Below, piece after piece: positions 1-64,000 of a stretch of DNA of 64,000 nt (its first letter is position 1; each line of letters begins with the position of its first letter). The notes beneath the pieces are model-generated. The model was not told the DNA's origin and made no database searches. It saw nothing but the letters and a program-made list of their open reading frames with translations. Source of the DNA: Ornithinimicrobium pratense (GTDB lineage: Bacteria; Actinomycetota; Actinomycetes; Actinomycetales; Dermatophilaceae); contig NZ_CP044427.1 in NCBI RefSeq assembly GCF_008843165.1, positions 1,426,001 through 1,490,000 of the forward strand. The letters are read 5' to 3'. The position numbers were made by a program, and so were the translations under genes.

Positions 1-165
1 CACCTGGCAGGCGGGCTTCGCTCGCCGCGGTGGAGCGGCGGGGCCGTCGTCGTCGGCGCGACGCTTGTCGGGGCGCCGGTCCTGACGGTGATGGAACCTG
101 AGGGCGAGAGTGCTGCAGATCCTGCCGGGGTGACCGCTGCACTGTGGCACCCTCTTGGCGCATGA
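1..165 (+). CDS. C-terminal end of an unknown protein, 5' part outside the window
   Basis: Frame 1 is open from the first base to a TGA at 163-165, giving about 54 residues that end in HPLGA. The middle (VVVGATLVGAPVLTV) could be a membrane or hydrophobic core segment. No family is recognised. The reading overlaps the first codons of the IS110 remnant that follows. It may be the tail of a real gene whose start lies to the left, or chance coding in GC-rich DNA. Confidence 0.25.
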   Translation, partial: HLAGGLRSPRWSGGAVVVGATLVGAPVLTVMEPEGESAADPAGVTAALWHPLGA

Positions 166-518
166 GTCCCATGCACGTCATGGCCATCGTCCAGCTCCGC
201 ACGAGAACCGCCGAGGGCCGCGCCTACTACGACCGGAAGAAGTCCGCCGGGAAGACGTCGATGGAAACGCGGCGCTGCCTGAAACGGCGCGTGTCCGACC
301 TGGTGTACAAGGCGATGCTTGACGACCTCGTTGGGCACACGGCGACGGGCCCAGGAGGGCAAAGAGGTAGCGACTCTGACTCCAGCGCGGCCGGCTCGCA
401 ACCCGTTGCCGGATCTTCGGACAAGCATCTTCCCGACCCGCCATCACCAAGCCTAGAACGACCCTCCCAGCGGCGTCTTGACTCACAGGGGTGCCAGATG
501 CGCGCATTTTATGGGTGA
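144..518 (+). pseudogene. IS110-family transposase, C-terminal remnant
   Basis: The first 65 or so residues resemble the extreme C-terminus of IS110-type transposases (Transposase_20 domain): a GRAYYDRKKSAGKT segment, then RCLKRRVSDLVYK. In the family this end reads like AYxxRRxxEGKxxxExxRCLKRYxAREVY. The catalytic DEDD domain and the rest of the gene are missing upstream, where another frame is open instead. The downstream part (after about base 340) is low-complexity and probably not coding. IS110 elements lack terminal inverted repeats, so no ends can be drawn. It marks the left edge of the repeat-rich accessory region. Family call by recollection, no search run. Confidence 0.55.
491..509 (+). 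repeat. Dispersed GCGGCA-type repeat, degenerate copy
   Basis: Reads GTGCCAGATGCGCGCATT, close to the copy at 3589-3608. It lies between the IS110 remnant and the M23 peptidase gene. First copy of the series on the + strand. Confidence 0.4.
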
Positions 519-594
519 CCGACTATGTGACGCTCCCTGGTGAACGCGAGAGTGGCCTCGTGGATCAAGTCACTATCAGTACGGGCCGCAAGCT

Positions 595-1215
595 GTGACC
601 GGCGACCCCGTCAGTCTGGGGTACCCATTCAGCGGGCGATGGCTCGTCCAGAACAGCCCGGCCAACCGAGTGCCCAGCCACGGTACCCATCTGTTCGGCA
701 CGACGTACGCGATCGACTTCGTCCCGGTGGACGACCGGGGGCGCTCCGCTCCGCTCGGTCTTGGGTCTCTGTTTCGCCCTCAGGCGCCGCAACTTTTTAC
801 TGGGTTTGGGCGGCCGATCCTGGCACCATGCTCAGGCGTCGTGGTGGCCACCCATGACGGAGAACTGGACCATCATTCCTACCGTGGCCTGCCCTCCGTG
901 GGCTACGCACTCAGCCAGCATCGCCGGGCAGCCCACGGTTGGACTGGTTTGGCCGGCAACTATGTGGTGGTCGAGGTGCGACTCGGGGCATTTGTCGCGC
1001 TGTGCCACCTACGCGAAGGGAGCATTACGGTCGCGCCGGGCCAAAGTGTCGCTGCTGGCGAGGTCGTCGGCCAGTGCGGAAACTCGGGCAACAGCACAGA
1101 ACCACACCTGCACGTGCAGGCGATCGACCAAATCGACGTCACTCGTGCCAAGGGGCTGCCCCTTGCCTTCCCTCACGGGCTGCCGCGCAACGGCCGGATC
1201 GTCGAAGCGCCCTGA
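595..1215 (+). CDS. M23-family (LytM-like) zinc metallopeptidase
   Basis: Predicted peptidoglycan or peptide endopeptidase of 206 residues. The M23 fold is shown by an HGTHLFGTTYAID segment (H29 and D41 as first zinc ligands), a GNYVVVEV strand, LCHLREGS with H138, and the closing HxH ligand pair at H171/H173 followed by a conserved strand. A glycine-rich VAPGQSVAAGEVVGQCGNSG loop precedes the HxH, as in LytM and NlpD. No signal peptide or membrane anchor is visible, so it may be cytoplasmic or the start may be wrong; the GTG used has no clear ribosome binding site. It stands alone between two repeat copies (491 and 1228). Confidence 0.8.
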   Translation: MTGDPVSLGYPFSGRWLVQNSPANRVPSHGTHLFGTTYAIDFVPVDDRGRSAPLGLGSLFRPQAPQLFTGFGRPILAPCSGVVVATHDGELDHHSYRGLPSVGYALSQHRRAAHGWTGLAGNYVVVEVRLGAFVALCHLREGSITVAPGQSVAAGEVVGQCGNSGNSTEPHLHVQAIDQIDVTRAKGLPLAFPHGLPRNGRIVEAP

Positions 1216-1227
1216 ACGAGCCTGCCC

Positions 1228-1256
1228 GCGGCATGAGCGGATAGGGGTGAGATCCG
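1228..1256 (+). repeat. Dispersed repeat GCGGCATGAGCGGATAGGGG with short hairpin
   Basis: Thirteen bases after the M23 peptidase stop. CGGAT (1238-1242) is answered by ATCCG (1252-1256) across 9 bases, so this copy can form a small hairpin. Its core AGCGGATAGGGG is identical to the copy at 1592. Confidence 0.6.
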
Positions 1257-1312
1257 TGAACCCAGCACCTCGCTCCACGGTGATCTCCGAGCTGACCCGT
1301 TCCCTGGCCGCT

Positions 1313-1573
1313 TCACTGAGTGCGGTAGGAGGCAGCGACCTTCGATCTTGGTCCTTCGTCTCGAGGCGTACGCCTGAAGTTCAGCACGGCTGCGACGAGG
1401 GAGATGCCCAAGATGAGAGTGGAGATGCCGATCGTCACCCCATCCGCGGTCCGAACCCCATAGGCCAGGTAGACCAATGCGAAGACAGACGTGAGAGCAA
1501 TCAAGATCACGTTGGCTATCTCAGCCTGAACCGCCTTTCGTAGGACACTCTGATCCTGACACGCCCTGTGCAA
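1313..1573 (-). CDS. Small two-helix membrane protein
   Basis: Eighty-six residues from a TTG start. Two hydrophobic segments are plain, VILIALTSVFALVYLAYGV and a second beginning ITIGISTLILGIS, separated by a short polar hairpin. The C-terminal tail is basic and polar. No family is recognised. It is the only gene between repeat copies at 1228 and 1592 and runs against the direction of both. The start is uncertain because no strong ribosome binding site is seen. Confidence 0.55.
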   Translation of the reverse strand: MHRACQDQSVLRKAVQAEIANVILIALTSVFALVYLAYGVRTADGVTIGISTLILGISLVAAVLNFRRTPRDEGPRSKVAASYRTQ

Positions 1574-1591
1574 GCAGTCGCGTCCCTACAC

Positions 1592-1611
1592 GCCGCAAGA
1601 GCGGATAGGGG
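1592..1611 (+). repeat. Dispersed repeat GCCGCAAGAGCGGATAGGGG
   Basis: Nearly the same as the copy at 1228. It ends 8 bases before the TTG start at 1620, and its AGGGG may double as that gene's ribosome binding site. Confidence 0.6.
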
Positions 1612-1619
1612 ACACTGAG

Positions 1620-2060
1620 TTGGTGGACGAGCCGCGATTACGTCGGAGAACGCCAAGGGAACGCAGTCCCTCGCTTGACCGTGGAGTCACCGGCCTTGGG
1701 CTTGGTGGGCTCGCGGGCTTTCAGCTGGCCCTCGCGATGGGCGCCCCCTGGGGTCGCGCGAGCTACGGTGGCGCGCATCCCGGTGTGCTCCCGGGTCATC
1801 TCCGAGTGGTCAGTGCGGGAGCAACTGGGCTCTACACCGCGCTGGCTCTGGCGGTCGTGAGTGAGCGCACACCGCCGCAGCCCCGTCGGCGAGTTCTCAC
1901 GGGGGTGGCCGGACTCATGGGCGTCGGCGTCGTGGTGAACGGCATCTCGCCGTCCGGGCTAGAGCGGGTCATCTGGACACCGACGACCGCTGTGTTGGCG
2001 CTGTCTGCTTGGCGTGCTCGACGCGCGGTTGGGTTGAAGGGATCCGCGGCCTCCAACTGA
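1620..2060 (+). CDS. Four-helix integral membrane protein, unknown function
   Basis: A 146-residue protein with about four hydrophobic stretches (residues about 24-40, 65-82, 92-110, 117-130). Between the first two is a conserved-looking loop, GAPWGRASYGGAHPGVLP, of a kind seen in small uncharacterised actinobacterial membrane proteins. The start is TTG at 1620 or GTG at 1623; AGGGGA at 1607-1612 suits either. Function unknown. It sits alone between repeat copies at 1592 and 2115. Confidence 0.65.
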   Translation: MVDEPRLRRRTPRERSPSLDRGVTGLGLGGLAGFQLALAMGAPWGRASYGGAHPGVLPGHLRVVSAGATGLYTALALAVVSERTPPQPRRRVLTGVAGLMGVGVVVNGISPSGLERVIWTPTTAVLALSAWRARRAVGLKGSAASN

Positions 2061-2114
2061 GGCGCGTCGACCGCGAACTCTGGTGAGCTCTGTTGGTCTT
2101 CGGCCTGACCGACC

Positions 2115-2182
2115 GGCGGCAGAACCGGATGTGTTCTCAGGACGGAGACACTCGGTTGTCCACCTATCCGTGCAGCGGTCCC
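2115..2182 (+). repeat. Dispersed repeat, two-part copy (left GCGGCAGAACCGGATGTG, right CTATCCGTGCAGCGG)
   Basis: The left part (2115-2133) and right part (2164-2182) form an imperfect inverted repeat, with boxes GCGGCA and CGGAT facing ATCCG and TGCAGC. The right part is closely matched by 20906-20925, about 19 kb away. It lies between the membrane protein and a pair of paralogous unknown genes. Confidence 0.6.
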
Positions 2183-2220
2183 GGGCGCGGCGGTGCTCGT
2201 CCGCACGTAGGTTGGGCACT

Positions 2221-2796
2221 GTGCAGCCTTCGTCAGACGGTCCCGGGGACGAGGCTCTTGAGGGTGGCCTGTTGTTGGAGCGCCCGCCGGGGGATGCGGT
2301 GCCGGGCATGAGCGAGCTGGCGTTGGTGCTGTACAGCGGCCCTGAGGTGCTGGTGGGTGTGCACGGTTTCCGGGTGTGGCCGGGGGGCATGCTCTTCGTG
2401 TTGTCGGTGCATCAGCGCACTGTGCGAGGGATTCCGGAACGCCGGCTGTGGCTGGAGCAGTACGGCGAGAGCATCGGGCAGCCGTTGTTCGAGCTGGGGG
2501 TTCGGTTCGCCGACGGCCGGCAGGTCTGGTCCGCGCAGGGCTACGGCCGCTTTGGCGGACCCGCGGGTTCGGCCCAGCAAGGTGTCCTCCTGCAACTGCG
2601 TGGGGGCGGTGGCCGGGCCGAGGACTTCAACCTCGACTGCTGGCTGGCTCCTGTCCCTGCGTCGGGGCTGGTCGGGTTCGGTTGCCGTTGGAGCGTGGGC
2701 GGGATCGAGGAGACCTGGCAGTACACCGACGCCGCAACCCTGCGCGCCGCTGCTGAGCGCACCATCCCTGCGCCGTGGGCAAGGACGGCGCCGTGA
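2221..2796 (+). CDS. Conserved protein of unknown function, paralogue of its downstream neighbour
   Basis: Read from GTG 2221 (191 residues), because the longer reading from 2083 runs through the repeat. A beta-rich core is suggested: LVLYSGPEVLVGVHGFRVW, a segment with a GVRFADGRQVW strand, and a C-terminal motif LDCWLAPVPASG followed by FGCRW. The same order of motifs occurs in the next gene (VVLHDGPDLL, IGVRHADGTESW, LDWWMQPLPSA, LALRCP). No signal peptide or catalytic motif is seen. It probably forms a tandem pair with the gene 30 bases downstream. Function unknown. Confidence 0.65.
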   Translation: MQPSSDGPGDEALEGGLLLERPPGDAVPGMSELALVLYSGPEVLVGVHGFRVWPGGMLFVLSVHQRTVRGIPERRLWLEQYGESIGQPLFELGVRFADGRQVWSAQGYGRFGGPAGSAQQGVLLQLRGGGGRAEDFNLDCWLAPVPASGLVGFGCRWSVGGIEETWQYTDAATLRAAAERTIPAPWARTAP

Positions 2797-2826
2797 CCGA
2801 CCACGGAACCGAACCGGAGGCGACGC

Positions 2827-3357
2827 GTGCCTGGTAGTCCAACCTCAAGAGGGAGCGACCCCCAGGTCCCACCCCCGGAGCGGTTGCCCGGATGCAGTGC
2901 CCTCAGCGTGGTGCTGCACGATGGCCCTGACCTGCTCGCGGCCGCACACAATTTCCGTTCCTATCCACAGGGCGCCCGGTTCACGGTTCTGCTGCTGCGA
3001 CCGCCCACAGTCCGCGGCGACCCTGCCGCCCCACCGTCGCTGCGCGATGTGTATGCGGGCCTGCAGATCGGTGTGCGGCACGCCGATGGCACCGAGTCGT
3101 GGTACGACTTCTATCGCCCCCATCACCCTGTCGTCGATCATGGACAGCACGCTCACCAGCTGATCGGCCTTGGTGGAGGTTCCTGGAGCCAGGACGTCGA
3201 AGGGCTCGACTGGTGGATGCAGCCGCTGCCCTCCGCAAGGGTGCACCTCGCCCTGCGTTGCCCGCGACCGCGACTGAGCCCAGTCTGGCACGACCTCGAC
3301 ACCGACGAGCTCGCCGCGGCCAGCCAACGTTCCCAGCCCGCAGCATGGGTCGGCTGA
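2827..3357 (+). CDS. Conserved protein of unknown function, paralogue of its upstream neighbour
   Basis: A 176-residue GTG-started protein, 30 bases after its paralogue, with GGAGG at 2815-2819 upstream of the start. Shared motifs are the HDGPDLLAAAHNFRSYP strand, GVRHADGTESW and LDWWMQPLPSA. The two copies are much diverged, so the duplication is old or both were acquired separately. No known domain recognised. One could speculate that the pair are immunity-type or small-molecule-binding proteins, but nothing in the sequence shows it. Confidence 0.65.
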   Translation: MPGSPTSRGSDPQVPPPERLPGCSALSVVLHDGPDLLAAAHNFRSYPQGARFTVLLLRPPTVRGDPAAPPSLRDVYAGLQIGVRHADGTESWYDFYRPHHPVVDHGQHAHQLIGLGGGSWSQDVEGLDWWMQPLPSARVHLALRCPRPRLSPVWHDLDTDELAAASQRSQPAAWVG

Positions 3358-3564
3358 CACACCCCGCCCCACCGGCCTGAAAAGCGCAAGGCCAGACGCG
3401 GCCACCACTCACCCTCAGAGGCACGAGCGGGGCGCGGGTTGCATACTCGTCCTGCGGAGCGCCTGTGCTCAGATGCTGCGCGGACCACCCACGCCGGCGC
3501 ATTGGGCTGGTGGCATCTGCGGGCCTGACGGGGCTTAAACTCTCAGAACGCAAACAAGCCGGTC

Positions 3565-3608
3565 GCGGCATGGGCGCGTTCTGCGCACGGCGGCAGATGC
3601 GCGCGTCC
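3565..3608 (+). repeat. Dispersed repeat, double copy
   Basis: GCGGCATGGGCGCGTTCTGC (3565-3584) is followed at once by GGCGGCAGATGCGCGCGTCC (3589-3608). It lies 24 bases beyond the 3' end of the gene on the minus strand at 3632-4066. Similarity with the copy at 14529 continues through the intervening bases into the 3' end of that gene's relative. Confidence 0.6.
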
Positions 3609-3631
3609 TCCGGCACGGCTACGCAGCCAAA

Positions 3632-4066
3632 TCAGGTGGTCTCCTCGTATCTGGTGAGCGCGTCCATGTAGGTATCTCGGTCGAACTGCAGCTCGAGCCC
3701 GTCGTACTCTTCGCCAGGGCCCCGTTCAAAGTGCGACCACGTCACGGTTTCGGACCCGACCTCGATGCGGGCAAGGAGTGGCCCGCAGCCGATGACCGTA
3801 CACGTGCATCCAAGAAGCGCTGTGCGCCCGGACTCATCTTCAGGACATTGGCCAAGGAGAAGCGCGGTCATGTTGGTCCCGATGGGGTGACCAAGGTACT
3901 CAGGCGGCTCGATCCCGGGTTCTGCGTGAGGACGGAGCCAGTTCACCAAGTTCTTGCCGTCCAGGATGAGGTCGACGGTGTCGTATCGAACCGACTCAGT
4001 CCACGGGAGGGTGCCCTCGGCGATCCTGAGCTCCAGGTCTCGCACCGTGATGAACGTGCTCCTCAT
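3632..4066 (-). CDS. Conserved protein of unknown function, short relative of the gene at 14570-15361
   Basis: A 144-residue protein that aligns along its whole length with the C-terminal half of the product of 14570-15361. Shared segments are VRDLELRI, RYDTVDLILDGKNLV, GTNMTALLLGQ, SGRTALLGCTC, VIGCGPLLARIEVGSETVTWS and YMDALTRYEETT. Three cysteines (CTC, GC) are kept in both, which may suggest metal or disulfide use. No known family is recognised. Either it is the single-domain form or it has lost an N-terminal domain. The similarity continues past the stop codon into the repeat at 3589, as in the relative. Confidence 0.7.
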   Translation of the reverse strand: MRSTFITVRDLELRIAEGTLPWTESVRYDTVDLILDGKNLVNWLRPHAEPGIEPPEYLGHPIGTNMTALLLGQCPEDESGRTALLGCTCTVIGCGPLLARIEVGSETVTWSHFERGPGEEYDGLELQFDRDTYMDALTRYEETT

Positions 4067-4152
4067 GGGATCACCATACGAGCCGGGTCGCCGACGCCGA
4101 TCGCCGTCCGGCCGTCTAACCCCGACTTCCTCCTCCCTCGCAGCGGGCGACC

Positions 4153-4170
4153 GGCGGCATGAGCGTACTC
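4153..4170 (+). repeat. Dispersed repeat GGCGGCATGAGCGTACTC
   Basis: Intergenic copy between two minus-strand genes (ending at 3632 and 4352). It belongs to the GCGGCATGAGCG subtype seen at 1228 and 12448, but lacks the GGAT part. The rest of 4067-4351 holds nothing else recognised. Confidence 0.5.
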
Positions 4171-4351
4171 GACAGAGCCCGAGGCAAGCGGCGAGGGAAG
4201 GTAGCGACGGGGTGGCCTCAGTTCAGTCAGCCGCCAATCAGTCCTCACGCCCAGGAGGCCGTTAGGAGCCAGAACGCGCTTCCTCATCACTGGATTAAGG
4301 GGAGAACTTACGATCGATGGCCATCGGCCGGCGGCATTTCGGGGCCGGGCG

Positions 4352-4750
4352 CTACAGCCCGAAGACGTTGTCAGAAATTCTCGTGGCGTTCTCTGGTGGA
4401 TCCTGCCCGTCGGAGACCACGATGAAGCTTCCCGGCGAACCGCTTACCCCCAGCGGGGGGATGTCTGAACATCCCACCACCCAGTCCATCTCGTCGGTAT
4501 AAGCGATCAAGCAGACCCCGTCGTCTGAGGTGCGGGCAAGCCAAAGCTCTGCACCCTCGTAGGTGCCGACCGACCGGCTCGAGTCCAGCAGGATCTCGTC
4601 ATCGTCCGCAAAGTCCAGGGTTTCGGGCGGCGAGTCGTTGGCTTGCCGTTCCCGGTCGAGGTCACTGAATCCGTCTGTGGACGCGCAGGACGTCAGCACC
4701 GCGACGCTAACCGTCAGCGAAGCCACTAGGCTCCATCGTCGGAATGACAT
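4352..4750 (-). CDS. Small lipoprotein, unknown function
   Basis: The start is ATG at 4750, with GAGGAG five bases upstream. A basic n-region and hydrophobic stretch lead to a lipobox, VLTSC, with C22 as the acylated residue, so it should be anchored to the outer face of the membrane. The mature part of about 110 residues is acidic and carries the segments GAELWLARTSDDGVCLI and DEMDWVVGC, a pair of cysteines that could form a disulfide. Uncharacterised actinobacterial lipoproteins have similar segments. Solitary gene between repeat copies at 4153 and 5352, along with the HTH gene. Confidence 0.7.
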   Translation of the reverse strand: MSFRRWSLVASLTVSVAVLTSCASTDGFSDLDRERQANDSPPETLDFADDDEILLDSSRSVGTYEGAELWLARTSDDGVCLIAYTDEMDWVVGCSDIPPLGVSGSPGSFIVVSDGQDPPENATRISDNVFGL

Positions 4751-4756
4751 TCGCAC

Positions 4757-5075
4757 TCCTCAACACTGGGGTCGTAGCGCACGAGCCTACCCTTTGGCAC
4801 GCCACAGTGGCAGCGTGCTCGAAACGGAAGGCCGAGATGGAGCACGTGGCGCACCCGTCCATCGCGCTGAAGGACCCACCAGCGGCAAATGAGGTCGGGG
4901 GTGGCTTGCTGGTTGTAGCTGCCGGGGGTCCCCGCGATGAGGAGCGAGGATGCTGCTCGCGCGAAATGCCTGCGCGACTCGGTCGGGCCCCCACGTAATC
5001 AGCTCGGGTAGCTCATGTCCTGCATCGAATAGCTCGCGCCGCATGGCAAGAAGCTCACCGAGGAGACCGAGGGCC
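4757..5075 (-). other. Intergenic stretch with a possible decayed minus-strand reading frame
   Basis: No complete gene is supported. On the minus strand from about 5090 to 4980 one frame gives a plausible protein segment (GLLGELLAMRRELFDAGHEL, then a short run ending VAQAFR) that is antisense to the start of the HTH gene. It has no convincing start and turns low-complexity downstream, so it is probably a gene remnant. Confidence 0.25.
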
Positions 5076-5303
5076 TTGTCTGACCACCGAATCGTCACCC
5101 GGCTGGAGAAGGTGCTGATGGAGCGCAAGACGACGTTGACCGAACTATCCCGCACGACGGGGATCACGATGGCCAACCTGTCCATCTTCAAAAGCGGTCA
5201 CGCCAAAGCAGTTCGGTTCAGCAGCCTTACCCTCATCTGTGGCGCCCTCCATTGCGCGCCGGGGGACCTCCTCGACATCGTGCCGAAGAAGCCTGCCCAA
5301 TGA
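5076..5303 (+). CDS. Small XRE/YozG-type helix-turn-helix regulator
   Basis: Read from TTG 5076 (75 residues), with GAGGAG about 9 bases upstream. The protein has the layout of single-domain Cro/C1-type regulators: VTRLEKVLMERKTTLTELS, then a recognition-helix region TGITMANLSIFKSGHAKAVRF, then LICGALHCAPGDLLDIVP. The run from KAVRFSSL to PGDLLD is typical of YozG-like proteins, which bind DNA as dimers and often sit near small membrane proteins. The target is unknown. No partner gene overlaps it; two small genes follow after repeat copy 5352. Confidence 0.8.
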   Translation: MSDHRIVTRLEKVLMERKTTLTELSRTTGITMANLSIFKSGHAKAVRFSSLTLICGALHCAPGDLLDIVPKKPAQ

Positions 5304-5351
5304 TCGGCCGCTTCGTCCCATCGGCATGGTCGGACGCTACGCGTCCTCGTT

Positions 5352-5370
5352 GCGGCAGAACAGGACGTTG
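5352..5370 (+). repeat. Dispersed repeat GCGGCAGAACAGGACGTTG
   Basis: Forty-nine bases after the HTH gene, same orientation as the other copies. The remainder of 5304-5588 shows no gene. Confidence 0.5.
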
Positions 5371-5588
5371 GGGTTGACGCTGGGCACTGCTGGCGACGAC
5401 GGAGGCCTGGGTGCTGTCGCCGGTTACTGACACTCGCATCCCTGAGGTGGACGTGACCCGGGTCGCGGTCTGGCTTCCAGTTGTTCGCGCGGCCCACTGA
5501 CCCCATGTTGGCAATCAGTGCAGGATGATTGATGGATGGGCGGGTACGCTGACGTCATCTGCAACCGCGAGTGTGAGGAGCCAAAGAC

Positions 5589-5795
5589 GTGCGAGGAGTC
5601 CCCTACTTGCGTTATGTCATTCCGCATCTGGTTGCGCTCTCACTCGGTACGGTCATGGTGCTGACAAGTTCTCGCGGTGAGAGCATGTTCACTTATGGCT
5701 GGGTACTCATTGGCGGCAGCGTGCTGTTCAGTCTGATCTACCTGGCCATGATCAGGCGTGGTCATTTCGCCGGCCACCGGGGCGGCGACCGCTGA
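5589..5795 (+). CDS. Small two-helix membrane protein
   Basis: Sixty-eight residues from GTG 5589, with GAGGAG eight bases upstream (5575-5580). Two membrane segments are clear: YVIPHLVALSLGTVMVL and YGWVLIGGSVLFSLIYLAM. The C-terminus is basic (RRGHFAGHRGGDR), which places it on the cytoplasmic side. Its stop overlaps the next gene's start (TGATG), so the two are translated together. Function unknown. Confidence 0.7.
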   Translation: MRGVPYLRYVIPHLVALSLGTVMVLTSSRGESMFTYGWVLIGGSVLFSLIYLAMIRRGHFAGHRGGDR

Positions 5796-6013
5796 TGTTC
5801 ATAACAGGTATCGGCCGCCACGTGGGTGGGTATGGGTGTAGCTCCTGCGGAGGACAGGATCTACAGGTGCTGGAAGGGGACGAGGCCACCTTCGATCACG
5901 TCGGCGGGGCAGTGGACCTGCAGATCCGGCGTGGATACCGCTGCGAAGACTGCGGGAATGTCACAATGCTGGTTCCCCCGGGGCGCGATGAGGATCGATC
6001 AAGCCATTGGTAG
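5795..6013 (+). CDS. Small zinc-ribbon protein
   Basis: A 72-residue protein with two CxxC knuckles, CSSC near residue 15 and CEDC near residue 50, a spacing that fits a four-cysteine zinc ribbon. The chain between them (LEGDEATFDHVGGAVDLQI) should form beta strands. The start codon overlaps the stop of the membrane protein gene, suggesting a two-gene operon in one cassette-like unit. It could bind nucleic acid or a partner protein; the sequence does not say which. Confidence 0.7.
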   Translation: MFITGIGRHVGGYGCSSCGGQDLQVLEGDEATFDHVGGAVDLQIRRGYRCEDCGNVTMLVPPGRDEDRSSHW

Positions 6014-6289
6014 GCCAGTAGGGCTGGATGGGACCCGAAGTCATCGGCGCGGCGACCAGTGTGGCGCAGCCGTGGCGGGGTGGTGCTGTTGCGTACCGTC
6101 TTGGTTGATGACGATGGTTGTCCCTGTTTGGGCCCTGGTGTGTGCGTCGCGGAACGGGTCCAGCGTGGAGGCGGTTGACCCGTCATGACCGGAGGGGGAA
6201 GTTCGTGACGCTGAGACCTTTGAAGGCAGCACGTCTGGGCTCGATGGATGTGGCATGGGCGTGCATGCTTGAGGGCGGGAGTTGAGATC

Positions 6290-6523
6290 GTGCTCACTAG
6301 GGCGCAGGATCAGTTCATGGCCGATGACCACGTCGACTTCATGGTATCTCTGGCGGCACGCCGGGACCTCCAAGGCCTTCGGGATGAGCTTGCACCAGTT
6401 TTGGCTGGACTCGAGGGAACGCAGCGTCCGCACGTACCGACCCAGCTCCTCAACTCCCTGGACTTGTTCCTGGACTCTTACGGACCTGACAGGTGGAGTG
6501 AGGCAGTTGGCGACAGCAGGTAG
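6290..6523 (+). CDS. Small acidic protein of unknown function
   Basis: Read from GTG 6290 (77 residues), which has GGGAG about ten bases upstream; an earlier start is possible. The product looks helical, with VDFMVSLAARRDLQGLRDEL followed by TQLLNSLDLFLDSYGPDRW. No domain is recognised. The 276 bases before it (6014-6289) hold no supported gene. Codon and amino-acid composition look coding but the gene is short, so confidence is moderate. Confidence 0.45.
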   Translation: MLTRAQDQFMADDHVDFMVSLAARRDLQGLRDELAPVLAGLEGTQRPHVPTQLLNSLDLFLDSYGPDRWSEAVGDSR

Positions 6524-6539
6524 CAACTGGACTTCGCCC

Positions 6540-6562
6540 GCAACGGCATGACAGTGCATCCG
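6540..6562 (+). repeat. Possible degenerate copy of the dispersed repeat
   Basis: ACGGCATGACAG followed by GCATCCG and, a little later, GCGCTGCC resembles a left box and a right box in the order seen at 2115-2182. It falls just after the gene ending at 6523. Weak copy. Confidence 0.25.
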
Positions 6563-6715
6563 AAGGTGCGCTGCCGGGTCGACGCTGCAGCCGTGTTCTG
6601 GCATCTTCCGGGACGCGCCACCAGGCCGTACTGGCCCAGTTGTCGGCGGTGTCGGCCCGGTCCGGTCCTCCCGCCACCGAATCACGCCGCGCAGGAGGGC
6701 GGCCGCTGCGCATAC

Positions 6716-7681
6716 CTAGGGCTGGAGCGCTTGGACAGCGCTCACGATGACGATCTGATCGGGCGCGAGCCATGGTTGGGCAGTCGCGTAAATGGCGTCG
6801 ACGGTTGCCCGGTCGGCGACCACGACCTCGACGTACAAACGAGGATCGGTCCCACCACTCCCAACACTGTGGAATCTGAGGTCCGATCGTTGAGCCACGG
6901 CGTCCTGCGCGGCCCGCAGGTCCTGATCGGAGGGGACGTTCCGCGTCTCGAGGCACAGGGGCCCGGTGTAGACGTCGCGGATCACGGCCCGGGAGGCGTC
7001 CAGGTCGGTGCCCTCGGTGAGCAGCACGTTCATCACCCCGCCGTCTGAGACCCAGGACGTCGCATAGCCGGTAAGGTCCTGGCGTAGCAGGGTCAGGAGC
7101 GCCTGCTCCTCGTCCATCCCAGCCGGTCCCTGGGTGCGACCGGCCTGGTCGACGCCGGCTACGTCGGCCGTGGGGTCCTCACACAGTGCGGTGAAATCCG
7201 TGTCGAGCCAGTCAGTCATGTCATAACCCGCAGGAGGCTCAGGGTTCAGTGGCCGGGTAAGGGTGAACGTCCCCTGCTCGCCGGCCTCCGGGGCGTAGTG
7301 ACCGATGGCGTACACGGTGTCGTCTGTCCAGGTAATCCCGTCTTCCTGCTGGACCTCGTGATCGGCCCAGGAGAACGCCCCTTCGAGCTCTGGTCCGATG
7401 CAGTCAGGCGGATAGATCGCTGTTTTCGGGCCGAAGCAGAGAACCACCGGATCCTGCACCGAGCGCTGATATGGGCTTGCGGCCAGGACGACCTCATTCG
7501 ACAGGTCCACAATCTCGGGCTCGTGACCGGCGGTCGCCTGTGGCGCGGGGGGAGCGCTCGTTGCAGTCCCCGTTACGGCCGAGCCGTCCCCGGTTGGTCC
7601 CGACTGGTTCGCGCACGCCACGAGGAACAGCGCCGAGCCGAGCCCCACAAGCGCGGCAGCAATTCTCATGCTTCGCATCAT
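6716..7681 (-). CDS. Secreted lipoprotein, unknown function
   Basis: Read from ATG 7681 (321 residues); the frame is open further upstream, but this start gives a proper signal peptide: a basic n-region MMRSMRIAAA, hydrophobic core LVGLGSALFL and lipobox LVAC with C23. A Thr/Ala/Pro-rich linker follows, then a globular domain of about 270 residues with several cysteines (VLCFGP, PPDCIGP, ALCEDP, LCLETRN), consistent with disulfides outside the cell. The last 100 residues (DLRFHSVGSGGTDPRLYVEV onward) form alternating strands and helices. No known family recognised. Largest simple gene in the left array. Confidence 0.7.
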   Translation of the reverse strand: MMRSMRIAAALVGLGSALFLVACANQSGPTGDGSAVTGTATSAPPAPQATAGHEPEIVDLSNEVVLAASPYQRSVQDPVVLCFGPKTAIYPPDCIGPELEGAFSWADHEVQQEDGITWTDDTVYAIGHYAPEAGEQGTFTLTRPLNPEPPAGYDMTDWLDTDFTALCEDPTADVAGVDQAGRTQGPAGMDEEQALLTLLRQDLTGYATSWVSDGGVMNVLLTEGTDLDASRAVIRDVYTGPLCLETRNVPSDQDLRAAQDAVAQRSDLRFHSVGSGGTDPRLYVEVVVADRATVDAIYATAQPWLAPDQIVIVSAVQALQP

Positions 7682-7835
7682 GGCAGTTCGACGCGACGCC
7701 TGCCCGGATCGTTCCGCAGAATCGGTCTGCCCGGTCGGGCGAAAGACTCCGTAGCACCAGCACCCGATCGCGATTGCGCCCCCATGAGCGACGACACTCA
7801 ACATCTCGCATCGAGACGGCCCTCAAGTCACGACC

Positions 7836-7854
7836 GGCGGCAGAAGCGGATAGC
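7836..7854 (+). repeat. Dispersed repeat GGCGGCAGAAGCGGATAGC
   Basis: One of the best copies (CGACC before it, as at 2110, 4148 and 9246). It separates two minus-strand genes whose facing ends are at 7681 and 7877. Confidence 0.6.
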
Positions 7855-7876
7855 TTGGAACGCGCCTCGACCGGGG

Positions 7877-8293
7877 TCATGGGTACGGAACTGAGCTCGC
7901 GTGTTTGCCGAACTGCCACTGTCGGTCATTGACGTCGAGCGTGAGTCTCTGACTCGTGCCTCGTCGCAAGAACCGGCGCCTGGATTCGATGCACCCTTCC
8001 CCGTCCAGATAGGCGCGAGCGACTAGGCCGAGCTCGCGCAACGCGTCGTCTTTCGGTGCGTCGTCATCGTCGTAGTCAAACAACGTAACGCTGACATCAA
8101 GGTCGGGGATACGCAGCTCGAACCACTCGTATGTGGCGCACAAGTGCGCGCGGCGGTCTTGCGCCGCAGAGTGCAGGTGGGCGCAGTACGTCTGGGGCCT
8201 CTTGGCGGCAGCATCTTCCAACACGATCGAGACGTTTTCGTCGAAGATCTCGGCAACAACCCGAGCCAGGAGCGCTTCAACGTCGATTGCCAT
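7877..8293 (-). CDS. Protein of unknown function
   Basis: Read from ATG 8293 (138 residues), since the upstream extension is antisense to another gene and poor in structure. The sequence begins MAIDVEALLARVVAEIFDEN and has an acidic run FDYDDDDAPKDDALRELG, then a basic segment RRRFLRRG and a C-terminal strand LTLDVNDRQWQFG. Two cysteines near the middle (YCAHLH, LCATYEW) are not arranged as a known metal site. No family is recognised. It stands alone between repeat copies at 7836 and 8821, with an immunity-like gene head-to-head. Confidence 0.55.
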   Translation of the reverse strand: MAIDVEALLARVVAEIFDENVSIVLEDAAAKRPQTYCAHLHSAAQDRRAHLCATYEWFELRIPDLDVSVTLFDYDDDDAPKDDALRELGLVARAYLDGEGCIESRRRFLRRGTSQRLTLDVNDRQWQFGKHASSVPYP

Positions 8294-8400
8294 GCGGGCA
8301 CTCTTCCAGAAGGAGGTTGCAGGCGCGCTGGGCCAAGCCGGCATCTTGCGTCGGGAGTGGCTGGCCTTGGGAACCAAAGGAGTGGTGCACACTCTGCGCA

Positions 8401-8792
8401 TGGGCCTGTTTGATCGCTTTCGTTCCAAGTCGCATGACGACGCCGGTCTCGGCGCTCATCACCGTGGCCTCCGCCTTGCTCACGAGTCCGATGGGCGAGC
8501 CTCGTTGACGCTTGACCTTGGGGGCCTGCCTACCGACGCAGCCGTGCAGGATTCAGGGGAAGAATCGAATGGCGCATTCTGGGAAGGAGTCGCCTCCTAC
8601 GTGACTCCTGCCTTGGCCTCGCGGTAGACATGGACTCGGAAGGGAAGCATGTTTGCCGTCTATGGCCACCGGACGGACCTCGAGACGCTGCGTGAGCTGC
8701 TGCAGCCGCTGGTCCATCAACCCGAGGCGATGACAGGCCTGTTGCAACGCGCCCGAGCGGACGGCGTGGTGCTCGAAGGGTACGGGCGGTGA
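8401..8792 (+). pseudogene. Imm51-like immunity protein gene, frameshifted
   Basis: The first part (ATG 8401 to TAG 8625) gives MGLFDRFRSKS and NGAFWEGVASYVTPALA. After the stop, the same frame from 8649 gives MFAVYGHRTDLETLRELLQP and QRARADGVVLEG. Together they match the layout of Imm51 immunity proteins: NGxFWEGV, then a D-E-G-x-F-A-x-G strand, then a helix ending in a hydrophobic acidic tail. The bridging residues (VDMDSEG) appear only in another frame, so two small indels, near 8620 and 8647, interrupt the gene. A sequencing error cannot be excluded. No cognate toxin is visible. Family call from recollection of Imm51 members. Confidence 0.55.
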
Positions 8793-8820
8793 CCAAGCGG
8801 CATTCGCAAAGAAGCCACAT

Positions 8821-8841
8821 GCGGCAGATGCGTGCGTCTGC
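8821..8841 (+). repeat. Dispersed repeat, near-palindromic copy
   Basis: Begins GCGGCAGATGCGTGCGTCTG. GCAGA and TCTGC form an inverted repeat within it. It lies 28 bases after the Imm51-like gene. Confidence 0.6.
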
Positions 8842-8862
8842 AGGAGGCCCATCCTGGTCGGC

Positions 8863-9138
8863 TTAGCACTCTTGATTGAGTGAGGGAGTGGGTCGATCCC
8901 CGTGGATCGTGCCTGCAGCAGGGGGGTCGAACGTCTTCAGGAAGGGACCGGGTCGGCCGTCACGCGCTTTAACGCGTGCTGGCCCGCAGCCCTCGTCGAT
9001 GGCGCCACCAATCAGCCCGACACCGAGTAGGGCTAGGAGCCAGAAGGCATTGTCATCTGCTCGATTGGTAAGGTAGAGGAAGGCGATACCGAAGGCGAGA
9101 ATGCCGACAATAAGCGCGCCCAAACTGTCTTTTCGCAT
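8863..9138 (-). CDS. Small two-helix membrane protein
   Basis: Read from ATG 9138 (91 residues), with GGAAGGGA upstream at a suitable distance; the longer reading would put a basic, low-complexity leader in front. Helices are GALIVGILAFGIAFLYL and FWLLALLGVGLIGGAI, joined by the polar turn NRADDNA. A proline-rich tail follows. Unknown function, similar in style to the other small membrane proteins of this array but not visibly homologous to them. Confidence 0.65.
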   Translation of the reverse strand: MRKDSLGALIVGILAFGIAFLYLTNRADDNAFWLLALLGVGLIGGAIDEGCGPARVKARDGRPGPFLKTFDPPAAGTIHGDRPTPSLNQEC

Positions 9139-9203
9139 CGAACGGGTCCCTTCCGAGGGCGGGGCCGCAGGGGTCGTCCTCGTACGCCTCCGTCGGCGGA
9201 GCA

Positions 9204-9345
9204 CACTACCGGAGGTCTGGTCGAGCCAGCCGTGTCCAGGACTTGCGACCGGCGGCAGAGTCGTGCGTGAGGCGGCGCATTTCCGGCGTGTGCTTTGCGG
9301 CTTCTCGAGCTTGGTGGTTGAACTGTGTCGTGAATTCCGGTAGTG
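9204..9345. repeat. 10-bp inverted repeat flanking a dispersed-repeat copy
   Basis: CACTACCGGA at 9204-9213 is exactly inverted as TCCGGTAGTG at 9336-9345, and the repeat copy at 9251 lies between them. Could be the outer arms of a longer recombination or hairpin element. The 446 bases from 9139 to 9584 contain no gene. Confidence 0.45.
9251..9269 (+). repeat. Dispersed repeat GGCGGCAGAGTCGTGCGTG
   Basis: Same subtype as the copy at 14529 (GGCAGAGTCGTGCG). Preceded by GCGACC, as are other good copies. Confidence 0.6.
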
Positions 9346-9446
9346 CCGCCGATCGGGGAAAACTACCGCGACCTAGCGAGTGGGCGCGCTTGGTTTGCCG
9401 GGATGCCCGCTGGATGGCGTGGACCGGGTAGGCAACACAGGAGGAC

Positions 9447-9465
9447 GTCGGCAGAAGCGCAGGGG
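9447..9465 (+). repeat. Dispersed repeat GTCGGCAGAAGCGCAGGGG
   Basis: Lies 120 bases upstream of the CWB2-RCC1 gene. GGCAGAAGCG matches the copy at 7836. Confidence 0.45.
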
Positions 9466-9584
9466 TGAAGCCCTCAATTCTGTGCTGGGGTGGGGCAAGG
9501 GCAGTCTCATCGACTTTGCTTCAGCATGGCTGTATGGTTCTGCCGGATGGGCGCGCGGTGGGCTCACCTTAACGAGGGAGTTGA

Positions 9585-11732
9585 GTGATGAGGTACTTGC
9601 AGCGCACTCTCATTTTGCGCCTAGTGGCATCGTCCCTCGCGCTTACGGGCCTGCTGTCCGGGGTACTGGGATCGGGTGTTACGGCAACCGCATCGAGCGC
9701 ACCTCAAGAAGTGGCTTCCGTCGCATCAGCCCTTGGGACGAGCGGGGGGCGGGTTCACGGTGGCGATCGGTACGCGACTTCTGCGGCGATCTCAAGGCAC
9801 GCGTTCCCGCAGGGAGCCGATGTGGTGTACCTGGCCCGTGGGGATGAGTTTGCGGACGCCCTTGCTGGAGGGATGCTGACCGACGGCCCCATCCTCTTGG
9901 TGCGGGCCTGTGGTGGCGTTCCCAGGTCGGTGCGCGCCGAAATCGCTCGGCTGAATCCGTCGCAGGTCGTGGCTCTGGGTGGTCCTAACGCTGTCTGCGA
10001 TGCCAGTTTGGCCGAGGCGGCCGCAGGGCGGCCCGCCAGTCGGCTCGCCGGGGTGAACCGTTACGACACCGCCGTCGAGATCTCTCTGCGGGCTTGGCCC
10101 GAGCCAAACGATGCGGACGCTCTGTACGCGACCAGCGGGCACGCCTACGCCGACGCCGTTGCCGGAGGCGGCCTCAACGATGGTCCGGTCTTGCTGGTTC
10201 GGCCGGACGGTTCCTACCCAACCTCTGTCCTGGCCGAGCTGGGCCGCATCTCGGGTCCTCCTGTAGTAGGGCTCGGTGGGACCACGGTCATTTCTGACGC
10301 CACGCTCGCCGATATGGACTGGGGCACCTCGCAGTTGCCTGACAGGTTGCACGGATCGAACCGCTACGACACTGCAGTCACCATCGCTGGCCGTGCCTAT
10401 CCCGAGGGCCCCTCGACGGTGTACCTCGCCAGGGGCGACACCCTGGTAGACGCCGTCGCAGCCGGTGGGCTCGCTGACGGGCCGGTGTTGCTAGTCGGCC
10501 CGACCTGTGGTGCGCTGCGCACCAGCGTCAAGACGTACCTGTCCTTGGTGGCACCGCAGCAGGTGCTGGCCTTGGGCGGACAAGGAGCGGTCTGTGACGC
10601 GACAGTGGACGCGGCCGTCGCCGCGGCCACTTCTTCCCCGGCCTTGCCGGGTATGCAGATCAGTGGCGGGCCAAGCCTCACGTGCGGCGTGACCACCGAC
10701 GGTGAGACGAAGTGCTGGGGCTACAACGCTGGCGGAGGCCTGGGGGACGGCACCCTCCTGGACCGTCCGAGCCCCGGACCTGTCCTTGGCCTAGGGCCGG
10801 GCACGACCAGTACCATCGAAGCTGGCGGCCCCTCGTGCGCCTTGCTGTCCAACGGCTCGGTCCAGTGTTGGGGCGGCAATACTGAGGGCAGTATCCCCGG
10901 GGCTGGCGCGTACACCGCTGTGCCGGTTGACATCCCACGGCTAGGTGCCGGCACGACTGCCCACATCAGCCTTGGTCAGAAGCACGGTTGTGCGATCAGC
11001 ATCACCGGGGCCACCCGCTGCTGGGGATCGAACTCCTCCAGCCAGCTAGGAGTTGGGCTGCCGAAGGGCAGCCTGTACGCGTTGCCGACGCTCGTGCCCG
11101 GTTTCGGTCCCGGCACGACACGACAGATCGATGCCTTCTATCTCGGCACCTGTGCCGTACGCCTCGACAGCTCGGCGTGGTGCTGGGGCACCAACGTGGG
11201 CGGGAGGATCGGTGATGGCACCCGCACCGAGCGCAACCTGCCCACCGCAGTGGTCGGCCTGGGCCCAGGGACCACCGCCCATATCGCCACCGGCACGTCC
11301 CACACTTGCGCAGTGACCACCGAAGGCGCAGCGAAGTGCTGGGGTTCGTCGGCGACTGGTGCGCTGGGGAACGGGAGGTTGGGGCCTGATGTGCTGACCC
11401 CGGACGATGTCGTCGGTCTGGGTGAGGGGACCACCACCATGATCGACGCCGGCTCTGCGTACGCCTGTGCTGTCACCACCGACGGGACAGCGAAGTGCTG
11501 GGGCACCAACGTCTACGGGAAACTAGGCATCGGCGAGGGCATAGACTTCCAACTCGCGCCCCACCCAGTGATCGGTCTGACCAACAACACCAATCTCATC
11601 CAGACGAGCACAAACACGACCTGCGCCATTACCACCAGCGACGAACTCCGGTGCTGGGGCGACAACCACCTCGGCCAAGTCGGTGATGGAACGACTACCG
11701 ACCGCCGCACCCCGGTGCCTATCCCCCTATGA
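9585..11732 (+). CDS. Secreted protein with three CWB2 repeats and RCC1-type propeller repeats
   Basis: A 715-residue protein (GTG 9585 or ATG 9588, GAGGGAG upstream) with a signal peptide of about 40 residues. Three cell-wall-binding type 2 repeats follow, each opening with a GxxRYxTA motif (near residues 58, 155 and 257) and containing a PVLLVxP-type strand and an xVxALGG strand. From about residue 355 come roughly seven RCC1-type blades with the signature CAVTTDGxxKCWGxNxxGxLGDG. CWB2 modules hold proteins to the wall by anionic polymers; RCC1 propellers bind other macromolecules. The combination suggests a surface adhesin or enzyme scaffold. It lies between repeat copies 9447 and 11789. 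Confidence 0.9.
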   Translation: MMRYLQRTLILRLVASSLALTGLLSGVLGSGVTATASSAPQEVASVASALGTSGGRVHGGDRYATSAAISRHAFPQGADVVYLARGDEFADALAGGMLTDGPILLVRACGGVPRSVRAEIARLNPSQVVALGGPNAVCDASLAEAAAGRPASRLAGVNRYDTAVEISLRAWPEPNDADALYATSGHAYADAVAGGGLNDGPVLLVRPDGSYPTSVLAELGRISGPPVVGLGGTTVISDATLADMDWGTSQLPDRLHGSNRYDTAVTIAGRAYPEGPSTVYLARGDTLVDAVAAGGLADGPVLLVGPTCGALRTSVKTYLSLVAPQQVLALGGQGAVCDATVDAAVAAATSSPALPGMQISGGPSLTCGVTTDGETKCWGYNAGGGLGDGTLLDRPSPGPVLGLGPGTTSTIEAGGPSCALLSNGSVQCWGGNTEGSIPGAGAYTAVPVDIPRLGAGTTAHISLGQKHGCAISITGATRCWGSNSSSQLGVGLPKGSLYALPTLVPGFGPGTTRQIDAFYLGTCAVRLDSSAWCWGTNVGGRIGDGTRTERNLPTAVVGLGPGTTAHIATGTSHTCAVTTEGAAKCWGSSATGALGNGRLGPDVLTPDDVVGLGEGTTTMIDAGSAYACAVTTDGTAKCWGTNVYGKLGIGEGIDFQLAPHPVIGLTNNTNLIQTSTNTTCAITTSDELRCWGDNHLGQVGDGTTTDRRTPVPIPL

Positions 11733-11788
11733 CGCCGCTCGACGTTGCACAGGTCAACGTTCGCTCCCTCCCCAACGGTTGTCTGCTC

Positions 11789-11814
11789 GCGGCAGAAGAG
11801 TGACGCGGGCGGAT
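11789..11814 (+). repeat. Dispersed repeat GCGGCAGAAGAGTGACGCG
   Basis: Fifty-six bases after the CWB2-RCC1 stop and before the frameshifted lipoprotein gene. A GGGCGGAT follows, where the other copies have CGGAT. Confidence 0.5.
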
Positions 11815-11879
11815 TCCCCGATTGGCCGGAACACTTCCCTCGACCGGCCCGTCTAAGTGGTCAGAAAGGATGTGGTCAC

Positions 11880-12421
11880 ATGGGAGCCAGCATGAGCGCT
11901 CGGAAGCATCTGTTGTCGATAGCCATCCTTCCTGTGCTTGGTCTGGCGTCAGCGTGTGCCGGCCCGTCCTATGCGCCCAGTCCCAGCTCCCAGCCAGAAA
12001 GCCACACTCAGGTACCCCCGGCCCCTCCTCCCTGGCGGACGTGTCGGATCCCAGCTCGGCAATGTGCGACACGTTCACAACGACGGAGGCTCCCTCCGTC
12101 GAAGCGGTGCAGGCCATGCACGCCGCCGGGCACACGGGTTACGGGGCTCACAAGCCGAACGAGATCCTCGAGCGGATGGCGCGAGGCGAAGACCCGGCAA
12201 CGGGAGCACCGGGAGATGGTGATCCTCCAAGCGCCGACCTGACCGCCTACTTCAACGACTTCGCCGAAAGCGTGGGGAACTCATGGGCACCCGGGGAAGA
12301 CCACGCCGATGAGCTCAGCTTCGCGGCTCCACGAGCCAGTGGTGGATCCCTCCAGGTCAAGAGAGTCACAAGCCGCTGGTTCCCAACGGAGTGGAGCGCT
12401 CCACGCCCCTGCACGCCCTGA
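11880..12421 (+). pseudogene. Lipoprotein gene with a frameshift
   Basis: From ATG 11880 (AAAGGA upstream) the product has a signal peptide and lipobox GLASAC (C26), then a Ser/Pro-rich linker. Good coding then moves to another frame (SLADVSDPSSAMCDTFTTTE and onward, including MHAAGHTGYGAHKPNEILER and LTAYFNDFAESVGNSW) up to the stop at 12421. The switch lies in the C-rich stretch around 12013-12030, a likely place for an indel or a base-calling error. Restored, it would be a lipoprotein of about 180 residues. The tail after position 12360 is weakly coding. Function unknown. Confidence 0.55.
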
Positions 12422-12447
12422 AGACCGGCCGGCCGACCCTCCCAGGT

Positions 12448-12465
12448 GCGGCATGAGCGGACGGG
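12448..12465 (+). repeat. Dispersed repeat GCGGCATGAGCGGACGGG
   Basis: Same subtype as 1228 (GCGGCATGAGCGGA). Separates the lipoprotein gene from the methyltransferase gene. Confidence 0.6.
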
Positions 12466-12548
12466 CCCGATAACGCTGTTGCTGACTCCAATGCCCCGCC
12501 GATGTACTGAGGTGCCATCGGGTTCGCGCGCGAGCGGGAGGTGTGGTT

Positions 12549-13304
12549 GTGACGAGTTACAACGAGCTTGGCGAGGTGTACGAGTGGCTCATCTCGGATG
12601 CCAAGCTCGGTCCGGTCGAGTTCGCCGCGTCTTTCGACGACGTCCTCGGTCTCCTCCCGTCGGACGCTCACGTCCTGGATTGTTCGTGCGGTACCGGGCA
12701 GTTGGCGGTTGGGCTCGCCGGTCGTGGCATGGAGGTTGTGGCTACTGACGCCAGCGACGTGATGATTCGTCGAGCGCAGGAGTTGGCCCTGGAGTTCGAG
12801 GCACGTGTCCGCACGCTGCGGGCGGCGTGGGAGGAGTTGCCCGACCATTTTGATGACGGCACCTTCGACGTGGTTTTCTGCGTCGGCAACTCACTGCACC
12901 ATGCAGAGGGCGCGGGAGGCAGGCTTGCTGCTCTGGACTCGATGGCACGGCTTCTGCGCCGTGGCGGGCGTCTGGTACTCACCTCGCGCACCTGGGAACG
13001 CGTCAGGGCTAAAGGTTCCCGGCTGGACATCGGGGACCGGCTCGTCCGCCGAAACGGCCGCGACGCCGTCGTGATCTACCGGTGGGAGATAGCGCCGGGT
13101 TGGGAGGATGAGCATCACATCGAGATCGCGATCGCCCAGCTCGATGGGGGCGGGTCGGTCATCGTCCGTTCGGAACTGCTGTCGTGCTGGCCCTACCGAT
13201 ACAACGAACTCGCAGCCGAGTTGCGCCAGGTCGGGCTCCGCGCGGAAATGAGCACGTTCAACCTTGAGGCCGAGAACTACACGGTCGCGGCGAGCAAGGT
13301 GTAG
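12549..13304 (+). CDS. Class I SAM-dependent methyltransferase
   Basis: Start at GTG 12549, which has GGAG eight bases upstream; GTG 12543 is also possible. About 251 residues. Motif I for AdoMet binding is VLDCSCGTGQLAVGLAGRG, motif II carries the acidic residue in VVATDASDVM, and post-I/motif IV region is FDVVFCVGNSLHHAEG, as in small-molecule methyltransferases of the Methyltransf_11/25 type. RLLRRGGRLVL is the usual motif VI strand. The C-terminal 80 residues (DEHHIEIAIAQLDGGG onward) form the substrate cap. The substrate cannot be read from the sequence. Solitary gene. Confidence 0.88.
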   Translation: MTSYNELGEVYEWLISDAKLGPVEFAASFDDVLGLLPSDAHVLDCSCGTGQLAVGLAGRGMEVVATDASDVMIRRAQELALEFEARVRTLRAAWEELPDHFDDGTFDVVFCVGNSLHHAEGAGGRLAALDSMARLLRRGGRLVLTSRTWERVRAKGSRLDIGDRLVRRNGRDAVVIYRWEIAPGWEDEHHIEIAIAQLDGGGSVIVRSELLSCWPYRYNELAAELRQVGLRAEMSTFNLEAENYTVAASKV

Positions 13305-13383
13305 ACAACGGATAACGCGAGTTCCCGGCCAGCCTAGAGCGTCGCTCCTAGGCGGCTGAGGCCCTCATCGGCGCGAACGAGTC

Positions 13384-13402
13384 GCGGCAGTTGCGGATGT
13401 CC
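13384..13402 (+). repeat. Dispersed repeat GCGGCAGTTGCGGATGTCC
   Basis: Lies in the 108 bases between the convergent ends of the methyltransferase gene and the minus-strand gene ending at 13413. Confidence 0.5.
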
Positions 13403-13412
13403 AGACCAGGGC

Positions 13413-13931
13413 TCACCCTGGTGGCCCAAAAAGTTGTTCGACTCCACGAGCCACGTGTACGGCGAACGCCTTGTGCGGATAGAGGAGGATGCCGTCCTGC
13501 GAAGCCGATTTTGCGAGATGCTGCAGTGTCAAGGCAAGGGACGCCAACGCGGGCGGGGGCCTTAGGAGCCAGACTCTTCCGGGGGGCCGTGGCGGCAGGC
13601 CGCATTCATGAAGTGTCTCATTGGCCTCTGCCTCGGTCCGAAGATAGGTCCAGGTGGACCACGGCATGCGCTGGACGGGGCCGTCATCGCAGACCATGGA
13701 GGAGAAGCGTGCTCGAGTATCCCGGACCCAGGCTCGGGCGGCGTCGGGCCAAACAGCCGGCAAGAAGCAGAAGAGCAGACTCTCGGTCAGGGGCTCGAAA
13801 CCTAGGGGCGCGCCGCGCTGAACGCCCGGTATCTGCATCACGTCGTCCGATTCCACCACGTCGGCGCTGCCCCACTCCCTGCGGCTGAACTCAGCTTCTT
13901 CACTCTCTCGTGCCCAGTCAACGCCGCTCAT
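13413..13931 (-). CDS. Protein of unknown function
   Basis: A 172-residue soluble protein. Recognisable stretches are EPLTESLLFCFLPAVWPDAARAW, MPWSTWTYLRTEAEANETL and LASLALTLQHLAKSASQDG, with aromatic residues spread through. No signal peptide, membrane helix or catalytic motif is seen and no family is recognised. Good coding signature and a solitary position between repeat copies at 13384 and 14005. In a polyimmunity-type reading of the region it would be a candidate immunity protein, but that is only inference. Confidence 0.6.
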   Translation of the reverse strand: MSGVDWARESEEAEFSRREWGSADVVESDDVMQIPGVQRGAPLGFEPLTESLLFCFLPAVWPDAARAWVRDTRARFSSMVCDDGPVQRMPWSTWTYLRTEAEANETLHECGLPPRPPGRVWLLRPPPALASLALTLQHLAKSASQDGILLYPHKAFAVHVARGVEQLFGPPG

Positions 13932-14004
13932 AGGCGCAGTCTGGCATCACACCCCCCATGCGAGCCTGATCCAGTCGGGCCCCTGGTGCTTGACCCGCCG
14001 GCAT

Positions 14005-14024
14005 GCGGCAGATCCGGATGTTGG
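14005..14024 (+). repeat. Dispersed repeat GCGGCAGATCCGGATGTTGG
   Basis: Good copy ending 10 bases from the stop codon of the minus-strand gene at 14034. ATCCGGAT inside it is an 8-bp palindrome. Confidence 0.6.
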
Positions 14025-14033
14025 TCCGAGACG

Positions 14034-14483
14034 CTACTCGAACTCGTCAGAATGGGTGGAGCGCGGCCGGCGAAGCCGTTCGGCCGCCCCCGGAAGGGCG
14101 AGACCAAGGACAATAGAGGCGGGAAGGGCAATCACCGCCGAGTAGGCCCAACCCGCGCGGGAGAACGCCGTGAACAAGGCCCCCAGAGCAGCAGCAGCTA
14201 TCAGCGCCACCGACGCGGTGAGGAGGGAGTGCGGGAGCCGACCCCACTGGGAGGTGTAGATCGAGCCCGTGATGCCCGCTGCACCACCGCAGACCGCGCC
14301 CACCAGTATCCCGAGCAGTGGCAAGGCCACCAGCACGGACGTGAACGTGTACTCCGCAGACGATCCAGTGCCCATGTAGAGCGCGACCCCGATGCCGGTC
14401 AGCCCACCAAGGGCGATGCCTAGCAGCAAGCCTGCGGCGCTGGACTGCCAGTAGAACTGCGCCTGATTCTCCCTACTCGTCAC
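14034..14483 (-). CDS. Four-helix membrane protein
   Basis: A 149-residue protein with four hydrophobic segments: GLLLGIALGGLTGIGVALYM, VLVALPLLGILVGAVCGGAA, LLTASVALIAAAALGALFTA and SAVIALPASIVLGLALPG. The glycine-rich first two helices could pack tightly, as in small glycine-zipper proteins. N-terminus is polar and the C-terminus basic then acidic (RLRRPRSTHSDEFE). Unknown function. Single gene between repeat copies 14005 and 14529. Confidence 0.65.
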   Translation of the reverse strand: MTSRENQAQFYWQSSAAGLLLGIALGGLTGIGVALYMGTGSSAEYTFTSVLVALPLLGILVGAVCGGAAGITGSIYTSQWGRLPHSLLTASVALIAAAALGALFTAFSRAGWAYSAVIALPASIVLGLALPGAAERLRRPRSTHSDEFE

Positions 14484-14528
14484 GGTGATGATGCTGCCTC
14501 ACAGCCACGGGTAAACGGGTGCGCACAG

Positions 14529-14545
14529 GTGGCAGAGTCGTGCGG
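14529..14545 (+). repeat. Dispersed repeat GTGGCAGAGTCGTGCGG
   Basis: Sits 25 bases beyond the 3' end of the gene at 14570-15361, the same relation as copy 3589 has to the paralogue at 3632-4066. The bases between repeat and stop codon are also alike in both places (CTCC, then GGCTACG, then TCAGGTGGTCT). Confidence 0.6.
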
Positions 14546-14569
14546 CCCTCCTGCGGCTACGTCGCCTGA

Positions 14570-15361
14570 TCAGGTGGTCTGCTCGTATCTGGTCAGCGCG
14601 TCCATGTAGGCGTCTCGGTCGAACTGGAACTCGAGCCCTTCATAGTCTGCGCCATATCCCGGCCCGAAGTCCGACCATGTCACGGTGTCGGAACCGACTT
14701 CGATGCGGGCCAGGAGTGGCCCGCAGCCAACGATTCCGCACGTGCATCCCAGAATCGCTGTGCGCCCGGACTGATCTTCAGTTTGTTGGCCTAAAAGAAC
14801 CCCGGTCATGTCGGTCCCGATGGAGCGACCAAGAAACTCGCGCGGCTTGAACCCGGGCGGTAGGTAAGTGCGGACCCAGTCCACGAGGTTCTTGCCGTCC
14901 ACGAGGATGTCGACCGTGTCGTAACGCCTCGACTCCTCTCCCGGATGTGTACCCTTGGTGATCTGCAACTCCAGGTCCCGCGCTTTGATCACTGTTTTCT
15001 TCACGGGGCCACCGCCGACGCGGATGGCGTAAAGGCCGTCCTGGATGTCATCGCTTTTGAACGTTCCCCACATGCCGGGAGCGAACGCCACCAGCAAGGC
15101 GCCTGTTTCCTTGTCGCTGATGTGCAATGCGCCGGCATCGATGGTGACGTCGAAACTGTCGTCGACCGTCGTCCGCCTTGTGGTGAACGAGTAGAACCGT
15201 GCTCTGGTCGTCGCCGTCGCAGGGCAGACGATCGTGAATAGGGGGGTGCGAGGGCTGCGGAGGGCGGCTTCCGGAATCTGCCCCACGATCTGGTTGACGC
15301 TGCGGTCCGCCTCCATCGTCACGAGACAGATTTGAGGCTCCGTGTCGGTCTCATCGCTCAT
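14570..15361 (-). CDS. Conserved protein of unknown function, long relative of 3632-4066
   Basis: Read from ATG 15361 (263 residues). The last 145 residues align with the whole product of 3632-4066 (ARDLELQI, RRYDTVDILVDGKNLV, GTDMTGVLLGQ, CTCGIVGCGPLLARIEVGSDTVTWS, YMDALTRYEQTT). The first 118 residues form a separate beta-rich domain (RARFYSFTTRR, VTIDAGALHISDKETGALLV). The join falls at GGGPVKK, where a GTG codon could start the second domain alone, so this may be two genes fused in frame. No known family recognised. Two such relatives in one array suggest repeated acquisition or duplication of a cassette. Confidence 0.65.
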   Translation of the reverse strand: MSDETDTEPQICLVTMEADRSVNQIVGQIPEAALRSPRTPLFTIVCPATATTRARFYSFTTRRTTVDDSFDVTIDAGALHISDKETGALLVAFAPGMWGTFKSDDIQDGLYAIRVGGGPVKKTVIKARDLELQITKGTHPGEESRRYDTVDILVDGKNLVDWVRTYLPPGFKPREFLGRSIGTDMTGVLLGQQTEDQSGRTAILGCTCGIVGCGPLLARIEVGSDTVTWSDFGPGYGADYEGLEFQFDRDAYMDALTRYEQTT

Positions 15362-15600
15362 GCCTCCCCAGGTTATATGCCTCAGGCGCCCGCAGACCCC
15401 CAGTGACATCGCCCAGCATCTCGTGTGGGTCCACGTACCCCCGACTTTCCAGCTTGGCTTGTGCCATGACGGACTGACTGCGGCGACGCCCGCCTCGCTG
15501 GTCCACTCGACATGCCCGTCCTCGCGAAAGGCGGCAGGAGCGGACGTGCCGCGTCCGTAGTAGCTGCAGTACAGGAGGCGTCCGAGCCTCCTGTTCGACA
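15351..15600 (-). pseudogene. Possible decayed gene upstream of 14570-15361
   Basis: Between about 15600 and 15351 coding-like segments occur in two frames: RLLYCSYYGRGTSAPAAF and HVEWTSEAGVAAVS in one, then AKLESRGYVDPHEMLGDVTG in the other, ending in a stop that overlaps the ATG at 15361. A single frameshift near 15460 would join them. No start is obvious. It may be a broken gene once coupled to the downstream one. Confidence 0.3.
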
Positions 15601-15741
15601 CCACCCGTGCGCCCCAACGGTCCCGTCCGGAATGTGGGTGAGGAAGTGGCTGTGCTAGTTGCCGCTGCGCGGCCTTGGGTAAGCGGCACACGTCACCAGT
15701 CTGTATCGCGCCGTGAACGACTCAATTGCAGCGCCCAACGG

Positions 15742-16597
15742 TCACCCATCTGCATCCTCACTGATTCCGTCGACGTACTCCCAACCCGCTGGGGTGCTCC
15801 AATGCCAGCCACGTTGCCCACCCGAAGCGAACACCCACAATTCGTCCACATCTGGTGGAAGTCTCGGCGGCCGGCTCGGCAGACCAAAATGATCGAACTC
15901 GTTGCCGAGACCCGCCATGAACGGCCGACTGATTGAACCGTCGGTCGCCCAATCTAGTCGTACAAAAAGGTGCCGAACCTCAGCGCCTGAGTCGCGCAAC
16001 TTTCGAAGGTTATCCTGATGTGCGCCAACGAATTCCTCCACGGCCGTCAAAGACGCGTCACTACCCTCTGCCACATACGACCCCATCCTTGAGATCGAAA
16101 GCCTGTGGGTTCGCTCGGTCGGCGAGCAGTCGAGGACAGTCAGTACGTGGTTGAAGCAACACTGCTTCCACCCCTTCACTTGCCAGCTCACGGAAGAGGG
16201 CGCGACCCTCGCCCGAGTCGTCTTCGCTCCAAAGTTGGGCGGGCAACATCCATACATCAACGGGACAGCCCCGCTCCTCCAGACGGACCAGGAGGCTCTC
16301 GAGTCGATCTGCGAGACCGGCGTAGGTTGTTCCTTGCTCTCTGACTGTCACCTGCCAGCATGACTGAAGGGACGATCTGTCACCATAACTCTGACTGTGC
16401 TTGCGGAAAGCGGCAGTCGCCGCGTGGAGGTCTTGGTCCGTAAGTGTCGTGACTTCTAGCGAGCAGGCCCGAGACGAGGCATCGTCGAACTCATAATCCA
16501 CGCGACCGTCGGTGTCGGTGAAGGTTAGTTCGACACCAAGATGGGCTTGCACTATGAGGCGAGCGTGTCTCTCATCGGCACTTTCTGTCATGGGCAC
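15742..16597 (-). pseudogene. Conserved protein of unknown function, single frameshift
   Basis: The first part (16597 to about 16085) encodes LIVQAHLGVELTFTDTDGRV, CSLEVTTLTDQDLHAATAAF and VDVWMLPAQLW. The reading then moves by one base at a GGGG run near 16085, and the second part gives a helix starting LTAVEEFVGAHQDNLRKL, then GAEVRHLFVRLDWATDG, and DVDELWVFASGGQRGWHW. The combined product of about 285 residues has the look of a widespread actinobacterial unknown protein in which a helix with ENxxKL-type spacing precedes HLFVxLD. The indel may be real or a base-call error in the homopolymer. Function unknown. Confidence 0.55.
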
Positions 16598-16606
16598 CTA
16601 CCCAGT

Positions 16607-16625
16607 GTGCCGCATGGGTCAAAGG
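16607..16625 (+). repeat. Possible degenerate copy of the dispersed repeat
   Basis: GTGCCGCATGGGTCAAAGG, ten bases upstream of the gene starting at 16597 on the minus strand. Only the GCCGCATG part matches. Confidence 0.2.
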
Positions 16626-16880
16626 CCGACACCTAAAATGGTTGTCAGGATGCGACGTCACCCGGATCCCGGGTGCACCGATCCACCACACCTCAACGGA
16701 CTGTGAAACGCCTGTCCTCTGGGCTGACCACAGGATGCAGGCGTCATGGTGGTTGGCCTCTTCAGTTCGAGCAGCCGGCCATGTGGTGGCCTGCGCCAAA
16801 CACGCGCTCATCGGCGTGACAGTGATGTACCGACCCTCGGCGCGATGCCGATCACCTGCATATGCCTGAGGGGTGCGCTT

Positions 16881-17310
16881 TCACGGTTGGAGACGTGATG
16901 ATGCCACGCACCTCGGGGGAGTGGTGCCGGTAGGACTGCCGGCGTGCGTGTCGGACTGGGGACCCGCGGTCTCCCGGAGCACGGCGGCGCCGGCCGCGGG
17001 TGAGGGGAGGCCGATGACGGTACCGTCAAGCTCCGACGCCCGAACCGGGGCATGCGTGGGCGTGGTTTCACCCGGGCAGGCGAAGGCGATCCGCAGCTGC
17101 ACCACCGCCCCGGGACGTGGCCGTTACCGTTGACCAGGGTGACCTGTCCGGCGTTGTGTGTCACCCCGTTGCCTACCTGTTCCAGCGGCGCCACGTCGAC
17201 GTCCTGTCGCAAGCGAGGCGTCCGTCGCTGTGGTCGGTGGCGGCGCCCAGCACCTGCTTGGCCGCCACGAGCGCATGGTCTGGACTGACAGGACAGGGGA
17301 GTAGCGAGGT
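16881..17310 (-). pseudogene. Probable decayed gene, family not recognised
   Basis: The stretch 16598-17364 has no intact gene. On the minus strand plausible protein segments run through three frames: DHALVAAKQVLGAATDHSDG (about 17285-17225), then DVDVAPLEQVGNGVTHNAGQ and GHVPG (17205-17110), then VVQLRIAFACPGETTPTHAP and LDGTVIGLPSPAAGAAVLRE (17105-16950). Each change of frame falls at a G/C run. This reads as one damaged gene for a beta-rich protein. No family could be assigned. Confidence 0.35.
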
Positions 17311-17364
17311 CAGCCCGGATCTATACGCCTGAGCCGACTTTTGTCCTGTGGCTGTCGACCTACG

Positions 17365-17577
17365 CTAGAACGCATTGATCAGGCTCAAGGTCCGCTCTCT
17401 TACGACGTCTATCGTATTGAACCACCTACCCCAGCGCGCATCCGCGGGGAAGTCAGGGCGCCCGGTGCCCATCTTCTGGTTCGCGAAAAAGTCGAGCTCC
17501 GAAGCCATGGCATACCGCCCGGTCAGCCTGCCTTCCAGTCCCCATCGTCCGCATATGGGGCACGTCGCCAGGACCAA
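17365..17577 (-). CDS. Small protein with one CxxC motif
   Basis: Seventy residues beginning MVLATCPICGRWGLEGRL. The CPIC pair could be half a zinc site, completed in a dimer, or a remnant of a longer ribbon protein. The rest (ASELDFFANQKMGTGRPDFP, then DARWGRWFNTIDVVRERTLS) is of mixed character. It begins 17 bases after the MOSC gene's stop on the same strand, so may be co-transcribed. Unknown function; could be a remnant. Confidence 0.4.
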   Translation of the reverse strand: MVLATCPICGRWGLEGRLTGRYAMASELDFFANQKMGTGRPDFPADARWGRWFNTIDVVRERTLSLINAF

Positions 17578-17594
17578 GAGGTGGTCGCTGGCGG

Positions 17595-18494
17595 CTAGTC
17601 GATGGTCTCGATGAGGTCGCCGGTCGTGATGTCTCCGTCATTCAGGACGTCGGCGCGCAGGCCGCCGCGGTGGATCAGGCCCCGGAGTGTGCACTTGGTG
17701 GTGAGCCGTTCCAGGTGGGAGCACGGCTCACACAACCGCTGGCCAAGGCACTGGACGTCGCCGATCCGGAAGCGCCGCCCGACCAGGGCGTTGAGGTCGA
17801 TCCCGCGGGTGACAACGTTGCGACGTGCCTCGGCGTAGCCGATGGTGCGGCCCTCGGGCAACCTGAGGCTGTCGAGGGCTTCGGCCTCGATGAGGGTCAG
17901 GTCGTAACCGCGTGCGGTGTCGTTGGCCGGGGTAAAGGTGCCCGCCTTGGCGGCGTAGCGGTCACCGTCCAGGCCCCGGTTGGCCAGCGCTCTCCCGTGA
18001 CTTACGGTGCGCATGGCGCCGGTGGCCCGCTCTGTCAACGCGATCGTTTCGACCGTGCCGCTCAGGTGCGGCAGCGGCAGCGTCGGCGCGATGAGAGCCG
18101 GGTCAAGGCCACAGAGGACGTAACCCTCTCGGACAGGGAGCTCGGTGGCGGCACGACCGAGCAGGCTGGGGTCCTGGGGACTAAGCACGACGCCGGAGGG
18201 GGTGCCGAACATCAGGACGGCAGTGAGGTCCGCAGCGTCCACGCTGTGGCCCCTCTTCTCGAGGACGGCCAACCAGTACCCGGGCCAGTTGAAGGTGGCA
18301 GGCTTCGCGAGCGTCACCAGCCCCGCGCCCCTGCCCGCGAGCCAGCTGCGCCAGTGGCTGATCGCTCCCGGCAGGTCGGCCTGCGGCTGAGGGACCTCGG
18401 CAAGTGGCGTCTCGGTCACGGACGCCACACAAGCGGCGAAGGACCGCGTCACCTCAGCAACCGCCCCGTCGGCGGGCAGGTCGACCTCGATCAT
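17595..18494 (-). CDS. MOSC domain protein
   Basis: A 299-residue protein whose C-terminal half (from about residue 145) is a MOSC beta-barrel: GRALANRGLDGDRYAAKAGT, GYAEARRNVVTRGIDLNAL, a GRRFRIGDV strand, then RLCEPCSHLERLT with the conserved cysteine, and LIHRGGLRADVL near the end. MOSC domains handle sulfur carried on pyridoxal- or molybdenum-cofactor-dependent proteins. The N-terminal half (FNWPGYWLAVLEKRG and VLMFGTPSGVVLSPQDPSLL) is an extra domain, function unknown. The ATG start overlaps the stop of a degraded sigma factor gene (ATGA). Confidence 0.85.
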   Translation of the reverse strand: MIEVDLPADGAVAEVTRSFAACVASVTETPLAEVPQPQADLPGAISHWRSWLAGRGAGLVTLAKPATFNWPGYWLAVLEKRGHSVDAADLTAVLMFGTPSGVVLSPQDPSLLGRAATELPVREGYVLCGLDPALIAPTLPLPHLSGTVETIALTERATGAMRTVSHGRALANRGLDGDRYAAKAGTFTPANDTARGYDLTLIEAEALDSLRLPEGRTIGYAEARRNVVTRGIDLNALVGRRFRIGDVQCLGQRLCEPCSHLERLTTKCTLRGLIHRGGLRADVLNDGDITTGDLIETID

Positions 18495-18879
18495 GCAGTC
18501 ATCCTCACACGCGCGGCCCGTTGCCGCGGAGGCAACTGCTGCAGCGCCGCAGCCATCGCTCCCCGTTCAGCGACGTGTGTGGCGTGGTCGGTAACGGCCC
18601 GCCCAGCTCCGGTTCCCGAGGTCCGGTGCCAGGGAAGAACGGCAGCCCGCCCACGACGGCGGGCCACGTCACGCTGCAGGTTGACCATCGTGCGACGGAC
18701 ATAACCGATCTCTTCACCCGGCCGCAGGTTCCCCCAACGCCCATACACGCGGGTCAAGGCCTCTTGTACCAGGTCACGAGCGTCGTCGGCGTCCGAAGTG
18801 AGGTACCAGCCGATCGGAGCAGCTCCGCGCTCTCGCGGTCCACGAAGGCCGCGAACCGCTCGTCAGCCTCCCCGTTCAC
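18491..18879 (-). pseudogene. SigE-family ECF sigma factor, frameshifted and truncated
   Basis: From GTG 18879 the reading starts DERFAAFVDRESAELLR, then loses one base near 18829 and continues in another frame as WYLTSDADDARDLVQEALTR, VYGRWGNLRPGEEIGYVRRT and MVNLQRDVARRR. This is region 2 of SigE/SigJ-type ECF sigma factors. Region 4 breaks off after LQQLPPRQRAA, where the stop codon runs into the MOSC gene, so the DNA-binding recognition helix is missing. It cannot make a working sigma factor. A shorter relative of the same N-terminus is at 29151-29270. Confidence 0.75.
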
Positions 18880-18998
18880 GGTCCAGCCTCATTTGTGCTC
18901 GCCATACCCCTCCCACGACCGACGCACCGCCAAGGTTGCCACGCCCGTCTATCTCGCCATCGGGGCAAGGGTCACGGAACACGCGCCAGCGTCCCCAG

Positions 18999-19015
18999 GG
19001 CGGCATGTGAGTGCG
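18999..19015 (+). repeat. Dispersed repeat GGCGGCATGTGAGTGCG
   Basis: Lies between the sigma factor remnant and the membrane protein gene at 19115. A second partial match, GGCAGCGGATCC, follows near 19060. Confidence 0.45.
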
Positions 19016-19114
19016 CTCTCTCATGTGGCGATGACTTGACTCTAGGGTGATGTGCGGAGGCAGCGGATCCTGTTATGGAAGACGTGCAGTGAGGGCAACA
19101 CTGAGGTGGTATGG

Positions 19115-19630
19115 GTGACTGAACAGGAAGCCGTCGCGCACCTGCGAGCTGCACCACGATTGCGCCGACGGCAGACGCACGGAGCAGCGCTGCTGTCTGC
19201 AACTTTCGCCGCAGTCACCTACACCCTGCTTACCGTCTCTCTGTGGGACCACCCATGGGAGCGCGCTGCTATTCAGGGGGCTACCTGGTTCGCGTTCGGC
19301 GGCATCATCGGCTGGCTGGTCACCTCGACCAACTCGCTGAACAAAGTTGCCGCCAAGGTGGAGTCAGTGATCCGCGCCGAACTGATCAAGGTGGACGGTC
19401 AACTGGTGACTGCACGCCAGGGCGATGGCAGCGAGCTTGTATGGGCGGTTAAAAGCCCACGCAAGTTGCGCAAGTTGGCTCTTGGAGTCGGACAGAGTAT
19501 CTGGCTCGCAGCACCAGCTCGACGGGGAGATCACATCCTGGCGATTGCTTCCTCTAATGCGGACAACCGCCAAACCCCCACGGCACTGTGGCCCGCCGAC
19601 GTCCCATGGACGCCCGGGCCATGGGATTGA
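19115..19630 (+). CDS. Two-helix membrane protein with a soluble C-terminal domain
   Basis: Read from GTG 19115 (171 residues), with GAGGTGG upstream; the longer reading from 19052 runs through intergenic sequence. After a basic start come two helices, ALLSATFAAVTYTLLTVSLW and ATWFAFGGIIGWLVTS. The cytoplasmic part begins with a helix (VAAKVESVIRAELIKVDGQL) and then beta-like segments with LVWAVKSPRKLRKLALGVGQ. No family recognised. Coding signal is good. Confidence 0.6.
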   Translation: MTEQEAVAHLRAAPRLRRRQTHGAALLSATFAAVTYTLLTVSLWDHPWERAAIQGATWFAFGGIIGWLVTSTNSLNKVAAKVESVIRAELIKVDGQLVTARQGDGSELVWAVKSPRKLRKLALGVGQSIWLAAPARRGDHILAIASSNADNRQTPTALWPADVPWTPGPWD

Positions 19631-19711
19631 GTAGAGCGCTCGCAGCGACATAAGCGTGCGAAGGGATCGGGACGCGTCTGAGCACCAGTTCCGCCCGGAC
19701 CGCCGCCCCGT

Positions 19712-20656
19712 TCACATCCGTTCGACGCGGTCGGCCTGTGGTCCTCGATCGCTCTGTCGCACCTGGTATCGGACCCGATCGCCCTCGTGCAGCGCCTCGG
19801 CGTCTCTAAGAACGGACACGTGCACGAACAGGTCCGCGCCTCCCTTGTCCGGGGCGATGAAGCCGAACCCCCGCTCCGCGTCGTAACGCTTGACCACTCC
19901 CTCGCCGCCGCGCGCCGGGACGTGGGATGCCTCCCGTTGTCCCGACCGAGCGCGGGTCGTCGACGTCGCGGGTGCGCCCCGCGGTGTCGAGCTGCGCGCG
20001 AGGCGCACGTCGCGAGCCTGCGGGCCCTTCTCGCTCACGACGATGTCGTACGTCACCCGGTCCCCCTCGCCCAGCTCGGGGAGCCCGTCGGCCAGCGCCC
20101 GAACGTGGACGAAGACATCGGGGCCGCCCGACTCGGGGGTGATGAACCCAAAGCCCTTGTCCCCGTCGTACCAGGACACGGTGCCGTCCGCCCCGTCGGC
20201 GGCCACGGCCTGCTGGGCGGCCTGGGCTCCCAAGGGGAGCAGATGGTCAGCCTGCGGTCCCTTCTCCCCGTCGACGACGAGGAACGCCACCCGTTGCCCC
20301 TCCGAGACCACGCCGCCGCCCACGATGGCCGAACTGTGGAGGAAGATCTCCGCACCGCCGCCGTCGGGCGTAATGAAGCCGTACCCCTTGGCTGGCTCGT
20401 ACCAGGAGACGGTGCCGAGCAGGCCCAGCGGTGTATCGGCGGCCTGGTCGGCCGTGACCCGGACGCGGCGTGCCTGCGGGCCGCGGTCCCCCTCGCCGAT
20501 CTCGAACTCGACCACCTGCCCCTCCCGGAGCAGCTTCATGGCGTCGTCGCTGACGAGCTCGGATGCGTGCACGTACAGGTCCTCTGCATCCTGCCCGAGG
20601 GCGATGAAGCCGAACCCCCGGTCGGCATCGAACCAGCGGACGGTTCCCTGGGTCAC
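19712..20656 (-). CDS. Protein with four tandem cold-shock domains
   Basis: Read from GTG 20656, which has AAGGAG seven bases upstream (314 residues). Four complete CSDs are seen, each with the RNP1-type motif (DRGFGFI, AKGYGFI, DKGFGFI, ERGFGFI), the RNP2-type motif (DLYVHAS, EIFLHSS, DVFVHVR, DLFVHVS) and the closing GPQA strand. Repeats 1-3 are close together; a Ser/Thr/Arg-rich linker of about 30 residues separates repeats 3 and 4. Ordinary bacterial cold-shock proteins have one CSD of about 67 residues, so this is a polyvalent form likely to grip long single-stranded RNA or DNA. Confidence 0.92.
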   Translation of the reverse strand: MTQGTVRWFDADRGFGFIALGQDAEDLYVHASELVSDDAMKLLREGQVVEFEIGEGDRGPQARRVRVTADQAADTPLGLLGTVSWYEPAKGYGFITPDGGGAEIFLHSSAIVGGGVVSEGQRVAFLVVDGEKGPQADHLLPLGAQAAQQAVAADGADGTVSWYDGDKGFGFITPESGGPDVFVHVRALADGLPELGEGDRVTYDIVVSEKGPQARDVRLARSSTPRGAPATSTTRARSGQREASHVPARGGEGVVKRYDAERGFGFIAPDKGGADLFVHVSVLRDAEALHEGDRVRYQVRQSDRGPQADRVERM

Positions 20657-20801
20657 GGCTGACTCCTTGTCGAAGTTTCGGTCGGTGTTCCCCCCATTGT
20701 CCCCGACGGGACTGCGACAAGGCGCCCGGCGCCCAAAGTGCCGCACCGTCTTGGCAAGTGCCCCGACTGCGACATCCACGGCACCCAGCGCTGCGCCGAC
20801 A

Positions 20802-20821
20802 GCGGCAGAGTCGGATGTGCG
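20802..20821 (+). repeat. Dispersed repeat GCGGCAGAGTCGGATGTGCG
   Basis: Good copy in the 310-base gap (20657-20966) between the cold-shock gene and the unknown gene at 20967. Confidence 0.6.
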
Positions 20822-20890
20822 AGAGTCGCCCGTGCGGGCCGAGAAGTATGTCGGGCCCAAGTGGGACCATGGCGTCAGCCCGAGGACTAG

Positions 20891-20925
20891 GCAGCTCGGA
20901 TGTCACGTATCCGTGCAGCAGTCCC
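20891..20925 (+). repeat. Dispersed repeat with right-hand half and perfect CGGAT/ATCCG arms
   Basis: GGCAGCTCGGATGTCAC (20891-20907) passes directly into CGTATCCGTGCAGCAGTCCC (20906-20925). CGGAT and ATCCG are inverted across 7 bases. The right half matches 2164-2182 almost base for base. Right-most good copy of the series. Confidence 0.6.
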
Positions 20926-20966
20926 CAATCCAGGTGGCAGCTTCTGGCGGTGAGGAGTGATGATCC

Positions 20967-21740
20967 GTGTCTGTCAGCGCTCAGCAGGACGTGCTGCGCC
21001 TCGTAGGCACCACCCTGTCCGATGGGGAGTGGTGCCGGCTTGAGGTGCGAGGTAGCGCTTCTGGCGCGCCGTCACCTGCGTCGGCGGATGGGATTCGTCT
21101 CGACACCGTTCTGCGCGGCATCGTCAACTTTCACACCCAAACAGTCCTGGGGTGGGCATCTTTCCGGCAGACGTCACCCGTTCAGGGTGGTGACGTCGGC
21201 ATGACACTCCCGAGTGTGCCGGTGGCGCAGTATGGGCCGTCGCTGTTCACGGGAGGACTCGACGAGCCCGGGGTGGAGCCGCTGCGGGTCGCTGGCTTCG
21301 CATCCAGTGCCGTCGCGCCGGTGTACTGGCTCCGCGGAGCGGGTGAAGCCTCGCGAGGTGCGCGTGGGGGGCCGGAGGGCTCAGAGAGTGATCCTGCCCT
21401 GGGCCCCGAGAGCGATGAGGTGTCGTGGTATCAGGCGTGGATTGACCCGCAGCAGGCCATCGCCCGCTCCCCGCACGAGGAGAGGGCCGCGGTTCGCCAG
21501 TCGTTCGTGGCTGCAGGCCTGAGCCTGGACAAAAGGCTGCGGGTCGGTCTTGCCACCACGCATGATGCGCGTCGCCTGGTCAGGGTGGACCTGTCCTTGC
21601 CCAGATTGCACTCACAACCTCCTGCCCCCTGGCGGCTGCGATTCATGCCGGGGCCGTCGATCAGTGGGGACGTCGGGGCGGCGTTGGCGGACCGGCCGGT
21701 GCGGGAGGTTGTGGAGGAGTTCGTCGGACCGGCAATTTAA
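20967..21740 (+). CDS. Protein of unknown function
   Basis: A 257-residue soluble protein from GTG 20967, with GAGGAG upstream. The first half looks beta-rich (EWCRLEVRGSASG, VNFHTQTVLGWASFRQ) and is followed by a long low-complexity acidic linker (GARGGPEGSESDPALGPESD) and a second domain starting WYQAWIDPQQA with LSLDKRLRVGLATTHDARRL. No family recognised. It directly follows the two-part repeat at 20891-20925, just as the unknown gene at 2221 follows the two-part repeat at 2115-2182. Confidence 0.6.
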   Translation: MSVSAQQDVLRLVGTTLSDGEWCRLEVRGSASGAPSPASADGIRLDTVLRGIVNFHTQTVLGWASFRQTSPVQGGDVGMTLPSVPVAQYGPSLFTGGLDEPGVEPLRVAGFASSAVAPVYWLRGAGEASRGARGGPEGSESDPALGPESDEVSWYQAWIDPQQAIARSPHEERAAVRQSFVAAGLSLDKRLRVGLATTHDARRLVRVDLSLPRLHSQPPAPWRLRFMPGPSISGDVGAALADRPVREVVEEFVGPAI

Positions 21741-22498
21741 CGCTCACTGCGAAGGGACCTGGCACTTCCGGGGTGCTGCGCGCTACCCGCTTTCCACGCG
21801 GGCCCCTTGCCTCTCGGCCACCCTCGCCAAGTCTGTCCTGCACACCACACCCGACGTGATGTCCATGCGCATCGCCTGGACAGCCCCCCGACGCCGACGG
21901 CGAGTACCCGTCCGGTGTATCCACCGTCTCCTCGGTGGCTGACCCACCCCGGCGCGGCTGAACTCGAACTACCAGCCGGTGCTGCCTGTTGGGTGGACCC
22001 GGTGCTCGAGGTGCCTGCCACGCGCACCGAGCAAAGCAGGCTTGGCTCGATGGCGTTTGACCGCGCCAGCGAACAGGGTCAGTGCTGGCGCCAAGAGGAA
22101 CACGGCAGCCACGGTGGCCGCTCCGTGCACCGAGGTGAAGAACGCAGCGAGGACGGCCACCGTTCACGATCAGTTCTGGTTGAGGTGGCGTCCACAGACT
22201 CCCGGCCGCCATGATCACGAGCCCTTGCGGGGATCAGGAACGGGGAAGCTGTTCCGGGCGCATGGGGGCGGTCTCACCCATGTCATGCTCGGGCGATTGA
22301 TCGTCAACGTTGGACCCGGTCGAGCTGCTCTTTCTCGTCGTTCGGGGTCTAGGAGGAGGGATCGATCTCCTATTGGGTCGACGCCGTCGTCGGGACTGTC
22401 GGGCAGTCGTGCCGTGCGGGCGCTGCTGCGCCTGCCATATCCGCCTTGACTAGTCACCTAGCGTCCGCGCTTTGAGGTATGCGCATCTGCCTGGTTCC
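21741..22498. other. Long stretch without a supported gene
   Basis: No intact gene is supported in these 758 bases. A minus-strand frame at 21969-22160 has one strongly hydrophobic segment (AAVFLLAPALTLFAGA) and could be a membrane-protein scrap. It forms the boundary between the repeat-rich region and the more conventional gene order to the right. Confidence 0.3.
22481..22491 (-). repeat. Possible inverted copy of the dispersed repeat
   Basis: GCGCATCTGCC here is the reverse complement of GGCAGATGCGC, the core of the copies at 3589 and (near) 491. It sits just upstream of the penicillin-binding protein gene and points opposite to the rest of the series. Confidence 0.3.
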
Positions 22499-24418
22499 AT
22501 GGTGGTTGTGCACCCCCGCCGCGCGATCCTCGCCCTGACCATGGTCTTCACCGGGGTGCTGGTCGCCTGCGAGCCAGGGGTTGAGGGCAGTCCGTCCAGC
22601 CTGGCGGAGGATGTCGCAACAGGCTTGGAGAGTGGGGAGTTGGAGGGGTTGCCGCTGGTTGACGGCACCGTGACTGACGCTGAAGCGCAGCGCGAGAGCG
22701 CCTGGGTTGAGCTGCAGCGAGACGGCCTGCCCCTGCAGGTCGAGGTCGAAGTGCTCGACGTCCGCGAGGATCCGGACCTGCAGCGAGCCGAGGCCACCTT
22801 GCGTCTGGGCTGGGACCTGCCGGGTGAGGGGGAGGATTTTGTCCGGGAGGTGCCGCTGCAGATGCGCGTTTCCGAGGGCGCGTGGGTCGCGGCCTGGGAT
22901 CACGCGTTGCTCGGTGTGCCCCAGGGTCAGCTGCTGCAGCTGGAGGAGCTACCGCCGCCGCCTCGCGCCGATATCGTCGACACGGACGGCGAACCGCTGG
23001 CGATGGCGCGCCCGGTGTGGCGCATCGGCATTGACAAGACCCGGGTCGAGGGCGAGCAGGTCGCAGGCGCCGCCCGAGACCTGGCCGAGGCCGCCGACGT
23101 GGACCAGGACACCTATGCGGCGTCCGTCGACGCCGCGGGTCCTGAGGCCTTCGTGGAGCTTATTACCTATCGGCAGGAAGACCCTGCTGGGCGTGAGCTC
23201 GTCGCAGTCACCGAGCAGATCGACGGTGCGGTGGCGCTGGAGGCTGAGGTGGTGCTAGGCCCAACCCGGACCTTCGCCCAGCCGCTGCTCGGCACGGTCG
23301 GGCCAGTGAGCGCCGAGATGGTAGAGCAGGACCCGGAGGCCTACGCCGCGGGCGACCTCGCCGGGCTCTCCGGCCTACAGGCCGTTTTCGACGCGGAGTT
23401 GCGCGGTGAGCCGGGGCTGCGGGTCAGCGCCGTCGACGGGGGCTCCGGGGCGACCACCCCTCTGCTGGAGCGGGAGTCGGTGACGCCGGATCCCCTGCGG
23501 TTGACACTGCATACCGGGTTGCAACGGGCCGCCGAGGACGCACTAGCGCAGGTGGGCCCTGCCAGCGCCCTGGTCGCGATCGACCACACCAGCGGCGACG
23601 TCCTGGCGGTCGCGAATGGTCCGGGGTCGGAGGGGGCGCAGACGGCGCTTGCCGCCCAGCATGCGCCCGGGTCGACCTTCAAGCTCGCCTCTGCCCTCGT
23701 CCTGTTGCGGCACGGCGCGACGCCGGAGACGACGGTGCGCTGCGAGCCGACGTTGGTGGTCGATGGTTATCCCTTTAGAAACGTCACCGGTTATCCGGAG
23801 TCGGCGCTGGGCGACATCCCGCTGCGGACTGCGATGGCGCACTCCTGCAACACTGCGCTCATCGGTGAGCGTGATGAGATCCCGATGGAGGAGTTGGCTC
23901 AGGCTGGGACCGATCTCGGGCTCGGTGGGGTCTGGGATATGCCCGTCACGGCGTTCAGCGGGGCGGTCTCACCCGAAGCGGGCAGTCAGACCGAGCAGGC
24001 CGCGAGCCTCATCGGTCAGGGGCAGGTGCTGGCCTCGCCGGTGGCGATGGCAGTAGTCGCGGCGAGCATCGGGCAGGGCGGCACGGTCGTGCCCCGCATC
24101 GTCGCCGGCCAGGAGGTTCCGCCGACGCGGGGCTCGCTCACCGGTGAGGAGGCGGACGCATTGCGGGCGATGATGCGTGCCGTGGTGACCGAGGGCGGGG
24201 CGTCGATGCTCGGCGACAACCCGGGGCCGGAGGTACTGGCCAAGACTGGTACGGCCGAGTTCGGCACCCACGACCCGCCGCAGACCCATGCGTGGATGGT
24301 TGCGATCCAAGGCAACCTCGCCGTGGCGGTCTTTGTGGAGGAGGGGGAGCTCGGGTCGACGACGGCCGGGCCGATCATGGATGCCTTCCTCACCGATGCC
24401 GTCACGATGCTGCCCTGA
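22499..24418 (+). CDS. Lipoprotein penicillin-binding transpeptidase (MecA/PBP2a-like class B PBP)
   Basis: From ATG 22499 (639 residues); TTG 22472 is an alternative. A hydrophobic leader ends in lipobox LVAC (C24). Residues about 30-150 resemble the NTF2-like MecA N-terminal domain; a dimerisation domain with RPVWRIGID follows; the transpeptidase domain holds the three active-site motifs: S392-T-F-K395, S449-C-N451 and K582-T-G. Such enzymes cross-link peptidoglycan and are sometimes insensitive to beta-lactams. The standing order (lipoprotein anchor, NTF2-like domain, no PASTA repeats) is the PbpA/MecA-like type. Stands alone, right at the edge of the repeat region. Confidence 0.92.
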   Translation: MVVVHPRRAILALTMVFTGVLVACEPGVEGSPSSLAEDVATGLESGELEGLPLVDGTVTDAEAQRESAWVELQRDGLPLQVEVEVLDVREDPDLQRAEATLRLGWDLPGEGEDFVREVPLQMRVSEGAWVAAWDHALLGVPQGQLLQLEELPPPPRADIVDTDGEPLAMARPVWRIGIDKTRVEGEQVAGAARDLAEAADVDQDTYAASVDAAGPEAFVELITYRQEDPAGRELVAVTEQIDGAVALEAEVVLGPTRTFAQPLLGTVGPVSAEMVEQDPEAYAAGDLAGLSGLQAVFDAELRGEPGLRVSAVDGGSGATTPLLERESVTPDPLRLTLHTGLQRAAEDALAQVGPASALVAIDHTSGDVLAVANGPGSEGAQTALAAQHAPGSTFKLASALVLLRHGATPETTVRCEPTLVVDGYPFRNVTGYPESALGDIPLRTAMAHSCNTALIGERDEIPMEELAQAGTDLGLGGVWDMPVTAFSGAVSPEAGSQTEQAASLIGQGQVLASPVAMAVVAASIGQGGTVVPRIVAGQEVPPTRGSLTGEEADALRAMMRAVVTEGGASMLGDNPGPEVLAKTGTAEFGTHDPPQTHAWMVAIQGNLAVAVFVEEGELGSTTAGPIMDAFLTDAVTMLP

Positions 24419-24543
24419 GCCCTTAGGCGGCGGGCCGCGCCATCCCCGCATCGCGCCGACAGTCATGGCGCCACATCGGGGTCGTCGGGGGTCAACTTCT
24501 TCAGTGTCTGGAAGCAACCCCTGAGGTGCGACGTCGAGTTAGT

Positions 24544-25704
24544 TCAATGGCCGTCAGCGAGCAACTCGACCAGGCCTGCCATCAAGGCCACCTGACGAGG
24601 TAGCCCGCTCACCTGGATGTGCTCGTGCCGGGCGTGTGGTCCGTCACCTATCCCGCCCAGGCCGTCGATCACGGGTAGGCCAAGGGCCGCGATGTAGTTC
24701 CCGTCGCTGGCGCCCCCGACGGCCTGAGTGCCCACCACCTCACCCAGATCCCTCCCTGCACGTTTGACTAGACCGAGCAACCGTTCGGTCTGCTCGGTCG
24801 GGTTCATCGGTGGGCGGTTGCGGTCGATCATGATCTCGAGGCGGCAGCGGTCGTCGTGGGGGGCGAGGGCCTCCAACACTCCCACCACGCGGTCCTCTTC
24901 CTGCGGTTCCTGGATGCGGATGTCGATCTGGCAGGAGGCCAAGCCGGCCACCACGTTGCGGCCGGAGCCACCTGCAAGGAGGCCGACGTTGACGGTCGTG
25001 GCCAGGTCGGGGTCCGCGAGAGCCAAGACTGAGGGGATGAGTCGAGCCATCTCGTGGATTGCGCTGGCTCCCTTCTCTGGGTCCAGGCCCGCGTGCGACT
25101 CAATTCCGTGCACAACGATGTCAGCAGTGACCGTGCCCTTGCGCTGCACCTTGACGTCGCCACCGGCGCTGGGCTCCGCGATGAGCGTGACCTGCGACTC
25201 CCGCGCGGCCGCCTCGATATGCCTTCGGCTGGCCAGCGAGCCGATCTCCTCATCGCCGGTGAGCATCAGCCGTAAGGCTGGGTGGGGGATCTTAAGCTGG
25301 CGCAGCGCCAGGAGCATCCACACGGTCTGCACGATGCCAGCCTTCATGTCCAGTACCCCTGGACCGGACAGCTCATCGCCCTGCTGAGTCAGGGGCCAAT
25401 CCTCAACCGTCCCCTCCGGCCACACAGTGTCGTAGTGACACACACTCAGGACCGATCCTTCGACCCCCGGACTTCCGGGCCAGGTAAGGTCGAGAACGTC
25501 GCCCCTGGGGCCTCCCTCGTGTTGCCTCCTTGCGGAGGGTTCACCGAGGCGGGTCGTCACGTAGTCCTCGATCTCAGCCAGACCAATCTGGAGCAGGTCC
25601 TTACGGTTGCTCGGAGTTTCCGTGTGAACCAGGCGCCTGAGGTCCTCGAGGAGCTCTGTGAGGTGATCCTGAACGTACTTTCGGACCTGCGCGGCATGAG
25701 TCAT
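24544..25704 (-). CDS. M20-family zinc metallopeptidase, carboxypeptidase G2-like
   Basis: A 386-residue cytoplasmic peptidase. Metal and catalytic residues in the M20 order are present: H90 and D92 in VCHYDTVWP, bridging D119 in GPGVLDMKAG, the E152-E153 pair in LTGDEEIGS, E177 in IAEPSA, and a late His in HARHEHI. The dimerisation (lid) domain starts near HGIESHAGLDPEKGAS. Carboxypeptidase G2 relatives remove C-terminal glutamate from folates and p-aminobenzoyl-glutamate. The partner gene 13 bases upstream encodes an AbgT-type carrier, which supports that substrate class, but other acyl-amino acids are possible. Confidence 0.88.
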   Translation of the reverse strand: MTHAAQVRKYVQDHLTELLEDLRRLVHTETPSNRKDLLQIGLAEIEDYVTTRLGEPSARRQHEGGPRGDVLDLTWPGSPGVEGSVLSVCHYDTVWPEGTVEDWPLTQQGDELSGPGVLDMKAGIVQTVWMLLALRQLKIPHPALRLMLTGDEEIGSLASRRHIEAAARESQVTLIAEPSAGGDVKVQRKGTVTADIVVHGIESHAGLDPEKGASAIHEMARLIPSVLALADPDLATTVNVGLLAGGSGRNVVAGLASCQIDIRIQEPQEEDRVVGVLEALAPHDDRCRLEIMIDRNRPPMNPTEQTERLLGLVKRAGRDLGEVVGTQAVGGASDGNYIAALGLPVIDGLGGIGDGPHARHEHIQVSGLPRQVALMAGLVELLADGH

Positions 25705-25717
25705 TCGATCGCGCCTT

Positions 25718-27280
25718 TCAGCGAATGGGAACGGCAGGACCGAGCGGCAACCCGATTCCGTACCAAAGCGTGAAGAAGGCGAACCAGCCTACTAGCATCG
25801 CCACGGACACTGGCAACGTCAGCGACAAGAGCGTTCCGATACCGGCCTTCTTGTGATACTGCTGGATGTACCCTAGTGCCAGTGCAAAGTAGGGGCTCAT
25901 AGGGCTGATGACGTTAGTTGGTGAGTCGCCCATCCGGAAGAGCATCTGCGTCACCTCGGGGGCGACGCCCAGCAACATGAACATTGGTACGATCACTGGG
26001 GCCATTAAGGCGTATTGCGCCGAACCGCTGGTGATGAAGAAATTCAGAGCCGCGACGAGAATGACAAGGCCGGCGAACAGCACCAAAGTTGGCAACTCAA
26101 GCCGTTGGAGAATGTCGGAACCGCTGATGGCGATGATGGGACCGATGTTGGACCAGCGGAAATACGCAACGAACTGAGCGGCGGCGAAGAAGAGTACGAG
26201 AACCGGTGCAAGGCTGACGAGCCCTTTTCCCATCATGTTGGGAATGTCGCTGAGGCTAGTGATGGACTTGGTGATGATCCCGTAGATGACACCGGCCAGT
26301 GCAAAGAGTATGGCGATCGGGACGACTACGTCAGTCAGTAGCGGGCTGTCGAGCACCCCTTCATCGCCGCGGAAGATGGATCCGGGGACGAGTAGGGCAG
26401 CCAAGAAAATGGCGAAGAACGCTGCGGCACTCAGGGCTGCCCAGCGCAGTCCTCGCTTTTCGGCATCATCGAGGGCGAATTCGGAGAGCGAGTTTGATGC
26501 CGTGGGGTCGTCCCCTTCATTGTGTTCTTCCACCATGCCCCTGGTTATCTTGACCAGTAGCAACTCGGTGACCAGCGTGACGACCACGGCCAGGAAGATG
26601 GCAGAGGCCATCGAGAAGAAGTAGTTGGCGACGGGCGAGACGACATACCCCTCATCGATCAGCTGCGCCGCCGATGTGGACAGACCGGCGAGGATCGCAT
26701 CCGTGCCAGTGATGAAGAGCGAAGCGTTGTAACCGGCACTCGCCGAGGTGAAGGCTACGATTGCGCCGAGCACCGGACTCCTACCTACGGCCTTGAAGGC
26801 GGCAGCGCCGAGGGGGATGAGCACGACGTAGATCGCATCGGAGGCCACCGACCCAGTGACACCGCACAGGGCCAAGGCAAAAGTCAGCCAACGTGCCGAC
26901 ACGACAGACACCACTGCGCGGATAGCGGCAGTTATCAGCCCTGAATACTCGGCGATAGCGACGCCCAACATGACGATGATAATCAGGCCAAGCGGCGGGA
27001 ATCCTGTGAAGTTCGGTACTGCCTCGGTGATGATCTGGTGCAGGCCATCGCGGGTCAGGAGATTTACGACCTCGACCGCCTCACCGTCGGCCGGGGAGAC
27101 CGCACTCACTCCCGCTCTGCCCAGAACAGCGCTGAGCACCAGGATGACTCCGCCCAGACCCAGGAAAAGCCAGAAGGGGTGCGGCAAGAGGTTGCCAACC
27201 CGCTCCAGCCCAGCAAGTGCCCTGACCAAGCGGCCCCCTTCGACGTCCCCCTTCTGCGGTCGAGACGACACTGTTGACAC
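25718..27280 (-). CDS. AbgT-family transporter (p-aminobenzoyl-glutamate type)
   Basis: A 520-residue protein with about a dozen membrane helices. Features of the AbgT/YdaH family are the N-terminal LERVGNLLPHPFWLFLGLG, the hairpin region SDAIYVVLIPLGAAAFKAVG, the SAGYNASLFITGTDAILAGL segment, and the C-terminal FRMGDSPTNVISPMSPYFAL motif. The E. coli member imports p-aminobenzoyl-glutamate, a folate breakdown product; some relatives export sulfonamides. With the M20 peptidase immediately downstream it forms a two-gene operon. The transport direction cannot be told from sequence alone. Confidence 0.92.
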   Translation of the reverse strand: MSTVSSRPQKGDVEGGRLVRALAGLERVGNLLPHPFWLFLGLGGVILVLSAVLGRAGVSAVSPADGEAVEVVNLLTRDGLHQIITEAVPNFTGFPPLGLIIIVMLGVAIAEYSGLITAAIRAVVSVVSARWLTFALALCGVTGSVASDAIYVVLIPLGAAAFKAVGRSPVLGAIVAFTSASAGYNASLFITGTDAILAGLSTSAAQLIDEGYVVSPVANYFFSMASAIFLAVVVTLVTELLLVKITRGMVEEHNEGDDPTASNSLSEFALDDAEKRGLRWAALSAAAFFAIFLAALLVPGSIFRGDEGVLDSPLLTDVVVPIAILFALAGVIYGIITKSITSLSDIPNMMGKGLVSLAPVLVLFFAAAQFVAYFRWSNIGPIIAISGSDILQRLELPTLVLFAGLVILVAALNFFITSGSAQYALMAPVIVPMFMLLGVAPEVTQMLFRMGDSPTNVISPMSPYFALALGYIQQYHKKAGIGTLLSLTLPVSVAMLVGWFAFFTLWYGIGLPLGPAVPIR

Positions 27281-27474
27281 AATCTTCCCCTTAGAAGTGT
27301 GGGCAGCGGGGATCTTTATAGCACATCGTGCCTTCGGTGTATACCTTGAGTAGATGGCAAAGTGACTGGGATGGCTGGCGTTTGTTGTCTTCTACGGACC
27401 GAACGATGGTGTGCCCGCAGGCGCGGGATGGTCCGTGTGGTGGTGTGCGCTCCTCGACCGTCATCGCAGAGTCG

Positions 27475-28125
27475 CTAAGCCTTGAGGCGGAGCGTGCCTG
27501 TCTGACGGTTGATCAGGGCGGCGTAGAGCTCGTCGGCGGGGTCGGCGGTGCCGATGAAGTGCCCGGCTAGCTCGACACTGACAAAGCCGACCAGCGCCGC
27601 CAGCTCGGCCAGGACAGCTGCTGCACCGGACGGGGCCGCGCCGTCTAGCTCGTCGACGGTCGAGGTCATCTGCCGGAGCAGGGTCGGGTGGTTGAAGTGC
27701 GGCACCGGAGAGCCGGCGCCCACCCTCAGGAAGTGCCGCGCGACGGCGGCCGCGGGTTCGATGGTCTGCGGTGGCGCGACGTACCCCGGTACAGGTGTGC
27801 CGTAGATGAGCTGGAACTCGTGCGGTCGCGCGCGTCCCCACTCGCGAAGTGCCATGGCCAGCGCCTCCCAGTGGCGGTCCGGGCGCGCTCCGCAGACGTG
27901 CGTGAGGACGGCGTCCAGGTTGCCGTAGCTCTCGACGATCATCGCGGTGAGCAGGGCTTCCCGGGTCGGGAAGTACCGGTACACCGCCGAAGAGACCAGG
28001 CCCACCTCACGTGCCACCGCTCGCATCGACAGGCCCCCGCCGCCGCGGATGGCGATCTCGGTCCGGGCGGCTGCCAGGATCGCCGCCCTCGTCCGCGCGC
28101 GCGATCGCTCCCTCGCTCCGGCCAT
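27475..28125 (-). CDS. TetR/AcrR-family regulator
   Basis: A 216-residue regulator. The N-terminal HTH runs from TRAAILAAARTEIAIRGG through LSMRAVAREVGLVSSAVYRY to FPTREALLTAMI, the standard TetR pattern. The C-terminal domain contains a RARPHEFQLIYGTPVPGYV segment, characteristic of the WHG-type TetR subgroup. It is transcribed away from the membrane protein at 28233. Two copies of GAGAGCnCCGCTCTY in the 107 bases between the starts are probably its operators, giving control of both genes. Ligand unknown. Confidence 0.92.
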   Translation of the reverse strand: MAGARERSRARTRAAILAAARTEIAIRGGGGLSMRAVAREVGLVSSAVYRYFPTREALLTAMIVESYGNLDAVLTHVCGARPDRHWEALAMALREWGRARPHEFQLIYGTPVPGYVAPPQTIEPAAAVARHFLRVGAGSPVPHFNHPTLLRQMTSTVDELDGAAPSGAAAVLAELAALVGFVSVELAGHFIGTADPADELYAALINRQTGTLRLKA

Positions 28126-28146
28126 GCCCGGAGTCTGCCACAGACC

Positions 28147-28161
28147 GAGAGCGCCGCTCTT
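28147..28161. promoter_or_regulatory. Probable TetR operator 1
   Basis: GAGAGCGCCGCTCTT, 22 bases upstream of the TetR start. It has the same arms and centre as operator 2, with one mismatch in the last arm base. Confidence 0.65.
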
Positions 28162-28199
28162 GATTGTGACGGCGGAGCTGGTCTAGGGTGGCACATACC

Positions 28200-28214
28200 G
28201 AGAGCACCGCTCTC
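28200..28214. promoter_or_regulatory. Probable TetR operator 2
   Basis: GAGAGCACCGCTCTC, a perfect 6-3-6 inverted repeat, 18 bases upstream of the membrane protein's ATG. Both copies are preceded by ACC. Confidence 0.7.
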
Positions 28215-28232
28215 ACTTCTCAGGGAGCCCGT

Positions 28233-28913
28233 ATGACGTCACGCCACCTGCTCGCCCCGACGGTCGCCACCGGCGTGCTGATGGCGGCCTACCTGCTGCT
28301 GCGTCCGTACGGTGACGCCCAGGAGGATTCGACTGCAGTCGCCGAGGCGTTCGCCTCGCTCTACTGGGTAGTGGCCCATGTCTGTGGTGCCCTGGCTCTG
28401 GCTTCGTTTGCCCTACTCGCCCTGCGGCTTGTGGATTTTGACGACCGGCCGGCCACCCGGATGGCACGCTGGAGCGGCCTGCTCGGCGTCGTGCTGGTGC
28501 TGCCCTACTACGGCGCGGAGACCTTCGGCCTCCACGCCGTAGGGCGGGCCGCGCTCAGTGGGAACACATCAGCGCTCGATCTGGTCGACTCCATCCGCAA
28601 CCAACCGGTCGCGCTCACGATGCTCGGCCTCGGCCTGCTCCTGCTGGCTGGCTCCGGCATCGCCGTCGCACTCGCATGGCAGCACCGTCCCCGAACACCT
28701 GGCCCGGTGGCCTGGGCAGCGTGGCCGCTGGGCCTGGCCGTCGCCCTCATGCTGCCGCAGTTCTACCTTCCGCCGGCCGGGCGGATGGCCTTCGGCGTGA
28801 CGTTCCTCTTGGCAGCCGTCGTTCTTGCGGTCGCGGTGTGGCGCTCGGAAGCACCCCTTGCGGCCAGCGGCCCCGAGCCTGTCCGGGCGGGCTGTGCAGA
28901 AGTCGCCTCATGA
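28233..28913 (+). CDS. Integral membrane protein controlled by the divergent TetR regulator
   Basis: Read from ATG 28233, with CAGGGAG about nine bases upstream (226 residues). Six or so hydrophobic segments are seen, among them LLAPTVATGVLMAAYLLL, ALALASFALLALRLV, GLLGVVLVLPYYGAETFGLH, ALTMLGLGLLLLAGSGIAVA and MAFGVTFLLAAVVLAVAVW. The pattern resembles unassigned actinobacterial membrane proteins found next to TetR genes. No transporter motif is recognised. Because of the shared operators it is the likely main target of the regulator. Confidence 0.75.
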   Translation: MTSRHLLAPTVATGVLMAAYLLLRPYGDAQEDSTAVAEAFASLYWVVAHVCGALALASFALLALRLVDFDDRPATRMARWSGLLGVVLVLPYYGAETFGLHAVGRAALSGNTSALDLVDSIRNQPVALTMLGLGLLLLAGSGIAVALAWQHRPRTPGPVAWAAWPLGLAVALMLPQFYLPPAGRMAFGVTFLLAAVVLAVAVWRSEAPLAASGPEPVRAGCAEVAS

Positions 28914-29150
28914 GCGAAGGCCAACTCGAGGGCGTGCAGGGCTGGACCTACAAGCGGCGCACTCCACCGTCGCCGGCGCCAACGAGCCCTCGGCAAGACC
29001 AGCCCGAGCGAGGTTGAGACCAGCGCTACCGTCGACCGTCGAAAAGGTCTCGATCGGGGCAAGGTCCGGACACTGCTCGGACATACCTGACACCGCGGGG
29101 CGGTGCGTCATGCACCGCGTCGGGCAGCCAGCTGCCGGCCCACAGCGCGG

Positions 29151-29270
29151 CTCCTGCACCAGGTCACGAGCATCGTCAGGATCTGAGGTGAGGTACCAAC
29201 CGATGAGCAGCAGCTCGGCGCTCTCGCGGTCCACGAAGGCTGCGAAGCGCTCGTCGCCCTCACTAGTCAC
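29151..29270 (-). pseudogene. SigE-family ECF sigma factor, N-terminal fragment
   Basis: Only about 40 residues remain: DERFAAFVDRESAELL, then GWYLTSDPDDARDLVQE, after which unrelated sequence follows. It matches the start of the degraded gene at 18491-18879 closely, and the similarity extends upstream of the start (CTCCCACGACC and nearby blocks). The DNA on the 3' side (28914-29150) holds nothing recognisable. Either one copy arose from the other by duplication, or both derive from an intact gene elsewhere. Confidence 0.7.
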
Positions 29271-29938
29271 GGTCGGGCCTCATCGATGCTCGCCAGGTCC
29301 CTCCCACGACCACCGCACCTTCCGGGTTGCCTCAGTTCCACTCCGGGCCGGGCGGCAGCGGCGAAGGCGCTAGTATCCGGCTGAGAAATCAGCTCTCGAC
29401 CGGCGCAGAGACGTGCTCGTGATATCCACCGGGGAGTGGCCGCTCCCGCCAACCGTCCGCAGGGTTACCGCAGACCATGGACGCAGTCACCTCGACATAA
29501 CCCAGGTTGCAGAACTTCCACAGTTCCTTGGCCGCGGCGGGCACTGGAAGATCACCTGATCGACCTGCAGAGCAGCTCGCCGGCGCGGAAGCGATCGATC
29601 GTCCGTCAACCTGCCTAACCCACACACAAAGCTGGGCTCCTAAACAAGCCGCGATAATTGGTGTGTGCCGTCCGGTCACCGCCAAGGCGGCGAGAGGCTC
29701 AAGGGTTATGCCCAGCCGCACGTAGCGGTGCCATTGGTGTCACATCTATCATCACCCCGCGGGGCACCTCGGGCGAACCACGAACGTATGACGCTGCTGC
29801 GGAGGATCGACATGCCGACAGCCCTCACCCTGTGAACGGGCACTGCCCCTCCCAGTTGGCTGGCAACAGTGTGGGGGCTGCACCTTGGCCTCAAGGCGGG
29901 CACGCCGGCGACACCACGGCGCGTGATCCAATAAGCGA
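29271..29938. other. Stretch without a supported gene
   Basis: A minus-strand frame at 29389-29721 has one coding-like segment (AKELWKFCNLGYVEVTASMV) but no start signal or family. A weak match to the dispersed repeat, CCGGCGCAGAGACGTGCTCG near 29400, is present. Probably intergenic debris. Confidence 0.3.
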
Positions 29939-30337
29939 ATGACATACTCGCTGACCCCCGAGGTCGAGAGCCGCCTGCATCTTGAACGCAATGTTTGGCT
30001 AGGAACCTTACGCGCTGACGGCTCCCCGCACATCACCCCAGTGTGGTTCGTATACGAAGCGGAAAGCTGGTGGGTCGGAAGCGACGGCCGTAGTATCAAG
30101 GTACGCAATCTGTCCGCCGACCCAAGGGCCTCCTTAGCGCTAGAAAACGGCGACGCCCCCGTGGTCGCCGAAGGGATTGCTCGCATCCACCGCGCGGACT
30201 TCCCCGACAAGATTGTCCGCGCCTTCGCAGACAAGTTCAACGGGTGGGCCGTTGAGGACCCCGCCCATTCCCTTGGCAACCGGGTGCTCATCGAGGTCGT
30301 AGTCAGCCGATGGCTTCTGACTGGCGAGCCAAAGTGA
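29939..30337 (+). CDS. PNPOx-fold flavin/F420-binding protein
   Basis: A 132-residue split-barrel protein. LGTLRADGSPHITPVWFVYE is the typical first half of the pyridoxamine-phosphate-oxidase-like fold, followed by WWVGSDGRSIKVRNL and DPRASLALENGD, the cofactor phosphate-binding part of PPOX-class F420-dependent enzymes. The end (VLIEVVVSRWLLTGEPK) is the final strand. Actinobacterial members reduce small molecules with F420H2 or FMN. The start at ATG 29939 has no clear ribosome binding site. It is followed by a convergent hydrolase. Confidence 0.87.
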   Translation: MTYSLTPEVESRLHLERNVWLGTLRADGSPHITPVWFVYEAESWWVGSDGRSIKVRNLSADPRASLALENGDAPVVAEGIARIHRADFPDKIVRAFADKFNGWAVEDPAHSLGNRVLIEVVVSRWLLTGEPK

Positions 30338-30450
30338 GCCCAGCCGAGAGGGCAGGGCCGGCGAAGATTGCGCCCCAGGACACGTTCGAACCCGCGCGGT
30401 TGCGAGTGGGGGCAGGTTTTGACCATCCATCAGCCGGGTCCGTCATGCCC

Positions 30451-31233
30451 TCAGGCTGTGTTGTCGAGGATGAGCCGGACTGCGTCATCCGGTGCGTCCC
30501 ATTGGGGGAAGTGTCCACAGCGCTCGAACCAGTGCAGCACCGCGTCCGGGAAGGCCGCTACGGCACGCGGGGCCTGTCTGGGCAGGGTCACCAGGTCGCG
30601 GCGACCCCAGCCGATGGTGGCCCGGCCCGGCAGGGTGCCGGCTGGGGCGCCTGCCTGTTTTGGGCCCTTGGTCAGTGCGTCCATGGCGGGTCCGGTGGCC
30701 GGTGCCTCCGCCAGCCCGCGCAGGTCCGGCAGCACAGTTTGGGCTGAGAGCGCCCAGGGCCTGGCGGAGAACTGCGCCAGTAGCGATGTTCGGGTGACCG
30801 GATTGCCCAGCATCGCGGGCAGCACCGCGCGCAGCGCCCCGACGAGCTTGATGGAGGGCCGCAGCGTGGCGCCGAAGAGGGCGAGTTCGCGGTCGGTCCA
30901 GAAACCGCCCGGATCAAGAGCGACGGTGTCTCCGCCGATCCCGCGGCGGGCGAGCTCGAGCACTATCCGTCCGCCCATGGACTGCCCGGCGGTGGAGACC
31001 TTGCCGAGCCCCTGCTCGTGGATGAACTCCGCGACCGAGTCGGTCAGGCTCGCGATCGAGACATCGCCGGTCAACGATGGGGTCTGGCCGAAGCCGGGCA
31101 GATCCACGGCGATGACCTCCCGTTCCGCGGCCAGACCGTCGAGGATCGGGGTCCATGACCGCCAGCCCGCACCGAGACCGTGTATGAGCAGCAATGGGCT
31201 GCCGCTGCCGCGCCGGACGTGATTCAACACCAT
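30451..31233 (-). CDS. Alpha/beta-hydrolase
   Basis: Read from ATG 31233 (260 residues), because the family begins at MVLNHVRRGSGSPLLLIHGL; the frame is open further upstream. The oxyanion turn is HGLGAGWRSW, the nucleophile elbow GQSMGG holds the serine, the acid is probably in GRRDLVT, and the catalytic histidine is in CGHFPQWD. A lid region lies between (LRPSIKLVGALRAVLPAMLG). Esterase, haloperoxidase-like or C-C bond hydrolase; the substrate is not indicated. Confidence 0.88.
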   Translation of the reverse strand: MVLNHVRRGSGSPLLLIHGLGAGWRSWTPILDGLAAEREVIAVDLPGFGQTPSLTGDVSIASLTDSVAEFIHEQGLGKVSTAGQSMGGRIVLELARRGIGGDTVALDPGGFWTDRELALFGATLRPSIKLVGALRAVLPAMLGNPVTRTSLLAQFSARPWALSAQTVLPDLRGLAEAPATGPAMDALTKGPKQAGAPAGTLPGRATIGWGRRDLVTLPRQAPRAVAAFPDAVLHWFERCGHFPQWDAPDDAVRLILDNTA

Positions 31234-31479
31234 GGGTGGAATGTTATGAGCCGCGAACCACAGGCGCACCCCACGGTTTTGCCCTCTTCCCGTGGGACTA
31301 TCGGGGCTCACGGCCGCGCGATCGTGTCCACCCTCGGTTGATGGCACCCGGCACGCAGAGCAGTATTTCTAGATGATCGAGGCCGGTCGGCCCGGACCGG
31401 ACGTCATCGTGCTGGGGTGCATCGGCTCGCCAGCTGGATACCCGCTCGGCTGTGTGATCTGTCCCCGGCCGACGGGACC

Positions 31480-32211
31480 CTAGGACAGGTCCTCATCGGA
31501 GAGGACGCAGAACTCGTTGCCGGAGAGGTCGCGCATGACGATCCACGGGTGGCCCTGCGCCCAGTCGTCCGTCGCGAGTGTCGCGCCGAGGGAGAGGGCG
31601 AGCTCGACGAGGCCTTGTTGGTTGGGTCCACCCGTTGTCGGCCGGACGTCGAGGTGGGTGCGGTTCTGGCGGGCCTTGGGCGCCGGCTGGGGGCACAGCT
31701 CGAGGAGGGGGCCGCGCATGCTCGGGTGACGCAGGGTGGTTGGCCCGACGCCCTGGGTGCGCACCCAGCCGGTGAGGGCGGCGTAGAGCTCGGCGTCGCG
31801 AGCTGGGTCGGCGCTGTCGAGCGGAAGGGCGGCGATCGGGCCGGTGTCGCGGTAGGCGGCGCGCTCCTCCATGACGCAGAAGACGTTGCCGTCGGGGTCG
31901 GCGAGCACCACCCAGGGGACCTCGCCTTGGCCGATGTCGGCGCGGGTGGCGCCCAGGCCGATCAGCCGCTCCACGACCTGGTCCCGCTGCGGTCCGCCAC
32001 GCAGGTCAAGGTGCAGCCGCCAGCCTGGAGGCGGTGGCTCGGTGACGCGCTCGATGCACACGTCCAGCCACGCCGCCTCACCGAACCACAGCCGGCCCTC
32101 GTAGTCGTCCGGGCCGGCGGGACTCGTGTCGACCAGGTCAAGCGCCGCGGACCAGAAGCGGCCGGTGGCCTGCGGGTCGCAGGCCTGCATGACGATGTTC
32201 TCCAGACGCAT
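31480..32211 (-). CDS. Double VOC (glyoxalase/bleomycin-resistance-like) protein
   Basis: A 243-residue protein made of two VOC-type domains. The first starts LENIVMQACDPQATGRFWSA and ends WVVLADPDGNVFCV; the second starts ALPLDSADPARDAELYAALT and ends WIVMRDLSGNEFCVL. The paired HLDLR and THLDVR strands supply possible metal-ligand histidines, one in each domain. Members of this Glyoxalase_6-type group bind small molecules or metals, and some confer drug resistance. It lies alone, convergent with nothing coding for 80 bases or more on either side. Confidence 0.88.
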   Translation of the reverse strand: MRLENIVMQACDPQATGRFWSAALDLVDTSPAGPDDYEGRLWFGEAAWLDVCIERVTEPPPPGWRLHLDLRGGPQRDQVVERLIGLGATRADIGQGEVPWVVLADPDGNVFCVMEERAAYRDTGPIAALPLDSADPARDAELYAALTGWVRTQGVGPTTLRHPSMRGPLLELCPQPAPKARQNRTHLDVRPTTGGPNQQGLVELALSLGATLATDDWAQGHPWIVMRDLSGNEFCVLSDEDLS

Positions 32212-32357
32212 GCTACGACCGTAGCCCCCGGCAGGGACAGAACGCCTCTACAACGTTCGCAAACGTTCGCACCGTCTGACGGCCCCGAGTTGAAGGGCCC
32301 CGGCAGCCTCACGCGGGGTGGCCGCACCCTACGCAAGCTACCAGCGGCCGTGCGCCG

Positions 32358-32669
32358 TCAGTGGGCGGCGCAGGCTTGGCTGGCGAACTCCTGCAGGGTC
32401 GTGACCCTGCCAGGATCACCCCACCTCACCTGCCCCGGGCGTAGCTGGTCTAGGTCGGCCTGGGTGAAGGTGACGTGGTCTGTGGAGGCGGAGTTGTCGT
32501 CGGTCCATCCGTACATCGAGTACGTCTTGCCCTCGATAAGCGTGACGGCTTCGCCGGAGTCGACCCACTCTGGAGATGAGTCGAGTCGCCATTGGGCGGC
32601 GCCCTGGAGTGGTTCCGGGGAGATCCAGGACCCAGCCTCGACCTCGTTCTCCTGCGTGTACAGCGTCAC
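32358..32669 (-). pseudogene. Probable lipoprotein-type gene lacking its 5' end
   Basis: A good coding segment (TLYTQENEVEAGSWISPEPL, DSSPEWVDSGEAVTLIEGKT, YSMYGWTDDNSASTDHVTF) is open upstream of the first usable start (GTG 32669) for another 90 bases. In those bases it continues as plausible protein (GYLHVCDEHIDG) without any start codon before a stop near 32770. The true gene therefore seems cut off at its 5' end. A match to the dispersed repeat (GCGGCAGAGAATCTGCAGCG, about 32739-32758) lies at the break. Confidence 0.45.
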
Positions 32670-33084
32670 TCCGTCGATGTGCTCGTCACAGACGTGCAGA
32701 TAGCCGGTGAGGGCGCCGTCGGCGGCGCCGTCCCGCAGCGGCAGAGAATCTGCAGCGCGGGGGCGTCTGCGGGGCGGCTAACTGCCGCGCTCTGCCCGCC
32801 AAGCTGAAGATGGCGTTACTCACTGCCGAGGAGGTGGCGTTTGGTCTCGGGGGTTGGCCGTGGCGCCCAGGATCTCTTTCCGGTCACCCGTAGTGCTGCC
32901 CCGCCAGTGAGCCGATCGGGCGTCAAGACTCGCCACTGTGGCTGGGGGTTGTGCCAGTACAGAATGTTGGGTCTCGGTCGCCAGCTCGCTGTTAGTGCTG
33001 CGGTAGGCCCGCCCAGTGCCCGCAGTCGGCCCCCGCAGGACCCACCCTGGGCGACGCAGGCTCGGGAGCCCTTTTGAGCGGACC
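32670..33084. other. Stretch without a supported intact gene
   Basis: Apart from the repeat-like site near 32740, the minus strand at 32820-32990 gives a coding-like segment (WHNPQPQWRVLTPDRLTGGA) with no start and no family. Probably remnants. Confidence 0.3.
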
Positions 33085-33828
33085 TCAACCACGACACCGA
33101 GACCGCTGATGTCCTGCGAGCGGAACTGCGTGGGCAGGGCTTGCGCGAGCCGCGCGACCTGATCCTGCGGCCTGCTCCCCGGCGATTGCGTGCGTTCCGG
33201 CAACCGGCTTTACGGGCTGGCGCAGGATTGTCCGCAACTTAGACGGGATCACGCGCCGCGGATCACTGAGATAGATCTCGTGATGTTTGCCCGTCATGCG
33301 CAGACCGTGGCTCGGGATGAACTCGTGATGTAGCTCGGTCAGCGTCGTGGCCTCATCGTCGTAGGGGCCGAGGTGCAGGGTCTGGACCGATGTTCCCTCG
33401 TCGAGCACTTCGTCGCGTAGCTTTTCAAGACTGACGGGCCGGTCCTTGGCCGCGACCTTCGCTAGCGCGGCGTCGAACATCGAAGGCGTGATCCAGTCGG
33501 GAATCATGAGCATGACCGTCCACTCCCACTGAGCCTTGTCGCGAGCCGAGGTGAACGCTTCCATGTCGGATGCCCACCACAGCGCTTCCAGCGGCGGGAC
33601 CACGTAGTCCTGACCTAACTCATGCTTGCTGGCAAACTTGAGCTGGTAGGCGACCGGGTAGAGCGCAGCGAGCGCGTCTGTGTACTCCTGGACAGTGTTC
33701 GGATTCCCATGTCCGTCGACCATCAGGTACCGAAGTGGTCGCATCTCCACGATGCGGAACTCGCCCGCTCGGGCTCGATACGAGTCGAGAGACTTCTTGA
33801 AGTCGACCTTCGCCGTCACACTCGCCAT
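33085..33828 (-). CDS. GyrI-like small-molecule-binding domain protein
   Basis: The first 205 or so residues form a GyrI-like domain: FRIVEMRPLRYLMVDGHGNP, then YPVAYQLKFASKH, PLEALWWASDMEAFTSARDK, and VQTLHLGPYDDEATTLTELH, ending in EIYLSDPRRVIPSKLRTILR. Proteins of this stand-alone type bind hydrophobic ligands and some hydrolyse them. In homologues the chain ends after the LRTILRxP strand; here it runs on for some 40 residues of low-complexity Ala/Gly/Arg sequence, which suggests that the original stop codon has been lost. Confidence 0.82.
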   Translation of the reverse strand: MASVTAKVDFKKSLDSYRARAGEFRIVEMRPLRYLMVDGHGNPNTVQEYTDALAALYPVAYQLKFASKHELGQDYVVPPLEALWWASDMEAFTSARDKAQWEWTVMLMIPDWITPSMFDAALAKVAAKDRPVSLEKLRDEVLDEGTSVQTLHLGPYDDEATTLTELHHEFIPSHGLRMTGKHHEIYLSDPRRVIPSKLRTILRQPVKPVAGTHAIAGEQAAGSGRAARASPAHAVPLAGHQRSRCRG

Positions 33829-33917
33829 TCAATCAGCGGCGCGTGACACTCGCACGACTCGCGACAGAGGCGGACGTGGGACGACGGGGGCAGTCGCGCC
33901 GCTGGGATGCTGGGGGC

Positions 33918-34415
33918 ATGAAGATCCGCAACACGCATCGGCGTCACCTGACCGCCACGGCAGACGAGGTGGACACCCTGCTTGGCGGCCTGGGGAGCGA
34001 CACCGACGCCCTGTGGCCACGCCATCTGTGGTTTCCCATGCGCCTCGACCGGCCAGTCGCTGCTGGCGCCAAAGGCGGGCACGGCCCGGTTCGGTACCAG
34101 TGCACTGCGCGTGCCCGAGGGTGTGTGTTCTTCGAATTCGTCTCAATCCTCGGATCCTCTCGCTGGCATGGCGAACATCGTTTCGTTGTCCGTCCCCGTT
34201 CGTATGGATCTGTGCTCGTCCACGAGCTCGAGCTGGAGGTCCCGCTGTGGCAATACGTGCAATGGGTCTTGGTCGTGGGCCCGCTTCACGATGCTGTGCT
34301 CGAAGACCTCCTCGACCGGGCCGAAGGCGTGGCCACAGCCCGCTGGTCCCTCTGGGTCCGTCTGTTGAGGCGTGCCCTGCCCGCCGTGCGCGCAGAGCGC
34401 CGAGTCAACCCCTGA
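33918..34415 (+). CDS. SRPBCC-fold protein
   Basis: Read from ATG 33918 after a G-rich ribosome binding site (165 residues). The protein follows the pattern of an actinobacterial SRPBCC group: MKIRNTHRRHLTATADEVDT, then LWPRHLWFPMRLDRP, GGHGPVRYQCTARARGCVFF, HRFVVRP and WVLVVGPLHDAVLEDLLDRA. These helix-grip proteins bind lipophilic ligands or act as cyclase-like enzymes. Divergent from the GyrI-like gene, 89 bases away. No substrate is implied. Confidence 0.8.
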   Translation: MKIRNTHRRHLTATADEVDTLLGGLGSDTDALWPRHLWFPMRLDRPVAAGAKGGHGPVRYQCTARARGCVFFEFVSILGSSRWHGEHRFVVRPRSYGSVLVHELELEVPLWQYVQWVLVVGPLHDAVLEDLLDRAEGVATARWSLWVRLLRRALPAVRAERRVNP

Positions 34416-34501
34416 CCATGCGGGAGTGAGTCGCAGTCGTCGGCAGTGGCCTTGCTGTCGAGCATGAGGCGGGAACGCGCCGGTGCCCTGGATCAGGAGG
34501 G

Positions 34502-34738
34502 ATGGTTTCGGATCCGAGGTCTGGCAGGCAGATCGACCCAGTGGGGGAGCCGGGGGTGAAGCCTGCCGCTGGTCTGGTCGCTTGCGGCCTGGTGCTCCTG
34601 CTAGGAGGCGAGGTGGTCGGTCCGGCGCTGATAGCCCTGGGCGTGCAGGACGGGATGACAGAGGATGTACGCGGGTGGGTAACGATCAGTTTGCTATCCA
34701 TCGTTGGTGCCGGGTGCCTTTGCCTTGGACTCTTCTGA
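34502..34738 (+). CDS. Small two-helix membrane protein
   Basis: Seventy-eight residues from ATG 34502, directly after AGGAGGG (spacing unusually short, so the real start may be a few codons on). Helices: AGLVACGLVLLLGGEVVGPA and VTISLLSIVGAGCLCLGLF, joined by DGMTEDVRG. Function unknown. Followed by 259 non-coding bases that carry the promoter of the aspartate ammonia-lyase gene. Confidence 0.5.
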   Translation: MVSDPRSGRQIDPVGEPGVKPAAGLVACGLVLLLGGEVVGPALIALGVQDGMTEDVRGWVTISLLSIVGAGCLCLGLF

Positions 34739-34997
34739 GTGGTCGCCAAAGTTGACGAACTGTGCGACCGCCAGGTCGGTGAGGCCGACCTGGGCGACCG
34801 GTCCGATCACCACCTGGCTCGCGGGCGCGTTCGTCGTGCTGTTCGACCTCGGCCTGACGACCCCTTGGGACGCGCTCCTCGCCGCGCCTGAGGACGGTTT
34901 GATCACGAGCCCGGGGCGTGCCCTACGACGTGCAACTACTACACTGTGTCGTGGTGACTATTTTGTCGCCCACATTCGAAGAGAGTAGAGGTCACCC

Positions 34998-36431
34998 ATG
35001 TCCGCGACCCGCACCGAGCACGACCTGCTGGGCACCATAGAGGTGCCGAAGGACGCGTACTACGGCATCCATACGGTGCGAGCGGTGCGGAACTTCCCGA
35101 TCTCGGGGGCGACCATCAGCGACGTGCCGCAGATGATCCGGGGCATGGTGACGGTCAAGAAGGCGGCCGCGGTCGCCAATGCCGCCCTCGGTGCCGTGGA
35201 CGCCCGGATCGCCGACGCGATCGTCTGGGCGTGCGACCAGGTGCTGCAGGAGGGTCGCTGCCTCGACCAGTTCCCCATCGACGTCTTCCAGGGCGGGGCC
35301 GGGACGTCGGTCAACATGAACACCAACGAGGTCCTCGCCAACCTCGCCCTCGAGCACCTGGGGGAGGAGAAGGGCCGCTACGACATCGTCAACCCCAACG
35401 ACCACGTCAACCGCAGCCAATCCACGAATGACGCCTACCCCTGCGGCTTCCGCCTCGCTGTCGACTCGCTCCTCGGTGAGCTGGAGGGGTCCCTCACCGC
35501 GTTGGAGAGCGCCTTCGCCACCAAGGGGCAAGAGTTCTCGCACGTGCTGAAGATGGGCCGCACCCAGCTCCAGGACGCTGTGCCGATGACGCTCGGCCAG
35601 GAGTTCACCGCCTTCGCGGTGACCTTGGGGGAGGAGCAGCGCCACCTGGAGACCGCCCGCGGCCTGCTGCTCGAGATGAACCTGGGTGCCACCGCGATCG
35701 GCACCGGGATCAACACCCCGCCCGGGTATGCCGCGCTGGCCGTCGGCCATCTCTCCTCCTTCAGCGGACGACCCTGCGTGCCGGCGCCCAACCTCATCGA
35801 GGCCACCAGCGACACGGGTGCCTACGTGATGACGCACGCGGCGCTGAAGCGGGTCGCGGTCAAGCTGTCCAAGATCTGCAACGACCTGCGGCTGCTCTCG
35901 TCGGGGCCGCGGGCCGGGTTGAACGAGATCAACCTGCCGGAGCGGCAGGCCGGCTCCTCGATCATGCCGGCCAAGGTCAACCCGGTCATCCCCGAGGTCG
36001 TCAACCAGGTGTGCTTCAAGGTCTTCGGCAACGACGTGTGTGTCGGGTGGGGCGCGGAGGCTGGGCAGCTCCAGCTCAACGTCATGGAGCCCGTCATCGC
36101 GCAGGCACTCTTCGAGTCGATCACCCTGCTGCGCAACGCCTGCGATGTTCTACGGCAGGGCTGCGTGGAGGGCATCACGGCCAACGAGGACGTCTGCCTG
36201 GCCTACGTCACGAACTCGATCGGGATCATCACGTACCTCAACGACTACATCGGCCACGCGGCCGGTGACGAGATCGGGAAGGAGGCCGCCCGGACGGGTC
36301 GCGGCGTGCGCGAGCTGGTCCTGGAGCGTGGCCTGATGGATGCCGAGCAGCTCGACCAGGTCCTGTCCATCCAGAACCTCATGCAGCCACTGACCGTCGC
36401 CCAGATCGATGACTCGGAAGCGGCGCGATGA
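34998..36431 (+). CDS. aspA: Aspartate ammonia-lyase
   Basis: Interconverts L-aspartate and fumarate plus ammonia. The 477-residue length is usual. Family motifs are [19 protein letters not shown] at the start, NVNxNEV-type region [33 protein letters not shown], the [15 protein letters not shown] stretch, and the flexible catalytic loop [15 protein letters not shown] with the likely base S321. The EVPxDAYYG start with [10 protein letters not shown] distinguishes it from fumarase C only moderately, so the name rests on overall pattern. Its stop overlaps the start of a Dcu-type transporter (ATGA), giving a conventional aspartate/fumarate module. Confidence 0.93.
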
Positions 36432-37741
36432 TCTGGCTGCACCTTCTGGTCGTCCTCGGCGCCATCTTCCTGGGAGCCCGCCTGGGTGGGATCGCCATCG
36501 GCTTCGCCGGCGGACTGGGGGTGCTGGTCCTCGCGGCTCTCGGGGTGACACCGGGCGACATGCCGCTGGACGTCATCTCGATCATCATGTCGGTGATCTG
36601 CGCCATCGCGGCGATGCAGATGGCTGGCGGCATGGACTACCTCGTCGGCCTCGCCGAGAAGATCCTGCGCCGCAACCCCAAGCACCTCACCTTCCTGGCC
36701 CCGGTCATCACCTACCTGATGACCTTCATGGCCGGCACAGGGCACACCGCCTTCTCCACCATGCCGGTCATCACCGAGGTGGCCAAGGAGAACAACATCC
36801 GACCCAGCCGCCCGCTGTCGGTCGCCGTCGTCGCCTCACAGATCGCCATCACGGCCTCACCGATCTCCGCGGCCGTCGTCTTCTTCGCCTCCGTGCTGGA
36901 ACCGGAAGGGGTCGGGTACCTCGAGCTCCTGGCGATCGCCATACCCTCCACCTTCTTGGCCTGCATGCTGACCGCCGGCGTGATGATGGCCATCGACCGG
37001 ATGAACCCGCACAGTGCTCTCGAGCACGACCCCGTCTACCAGGAGCGGTTGGCCCGCGGCGCGGTCCGACTGCGCGGGGAGCAGGTCACGCAGCTGCGCA
37101 GCGGGGCCCGGACGTCGGTGCTGATTTTCCTGGTCGGCCTGCTGGCAGTGATGTCGTACGCGACGGCAATCTCAGACAAGGTCGGCCTCGTCACCGAGCC
37201 GGTGATGGGCCGCGACCAGGCGATCATCGCCTTCATGTTGACGATTGCTGCCGCGATCGTGGTCTTGTGCAAGGTGCACCCCAGCGACATCCTGGGCGCC
37301 CCCACCTTCAAGTCCGGTATGAGCGCCAGCATCTGCGTGCTCGGCGTTGCCTGGCTCGGCACCACTTTCGTCACCGCTCACCGGGAGACGATCGAGGGCT
37401 TCGCAGGCGGCGTGCTTCAGGACCAGCCGTGGATGCTCGCGGTGGTGCTCTTCTTCGCCGCCGCCCTGCTCTACTCGCAGGCGGCAACCGCCAAGGCGCT
37501 CATGCCCACCGCACTGCTGCTCGGCGTCGCCCCCGCCGCAGCAGTGGCCGCCTTCCCAGCGGTCTCGGCACTCTTCGTGCTCCCGACCTACCCGACCCTG
37601 CTGGCGGCGGTAGAGATGGATGACACAGGCAGCACCCGGATCGGCAAGTACGTCTTCAACCACCCCTTCTTGCTCCCGGGCGTGCTGGCGATCACCTTCG
37701 CGGTGATCCTGGGGTTCCTCATCGGCGGCGTCGTGCTTTGA
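36428..37741 (+). CDS. Dcu-type C4-dicarboxylate transporter
   Basis: A 437-residue carrier with ten or more membrane helices. Family features of DcuA/DcuB are the N-terminal [20 protein letters not shown], the [20 protein letters not shown] segment, the [20 protein letters not shown] loop, and [17 protein letters not shown]. Dcu proteins exchange aspartate, fumarate, malate and succinate. Together with aspA it would import aspartate and export fumarate or succinate. Translationally coupled to aspA by a 4-base overlap. Confidence 0.92.
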
Positions 37742-37868
37742 GGTGATGGCGACTCGTCGCCACAGGCGTGCTGCCCAGGACTGCATTGTCGCTGGGATGG
37801 CCTGCGCAGGGGCTGGGGTGCTCCTGCGCAGGCCCGGTGCTGTTCGGGTGCGCGGTGCCCCGCCCCTC

Positions 37869-37897
37869 TTGACACGCGCAGATGTGGACGCTTTAAT
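37869..37897 (+). promoter_or_regulatory. Strong sigma-70-type promoter
   Basis: TTGACA at 37869-37874 and TTTAAT at 37892-37897, 17 bases apart. About 38 bases upstream of the N-carbamoyl-D-amino-acid hydrolase start. Confidence 0.7.
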
Positions 37898-37902
37898 CGC
37901 TC

Positions 37903-37914
37903 GCAATCGATTGC
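37903..37914. promoter_or_regulatory. LacI-type operator
   Basis: GCAATCGATTGC is a perfect 12-bp palindrome with the central CG typical of LacI-family sites. It lies 6 bases past the -10 box, at the expected transcription start, so a bound repressor would block initiation. The LacI gene at 43417 is the natural candidate. Confidence 0.65.
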
Positions 37915-37935
37915 AGCGCGGCGAAAGAGTGAATC

Positions 37936-38889
37936 GTGGTTCAGCAGCAGACGGTCGTCGGGGTCGCTCAGGTGGGGGGAGTCCAGCCGGCCGAGAGCCG
38001 GACGAGTGTCGTGGGCCGGCTCCTTGTCCTTCTTGAGCGGGCAGCCTCCCGCGGGTGCCGGCTCGTAGTCTTTCCCGAGCTCACCCTCACGACTTTCTTC
38101 CCGCGCTACTGGCTGCCCCGGCTCGATGACGCGGACGGTTTCTACGAGCGGGAGATGCCGAGCCCAGAGACTGCGCCGCTTTTCGACCGAGCGCGGGAGC
38201 TCGGCGTTGGCTTCGTCCTGGGGTATGCCGAGATGACCCCGGCGGGCCGTCGGTTCAACACCGTGATCGCGGTCGACACCGATGGGAGCATCGCGGGGTA
38301 CTACCGCAAGGTCCACTTGCCCGGTCACGTGGAGGAGCGTCAACTCGCCCACCAGCACTTGGAGAAGTACTACTTCGAGGTGGGCGAAGAGGGGTTCCCC
38401 GTGGTGGAGCTGGCCGGTCTCAAGGTGGGGCTGGCGACGTGCAATGACCGACGGTGGGCCGAAACCTACCGGGTGCTGGCCCTGCAAGGTGCCGACCTCG
38501 TCGCCATCGGCTACAACACCCCCGTCGGCGGCGTCCCGGGCATGGCGCCGGAGCCGCACCGGATGATGGAGGAGCACCTGCTGTCCGTGCGGGCCGGCGC
38601 CTACCAGAACTCGCTCTGGGTGCTGGCCGCGGGCAAGTCCGGCTTTGAGGACGGGCAGCGTCTCATTGGCGGGTCCTGCGTGGTGACGCCTGGCGGTGAC
38701 GTGGTGTCGGTCGCAGCCGGTGACGGGGACGAGCTAGTCGTCGGCACCTACGACCCCCGGGTCGCCGAGCCCTACCGCGCCGAGCTATTCAACTTCGCGC
38801 TGCACCGGCGACCTGAGCACTACGGCCTGATCGTCGAGCGCACCGGCCACGGAGAACCAGTCGTCGAGACGCTGGCGGGACGCTCATGA
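37936..38889 (+). CDS. N-carbamoyl-D-amino-acid hydrolase (nitrilase superfamily)
   Basis: Hydrolyses N-carbamoyl-D-amino acids to the D-amino acid, CO2 and ammonia. The 317-residue protein has the full nitrilase-type triad: E48 in VVFPELTLTTFFPR, K125 in YYRKVHLPG and C169 in LATCNDRRWAETYR. The FFPRYW, EERQLAHQHLEKYYF and VGGVPG segments are characteristic of D-carbamoylases rather than general amidases. GTG start with GAAAGAG upstream. First gene of a run of overlapping genes under the promoter at 37869; the stop overlaps the next start by 4 bases. Confidence 0.9.
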   Translation: MVQQQTVVGVAQVGGVQPAESRTSVVGRLLVLLERAASRGCRLVVFPELTLTTFFPRYWLPRLDDADGFYEREMPSPETAPLFDRARELGVGFVLGYAEMTPAGRRFNTVIAVDTDGSIAGYYRKVHLPGHVEERQLAHQHLEKYYFEVGEEGFPVVELAGLKVGLATCNDRRWAETYRVLALQGADLVAIGYNTPVGGVPGMAPEPHRMMEEHLLSVRAGAYQNSLWVLAAGKSGFEDGQRLIGGSCVVTPGGDVVSVAAGDGDELVVGTYDPRVAEPYRAELFNFALHRRPEHYGLIVERTGHGEPVVETLAGRS

Positions 38890-40469
38890 GCGCCACCTCG
38901 GTCGCCCTCGTCGGCGGCACCGTCGTGGACGGTACGGGCGCGCCCGCCCGCCCGGCCGACGTCCTCGTGCGGGACGGCCGCGTAGCCGACGTGCTCCCAC
39001 CGGGCCAGGTGATGCCCGATGACGCCGTCCGGCTGGACTGCTCTGGCCAGGTGGTGGCTCCCGGTTTCATCGACACCCACTCCCACGCAGACAACGCCCC
39101 GTTCCTGGCCGAGGACGACGTCTCGAAGATCGAGCAAGGCGTCACGACGGAGGTCACCGGCAACTGCGGCTTCAGCCTCGCGCCCCTGGAGAGCGTCCAT
39201 CGGGACGCGGCGCAGACCCTGCTCAACAGGATCTTCCCGCCCACGGAGCTCGACTGGACCGGCATGGGGGAGATGCTGCAGCGGGCCGACGCGGGCGGCC
39301 GCATCACCCACCAGGCCGCGCTGGTCGGGCACAACATTGTGCGCATCGCGGCGATGGGCGCAGACGGTCGGCCGGCCGAACGCCCCGAGCTGCGCCGAAT
39401 GGTGCAGCTGCTCGAGACCGCCCTGGAGGACGGCGCCTTTGGCTTGTCCAGCGGGCTCATCTACCCGCCCGGCCTGTTCTCCGCCCCGACCGAGCTCGGC
39501 GTGCTCACCCAGGTGCTCGGGCAGGACCGCGTGTATGCCACGCACATGCGCAGCGAGACGACGCGCGTGCTGGACAGCATCGAGGAGTCACTCACCGCCG
39601 CAGCTTCACGGTGCCGGCTGCACGTCTCCCACCTCAAGATCGCCGACCGCGAGCAGTGGGGCCGGATGCCCGATGCCCTGACCGCTCTGGAACGTGCCCG
39701 CGCCCGCGGGGAGCTCGTGAGCCAGGACGCCTACCCCTATACGGCTGGCAGCACCATGCTGACCGCGGCGCTGCCGCCCTGGTTCCACGACGGCGGCGGA
39801 CCCGCGGTGCTGGCCCGGCTTGCCTCGCCGGATGCCCGTCGCCGGGCCGAGCGCGACATCGAGCACGACAGGTCCTACGAGAACATGGTCGCCGCGACGG
39901 GCTGGGACAAGATCATCGTCTCGAGCACCCGCTCCCACCGCTACGAGGGCCGCTCACTGGCAGCCATCGCGGAGCATCTGGGCTGCTCACCGTTCGCCGC
40001 GCTGGCCCAGATCCTCCTGGAGGAGGAGTTGCAGGCGACAATGGTGATGCACATGATGCGCGAGGACGATGTGCGCACGGTGCTCGCCGACCCCATGACC
40101 ACCATCGGCTCCGACGGCCTTCCCCCCGGCACCGGCGGCCGTCCGCACCCGCGGACGTTCGGCACCTTCCCCCGGGTGCTCGGCCACTACGTTCGGCAGG
40201 AGCGGCTTCTCACCCTCGAGGAGGCCGTCCGCAGGATGTCGTCCCTACCCGCCGACATCTTCGGGCTGCAGGACCGCGGCCGGGTGCGGCGCGGCGCGAT
40301 GGCCGACCTCGTCACGTTCGACGCCGAGGCGGTGACGGACCGAGCCACCTATGAGGATCCCACCGCCCGTCCTGCAGGCATGGGTCTCGTCCTCCAGGAG
40401 GGGCAGGTGGTCGTGCGTGACGGGCGGTGGCTCGGGGCCCGACGTGGCAGAAGGCTGGTCGCCGCGTGA
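38886..40469 (+). CDS. N-acyl-D-amino-acid deacylase (D-aminoacylase)
   Basis: Removes the acyl group from N-acyl-D-amino acids. The 527-residue protein has the amidohydrolase-fold layout of D-aminoacylases: N-terminal beta-sandwich part (VALVGGTVVDGTGAPARPAD), metal-binding GFIDTHSHAD, the TTEVTGNCGFSLAP loop with the zinc-ligand cysteine, then GAFGLSSGLIYPPG, VYATHMRSE, HVSHLKIA, and IGSDGLPPG with the catalytic aspartate. The C-terminal GRVRRGAMADLVTFD closes the sandwich. Overlaps both neighbours by 4 bases, so tightly coupled. Confidence 0.92.
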   Translation: MSATSVALVGGTVVDGTGAPARPADVLVRDGRVADVLPPGQVMPDDAVRLDCSGQVVAPGFIDTHSHADNAPFLAEDDVSKIEQGVTTEVTGNCGFSLAPLESVHRDAAQTLLNRIFPPTELDWTGMGEMLQRADAGGRITHQAALVGHNIVRIAAMGADGRPAERPELRRMVQLLETALEDGAFGLSSGLIYPPGLFSAPTELGVLTQVLGQDRVYATHMRSETTRVLDSIEESLTAAASRCRLHVSHLKIADREQWGRMPDALTALERARARGELVSQDAYPYTAGSTMLTAALPPWFHDGGGPAVLARLASPDARRRAERDIEHDRSYENMVAATGWDKIIVSSTRSHRYEGRSLAAIAEHLGCSPFAALAQILLEEELQATMVMHMMREDDVRTVLADPMTTIGSDGLPPGTGGRPHPRTFGTFPRVLGHYVRQERLLTLEEAVRRMSSLPADIFGLQDRGRVRRGAMADLVTFDAEAVTDRATYEDPTARPAGMGLVLQEGQVVVRDGRWLGARRGRRLVAA

Positions 40470-41539
40470 TCCCGATCCTGGCGCCCGACGTCCCCACTCC
40501 GTCCTTGGTCGTGGACGTTGACGTCCTGCGCCGCAACATCGCCTCCCTGCACCGCCGTCTCTCCGAGCTCGGGATACGCGTGCGGCCGCACGTCAAGACG
40601 CACAAGTCATTGCAGGTTGGGCGCGAGCAACTGGCGGCCGGGGCCAGCGGGCTCACCGTCGCCACTGTCGGAGAGGCGGAGGTCTTCGCCACCGTGTGCG
40701 ACGACCTGTTCGTCGCCTATCCGCTCTGGCCCGACGCGGCCCAGCTGGCCTCGCTATCGCGGCTGAGTGACGCGGGCAGGATCGCGATCGGCACCGACTC
40801 CGTGGAGGCCGTCCAGCACCTCGCCGCCACGCTGGACCGCCGGGTCGAACTCATGATCGAGGTCGACTCCGGCCACCACCGCAGCGGTTCACGGCCGGAT
40901 GACGTCGGTCGCATCGCCGAGCTCGCGGTGCGCCATGGGTTGACGGTCCGTGGCGTCTTCACCTTTCCCGGGCACAGTTACGCCCCCGGCGGCGGGCAGG
41001 TCGCGGCCCAGGATGAGGCGGATGCGTTGCGGGCTGCGGCCACGTCGTTGCGGGCCGCGACTGGGCAGGACGGGGTCGAGGTGAGCGGCGGTTCTACCCC
41101 GTCGGTCGGCTCAACGCACTCCTCGGTGGTGACCGAGGCCCGCCCGGGCGTCTACGTCTTCAACGACGCCCAGCAGTGGGAACTCGGGACCGTGGACCCC
41201 TCCGAGGTGGCGCTCACCGCATACGCCCGTGTGGTCAGCCGCCGGGCAGGGTATGCCGTGCTTGACGCGGGCAGCAAGGTGCTGGGGTCAGACCGCGCGC
41301 CCTACGCGACCGGTTTTGGCCGACTGCTCGACCACGCGGCCGCCCGAGTGGTGCAGCTCAGCGAGCACCACGCCGTCATCGCCCTGCCTGACGGTGCCGA
41401 CCTGTCCCACGGCGAGGTGGTCCGGGTCGTCCCCAACCACGTCTGCACCGCGGTCAACCTCGTCGACCAACTCCTGCCCGTCACGGACGGCAGGCAGTTG
41501 TCTCCCTGGCCGGTCGACGCCCGGGGCCGGAACCGATAG
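40466..41539 (+). CDS. D-threonine aldolase/D-serine dehydratase-like PLP enzyme
   Basis: Read from GTG 40466, which overlaps the deacylase stop (GTGA). The 357-residue protein is of the alanine-racemase-fold class III PLP type with C-terminal metal site: PSLVVDVDVLRRNI, PLP lysine K44 in RPHVKTHKS, VEVSGGSTPSV phosphate-binding region, and the metal pair H325/C327 in PNHVCTAVN. Relatives include D-threonine aldolase, eukaryotic-type D-serine dehydratase and D-threo-3-hydroxyaspartate dehydratase. With aspartate ammonia-lyase and a C4-dicarboxylate carrier nearby, a D-hydroxyaspartate or D-serine substrate is attractive, but the reaction is not proven by sequence. Confidence 0.87.
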   Translation: MIPILAPDVPTPSLVVDVDVLRRNIASLHRRLSELGIRVRPHVKTHKSLQVGREQLAAGASGLTVATVGEAEVFATVCDDLFVAYPLWPDAAQLASLSRLSDAGRIAIGTDSVEAVQHLAATLDRRVELMIEVDSGHHRSGSRPDDVGRIAELAVRHGLTVRGVFTFPGHSYAPGGGQVAAQDEADALRAAATSLRAATGQDGVEVSGGSTPSVGSTHSSVVTEARPGVYVFNDAQQWELGTVDPSEVALTAYARVVSRRAGYAVLDAGSKVLGSDRAPYATGFGRLLDHAAARVVQLSEHHAVIALPDGADLSHGEVVRVVPNHVCTAVNLVDQLLPVTDGRQLSPWPVDARGRNR

Positions 41540-41553
41540 TCCCAGGAAGGATC

Positions 41554-41895
41554 ATGATGTCCAGTCATTCTGCCTCGTCCTCCGCCACGGCGGAGGACTT
41601 CGAGGAGGATCCGCGCTACCGGATCTCCCAGCGCGAGGCGCTGATGTGCCTGACCTACTGGGTGGTCTACACCGCCTGCTCCGTCACCGTTGCCTGGCTC
41701 CTGGGCAACCGTGACTCCTCCGAGATCGGCTTCGTCCTCGGTTTTCCCGACTGGTTCTTCTGGTCGGCTATCGGCGTGACGGCCGTCTTCGCCACGGTCG
41801 TGCCCTACCTGATGGTGCGGCTGGCCTTCACCGACGTTGACCTGGAGCCGCGACCGCGCTACGGGCACGGTTCTGAAACAGAGGTTCCCTCATGA
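41554..41895 (+). CDS. YhdT/DUF997-type small membrane subunit of a sodium symporter
   Basis: A 113-residue protein with two membrane helices (CLTYWVVYTACSVTVAWLL and FWSAIGVTAVFATVVPYLMV) and the FPDWFFWS motif at the second. In E. coli YhdT is the small partner encoded beside the pantothenate symporter PanF, and the same pair is found here: the stop overlaps the next start by 4 bases. AGGAAGG precedes the ATG. Presumably needed for assembly or activity of the carrier. Confidence 0.85.
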   Translation: MMSSHSASSSATAEDFEEDPRYRISQREALMCLTYWVVYTACSVTVAWLLGNRDSSEIGFVLGFPDWFFWSAIGVTAVFATVVPYLMVRLAFTDVDLEPRPRYGHGSETEVPS

Positions 41896-43394
41896 GGTGG
41901 GACGTCGCCATACCCATCCTGTTCCTCTTCGCGGCGATGGTCCCGATCGCCTACTACGCCTACACCCGAAACCGGGCCGGCGAGGACAAGACCAGCGGCT
42001 ACTACCTGGGCGGTCGAAGCCTGGGCCCTTGGGTCCTGATCTTCACCGTGTTGGCCTCAGCCGCCAGCGCCGGCACATTCATCGGGACGTCGGGGCTCGC
42101 CTACGCGGAGGGTTACGGCTGGGTGTGGGGTGCCATGATGCAAGTGCCGGCAGGCATCCTCGCCCTTGGCCTGGTCGGCAAGAAGTACGCGATCGTCGCC
42201 CGCAAGCTGCGCATGATCACCTTCACCGACTTCTTCAAGGAGCGGTACGAGAGTGGTGCGGTCACCTTCCTGACCGCCACGTGCATGGTGATCTTCCTGG
42301 TGGCTTATATGGTCGCGCAGTTCGTCGGTGGCGCCCGGGTGCTGGAGTCCATCACCGGCATCGACTATTGGATTCTGGTCGTGGTATTCGCCGGGGTGGT
42401 TGCTCTCTACACCGCATTCGGTGGCTTCCTGGCGGCGGCGTTTACCGACGCGGCGCAGGGCATCGTCATGCTGCTGGGCGGTGTGGCGCTGTGGGTCGTC
42501 GTGCTCACCGCGGTCGGCGGGATGACCGAGGTCGAGGCCGGCCAGCGCGAGCTCGACCCTGAGCTCCTCGTGCTGCCCGGTTCCAGCGGTTTCGATCTGC
42601 CGATGATGATCTCTTATGCAGTGATGTTCGGCCTGCTGCTGGCGGCGCTGCCGCACGTGGCGGTCCGGGCGATGTCTTATCGCGACTCCGCGGCCCTGCA
42701 CAAGGCGCTGTGGGTCGGTCCGGCGATCATGGCAATTTTCACCCTCGGGTTTGGTGCGATGGGTTTGATCGGCCGCCTGCTCTATCCGGATGCGGACCTG
42801 GCTGACTTGGTGCTGCCCACTCTCATCATTGAGCATCTGCCCGGACCCCTCGCAGGGGCCATGCTCGCGGCGCCGCTGGCTGCCGTGATGTCCACCGTCG
42901 ACTCGATGATTCTGGTGGTCTCTGCGGCGATTGTCCGGGACTTGTGGGGCGGTTTCGTCAACCCCCGCATGACAGACCAGATGCAGTCCCGGGCTGGCAC
43001 GTGGGCGAGTCTGGGGATTGGTGCGCTGGTGTTGGTGCTGGCCCTGCGTCCGCCCGACTTCCTCCAGCACGTCATCAACTTCGCCATCGGTGGGCTGGAG
43101 GCGGGCCTGTTCGTACCCCTCGTCCTCGGCCTGTACTGGAAGCGCGGCAATGCCCTCGGAGCGATGCTGTCCCTCCTGGGCGGCATGACCTACTATCTGC
43201 TCGCGGCGAACTTCGTGCCCGCTCTTGCCCTCGGAATGATGCCGGTCCTGATGGCCACCGTCTGCTCCGTGGTGCTCTACCTGCTGGCCGGCTACCTCGG
43301 GCCCCGCCCGAGCCGCCGGGTCTTGGTCAAGTTCTGGGGAACGCAGGACGCCATCGACGAGCTGTCTGCCAGGGAGCGCCAGCCCGTCGGCTGA
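41892..43394 (+). CDS. Sodium:solute symporter (SSS family, PanF-like)
   Basis: A 500-residue carrier with about 13 helices. SSS hallmarks are YYLGGRSLGPW near residue 40, FTVLASAASAGTFIGTSGLA with the sodium-site serines, GYGWVWGAMMQ, TFTDFFKERY, YTAFGGFLAAAFTDAAQGIV (the family signature) and AAPLAAVMSTVDSMILVVSA. The closest named type is PanF. In this operon the carried solute is more likely an N-modified D-amino acid or hydantoin-derived acid than pantothenate; this is inference from the neighbours. Confidence 0.92.
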   Translation: MRWDVAIPILFLFAAMVPIAYYAYTRNRAGEDKTSGYYLGGRSLGPWVLIFTVLASAASAGTFIGTSGLAYAEGYGWVWGAMMQVPAGILALGLVGKKYAIVARKLRMITFTDFFKERYESGAVTFLTATCMVIFLVAYMVAQFVGGARVLESITGIDYWILVVVFAGVVALYTAFGGFLAAAFTDAAQGIVMLLGGVALWVVVLTAVGGMTEVEAGQRELDPELLVLPGSSGFDLPMMISYAVMFGLLLAALPHVAVRAMSYRDSAALHKALWVGPAIMAIFTLGFGAMGLIGRLLYPDADLADLVLPTLIIEHLPGPLAGAMLAAPLAAVMSTVDSMILVVSAAIVRDLWGGFVNPRMTDQMQSRAGTWASLGIGALVLVLALRPPDFLQHVINFAIGGLEAGLFVPLVLGLYWKRGNALGAMLSLLGGMTYYLLAANFVPALALGMMPVLMATVCSVVLYLLAGYLGPRPSRRVLVKFWGTQDAIDELSARERQPVG

Positions 43395-43416
43395 GCGGAC
43401 GGCGCTACGGTTTGTC

Positions 43417-44433
43417 ATGAGCGACGAAGACCCCCCGACGCTGGCCACGTTGGCCCGGAGTCTGGGGGTGCACCCCTCGACGGCCTCCCGGGCGTTGAGC
43501 CCGGACCCGCACGTCCGCGCCACCGTCGCGGCGGCGACCGCGGTGCGCGTCCGAGAGGCCGCCGAGCGGATGGGCTACCTGCCGAACCGGGTGGGCGCGT
43601 CCCTGCGGACGGGACGCTCTCGCTCCCTGGGGGTCCTCGTGCCCCATACCTCTGAGTTCGTGGTCGGCTCGATCTATGAGGGTCTGGACACCGCGGCGGT
43701 CGAGAGGGGATACATGACCTTCGTCGCAAACACCTTCGACGACCCTGCGGTCCGCACCGCGAGGATGGCGCACATGCGTCAGTGGGGCGTGGACGCGATC
43801 CTCTACGCGGACGCGCGCCATGGGATCGAGGACCTGCCGAGGTTCGCCGGGACCCCCTGCATCCCGATCGTCCGCTGGGGCGCGACACCTCACCGCCTGC
43901 ACCCGGATGACGAGGAGGGCGGCCGGCTCGTGGCCCGCCACCTCGTGGACCGAGGGTATCTGGACGCTGCGGTGATCACCGGCCCAGAGCACGCCAGCAC
44001 CACTCGTGACCGGGTAGCGGGATTCCTCCAGGAGTACCGCCGCCTCGGCGGCCATGTCGACGACGACCTCGTGCTGGCGTCCACATTCGAGGTGAGCAGC
44101 GGACGGCAGGCCGCAGTCTCGATCCTGGAGCGGCGGCTGCCGGCGGCGATCGTCACCGGGCACGACCTGATCGCTCTGGGCGTCTACGGCATCGCCCGGG
44201 AGCGAGGCCTGGAGATCGGTGCCGATCTCGGCGTCGTCGGTTATAACGATCTCGAGTTGTCAGCGCATCTGTCTGTGCCCCTGACGTCCGTATCGTGGGA
44301 CTTCCAGGCGCTGGGGCGCGCGATTGCGATCGAGACGATCGCGTGGCTGGAGGGTCGAGAGGAGCGGGTGGAGATCCCGGTGCCCCGGCTCATGGCCCGA
44401 GCCTCGACGTGCGGAGGAGAGGATGAAAGATGA
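43417..44433 (+). CDS. LacI-family transcriptional regulator
   Basis: A 338-residue regulator. HTH: TLATLARSLGVHPSTASRAL, with hinge-helix region YLPNRVGASLRTGRSRSLGV. The periplasmic-binding-protein-like core follows (SIYEGLDTAAVERGYMTFVA to LEIGADLGVVGYNDLELSAH and LTSVSWDFQALGRAIAIE). It lies 22 bases after the symporter gene and overlaps the esterase gene by 4 bases, so is part of the same transcript. The palindrome at 37903 is the probable operator, giving feedback control of the operon. The inducer would be an intermediate of the pathway. Confidence 0.93.
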   Translation: MSDEDPPTLATLARSLGVHPSTASRALSPDPHVRATVAAATAVRVREAAERMGYLPNRVGASLRTGRSRSLGVLVPHTSEFVVGSIYEGLDTAAVERGYMTFVANTFDDPAVRTARMAHMRQWGVDAILYADARHGIEDLPRFAGTPCIPIVRWGATPHRLHPDDEEGGRLVARHLVDRGYLDAAVITGPEHASTTRDRVAGFLQEYRRLGGHVDDDLVLASTFEVSSGRQAAVSILERRLPAAIVTGHDLIALGVYGIARERGLEIGADLGVVGYNDLELSAHLSVPLTSVSWDFQALGRAIAIETIAWLEGREERVEIPVPRLMARASTCGGEDER

Positions 44434-45398
44434 CCCTGCCGCTGGCCCCCGAGGCCGCCGCACTCCTGGCGAGCGCGCCGCCGCGTCCAGAGCGGCATAC
44501 CCAGTCGGTCGAGGACAACCGCCGCAGCCTCCGGGAAGCGGCGAGGCTCTTCGCCCCGGGGCCGGAGCTGCCAGAGGTTCGCGATTGCGCCCTCGCGACG
44601 CCGGTAGGAGACATCCCTGCGCGGATCTACCGTTCAGGCCCGGGCGTCAGTGCCGCCCTGGTGTATTTCCACGGCGGTGGGTGGGCGCTCGGCGACCTCG
44701 ACACCCACGACTCGATCTGCCGCAACCTCGCCCATGACACCGTCTGCACGGTGATCTCGGTGGACTATCGGCAACCGCCCGAGCACCGGTTCCCAGTCGC
44801 GCTCCAGGACGCCGTGGCCGCGGTGGCGGCGGTGGCAGAGCAAGCACCGCAGCTTCAGGTGGACCGGCGGCGACTGGCGGTGGGAGGGGACAGCGCCGGC
44901 GGAAGCCTGGCAGCGGCGGCCGCGCAGCAACTTGCTGCCGAGGTGGAGCTCGCCCACCAGTTGCTGCTGATCCCGGCCCTCGACGCGCGCCTGGCCCGGT
45001 GGCCCAGCTACGAGGAGTTCGCCAGCGGCACGCCCTTGAGCCGACGTGACATGGAGTGGTACTACGAGCAGTACTGCCCCGAGCCAGCCCTCGACGACCC
45101 CCGCCTCTCGCCGCTCGCAGCGCGGGACCTAGCCGGACTGCCGCCCGCAACGATCGTCACCGCGGAATGCGACCCGTTGCGCGACGAGGGCGAGGCTTAC
45201 GCGGACCTGCTGTCCCGGGCACAGGTGCCCGTCGAGCTGCGCCGGTATAAGGGTATGTTTCATCCCTTCGTCCTCTACGGGGCCCGGCTCGACGCCGCCC
45301 GCGACGCCCAGCGTTATGCCGCCTCTCGGCTTCGGAAAGCGTTCGAGGAGGCTGTGTCCGACGGTCCTCGACGAGGGGCCGGCTGGTCCAGACCGTGA
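44430..45398 (+). CDS. Alpha/beta-hydrolase of the hormone-sensitive lipase type (family IV esterase)
   Basis: A 322-residue esterase. The oxyanion motif is YFHGGGWALGD, the nucleophile lies in GGDSAGGS (S155), the acid in ECDPLRDEGEAYAD and the histidine in GMFHPF, exactly the HSL-family order. Short-chain acyl or aryl esters are the usual substrates. ATGA overlap with the LacI gene makes it the last member of the operon; it may release a side-chain ester or the acyl group of the imported compound. Confidence 0.92.
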   Translation: MTLPLAPEAAALLASAPPRPERHTQSVEDNRRSLREAARLFAPGPELPEVRDCALATPVGDIPARIYRSGPGVSAALVYFHGGGWALGDLDTHDSICRNLAHDTVCTVISVDYRQPPEHRFPVALQDAVAAVAAVAEQAPQLQVDRRRLAVGGDSAGGSLAAAAAQQLAAEVELAHQLLLIPALDARLARWPSYEEFASGTPLSRRDMEWYYEQYCPEPALDDPRLSPLAARDLAGLPPATIVTAECDPLRDEGEAYADLLSRAQVPVELRRYKGMFHPFVLYGARLDAARDAQRYAASRLRKAFEEAVSDGPRRGAGWSRP

Positions 45399-45453
45399 GC
45401 TGGCGCCTGCGGAACTGGCCGCCCTTGGGGTGCCTTGCCGGCTGCTCGACCGA

Positions 45454-46188
45454 TCACTCGCTGTCTTCTCCCTGGTCCTGGGGACTACGAACCAAGAAGT
45501 ACATGCCGATCACGGTGAGGAGACCGGATCCTACTGCGGCAGCGATCGCGCCGCCCTCACCCACCAAGTCCTCCAGGAAGACCCGTGCCTCTGAGTCGGG
45601 GTCGACCATGGCTATGACGACGAAGGCCCCCACCACCAGTGTGGCCAAGACCTTGCCCGACATTTGGTGCCATCGGGATTGGCCCTTCTTTCCTAGCGAC
45701 TCACCTGCCTTGGCCATCTGCTTGGCACGCAGCACTCGCAGGGCTCCCACACTTCGCAGCACGCGGAACAGCTGAAGGGGCCCGATGCTGAAGACGACTG
45801 CCAGGACCCCCGCGCCTGTCAGCCCGACGAGCCACCAGTTGCGGCGGAGCCAGCCGATCTTCTGGGGCGAGACGAGAAACAGCACGGCGGTCTCGAAAAC
45901 CAGCACCGCCGTGACGAGCCACAGGCCTATGTGCCCGATCATCTCGAAGGGCTCGTCCAAGAGGGTCAAGAAGACTGCGGGCACCGAAACGATCGCAGCG
46001 ATCAGCACCGGCCAGGCCAACCGGTTCTCCCACCGCTCCTGGACCTCGTTGAGTTCTTCTTCGCTCCCTCTTCCCAAGGCAGTTTCCTTGAGGTCCCTGG
46101 CCTCCGCAGGCGCCTGGTCGGTGAGTTCTCCGGAGCGGGAGGAACGTGAGGCGTCGTCAGGCCCTTGCGAAGAGCGGGGGGTGGTCAC
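45454..46188 (-). CDS. Ion-channel-like membrane protein with a voltage-sensor-like helix
   Basis: Read from GTG 46188 (244 residues); the frame is open further upstream but poor. After an acidic cytoplasmic leader come helices LAWPVLIAAIVSVPAVFLTL, IGHIGLWLVTAVLVFETAVL and WWLVGLTGAGVLAVVF, then LFRVLRSVGALRVLRAKQMA, whose arginines every three residues resemble an S4 segment. Two more helices follow (VLATLVVGAFVVIAM, AVGSGLLTVIGMYFL). The region between them lacks the TVGYG-type potassium filter. It is therefore an ion-transport-domain relative, possibly a non-canonical channel. Confidence 0.7.
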   Translation of the reverse strand: MTTPRSSQGPDDASRSSRSGELTDQAPAEARDLKETALGRGSEEELNEVQERWENRLAWPVLIAAIVSVPAVFLTLLDEPFEMIGHIGLWLVTAVLVFETAVLFLVSPQKIGWLRRNWWLVGLTGAGVLAVVFSIGPLQLFRVLRSVGALRVLRAKQMAKAGESLGKKGQSRWHQMSGKVLATLVVGAFVVIAMVDPDSEARVFLEDLVGEGGAIAAAVGSGLLTVIGMYFLVRSPQDQGEDSE

Positions 46189-46343
46189 GACGTCACGATA
46201 ACGGCACCACCAATCGGCCAGGTCGCGCCCAACCGCCTGCTCTTCCCCGTGGCGGTCTCCAGAGCATCGTTTCTCCGGGGTGTGCCCGGACGCAGGCCGC
46301 CGGGTGGCGAGCATCGCTCACCCCCCGGTGGGGCATGCGGAAA

Positions 46344-47523
46344 TCAGCGACGCTTGGGGTAGGGGTACTTCACCACCGAGCCACTCTCCCCGAAGACACC
46401 CGTCGTGGCATACAGCCAGGGCCCGTTCACGGCTACGTCGGCGGGGAATTCGGCCTCGAACACGGTGCGCACGCGACCCTTGTCCTTGATAACCGAGACC
46501 TTGTTGCCGAAGAGCTCGGCCACGAAGAGCCGCCCGTTGGGGGCGATGGCCAGCCCGGTCGCGCCGTGCATCCCGTCGGCGACCACCTTGGTCGAGCCGG
46601 ACTTGGCGTTGACCCGGTAGACCTTGCTCAACGGCAGGATCTCTCCGGCCTGGCCTTGAAGCGTCGGGACGTAGAGGTAGCCCTTGTGCCCGATCTGCAC
46701 GTCCGTCGGCACCGACTCGGGGTGAACGTCTTGCCCACCACGCAATCGGGGACGTCGGTGTTCATCTCGATGCCGGTGTCCGCGACGAATCCCTCTAGCC
46801 GCGCCTGGTAGCCCTCCTCCAGCTCGGCGGTGAACTGCACAGTGGAGGCCGGCAGCACGGCGACCGCGGAGATGTCGCCTTGGCGGTTCATCTTCAGGAT
46901 CGCGTTCGCCGCCGCGTCCGCGACGTAGATGGTGCCGTCCTCGGCCACGGTCAACTGGTAGGCGTTGGACTCGACGATCCCGGTGTACTCCTGGAGGAAC
47001 GGCGTGCCCTGCAGTTCCTCCGGGAAGGCCGCCTCGAACTCCGCCAGCTGTGCGGCGCAACTGCCCCGCAGCCCGACGAAGCCGTAGCGGGTGCCGGCGT
47101 CGGGGTTGTTGGTCATCTCGTGCTCCCAGAAGTTGCCGCTGACGACCGAGCGCTCGCCGCGCTTGTCGATCTTGACGACGTGGCTCGCCGGCATCTCGCC
47201 GCCGAAGTCCGCCTCGAGGTGGTAGGTCGCGCCCCGGTGGTGGGCGACCCCGCCGAGAGACTGGGTCTCTGGGTTGGTGAGCGAGGTGACCGTCTCCACC
47301 CCGCCCCGCTGGGTGATCTTCGACAGTACGCCCATGAAGTTCTGCGTGACGTAGAGGTCTTTGCCCTTGCCCACGTCGAGCGAGAGGGGACCGACAAGAC
47401 CCGAGGCGATGACCTCTGGGTCCTGGGATCGAGCCTGGGCCGGAGCCGCGGCCAGGGTGACGACGAGAGCCAGACTGCTGGCTCCCCCCCCGGTGGGTGT
47501 CTACGCTTTTCGGCGGCTCTCAA
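46344..47523 (-). pseudogene. ScyD/ScyE-like secreted beta-propeller protein, frameshifted twice
   Basis: Coding signal is strong throughout but split. An export signal can be read as SSLALVVTLAAAPAQA, followed by DVGKGKDLYVTQNFMGVLSK, TYHLEADFGGEMPASHVVKI, YQLTVAEDGTIYVADAAANA and GLAIAPNGRLFVAELFGNKV, an NHL/propeller pattern found in ScyD/ScyE family proteins. One break is a run of eight C at 47484-47491 (8 G on the coding strand) that separates the start from the signal peptide; the other is a missing base near 46724 (CCCCGAG where CCCCGGAG is expected). Both are at runs, so base-call errors or slippage are possible. Confidence 0.7.
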
Positions 47524-47562
47524 GACCGCTTTAAGGGCGCCCCATGCAGGCTTGCCCGGGGG

Positions 47563-47922
47563 TCAGCCGTGACTGCCCTCTTCCACCCCGGTCACGGTGG
47601 TGAGCAGGAAGACGCTGTCCTCCATTGCCATGACGCCGTGACGCTCCTTGGTCAGCTGGTCCAGCTGCCCTTGGGAGAGACGAGCGCTGGATCCCGAGTC
47701 GGTGGTGACCTCGATCGCGCCCCGCAGCACCTGGATCGTGGCCGCCGGTGGTGCGTTGTGGTCCGAGAGCCGGGAGCCGGATGTCAGGGCGATGACCGTC
47801 TGGCGCAGGTGGCCGTCCAGGACCAGCAGCTCGGCATGCCTGCCGTGCTCGCTCTGCAGCGCGGTCTGCAGGATGGTGTCGGCGGCGGCGCTCAGGTCGT
47901 GCGGTGCGGTGGGCGAGGTCAT
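47563..47922 (-). CDS. Cupin-domain protein
   Basis: A 119-residue single-domain cupin. SRLSDHNAPPAATIQVLRGA is the first cupin motif (with His and the strand after it), and LSQGQLDQLTKERHGVMAME holds the second motif, where the usual PxxxxH is changed to KERHGV; VFLLTTVTG is the last strand. The helical start (AADTILQTALQSEHG) is like that of small cupins that bind metal and sense or bind small compounds. Function not further defined. Its transcription would run away from the catalase gene's terminator hairpin. Confidence 0.85.
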   Translation of the reverse strand: MTSPTAPHDLSAAADTILQTALQSEHGRHAELLVLDGHLRQTVIALTSGSRLSDHNAPPAATIQVLRGAIEVTTDSGSSARLSQGQLDQLTKERHGVMAMEDSVFLLTTVTGVEEGSHG

Positions 47923-48015
47923 ACCAGCACCCTAGCGACGACAGCGGTGAACTACCCGGTGACAACCCTCCGGAGCCATCACCCGACGCAGAAGGCTGGG
48001 GCAGCGAGAGCCGCT

Positions 48016-48050
48016 CGCGGAAGGAGCCGTGGCCAAGGGCTCCTTCCGCG
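48016..48050 (-). terminator. Strong hairpin downstream of the Mn-catalase gene
   Basis: A perfect 13-bp stem: CGCGGAAGGAGCC (48016-48028) pairs with GGCTCCTTCCGCG (48038-48050) around a 9-base loop. It lies 93 bases past the catalase stop. No T-run follows, as is common in high-GC actinobacteria. Confidence 0.6.
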
Positions 48051-48142
48051 GGTCTCATCGCTCTGTCCTACCAGCCGCCTTCTTGAGGGCGCGGCACGGC
48101 ATACCCGTCAGGGGCGCACCTGTGCCCACCGGGCGGGGAGCT

Positions 48143-49024
48143 TCACTCCTTGTGCAACTTGTCCTGCACGGCGCTGGCCATCTTCTCCACGCGGTTCGGC
48201 ACGTCGGTCGTGCCGAACAGTCGCGAGTCGGGGCGGGTGGGCGGCGGCATGGGTGCAGAGGTGGTCGGGCCCTCGTGGTAGCTGAACTCGCCGTTGCCGT
48301 CCGGGGTCGGCCCGGAGGCCCAGGGACCGTCACCGGCCGCGGCGCCGTCGGAGAAGTTGAGGTACTGGTAGGACACCTCCGTCACCTCCTTCTTCTGCGG
48401 GAAGTTGCTCGGGACCGGCAGCTGCTCCAGGCCGTCCTCCTTGAGCTGTTCGATCGCGCGCAGCCACTGGTTCTGGTGCATGGTGTCGCGCGCCAGCAGG
48501 AAGGCGAGCAGGTCGCGCACGCCTGAGTCGTCGGTCATGTGGTAGAGCCGGGCCACTTGCACGCGGCCCTGCATCTCGGCGTTGGCGTTGGCGTGGAAGT
48601 CCGCCATCAGGTTGCCGCTGGCGGTGATGTAGGCACCGCTCCAGGGGTTGCCGTTGCTGTCCACCGGGCGGGCGCCGGCGCCAGCCACGATGGCGTGCTG
48701 CACGTCCATGCCACCCATCACCGCGGCCACGGTCGGGTCGGCTTGGACGGCATCCTTGGTGATGCCGAGCGGGGCGTCCTCGAGCAGCTGGGCGATCATC
48801 GTCGCCAGCATCTCGACGTGCCCCATCTCCTCCGCGCCGATGCCAAAGAGCATGTCGCGGTACTTGCCGGGCAGGTGGCTGTTCCACGACTGGAAGCCGT
48901 ACTGCATCGCGACGGTGATCTCGCCGTACTGCCCGCCGAGCACCTCCTGCAGCTTGCGGGCGAAGACGGCGTCGGGCTTGTCCGGGGTGGCCTTGAACTG
49001 CAGCTCTTGGCGATGGAAGAACAT
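48143..49024 (-). CDS. Manganese-containing catalase
   Basis: Degrades hydrogen peroxide with a di-manganese centre. The 293-residue protein has the ferritin-like four-helix bundle of this family: GGQYGEITVAMQYGFQSWN, GAEEMGHVEMLATMIAQLL (ExxH metal ligands), MADFHANANAEMQGRVQVA with the next Glu, and LLARDTMHQNQWLRAIEQL with the last His. Starts MFFHRQELQF like other members. AAGGAG precedes the ATG. A Pro/Thr-rich tail of about 70 residues ends the chain. Part of an oxidative/copper stress neighbourhood. Confidence 0.95.
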   Translation of the reverse strand: MFFHRQELQFKATPDKPDAVFARKLQEVLGGQYGEITVAMQYGFQSWNSHLPGKYRDMLFGIGAEEMGHVEMLATMIAQLLEDAPLGITKDAVQADPTVAAVMGGMDVQHAIVAGAGARPVDSNGNPWSGAYITASGNLMADFHANANAEMQGRVQVARLYHMTDDSGVRDLLAFLLARDTMHQNQWLRAIEQLKEDGLEQLPVPSNFPQKKEVTEVSYQYLNFSDGAAAGDGPWASGPTPDGNGEFSYHEGPTTSAPMPPPTRPDSRLFGTTDVPNRVEKMASAVQDKLHKE

Positions 49025-49195
49025 GCCGGGGACTCCTTGAGACGGAAGGGGGACAGCGCGCCGGGAGACTCCTCGCGCCGACGGTGACCATGACGATCCC
49101 GTCCTCTGAAAGTAGGAGCCCCGACCCGTTCCGGCAACGTGAAACGATGACCCATCGTTGGCCGTGCGCGGCAGGCGCGAGCCTCATACGGTGCT

Positions 49196-49678
49196 GTGAT
49201 GGTCCGTACACGCCCGGTCGGTGTCGACCCGCGCCGGTCCCTCCTGGTGGGAGCGGTCATCGGAGTCGCCGTGATGGCGGCCGTGGACGAGATCGTCTTC
49301 CACCAGATGCTGGCCTGGCACCACTTCTACGACCGGTCCACCACGCGGGTCGGCCTGCTCTCCGACGGGCTGCTGCACGCCTTTGAGCTGCTCCTGCTCG
49401 TCGCCGGCTTCTTCCTGCTCGCCGACCTGCGCCGGCGCGACGCGCTGCAGACCCGCAAGGCGTGGGCGGGTTTCCTCCTCGGCGCCGGCGGGTTCCAGTT
49501 GTTCGACGGGGTGGTCGTCCACAAGGTCCTCCGGCTGCACCAGATCCGTGCTGACGTCGTCGACCTGCTCGTCTACGACGCGACCTGGATCGGCTCGGCC
49601 ATCCTCCTGCTGGCCGCAGGTGCCGCCGTGGCACTCACCGGCGGCCGGCGTCCACGGACCCCCGCCACCTCTTCCTGA
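49196..49678 (+). CDS. DUF2243 membrane protein
   Basis: A 160-residue protein with four membrane segments. DUF2243 signature parts are VDEIVFHQMLAWHHFYD, the SDGLLHAFELLLLVAGFFLL helix, and FDGVVVHKVLRLHQIR, which supply repeated histidines in or near the membrane that could bind heme, copper or zinc. In actinobacteria this family is often encoded directly before CtaG, as here (6 bases apart), suggesting a shared role in copper-dependent oxidase biogenesis. Confidence 0.88.
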   Translation: MMVRTRPVGVDPRRSLLVGAVIGVAVMAAVDEIVFHQMLAWHHFYDRSTTRVGLLSDGLLHAFELLLLVAGFFLLADLRRRDALQTRKAWAGFLLGAGGFQLFDGVVVHKVLRLHQIRADVVDLLVYDATWIGSAILLLAAGAAVALTGGRRPRTPATSS

Positions 49679-49684
49679 CCGGTC

Positions 49685-50575
49685 GTGGAGATCGTCGACC
49701 TCGCCGCCGAGGTGCGGGTGCTGCTCCTGATGATCCTGGTAGGGATCGCGTATCTGGGTATGGCCCGCCGGTGGGCTCAGCGCAGGGGCAGGGCGTGGAG
49801 CCGGTGGCGCACCGCCTCTTGGATGACCGGCCTGGTCGTGCTTGCGGCGGGGCTCTCGCCCGCCCTGTCCGCGTTGGCCCACCACGACCCCGTCGCGCAC
49901 ATGGTCCAGCACCTGCTGGTGGGGATGTACGCCCCCCTCGGCCTGATCCTGGCGGCACCAGTGACCCTCGTCCTGGGCGCCACGAAGACCCGGACAGCCC
50001 AGCGGGTGACCGGCCTGCTGCGCACCCGGCCAGTCCACCTGCTCAGCCACCCGGCCACGGCGACCGTTCTGTCGGCCGGTGGCCTGTGGGTGCTCTACGG
50101 CACCCCGCTGTACGCCTTGACCGCCGAGAATACGGTCGTGCACCACCTCGTCCTCGTGCACCTGGTGGCTGCCGGCGCCCTGTTCACCTGGGCGGTGGCC
50201 GGGCCCGACCCCGCGCCGAGACGGCCGGGCCTGCCGGTCCGGCTGGGCGCCCTGCTCGCCTCGGCCGCCAGCCACGCCGTGCTGGCCAAGCTGCTCTATG
50301 CCCGCGCCGGGCACTGGCCACCCGGCGGGCACGGCCCGGTCGACCGGGCCGAGGCTGCCGCGATGCTCATGTACTACGGCGGCGACGTGGCCGAGCTGCT
50401 GCTGGCCACCGTGGTGCTGGCCGGGTGGTATGCACGCTCGGCGCCACGCATGCGACACGCCGGGCCGGGCCGGACCGGCCGCGGCTCCGGCGGCGGGATG
50501 AACCGGCGCGGTGGTGCGAGGATGGGTGGGCAGGTGAGGCTGGCGAGCGGGCCCGACGGGGCAGACCTACGATGA
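49685..50575 (+). CDS. Caa3-type cytochrome c oxidase assembly protein CtaG
   Basis: A 296-residue protein with about seven helices from a GTG start. CtaG features are AHHDPVAHMVQHLLVGMYAP (histidines, MVQH motif), the LLSHPATATVLSAGGLWVLY segment, and the later MLMYYGGDVAELLLATVVLA. CtaG is needed for copper-A/B site assembly of caa3 oxidases. The last 45 residues are basic, Gly-rich and may be artefactual extension. A second CtaG domain is found in the CopD fusion at 51994-54028. Confidence 0.9.
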   Translation: MEIVDLAAEVRVLLLMILVGIAYLGMARRWAQRRGRAWSRWRTASWMTGLVVLAAGLSPALSALAHHDPVAHMVQHLLVGMYAPLGLILAAPVTLVLGATKTRTAQRVTGLLRTRPVHLLSHPATATVLSAGGLWVLYGTPLYALTAENTVVHHLVLVHLVAAGALFTWAVAGPDPAPRRPGLPVRLGALLASAASHAVLAKLLYARAGHWPPGGHGPVDRAEAAAMLMYYGGDVAELLLATVVLAGWYARSAPRMRHAGPGRTGRGSGGGMNRRGGARMGGQVRLASGPDGADLR

Positions 50576-50579
50576 CGCG

Positions 50580-51077
50580 ATGACTCGAAGTGCTGACTTG
50601 GCCGAACAGATCGCCGACCTCGCGAGCTCCAAAGGACTCTGGATCGCCGCCGCGGAATCGCTGACCGGCGGGGCCGTCTCCTCGGCGCTCGCCGCCGCAT
50701 CCGGGGCGAGCGACTGGTACCACGGCGGCGTCGTGGCCTACTCTCCTCGCATCAAGCAGCACGTCCTCGGTGTCACCCCGGGGCCCGTGGTGACCGCGCA
50801 GTGCGCGGACGAGCTGGCGGCGGGGGTCGCCCGGGTGCTGGAGTCGCAGGCTGCCGTCGCCACCACCGGTGTCGGCGGTCCCGACCCCGAGGAGGGGGAG
50901 GAGCCCGGCACGGTCTACCTCGGTGTCGTCGCGCCCGGGTATACCGACTGCCGTCGGGTGGAGCTCGAGGGCTCCCCGAACGAGGTCGTCGAGCAGGCGA
51001 CCGAACAGGCGCTGGAGCTGCTGCTCCATGCGCTCAGGCAGGGGCAGGCGCAGGAGGGGGACACGCAGGCGAGCTGA
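50580..51077 (+). CDS. CinA C-terminal-type nicotinamide-nucleotide amidase (PncC)
   Basis: Deamidates nicotinamide mononucleotide to nicotinate mononucleotide in pyridine nucleotide recycling. The 165-residue protein is the stand-alone CinA_C domain: AAESLTGG with the catalytic S27, YSPRIKQHVLGV with K59, and ATTGVGGPDPEEGEEPGTVY. The usual N-terminal domain of CinA is missing, as in PncC/YgaD. GTGACG-type spacing puts its start 4 bases after the CtaG stop. Confidence 0.92.
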   Translation: MTRSADLAEQIADLASSKGLWIAAAESLTGGAVSSALAAASGASDWYHGGVVAYSPRIKQHVLGVTPGPVVTAQCADELAAGVARVLESQAAVATTGVGGPDPEEGEEPGTVYLGVVAPGYTDCRRVELEGSPNEVVEQATEQALELLLHALRQGQAQEGDTQAS

Positions 51078-51119
51078 GGCGCGCAGCCCAGAGGAGCCGC
51101 CGGGCCGAGCGGGTGGGCC

Positions 51120-52073
51120 ATGATGGCGGGTATGGGCGACCCCATCCGCATCGAGGACCTGCACAAGTCGTTCGGCGAGGCCAAGGCCCTGGACGGCCTG
51201 GACCTAGGGGTCGTCGAGGGAGAGGTGCACGGGTTCCTGGGGCCCAACGGGTCGGGCAAGTCGACCACGATCCGGGTGCTGCTCGGCCTGCTCCGTCACG
51301 ACTCGGGCCGGGTCAGCCTCCTCGGCGGAGACGCGTGGGCGGACGCCGCCGCGCTGCACCGGCGACTCGCCTACGTCCCGGGGGACGTGTCCCTGTGGCC
51401 CGGGCTGTCCGGGGGTGAGGTGATCGACCTGATCGGTCGGCTCCGGGGCGGGCTGGACGAGGGACGCCGTGCCCAGCTGCTCGACGACTTCGAACTGGAC
51501 CCGGCCAAGAAGGGCCGCACCTACTCCAAGGGGAACAGGCAGAAGGTGGCGCTCGTCGCCGCACTGGCCTCCGACGTCGAGCTGCTCCTGCTGGACGAGC
51601 CCACCGCCGGGCTGGACCCGCTCATGGAAGAGGTCTTCCAGCATTGGATCCTCAGGGCCAAGGACGAGGGCCGCACGGTCCTGCTCAGCAGCCACATCCT
51701 GGCCGAGGTGGAGGCGCTGTGCGATCGGGTGAGCATCATCCGTGCAGGGCGAACCGTGCAGAGCGGATCCCTGGCCGACCTGCGGCACCTGACCAGCACC
51801 ACGGTCATCGCCGAGACCGGCCGACCGGTCGAGGGTCTGGAGCGCCTCACCGGGGTCAGCGACTTGGAGCAGGTGGGGGACCGGGTGAGCTTCAAGGTCG
51901 ACACCGACCACCTGGACGAGGCGATGCGCCTCCTGTCTGGGCTGGGGATCCGGTCCTTGCAGGCGCACCCGCCGACCCTGGAGGAGCTCTTCCTCACCCA
52001 GTACGGTGACCGGTTGCCCCCGCAGGACGACGTACCGACGGAGGGAGGGGCAGGGACCACCGCAGGGCGATGA
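51120..52073 (+). CDS. ABC transporter ATP-binding subunit, no partner in sight
   Basis: A 317-residue DrrA/CcmA-type ATPase. Walker [10 protein letters not shown] (41-49), Q-loop region, an unusual signature [10 protein letters not shown] in place of LSGGQ, Walker [14 protein letters not shown], and H-loop SSHIL are in order. The extra C-terminal domain ([20 protein letters not shown] onward) is normal for drug/polysaccharide exporters of this group. No permease gene follows: the next gene is convergent and overlaps its 3' end by 80 bases, so its membrane partner must be encoded elsewhere or has been lost. Confidence 0.9.
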
Positions 52074-54028
52074 GTAGCGCCAGCCCCATCGCCGGGACCT
52101 CGCCCATGGCCCACACCAGCGCCCCGCCGACCTGCTGGTCGGCCAGTGGGTCCTGCAGCCAGGGCAGCGCCAGCCGGGCGTAGTAGCCGGGCTCCAAGAT
52201 CATCTTGCTGCTCATCAGCGCCGAGCCGAAGAAGGTGTAAAGGAGCATCGAGGGCAGCAGCAGCACCAGGCGGATGCCGTGATGCGGCCGGCGGGGCCCG
52301 GGGTCGGTGCCGATGAGCGCATTGGTGAACAGGTATCCGGCGAGCGAGAGGTAGAGCACCATGAGCAGGTGCGCCACGTCGCTGGTCAGGACCAGCCCGT
52401 GCAGCGGGGTGAGGTAGAGCAACGCCATCGAGGCGACGACGTGCACGGCGGCGACGAGCGGGGTGGCCAGCACCCGGCCCACGGTGCTGTGCAGCAGCGC
52501 GAGCAGCCACTCGCGGGGGCCGTGGGAACCGTCCCCTCGGCGGGGCAGCGCCCGCAGCGCCAGGGTGGCCGGCGCCGCCAGCGTGTACGCGATCGGCAGC
52601 ACGGTCAGAAGGAGCAGGTGCTTGCTGGGCCATGTGGGCGCTGAACTGCACCGAACCGTAGACCGCCAGGCCGCCGTTGGTGGCCCAGGTAAAACCGACC
52701 ACTCCGACGACGGCGCTGACCGTGCGGTGCACCGGCCAGGCGTCGCCGCGGGCCCGGAGGCGGTGCACCCAGCGCAGGTAGACGACCAGAGCGGACCCGG
52801 CCAGCAGCAGCGTGACCGGCTCGATGCGCACCTGCGTCAGGTAGGTCAGGATGCTGGGGGCCGGGGGAGCGGCATACCCGGTGAGTTCGACCACTGCCTC
52901 GGTGGCAGGCACCCCCGTCGGATGGGGCGGGTCGGTCCGGGCCAGGGCGACCGACAGGCCCATCACCGCGGCCATGAGCAGGGCCTCCCCGGCTGCCAGA
53001 CGCCGAAAGGCATGCGGCTGTCCGCGCTCCAGCGGCGGCAAGGTCAGCCGCCGGTGCGCCGCCCCCACGACCCCTAGCCAGCCGAGGAGGACCACCTTGG
53101 TGACCACGATCAGCCCCCAGCCGGAGGTGAAGAGGTCGGCTGGGCCGCCGATGCGGACGATCAGGCTGACCACGCCAGAGAAGGTCAGGACGGCGTAGGA
53201 CCACAGGGCAAGGGTGGAGTAGCGCGCCGTCCACGGGGCCAGCTGGTCGGCGTGGCGGCTTCGGGCCAGGATCAGGACGAGCGCGGTCAGACCCCCGACC
53301 CAGACGCAGGCGGCGCCGGTGTGCAGCCACAGACCGAGCAACGCGGTCCCGTGCCCCTGGGAGCCGCCAGCGTGCCCCAGCCCGGCCAGCTGCAGCAGCC
53401 CGAAGGCCGAGAGCAGAAGAGCGACGATGGTCTCGCCCGGGCCCCGGGCCACGAGCACGCAGACCGCGACCAGGCCGGTGGAGAGCGTGGCGACGGCCAG
53501 CGCCCGACCGCTGCTGAGGTCGAGGAAGGTCGTGAGGTGGGTCAGGAGGTCGTGGTCTGGCCAGCCACCCATCACGTCGAGGAAGGTGAGTAGCAGCTGG
53601 CCTCCCAGGAGTAGCGCCCAGGCTGCCGCGGCGCAGGTCGCCAGGTTGCGCAACCTGGCCCAGGTGGGGGCGTGGGCCCCTGTCGCCGGGACGACCGTGA
53701 GGCACAGGACGAGGGCCCCAATGGTCAATGCCGCAGCGGCCCGGGACAGGGCGGTGACGACCGGCAGGCCCCAGCGGACGACCGGCCCGGGGTCGCCCAG
53801 GACGGGCGGGGCGGTGGCCCCAGTAGCCCAGACCGCCACCAGGAGCGGGCCCAGCAGTGCCAGGACGGCGGCCCAGGCCAAGTGCCGGCGACCGCGGCCG
53901 GGCGGGGCAGGTCCAGGGGGTGAGGCGGCCGGGTCCGAGGTGACCGTGCTCACGGAGTCTGCGCCACCGGCAACGTCCCGTGCATGCCGGCCGCGAGACC
54001 GAGGCATGTCTGGCCGCTCATGTCTCAT
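51994..54028 (-). pseudogene. CopD-CtaG fusion protein gene with a frameshift
   Basis: From about ATG 54028 the reading gives a membrane protein with a CopD domain (LTHLTTFLDLSSGRALAVAT, GLWLHTGAACVWVGGLTALV, YSTLALWSYAVLTFSGVVSL) and goes on to a CtaG domain start, VYGSVQFSAHMAQ. Next to CAGCAAGCACCTG near 52630 the frame changes, and the rest of CtaG (LLTVLPIAYTLAAPATLALR, VHVVASMALLYLTPLHGLVL, LYLSLAGYLFTNALIGTDPG, MLLYTFFGSALMSSKMI) continues to the stop at 51994. One inserted base or four would explain it. Bifunctional CopD-CtaG proteins handle copper uptake and oxidase assembly. The chance of a base-call error is real. Confidence 0.85.
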
Positions 54029-54176
54029 CCTCCCTGTCGGCCAGCCAGTCTTGCACCTGGCCCACCTGCGGATGCTCGGGGGCGATGTCGAGGAGGCGCG
54101 GGCACAGGAGGGATCCCTGGTGTGGATGCCCCTGCTCATCGAGCAGAAAAGCGGTCGACGCGGGCCGCCCGTGCAC
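54018..54176 (-). CDS. Small unrecognised ORF ahead of the CopD-CtaG gene
   Basis: From GTG 54176 a 52-residue frame reads VHGRPASTAFLLDEQGHPHQ, then SLLCPRLLDIAPEHPQVGQV and QDWLADREDET, ending in a stop that overlaps the ATG at 54028 region. It looks more protein-like than chance, and the same frame stays open upstream without a start codon, under the beta-lactamase-like gene. It might be a small protein translated together with CopD, or the remnant of a larger one. Confidence 0.3.
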   Translation of the reverse strand: MHGRPASTAFLLDEQGHPHQGSLLCPRLLDIAPEHPQVGQVQDWLADREDET

Positions 54177-54244
54177 GCAATGCTGGTCCAGGCTGGCGCG
54201 CTCCCGGCCATGGACCGTGACCCGCCCAACCGCCAGGAGTTCCC

Positions 54245-55261
54245 ATGACCACCGTGCCGATGATCGACGTTGAGACCCTGGCCGCGGCCGCCGACCGCGG
54301 CAGCTTCAGCGGCCTGGTCACCCTGGACGTGCCGGGTCAGCAGCCCGTGACCCACGCCTTCGGCCACGCGCACCGTGGGCTGGCGGTGCCGCATACCCGC
54401 ACCACCCGCTACGCGCTGGCCAGCGGCGGCAAGACCTTCACCGCGCTCGCGGTCCTCCGGCTGGCCGAGGACGGAGCGCTGCGGCTCACCGACCCGGTGC
54501 GGCCGCTCCTGGGCGAGGACCTGCCGCTCGTCGACGACGCCGTGACGGTCGAGCAACTGCTGACGCACACCTCGGGGATGGGCGACTACCTGGACGAGTC
54601 GGCGGGCTGGGAGAGCGATGACTACGTGCTACCGGTGCCGGTGCACACGCTCATCGAGACCGAGGCCTTCGTGCCGGTGGTCGACGGTGTCGATCAGGTC
54701 TTTGCGCCGGGGCAGCGGTTCGCCTACTGCAATGGCGGCTACGTGCTGCTCGCGCTGGTCGTGGAGCGGGTGAGCGGGGAGTCCTACCACGCCTACGTCG
54801 ACCGCGAGGTCTGCCGTCGCGCCGGGCTGGGCGCGACCGGCTTCCTGCGCAGCGACGAGCTGCCCGGCGACGCGGCGCTCGGGTACCTCTACGACGACGG
54901 TCTGCGCACCAACGTCCTGCACCTGCCGGTCCTCGGCAACGGGGACGGCGGCATCTACTCCACCGCTGAGGACCTGCACCGGTTCTGGGGCGCGTTGGCC
55001 GGCGGGCGGGTTGTGGGGGAGCAGATGCTGCAGGTGCTGACCACACCCCGGCACGACGTGCCCGACGAAGGCCTGCGGTATGCCGCCGGCCTGTGGCTGC
55101 ACGAGGCGGCCCCGCTGTGGGTGATGGAGGGCGCCGACGCCGGCGTCTCCTTCCGCTCCACCCACGACCCGGCCACCGGCACGACCCTCAGCGTGCTCGG
55201 CAACACCTCCGATGGCGCCTGGCCGGTCATCGGCGAACTGGCGGATCTGCTCGCCAGCTGA
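54245..55261 (+). CDS. Serine beta-lactamase/DD-peptidase-family hydrolase
   Basis: A 338-residue cytoplasmic or atypically secreted class C-like hydrolase. S60-G-G-K63 is the active-site motif, Y161-C-N163 the second. LTHTSGMGDYL is the typical element between them, as is GDGGIYSTAEDLHRFWGAL later. There is no signal peptide, which suggests an esterase or aminopeptidase rather than a true lactamase. Divergent from CopD-CtaG, and starts with CAGGAG upstream. Confidence 0.88.
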   Translation: MTTVPMIDVETLAAAADRGSFSGLVTLDVPGQQPVTHAFGHAHRGLAVPHTRTTRYALASGGKTFTALAVLRLAEDGALRLTDPVRPLLGEDLPLVDDAVTVEQLLTHTSGMGDYLDESAGWESDDYVLPVPVHTLIETEAFVPVVDGVDQVFAPGQRFAYCNGGYVLLALVVERVSGESYHAYVDREVCRRAGLGATGFLRSDELPGDAALGYLYDDGLRTNVLHLPVLGNGDGGIYSTAEDLHRFWGALAGGRVVGEQMLQVLTTPRHDVPDEGLRYAAGLWLHEAAPLWVMEGADAGVSFRSTHDPATGTTLSVLGNTSDGAWPVIGELADLLAS

Positions 55262-55309
55262 CCGGCCAGCCCGCGGAGGAGGCTCGGTAGCCGCTCAGGA
55301 GACGTCCGG

Positions 55310-57727
55310 TCAGCGCAGGTACGGCGAGAGCAGCTCCATCGTCGCGTCCGTCACCACGCCCGAGCCGCCCAGCAGGTAGATCGCCTGAGGGCTCTGGCGG
55401 GTCAGCGCCGCAGCGGTCGCGGAGCGCACCCGGTCGTTGGCGGTGAGGACGATCGGCACCCCATGCAGACCACCGGCGAGGGCCGCGCCGACGATGGCGT
55501 CGGGGAAGTCCTGCGCGGAGGCGACGTAGGCGGGCGTCCGGCCGGCGGGGAACTGCCCGGCGATCCTGGCCATGGTGGCATAGCGGTCGCCACCGGCCAG
55601 CCGGCGGTAGGTGCCGCTGGCGGAGTAGCCCGCCGCCTGCTCGGCCACCGCGTCGGACACCGCGGTGGAGCCGCCGAGCACGACGACCTCCTGCGCGCCC
55701 AGCCGGCTCAGCTGGTCGATGGTGGCCTGGTCGAGCCGGTCCTGGCGGGTCAGCAGCATCGGCATGCTCTCGTGCCCGGCCAGGGCCGCGCCGGCCAGTG
55801 CGTCCGGGTAGTCCTCACCGCTGGCCAGGTAGACCCGCGCCCGTCCGGCCGGATAGTAGGAGGCCACGGCGGCAGCCGTCGCGTAGCGGTTGGTGCCCCC
55901 CACACGGGTGAGGTCCCGGTTGCGGGTCAGGTTCCGCAGCTCCTGCGTCACCTTCGTGGAGACTGCTTCCGGTCCGCCGACGACGACGACGCGGGCGGGG
56001 TTGAGGCGCTGCAGCGCGGACAGGGTCGCCCCGGGGATGGTGTCAGAACGGGTGAGCAGCACCGGTGCGTCATACACACCGGCCCGAGCGGCGGCGGTCA
56101 GCGCGTCGGGGTAGTCCAGGCCGTTGACGACATAGACGACGTTGGTGTTCGTGCCCCACGCGCGGCTGGCCTGGGCCGCGGTGCCATACCGGTCATCGCC
56201 GAAGATCCGCTCCACACTGCCCCTCTGGTCGAAGGTGAAGTAGTGCGAGGACAACCCGTTGGCGTTGGCCGGCCACGGGTTAGACATCTGCAGCCCGCCG
56301 CCGGAGGCGTAGGCCCAGGTGTAGTGACCGCCCGCGGTGAAACCCTCGACCCGGGCGTCCAGCACCCGGCCGCCCCACTCGCCGTGCCCGTCCCGGCGCA
56401 GGATCTGGACCCGCTCGACGCGGTGGATGTTGTAGCGCTGCTCCAGGTTGCGCACGGGCAGCTGCGCGCTCCAGGAGCTGCGCGGGTTGTTGGCCACGGT
56501 GTCGTAGGGGTCCGGCTGGGCCACGAGGTAGCCGTGGCCTGGCCCGCCGACCGTGGTGTGCCCACCGGTGGAGGAGGAGTACATGGTGGTGGCCAGCTGG
56601 GGCACGCCGCTGCCGAAGTCGTAGGTCAGCACCTGTCCGTTCGTGGCGCCCACCGCGGCGGTCGTGTTGGCGTGCTCGTACCAGGTGACGGTGCCGTTGG
56701 CGTTGCGCGCGCCCATGCCGCGGTAGGCCTGGCAGGCGGTCGTGTCGCAGGTGTCGTAGTGCGCCGTGCCGCCCGCGCCGCGCAGCGCGTAGGACCGGGC
56801 CGCTACTGCCTGCGCCTTGAGCGCCTCGGTGTGGAAGGACACGGGCATCTCGGCCATCGTCACCGAGCGCAGGTAGTGCTGCATCGGCAGGTGGTTGACG
56901 GTCAGCAGGCTGGTCGTCCCGCGGAAGGTCGCGGTCAGCGTGCCCCGGTAGATGCGCGTCGAGCCGTTCGGTAGGTAGAGGTCGACGGAGCCCTCGGTCG
57001 GTGAGCTGAACGACACCGGGCAGGACTGCGGCATGCCCGAGGGCCAGGCGGTGCGCCACGTGCCGCCGGCGTCCAGGCCCTGCAGCGTGCACCCGGCCGC
57101 AGACGCGGTCGTGGTGCGGACCCGCCACTGGCTGTAGCCGGGCGGCAGCGGGTATGTCGTGTCGCCCGGTGTGCTGCTCACCACGAGCCCGGGGCGGTGG
57201 GCCACGCGGGTGACGCCGTCGTTGTCGATGGTGATGCCGATCCGGATGGTGCCCGTGGAACGGGTCTCCAGGTTGGTGCCCGGGTAGTAGAAGGACAGGA
57301 TCTGGGCGTGCGAGAGCCCCGCCTGCCCCGCGCCGTGGGCGCCGTACTGGGACATCCCGATCCCGTGGCCGAAACCGCCGCCGGTCACCTGGTAGATGCC
57401 GTTGGCCGGCCGCGGGTAGACCTCGGCCCCCGGTTGCGGCCCGGGCAGGGTGGTGATCCCGCTCTCAACCACGGTCTGGGGCGTGCCGAACAGGTCGTCG
57501 CCCTCCGCCAGGACACCATGGCGCTGGTCCACCTCGAGGACCGGCGCGTCGTCGTCGAGGACGGGGGCCGCCTCGGGTGCGGGTTGCTGGTCGGGTGCGG
57601 GTTGCTGGTCGAGTGAGGGCGTGGGGACGGCGGTGGTGGTCGCGGCGTCCTCCCCGTCGGCGGCGACTGCCGTCGGGGTCAGGACAAGGGCGAGGGCAGT
57701 GCAGAAGGCAAGCAACGAGCGACGCAT
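55310..57727 (-). CDS. SpoIID/LytB-domain protein with three CWB2 repeats
   Basis: An 805-residue secreted protein. Signal peptide 1-23; a Pro/Gln/Asp-rich spacer to about 90; then the SpoIID/LytB region, with GGGFGHGIGMSQYGAHGAGQ, LLTVNHLPMQHYLRSVTMAE and FHTEALKAQAVAARSYALRG. The last 290 residues are three CWB2 repeats opening with GDDRYGTAAQAS, GTNRYATAAAVA and GGDRYATMARIA. SpoIID-like enzymes are peptidoglycan lytic transglycosylases in endospore formers; actinobacterial members are thought to remodel the wall. The CWB2 part anchors it. It shares that module with the protein at 9585-11732. Confidence 0.93.
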   Translation of the reverse strand: MRRSLLAFCTALALVLTPTAVAADGEDAATTTAVPTPSLDQQPAPDQQPAPEAAPVLDDDAPVLEVDQRHGVLAEGDDLFGTPQTVVESGITTLPGPQPGAEVYPRPANGIYQVTGGGFGHGIGMSQYGAHGAGQAGLSHAQILSFYYPGTNLETRSTGTIRIGITIDNDGVTRVAHRPGLVVSSTPGDTTYPLPPGYSQWRVRTTTASAAGCTLQGLDAGGTWRTAWPSGMPQSCPVSFSSPTEGSVDLYLPNGSTRIYRGTLTATFRGTTSLLTVNHLPMQHYLRSVTMAEMPVSFHTEALKAQAVAARSYALRGAGGTAHYDTCDTTACQAYRGMGARNANGTVTWYEHANTTAAVGATNGQVLTYDFGSGVPQLATTMYSSSTGGHTTVGGPGHGYLVAQPDPYDTVANNPRSSWSAQLPVRNLEQRYNIHRVERVQILRRDGHGEWGGRVLDARVEGFTAGGHYTWAYASGGGLQMSNPWPANANGLSSHYFTFDQRGSVERIFGDDRYGTAAQASRAWGTNTNVVYVVNGLDYPDALTAAARAGVYDAPVLLTRSDTIPGATLSALQRLNPARVVVVGGPEAVSTKVTQELRNLTRNRDLTRVGGTNRYATAAAVASYYPAGRARVYLASGEDYPDALAGAALAGHESMPMLLTRQDRLDQATIDQLSRLGAQEVVVLGGSTAVSDAVAEQAAGYSASGTYRRLAGGDRYATMARIAGQFPAGRTPAYVASAQDFPDAIVGAALAGGLHGVPIVLTANDRVRSATAAALTRQSPQAIYLLGGSGVVTDATMELLSPYLR

Positions 57728-57889
57728 GATGATGGGCTCCTGGGACTGGGCGCGACCGGGACAGGGTCGACGGGAATAGCATGCGCTAGCAGTGACGGAT
57801 GTGGCAAGGGTGGCGATGAGCTACCCAGCGGTAGTTATGGGTTCGGGTGCGCGGACCAGTTCGCGCCCGGGTCGGCCTACCCTGAGCGC

Positions 57890-59035
57890 ATGACCGAGAA
57901 TCGCGCGGAGGAGCTGGACGCGGTGATGCACAGCGTCTCGGCAGACGCTCCCGCGCCCGGTGCGGTGTGGGCGGTGGCCTGGGGACCGCGGGAGGAACGG
58001 CGGGTGGTCACCGGTTCGGCCGGCGGGCTGGAGCAGGATGCGATCCTGCGCCTGTCGTCGGTCACCAAACTGATTGCGACGGTCGCCGTGCTTGCCCTGG
58101 CCGACACCGGAATGCTCGCGCTCGACGACCCGCTCCGGCGGTGGGTGCCGGCCTGGGCGGACCGTCGGGTGCTGCGCGAGCGTCACGGGCAGCTGGCCGA
58201 CACCGTGCCGGCCGAGCGGGACGTGACGGTGCGTGACCTGCTGCTCATGGGGTTCGGGCTGGGCTACGACATGACCGCCGGCGAAGACGACGAGCTTGCC
58301 GCGGCCAGTGCGCGTGAGGAGATCCTGTCCTCGTGGGTCTGCCCCGGCGTCGACCAGCGCACCTGGGTGGAACGGGCCGCCGCACTGCCCATGGCCCACC
58401 AGCCTGGGGCCGGATGGCTTTACCAGACCTCCTACGACGCCCTCACCGTCGTCCTGGAGGCCGCGTCCGGTCTCCCGGTGGCGGGCCTGCCGCGTGAGGT
58501 GGTCCTTGACCCGCTCGGGCTGGCCGAGACCACATACTCCCTGCGTGCGGACCAGCTGTCGCGCGTGCCCGCACTCTTCTTTCCCGACGAACAGGGGGGT
58601 ATGCAGCTCGCCGCGCCGGAGGCGGACCGGTCCTTGCTGTCAGCCCCGAGCTTCCCCAGCCTGTCCACCGGGTTGGTGTCCACGGTCACCGACATGGTCG
58701 TCTTCGGCCAGCTCCTGCTCGACCTGGGGCTGGGGCCCTGCGGACGTGTGGTGTCGCCTGAGTCCGTGCGGGCGATGGCTACCCCGGCCCTGGGCGGAGC
58801 GGCGGGCGAGCTGGCTGGTGAGTTCTTGGACGCAGGCCTGAGCTGGGGGCTGGGCGCCGCCGTGGATGGCCAGGGCCGCTTCGGCTGGGACGGCGGGACG
58901 GGCACCTCGCTGTGGGTCGACCCGACGGCGGGGACCGCCGCAGTGCTGCTGACCCGGCATGGGATGGGCGGGGTGGCGCCGCCGGTGTATCTCACGCGGT
59001 TCTGGGAGGCGGTCCGCTCGGCGCCGTGGCCGTGA
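57890..59035 (+). CDS. Serine beta-lactamase-family hydrolase
   Basis: A 381-residue protein. The active-site motif is S57-V-T-K60 in LRLSSVTKLIATVAVL; a YQTSYDAL segment near residue 183 takes the place of YxN; and FGWDGGTGTSLWVDP, near the end, contains the third motif region (HxG/KTG equivalent). PERDVTVRDLLLMGFGLG is normal for EstB/class C types. No signal peptide is seen. Unrelated in detail to the neighbour at 54245. Probable esterase or peptidase. Confidence 0.88.
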   Translation: MTENRAEELDAVMHSVSADAPAPGAVWAVAWGPREERRVVTGSAGGLEQDAILRLSSVTKLIATVAVLALADTGMLALDDPLRRWVPAWADRRVLRERHGQLADTVPAERDVTVRDLLLMGFGLGYDMTAGEDDELAAASAREEILSSWVCPGVDQRTWVERAAALPMAHQPGAGWLYQTSYDALTVVLEAASGLPVAGLPREVVLDPLGLAETTYSLRADQLSRVPALFFPDEQGGMQLAAPEADRSLLSAPSFPSLSTGLVSTVTDMVVFGQLLLDLGLGPCGRVVSPESVRAMATPALGGAAGELAGEFLDAGLSWGLGAAVDGQGRFGWDGGTGTSLWVDPTAGTAAVLLTRHGMGGVAPPVYLTRFWEAVRSAPWP

Positions 59036-59104
59036 AGGTGACCGCACGGTGAACCTTGCGGGTGTCAGCACCGGTTTCGGCACCAGGGGCAATACGGTGG
59101 GGCC

Positions 59105-60538
59105 GTGACGAACGACGACGATCACTTTTCGCGGCCAGACGGGTCCGACGAGCCCGACAGCAGCCCCGCTGGACGCGCGGTGGCCGACCCGGTCGGTCCG
59201 AGAACGATGGATCCCGAGGAGGTGACGACCTCCTTGGAGGCGTCCGAGGGCGCCGGGCTGCGCAAGATCACGGCGTGGGCGTTCTGGGACTGGGGCAGCC
59301 AACCGTGGAACACGGTGATCACCACCTTCGTCTTCGCCGTCTACATCACCAGCGAGAGCTTCGGCTCGACCAACCACACCTCCCAGATGTTGGCGCTGTC
59401 GACGGCGATCGCGGGGTTCTTCGTCGCCGTGCTGGCCCCTGTCTTGGGGCAGAACTCCGACCGGTCCGGCCGCACGGTGCGCAACCTGCGCTGGCAGACC
59501 TGGATCCTGGCCGCCGTCGCCGCCAGCCTCTTCTTCGTCCAGCCCTCACCGGAGCACCTCATCCTGGGGCTGGTCCTGCTTGGCATCGGCTCGGTCGTCT
59601 CCGAGATCGCCGGCGTCAACTACAACGCCACCATCGAGCAGGTGGCCACCCCGACGACGGTCGGCCGGGTCTCCGGCTACGGCTGGGGCTTTGGCTACCT
59701 GGGCGGCATCGTCGCGCTACTCACGCTCTACTTCCTCTTCGTCCAGCCCGAGGTCGGTCTCTTCGGCGTCACCGGCGAGGACGGCATGGACATCCGGGTC
59801 TCGATGCTCATGTGCGGCATCTGGATCGCGGTGTTTACCATTCCCGCACTGGTCGCGCTCAAGGACCGGCCCAGGCCACGGGCGCCGCGGGTTGGCGTCA
59901 TCCAGTCCTACAAGCTGCTCTTCGGGACCGTGCGACGGCTGTGGAAGACGTCACGGCACACCGTGTGGTTCCTGCTGGCCTCGGCACTTTTCCGCGACGG
60001 GTTGGCAGGGGTGTTCGCCTTCGGCGCGGTGCTGGCGGCCGGCACCTTCGGGATGAACGCCGGTGAGGTGATCATCTTCGGGGCCGCGGCTAATATCGTC
60101 GCGGGTGTCTCCACCATCCTCTTCGGCCTGGTCGATGACTGGATCGGCCCCAAGAAGGTCATCCTCATTTCGCTGTTCGCCCTGGTCGCGCTAGGCCTGG
60201 TGGTCTTCTTCCTGCACGACGGCGGCAAGACAGTCTTCTGGATCGCGGGTCTAGGCCTGACCGCCTTCGTCGGCCCCGCCCAGGCGGCCTCCCGCTCGTT
60301 CCTGGCCCGGCTGATCCCGGAGGGCAAGAGCGGGGAGATCTTCGGCCTCTACGCCACCACCGGTCGCGTCGTGTCGTTCCTCTCGCCCGCGGCCTTCGGT
60401 CTGGGCATCTGGATCGGCGCCCGGGTCACGGGGGAGGAGAACACGCAGTACTGGGGCATCCTCGGCATCGTGCTCATCCTCGCCGCCGGCGCCCTGGCGA
60501 TGCTGCCGGTCAAGGAGCACACCCACCACCGGATCTGA
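59105..60538 (+). CDS. UMF1/Atg22-type MFS transporter
   Basis: A 477-residue carrier with twelve membrane segments. The UMF1-family opening ITAWAFWDWGSQPWNTVITT is followed by FVFAVYI, with GQNSDRSGRTVRN as the 2-3 loop, IAGVNYNATIEQVATPTTVG and VSGYGWGFGYLGGIVALLTL in the first half, and IIFGAAANIVAGVSTILFGL and AASRSFLARLIPEGKSGEIF in the second. Fungal Atg22 relatives export amino acids from vacuoles. The substrate here is not known. Confidence 0.92.
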   Translation: MTNDDDHFSRPDGSDEPDSSPAGRAVADPVGPRTMDPEEVTTSLEASEGAGLRKITAWAFWDWGSQPWNTVITTFVFAVYITSESFGSTNHTSQMLALSTAIAGFFVAVLAPVLGQNSDRSGRTVRNLRWQTWILAAVAASLFFVQPSPEHLILGLVLLGIGSVVSEIAGVNYNATIEQVATPTTVGRVSGYGWGFGYLGGIVALLTLYFLFVQPEVGLFGVTGEDGMDIRVSMLMCGIWIAVFTIPALVALKDRPRPRAPRVGVIQSYKLLFGTVRRLWKTSRHTVWFLLASALFRDGLAGVFAFGAVLAAGTFGMNAGEVIIFGAAANIVAGVSTILFGLVDDWIGPKKVILISLFALVALGLVVFFLHDGGKTVFWIAGLGLTAFVGPAQAASRSFLARLIPEGKSGEIFGLYATTGRVVSFLSPAAFGLGIWIGARVTGEENTQYWGILGIVLILAAGALAMLPVKEHTHHRI

Positions 60539-60635
60539 ACCGGTCGCGCACGCAGGTGCGGGAACGATGCGTCACAAGCGTGTCTGGGAGTACGGGTGTG
60601 ACGCACCGTTTGCGCACGCGGTACCGCGGCGACGA

Positions 60636-61095
60636 TCAAGGCCCGGCGCCCACCTGCGCCAGGACGAGGTCGCGGGCCTCGGCATACCGCCCCCGCACGT
60701 CTGTGCCGACCCGGCCGGACCGACCCGGCTCGACGGTCGTCAGACCGGGCATCGGCCAGCCGGCAGGCGATCGACTCGACCGGTCCCAGGGGTATGCCGT
60801 GCGCCGGCCCGGCTCCCGTGCCCCCGACCTCCGCGGGGCCCAGCACCCGGGGGGAGCAGGACGTCGTGGCCCAAGACTCCCCGCACCACGTCGGGCAGGT
60901 AGGCGCCGGTCGGAGGGCTCCAGTAGCCGGTGCCGGACGCGTCCGAGCGGTCGGTGACGAGCTCCTCGAGCGCCCCGGTCCCGCGGAGCCGCCAGGTGAG
61001 CCAGTCGTGGGGGAGTGCGACGGCGGCGGTCCGGTCGGCCAGCTCAGGCTCGTGCTCACGCAGCCAGGCCAGTCGATCCCCGGCACGAGGGCCAT
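60636..61095 (-). pseudogene. xylB: Xylulokinase gene, wrecked by deletions
   Basis: It starts as MALVPGID, as xylulokinases do, three bases after xylA's stop codon, but then jumps to an internal part in another frame: RLAWLREHEPELADRTAAVA, LPHDWLTWRL, VTDRSDASGTGYWS, GAYLPDVVRGVLGHDVLLP. The frame changes again at a C run near 60855 (RVLGPAEVGG) and the chain stops near RYAEARDLVLAQ. Of about 480 residues only some 130 remain; the ATP- and sugar-binding halves are incomplete. xylAB is the classical order, so this is the lost second gene of the operon. Confidence 0.75.
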
Positions 61096-61098
61096 CGC

Positions 61099-62298
61099 TC
61101 AGGCGGCGCCGAGCACGTGGCGCAGCGCGAGTTGGTTGAGGTGCACGTGGCCGTACCCCCGCGCCGCGAGTCGGTCGGCCTCCTCCTCGATCGCCACGCC
61201 GAGGTCACCCTCGGTCTCCAGCAGGGAAGCCACGGTCTCACCCTCGGCCAGGGTCGGGACAGCGAGCTCGTCCAGGCCGGAGGCGCGCATGGCCTCCTGA
61301 ACCTCGGGATCGGCGCGGAAGGCGCGGGCCCGCTCAGCCAGCAGGGAGTAGGTCTCCATGTTGGCGGCGGCCGAGCGCCAGACCCCCTGCAGGTCCTCGG
61401 TCCGAGAGGGTTTGTAGTCGAAGTGGCGCGGCCCCTCGTAGCGGGGACCGCCGCCGGGGAAGCCGTTCTCCAACAGGTCCACCGTGAAGAATGCCGAGAG
61501 TAGGTCGCCGTGACCGAAGACGAGGTCCTGGTCAAAGCGCGGACCGTGCTGGCCGTTGAGGTCGATGTGGAAGAGCTTGTCCTGCCACAGGGCCTGGGCG
61601 ATGCCGGCGGTGAAGTTGAGGCCGGACATCTGCTCGTGCCCGACCTCAGGGTTGAGGCCGACGATGTCGCCGTGCTCGAGCATGGCGATGAAGCCCAGCG
61701 CGTGGCCGACCGTCGGCAGCAGGATGTCCCCGCGGGGCTCGTTGGGCTTGGGCTCCAGGGCAATGCGCATCGCATAACCTCGGTCCTTGATGAAGGCGGC
61801 GACGCTGTCCAGGCCCTCCGCGTAACGGTCGAGGGCGGCCTTGTGGTCCTTCGCGCCGTCATACTCCGTGCCCTCGCGCCCGCCCCACATGACGAAGGTG
61901 CTGGCCCCCAGCTCGGCCCCCAGCTCGACGTGACGCAGCACCTTGCGCAGCGCCAGCCGCCGGACTCCGCGGTCGTTGCTGGTCAGCGCGCCGTCCTTGA
62001 AGACCGGGTGGGTGAAGGTGTTGGTCGTCACCATGGGGACGGTCAGGCCGGTCGCCTCCAGCGCCGCCCGGAAGCGGGCAATGATGGTGTCGCGCTGGCT
62101 CGCGCTGGCGCCGAATGGGACCAGGTCGTCGTCGTGGAAGGTCACCCCGGCGGCGCCCAGCTCGGCGAGGCGGTGGACCGACTCCACCGGGTCGATCGGC
62201 GCCCGGGTCGCGTCCCCGAACGGGTCCTGGGCCGACCAGCCGACGGTCCAGAGGCCAAAGGTGAACTGAATGGGTGCGGATGGGGTGGGTGACGGCAC
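61099..62298 (-). CDS. xylA: Xylose isomerase
   Basis: Converts D-xylose to D-xylulose. The 399-residue class I-type (actinobacterial) enzyme retains all functional residues: H55 and D58 in TFHDDDL, E182 and K184 in [12 protein letters not shown]218 and H221 in [10 protein letters not shown]246 in HIDLNGQ, D256 and D258 in GPRFDQDL, and D294 in HFDYKP. GTG start after AGGAGG. It points away from the sugar ABC transporter, across a 164-base regulatory region with a perfect palindrome. Confidence 0.95.
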
Positions 62299-62374
62299 GA
62301 GACCTCCTGAGTTGGTTGTGGGGCAAAACTATCTGGTCATAGACTCGCCCGCAAGCCTGATCAGATGGCGTTGA

Positions 62375-62394
62375 AATCGTTATCGATAACGATT
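62375..62394. promoter_or_regulatory. Sugar-repressor operator, 20-bp perfect palindrome
   Basis: AATCGTTATCGATAACGATT is perfectly symmetrical with a central CG, the form of a LacI/GalR-family site. It abuts the -35 box of the transporter promoter and lies 77 bases from the xylA start, so one repressor could control both. Confidence 0.75.
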
Positions 62395-62422
62395 GACATG
62401 CGGCGCAACTTACTGGCACATT
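62393..62422 (+). promoter_or_regulatory. Promoter of the sugar ABC transporter operon
   Basis: TTGACA at 62393-62398, followed after 18 bases by CACATT (62417-62422). The -35 box overlaps the last two bases of the palindrome. Confidence 0.55.
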
Positions 62423-62462
62423 CGGGTCCATCGACTCTCACTCAACGCCGAGGAGCACGACC

Positions 62463-63764
62463 ATGACCACCATCCGCGCACTGAGCCTGATGGCCTCGGG
62501 CAGCCTCGTCCTCACCCTTGCCGCGTGCGGCACCGGTGATGAGGGCGAAGGTGGCCAGGGGGCGTCCGACGGGGACAACGTGACCATCACCTGGTGGCAC
62601 AACTCCAACACCGGCGAAGGGCTGGAGTACTACCAGCAGGTCGCCGAGGACTTCCAGGACGACAGCCCGGACGTGACCATCCAGATCGAGGCCATGCAGC
62701 ACGAGGACATGCTGACCCAGCTCGATGCGGCCTTCCAGGCCGGCGACGCCCCGGACGTCTACATGGAGCGAGGCGGCGGCGAGCTCGCGGACCATGTCGC
62801 GGCCGACCTGACCATGGACCTCACCGAGGTGGCCGCCGAGGAGATCGAGATGCTCGGCGGCACCGTGCAGGGCTGGACGGTCGATGACCGGGTCTACGCC
62901 CTGCCGTTCTCGATCGGCGTCGTCGGGTTCTGGTACAACACCGAGATGTTCGAGGAGGCCGGCGTGACCGAGACCCCGACCACCTGGGACGAGATGTATG
63001 ACGTGATCGACCAGGTCAAGGCGGCCGGGATGGAGCCGATCTCGGTCGGCGCGGGCGACGGCTGGCCGGCGGCGCACTACTGGTACCAGTTCTCCCTGCG
63101 CCACTGCGCTGAGGAGACGCTGACCGACGCCGTACAGTCCTTGGACTTCTCCGACCAGTGCTTCATCACGGCCGGCGAGGAGGTAGAGAGGTTGATTGAC
63201 GCCGAGCCGTTCAACCGCGGCTTCTTGTCCACCCCGGCGCAGTCCGGCCCGTCCAGCGCCTCCGGCCTGCTCGCGACCGAGCAGGTGGCGATGGAGATGC
63301 AGGGACACTGGGAGCCGGGCGTCATGGCGGGACTGACCGAGGATGGCGAGGGGCTGGGCGACAAACTGGGCTGGTTCCCCTTCCCGCAGGTCGAAGGCGG
63401 CCAGGGTGACCCCGAGGCCCAGCTCGGTGGCGGTGACGCCTGGGGCGTCGCGGCCGACGCGCCCCCGGAGGCCGTGGAGTTCGTGAAGTACCTGCTCTCC
63501 GAGGAGGTCCAGCGCGGCTTCGCCGAGCGCGACATGGGGCTGCCGACCAACCCCGACGCCACCGACGCGGTGGCCGACCCGGCCCTGGCGGGCCTGATCC
63601 AGGTGCGGGACAGCGCCCCCTACGTACAGCTCTACTTCGACACCGCATTCGGCCAGTCCGTCGGCGGCGCGATGAACGACTCGATCGAGCTCATGTTCGC
63701 CGGGCAGGCCAGCCCCCAGGACATCGTCGACGCCACCCAGGCCGCGGCCGACGCCGAGGGCTGA
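62463..63764 (+). CDS. Sugar ABC transporter substrate-binding lipoprotein
   Basis: A 433-residue lipoprotein of the extracellular solute-binding family 1. The signal peptide ends in lipobox LAAC (C22). Family segments are VTITWWHNSNTGEGLEYYQQ, AFQAGDAPDVYMERGGGEL, YALPFSIGVVGFWYNTEMFE, PTTWDEMYDVIDQVKAAG and LLATEQVAMEMQGHWEPGVM, with GWPAAHYWYQF in the sugar-binding cleft. The site beside xylA and the operator suggests xylose or xylo-oligosaccharides. GAGGAG precedes the ATG. First gene of an operon cut by the window's edge. Confidence 0.93.
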   Translation: MTTIRALSLMASGSLVLTLAACGTGDEGEGGQGASDGDNVTITWWHNSNTGEGLEYYQQVAEDFQDDSPDVTIQIEAMQHEDMLTQLDAAFQAGDAPDVYMERGGGELADHVAADLTMDLTEVAAEEIEMLGGTVQGWTVDDRVYALPFSIGVVGFWYNTEMFEEAGVTETPTTWDEMYDVIDQVKAAGMEPISVGAGDGWPAAHYWYQFSLRHCAEETLTDAVQSLDFSDQCFITAGEEVERLIDAEPFNRGFLSTPAQSGPSSASGLLATEQVAMEMQGHWEPGVMAGLTEDGEGLGDKLGWFPFPQVEGGQGDPEAQLGGGDAWGVAADAPPEAVEFVKYLLSEEVQRGFAERDMGLPTNPDATDAVADPALAGLIQVRDSAPYVQLYFDTAFGQSVGGAMNDSIELMFAGQASPQDIVDATQAAADAEG

Positions 63765-63774
63765 GCTGCCCGCG

Positions 63775-64000
63775 ATGACCAGCCTGTCGGTCCCCCCCAG
63801 GGACGCCTCGACCCAGCCCACCGGCCGCGCCGCGCGGCCGGTGGGCCGGCGGCGCGACTGGCGGATGGCCGGGGAGATCCTGCTCTTCACCGCCCCGGCC
63901 CTGGTGATCTTCGGCCTCTTCGTCGTCGTGCCGATCGCGCGCGCGGTCCAGTTCTCGCTCTACCGTTGGAAGGGTTTCGGCCCGCTTGTCGACTTCGTCG
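63775..64000 (+). CDS. Sugar ABC transporter permease, MalF type (partial)
   Basis: Begins 10 bases after the binding-protein stop, at ATG 63775, and runs out of the window after 75 codons. A basic cytoplasmic start (AARPVGRRRDWRMAGEI) leads into the first membrane helix, LLFTAPALVIFGLFVVVPIA, and the motif RAVQFSLYRWKGFGP, the standard opening of MalF/UgpA-type permeases. The second permease should follow outside. Confidence 0.9.
   Translation, partial: MTSLSVPPRDASTQPTGRAARPVGRRRDWRMAGEILLFTAPALVIFGLFVVVPIARAVQFSLYRWKGFGPLVDFV

Follow-up and report, generated by a model that had tools for sequence, protein, structure and literature searches.

The pdif, or dif, modules of Acinetobacter plasmids are small modules whose sites of ~28 bp carry a 6-bp spacer between two recombinase-binding arms (PMC13141974). 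In the part of that report drawn on here, C and D modules alternate, neighbouring sites are inverted, and the host recombinases XerC and XerD are presumed to act (PMC13141974). For actinobacteria, an analysis cited here in part reports no complete integrons, its data set holding one lone integrase and a few attC clusters (PMC9024848). Searches of the open-access literature returned no description of the site and recombinase system presented below.

Comparisons of sequence make it highly probable that the window, the whole 64,000-nucleotide stretch of DNA analysed here, contains a cassette array that lacks an integrase and belongs to an integron-like system native to Actinomycetia, in which a recombinase, IntA, would act on sites of ~26 bp. 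The 28-position profile used to scan the window was built from 327 distinct sites of other genera, and a score above 11 counted as a pass. An earlier profile, based largely on the window's genus, had served to gather those 327 sites. Twenty sites pass on the + strand, 19 of them within 1-21,000, and none on the - strand (Table 1). All 20 are intergenic with respect to gene calls scoring above 15. Reversed-sequence controls gave 2 and 0 matches, and 60 dinucleotide shuffles of 1-21,000 gave a mean of 0.2 and a maximum of 2. The dispersed, same-orientation, intergenic repeat described in the earlier note is thus borne out, although its length is ~26 bp rather than the 14 of that description. Of the 19 copies listed there, 14 pass, three score low (7.2 at 1592, 7.0 at 11789 and 3.9 at 9448) and two, 14529 and 20891, fail; six passing sites were absent from that list. 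The bare word GCGGCAKR is by itself weak evidence for the repeat: it has 37 matches on both strands versus 22.9 expected, and one of 100 shuffles is as high. The repeat is not equally common between core genes where this was examined, two non-array 20-kb stretches of this genome having 1 and 0 matches. No Rfam family or tRNA gene was found in the window.

Table 1 Sites and cassette genes along the window, with the outcome of the profile for positions in the earlier list.
Feature	Position	Strand	Core	Earlier list	Evidence
Recombination site	1218..1243	+	1228-1233	passes	profile 14.1
Weak/decayed site	1582..1607	+	1592	low	7.2 other-genera profile, 20.0 window-trained profile
Recombination site	2106..2131	+	2116	passes	profile 22.1
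Two cassette genes, 2221-2796 and 2908-3357	2221..3357	+			gene calls; no Pfam match
Weak site, next site 25 bp on	3555..3580	+	3565	passes	profile 11.2
Recombination site	3580..3605	+	3590	passes	profile 18.7
Cassette gene	3632..4045	-			gene call; no Pfam match; similar DNA at 14520-15013
Recombination site	4144..4169	+	4154	passes	profile 15.1
Recombination site	4872..4897	+	4882	not listed	profile 15.1
Site, 31 bp to next (minimal unit)	5311..5336	+	5321	not listed	profile 12.0
Recombination site	5342..5367	+	5352	passes	profile 27.8
Weak site	6533..6558	+	6543	not listed	profile 12.1
Cassette gene, common to L062 up to site 7837	6716..7669	-			no Pfam match
Recombination site	7827..7852	+	7837	passes	profile 16.3
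Recombination site	8811..8836	+	8821	passes	profile 19.6
Recombination site	9242..9267	+	9252	passes	profile 17.0; L231 similarity ends at site in both
Cassette gene, cell-wall-binding (CWB2) + RCC1-repeat protein	9585..11732	+			Pfam
Weak/decayed site	11779..11804	+	11789	low	7.0 other-genera profile, 16.5 window-trained profile
Recombination site, starts cassette also in Lentzea alba	12438..12463	+	12448	passes	profile 16.8
Cassette gene, SAM-dependent methyltransferase	12549..13304	+			Pfam
Recombination site	13374..13399	+	13384	passes	profile 26.3
Cassette gene, DUF5956-like	13413..13931	-			Pfam
Recombination site	13995..14020	+	14005	passes	profile 21.8
Possible decayed site, core GTGGCA	14519..14544	+	14529	fails	profile -4.2
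Recombination site	15521..15546	+	15531	not listed	profile 24.0
Recombination site	18990..19015	+	19000	passes	profile 22.3
Recombination site	19635..19660	+	19645	not listed	profile 15.3
Last array site	20792..20817	+	20802	passes	profile 20.3
Solitary site outside array	33851..33876	+	33861	not listed	profile 17.3

The site of ~26 bp consists of two inverted arms of ~10 bp flanking an asymmetric, nearly invariant core, GCGGCA. In a logo of 659 sites, information lies mainly between -10 and +17, with core bases at 95-100%. Comparison of the left arm with the reverse-complemented right arm gives 4.55 matching positions of 10 in register 0; shifting by 1-6 lowers this to 2.1-3.4. This arm-core-arm pattern is the layout of tyrosine-recombinase core sites. 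Called genes contain 40 of 731 sites, whereas 70% of random positions fall in them. Units of 28-34 bp also form tandem runs, and 154 of the 155 short units with a listed length are at least 27 bp long; minimal units look palindromic because the arms are inverted. For most site counts at relative loci the profile had been trained on sites of this genome and of 20 relative loci, of which 17 belong to the same genus and three (L071-L073) to two other genera; counts in the training loci are therefore partly circular.

Across Actinomycetia the site is accompanied by a single family of XerC/D-like tyrosine recombinases of ~309 aa, IntA. Residues R161, K187, H251, H277 and Y286 are invariant (11 of 11) and R254 nearly so; we take these six to be the catalytic residues. 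A structure prediction of IntA was set aside (mean pLDDT 40). Scanning of named genomes returned 79 IntA loci, of which 75 have sites on the strand opposite the integrase. Eight of the 79 come from the genus group of the window, and one, L164, is the same contig as training locus L070. A recombinase accompanying the repeat, which the earlier note had suggested looking for, is therefore present in relatives; the window array itself has no integrase beside it. Together the 79 loci hold 400 opposite-strand sites versus 25 on the same strand, the latter slightly above the 22 of a reversed control, and the linkage extends over more than 20 named genera. The integrase gene is antisense to the sites and often flanked by two of them: among 43 loci with 5 kb on both sides, sites occur on both sides in 29, on the start side only in eight, on the stop side only in four and on neither in two. 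A site often lies shortly upstream of the integrase start, attI-like: in 33 of the 70 loci with a start-side site, the nearest one is no more than 125 bp from where the match begins, a point that does not always coincide with the start codon. No LexA box with 0-1 mismatch was found in 75 regions upstream of the integrase, and the 11 with two mismatches are not above control.

Of 23 integrase loci of group A (at least 72% identity, fragments included), 21 have sites within their 1.5-kb flanks, as against none of seven loci of relatives at 43-48% identity. Among six relatives ~47-62% identical (L143, L215, L218, L239, L241 and L242), only L242 and L218 have a close site, which scores above 13 and lies a short way before the integrase, on the other strand. 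These observations bear on whether host XerC/XerD recombine the sites, as in Acinetobacter dif modules, with IntA only a frequent passenger cassette. The arm-6-arm layout is indeed Xer-like, the best solved relative of IntA is XerD (80.7 bits), and many arrays, the window's included, lack IntA. However, the breadth and strand bias of the linkage, the short distance between site and match start, and the two more distant relatives with a close site all argue against this reading, which we consider unlikely. The repeat beside a recombinase of one family suggests an integron-like gene-swapping system in actinobacteria.

DNA common to two arrays tends to start at the first base of GCGGCA and to stop after its last. 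Inside arrays, 37 of 136 similarity starts and 31 of 152 ends coincide with a site in both sequences, where ~1% would be expected, and the edges peak at positions 0 and +6, the exact edges of the core. Units are thus exchanged at the repeat, as the earlier note's reading called for, and between species. Left out of the tally are similarities overlapping the integrase gene, those found in over six loci on average and those covering over four sites; the first tally of shared-DNA edges counted locus pairs regardless of relatedness, and an earlier boundary count was set aside as swamped by the integrase gene found in most loci. About 73-80% of similarity edges are off-site in one or both sequences. 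These off-site edges and the tandem runs of short units would fit a REP-like repeat, or a dispersed repeat of another kind, with genes turned over by ordinary homologous recombination. Yet the on-site edges concentrate on single bases at either border of the core, the repeat has a recombinase linked to it, isolated copies show no clear palindrome, and 26 bp is a short length for homologous exchange. The site differs from REP-type repeats, which are palindromes with no role in site-specific exchange, and we regard this explanation as the most improbable of those considered here.

Individual cassettes illustrate exchange at the sites. A three-cassette block shared by this genome (G000) and another species (G002) is 99.5-99.9% identical with GCGGCA at both ends. 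G010 carries an integrase cassette and one further cassette that G006 lacks, between homologous neighbours, and L078 contains cassettes twice, at 99% identity, in swapped order. In the window, cassette 3590-4154 is 87.7% identical in another species (L067), the similarity beginning exactly at the site in both; that with L062 (87.5%) stops, in either sequence, 5 bp after the start of the core; and from site 12448 there is 83% identity over 875 bp to the Lentzea alba cassette (L176), again beginning exactly at the site in both. Another similarity to L067 stops at site 8821 in the window only, with no site at the L067 end. Similarity to another array of this genome (L231:6746) starts at 14531, 2 bp into the 14529 copy, which may be a decayed site. 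A homologue of the right-hand neighbour gene of the array (22499-24418) is present in eight relatives at 66-74% identity, in stretches with no sites and no other BLAST similarity. A Streptomyces plasmid carries a homologue of the methyltransferase cassette, with no site in the 6.8-kb stretch around it.

Integrase searches scored the best 7-12 candidates per genome, so that a missing match is not proof of absence. Among these candidates this genome has no IntA match at E<=1e-40; its L231 array holds an IntA remnant (residues 244-307 only, 57% identity). Because this genome has only this fragment, the window array probably either is a relic or once depended on an integrase that has disappeared. 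Of 31 genomes in the genus, 15 have a group A integrase, several as fragments, 13 have no match and three (G001, G015 and G030) have the distant group only, within the candidates scored; G039, likewise without an IntA match, has a large array. Over the 31 genomes the site pattern is matched 420 times and its reversed form 86 times, without an excess in some genomes (pattern/reversed: G005 0/3, G009 2/2, G013 7/6 and G017 7/6, for example). Class-wide, four of the six genomes among 296 with IntA (at least 70% identity) have at least three strict site matches, as do 17 further genomes. The reversed control reaches three in more than 30 genomes, mostly large, so whole-genome counts cannot test the link to IntA; clustering of sites beside IntA, in G238, G253 and G465, is informative.

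Two other recombinases were rejected: a first candidate beside a small array of this genome (L081:6299-7426) has a site in the retrieved flanks of only three of 25 match loci (L082, L090 and L095), and a 374-aa recombinase close to the 466-474 kb array, in L080, is only weakly related (26%). A search of this genome for serine recombinases returned no PF00239 match.

Most cassettes longer than 150 bp contain one or two small genes. These point with the site in 367 cases and against it in 383, and because either direction is about equally frequent, cassette genes seem self-sufficient. Thirteen of 20 window proteins have no Pfam match, and none of the 20 matches a Pfam immunity family. A further protein sample comprised 106 of 107 picked proteins (one near-duplicate was dropped) from 619 candidates.

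We infer that IntA is the catalyst and would work as follows. It would bind the arms of a double-stranded ~26-bp site and exchange strands within the asymmetric 6-bp crossover region GCGGCA, so that DNA between two direct sites could be cut out or inserted as circles; the site just upstream of the antisense integrase gene would be the counterpart of attI. That sites within an array point the same way would be due to the asymmetry of the crossover region. Horizontal transfer would presumably account for the sharing of cassettes. The new kind of cassette array proposed in the earlier note finds support in the interspecies exchange at sites and the recombinase family beside sites in relatives.

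We think it likely that Actinomycetia own an independently evolved, chromosomal counterpart of integrons, with a Xer-like recombinase and double-stranded ~26-bp sites, old yet active. It would be old because the integrase tree, built from the 49 loci among the 79 with frames of 250 aa or more, largely follows host families, and active because different species contain near-identical cassettes and recognisably related ones occur across host families. If so, the swapping of small accessory genes in actinobacteria would be explained by a separate cassette system that has a recombinase and a site of its own, a single short profile would open many unstudied cassette genes to searches, and engineering would gain a simple recombinase whose 6-bp crossover word is strict. 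Whether cassette arrays need folded single-stranded sites would also become testable.

The system resembles integrons and CALINs in its small solitary genes, set between recombination sites in a direct array, its integrase-less arrays and its many cassette genes without a Pfam match, and integrons in a tyrosine recombinase gene antisense to the array, often with a site near the integrase start. This geometry, and the palindromic look of minimal units, would fit true but divergent integrons or CALINs, in which IntI acts with attC hairpins. However, IntA scores 61.6 bits against the integron-integrase model TIGR02249 (cut-off 265; best stretch at the C-terminal end) and 31.4 bits against IntI4, far below XerD. 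The attC-like hairpin sought at the sites was not clearly found: with shuffles as the sole reference, isolated sites (260 of 411 folded) show almost no excess, their mean z of -0.02 to -0.29 (s.e. 0.07) amounting to slightly stronger folding at some offsets, and sites with a neighbour (120 of 248 folded) have a mean z of -0.11 to -0.51. The inverted arms explain the palindromy of minimal units, the ~26-bp arm-6-arm site has GCGGCA as its core, cassette genes run in both directions, and the integrase often lies between two sites with cassettes on both sides. Divergent integrons are thus very unlikely; the proposed Actinomycetia system appears integron-like in its working but falls outside integrons in integrase, folding and gene direction.

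Phage integrases differ in that they insert the phage at an att site. The simple tyrosine integrases of actinobacteriophages (IntBrujita subgroup; PMC8138268, cited in part) resemble IntA as short recombinases in actinobacterial elements. The Brujita integrase itself is distant from IntA, at 27% identity over 248 aa; IntA matches 110 phage records (61 Gordonia and 47 Arthrobacter phages), with 46-47% identity among the 20 matches listed. Acinetobacter dif modules share the arm-6-arm core site of 26-28 bp, whereas the sites of one array here are nearly all direct rather than alternating, lie on chromosomes or large contigs, and in many hosts have a recombinase gene of one family nearby.

The arrays are built around a site of about 26 bp. 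A logo of 659 distinct sites, aligned from 105 scanned loci, holds its information mainly between -10 and +17 (position 0 being the G of the core and +6 the first base past it), and its consensus consists of a left arm C-G-C-S-C-K-V-N-N-N, an asymmetric GCGGCA core and a right arm D-D-D-B-M-G-K-R-Y-G, the right arm being the stronger. The repeat word picked out by eye in an earlier note is real, but it is only the centre of this longer site. The ten-base arms are largely mirror images (C at -10 with G at +15; G with C/T; C at -6 with G at +11; K with M; -4 lacks T and +9 lacks A), with 4.55 of 10 positions matching at the right register versus 2.1-3.4 at other registers. Arms of the same site match little better than arms reshuffled among sites (4.55 versus 4.35, s.d. 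0.05), and the mirror thus resides in the consensus, as with two independent binding arms. Cre and Xer are tyrosine recombinases whose core sites have an arm-crossover-arm layout; judged from its sequence, the site has the layout of a tyrosine-recombinase core site with a predicted 6-bp crossover region.

The window (bases 1,426,001-1,490,000 of a single-contig 3.54-Mb genome of the Ornithinimicrobium/Serinicoccus group) was scanned with a profile built from 327 distinct sites that all come from other genera. This profile finds 20 sites, 19 of them within 1-21,000, where shuffled sequence yields 0.2 on average. All 20 are intergenic and on the + strand, as had been claimed for the copies found by eye; 14 of the 19 positions listed at that time pass the profile, three are weak and two fail, while six unlisted positions pass. 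Called genes contain 40 of the 731 sites of the array loci, versus 70% of random positions. A profile scan of the genome and its relatives, proposed in the earlier note, revealed arrays in six further stretches of the same genome (G000; see table), where two control stretches have 1 and 0 sites by the other-genera profile, and 20 loci of relatives gave 252 matches over score 14 versus 4 in reversed sequence, a comparison that is partly circular. A looser site pattern is matched one or more times in 30 of 31 genus members; all 31 together have 420 matches versus 86 for the reversed pattern, several of these genomes not exceeding the reversed control.

Alignments of flanking DNA locate the point of exchange. 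Where pairs of sites are alike in the left flank only (n = 150), the first mismatch peaks at +6, directly past GCGGCA (45 pairs; 91 at +6 to +9), and where they are alike in the right flank only (n = 81), the match onset peaks at 0 (25 pairs). When arrays are compared by BLAST, similarities 200-5,000 bp long have edges on a site in both sequences for 37 of 136 starts and 31 of 152 ends, the chance in one sequence being 1.06%; these on-site edges peak at single bases, 0 and +6, and the majority of edges fall elsewhere than sites. The clearest case is a three-cassette block in the 466-474 kb array of G000, which is 99.5-99.9% identical to a block in the genome G002: the first shared base is the G and the last the final A of GCGGCA, and the DNA outside is unrelated on both sides. 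In the genome G010, cassette F12 is followed by the integrase cassette, one further cassette and cassette F4, and in G006 F12 lies directly next to F4, a difference that is a gain or a loss, the direction not being distinguishable. Together, these comparisons indicate that array units are exchanged at the GCGGCA core. Cassettes of the window are shared with other species in the same manner (see table); the remaining window similarities have no edge on any site, except paralogous stretches around 3590 and 14529.

Coordinates of arrays, cassettes and neighbouring features
Feature	Location	Observation
Segment of ~330 bp	window 172-498	probably an IS110-type transposase remnant, by resemblance; also present in nine other loci (L027, L066, L075, L076, L160, L162, L191, L212, L213)
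Cassette	window 3590-4154	recurs in genome G027, 87.7% identity; onset exactly at site in both
Similarity	window 6553-7842	matches locus L062 up to site in both
Similarity	window 8363-8828	end falls on site in window only
Similarity	window 8870-9259	matches L231 (G000) up to site in both
Cassette gene	window 9585-11732	cell-wall-binding (CWB2) and RCC1 repeats; big for a cassette
Methyltransferase cassette	window, from 12448	found again in Lentzea alba (83% identity, 875 bp); onset exactly at site in both
Four-cold-shock-domain protein	window 19712-20662	near last sites; L151 and L076 have similar DNA, which lies away from sites
Arrays	G000 457-477 kb, 626-646 kb, 1.112-1.130 Mb, 1.168-1.188 Mb, 1.695-1.714 Mb	each mainly one direction
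Array	G000 2.828-2.846 Mb	mainly one direction; 3 - and 2 + sites (other-genera profile)
Insertion of 1.3 kb	L024 (G000), oriented 4066-5336	within middle cassette of the block shared with G002, away from sites; not in the G002 copy (otherwise 99.5%)
Separate tyrosine recombinase family	G000:C1:2842394-2843422 (L081)	in 19 of 78 genomes including G000 at E<=1e-20; no consistent link to sites
Large array, other family of the order	G039 C8 540000-580000 (L071, L072)	28 and 10 sites; IntA not detected
Tandem sites	L233 12819-13397; L234 11833-12411	18 sites each, 34-bp spacing (site + 8 bp); mistakable for another repeat array

Among 659 inter-site intervals, 434 measure 150-3,000 bp and 156 are at most 45 bp; the usual lengths of these short units are 34, 29 and 28 bp, a single site with a handful of additional bases, and sometimes ~18 of them stand in tandem. 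Cassettes of 150-4,000 bp (n = 445) contain one called gene in 242 cases, two in 88 and none in 45, and 750 cassette genes without an internal site run with the sites in 367 cases and against them in 383 (median 160 aa). No Pfam match at 0.01 was found for 13 of 20 window proteins, two of the 20 lying just beyond the outermost sites. In a set of 106 cassette proteins that spans many hosts, acetyltransferases, YoeB and HicB toxin-antitoxin proteins, HIT and MerR proteins and transposases recur among the 25 of 67 Pfam families listed; the defence models listed, 25 of 79, match one protein apiece.

One family among the tyrosine recombinases of the genus, IntA, is located at arrays. Its nearest solved relative is XerD. 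All 11 of 11 aligned sequences share R161, K187, H251, H277 and Y286, and R254 is nearly invariant. Within the flanking DNA that was retrieved (up to 1.5 kb), sites occur at 21 of 23 group A loci (at least 72% identity, fragments included) and at 0 of 7 loci of relatives with 43-48% identity. A scan of named genomes yielded 79 loci, in genera that include Ornithinimicrobium, Serinicoccus, Terrabacter, Knoellia, Humibacillus, Tessaracoccus, Micropruina, Propioniciclava, Nocardioides, Actinoplanes, Kineococcus, Lentzea, Kibdelosporangium, Amycolatopsis, Cellulomonas, Motilibacter, Rhodococcus and Nocardia. The accompanying recombinase that the earlier note had suggested looking for is thus present in relatives: in 75 of the 79 loci at least one site and the integrase are on opposite strands (exceptions L163, L192, L215 and L217), with totals of 400 sites on the opposite strand, 25 on the same strand and 22 in the reversed control.

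A start-side site lies within 125 bp of the integrase match start in 33 of the 70 loci that have one. Six more distant relatives (about 47-62% identity) include two with a close opposite-strand start-side site (L242, 94 bp, and L218, 68 bp from the match start); in L143, L215, L239 and L241 no such site exceeds score 13. Because 29 of the 43 loci whose flanks are long enough have sites on both sides of the integrase, it commonly lies within the array. In the tree, groups A and B split with full support, and A including L242 is monophyletic (SH-aLRT 95), its subgroups for the most part tracking host families. A class-wide sample has IntA at 70% identity or more in 6 of 296 genomes; strict sites cluster beside it in G238, G253 and G465 (in G465 all three within 2 kb), and not in G267 and G405. 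Related recombinases without these sites (43-48% identity), close to phage integrases, are found in L143, L144, L146-L150 and Arthrobacter and Gordonia phages, and this group is a possible source of IntA.

The simplest account would be that IntA, as a site-specific recombinase, acts on direct double-stranded sites, whose asymmetric core would impose their single orientation; cassettes may pass through circles, and their sharing between species may reflect horizontal transfer. What the sequences themselves show is the site, the points of exchange, the link to IntA and the occurrence of the same cassettes in different species. G000 itself has no IntA match at E<=1e-40 and retains just a remnant of 64 residues close to another array; the window array is therefore integrase-less today.

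Searches of open-access paper listings, and the available text of PMC8138268, PMC3414803, PMC8618304 and PMC13141974, turned up no such cassette system; subscription papers or preprints may describe one. In PMC9024848, Actinobacteria are reported to have no complete integrons. Integrons follow the same logic as the arrays; their recombinase family, folding and gene direction are different. The arrays share their site layout with dif modules, which the host Xer is thought to recombine; the direction of dif sites, however, alternates.
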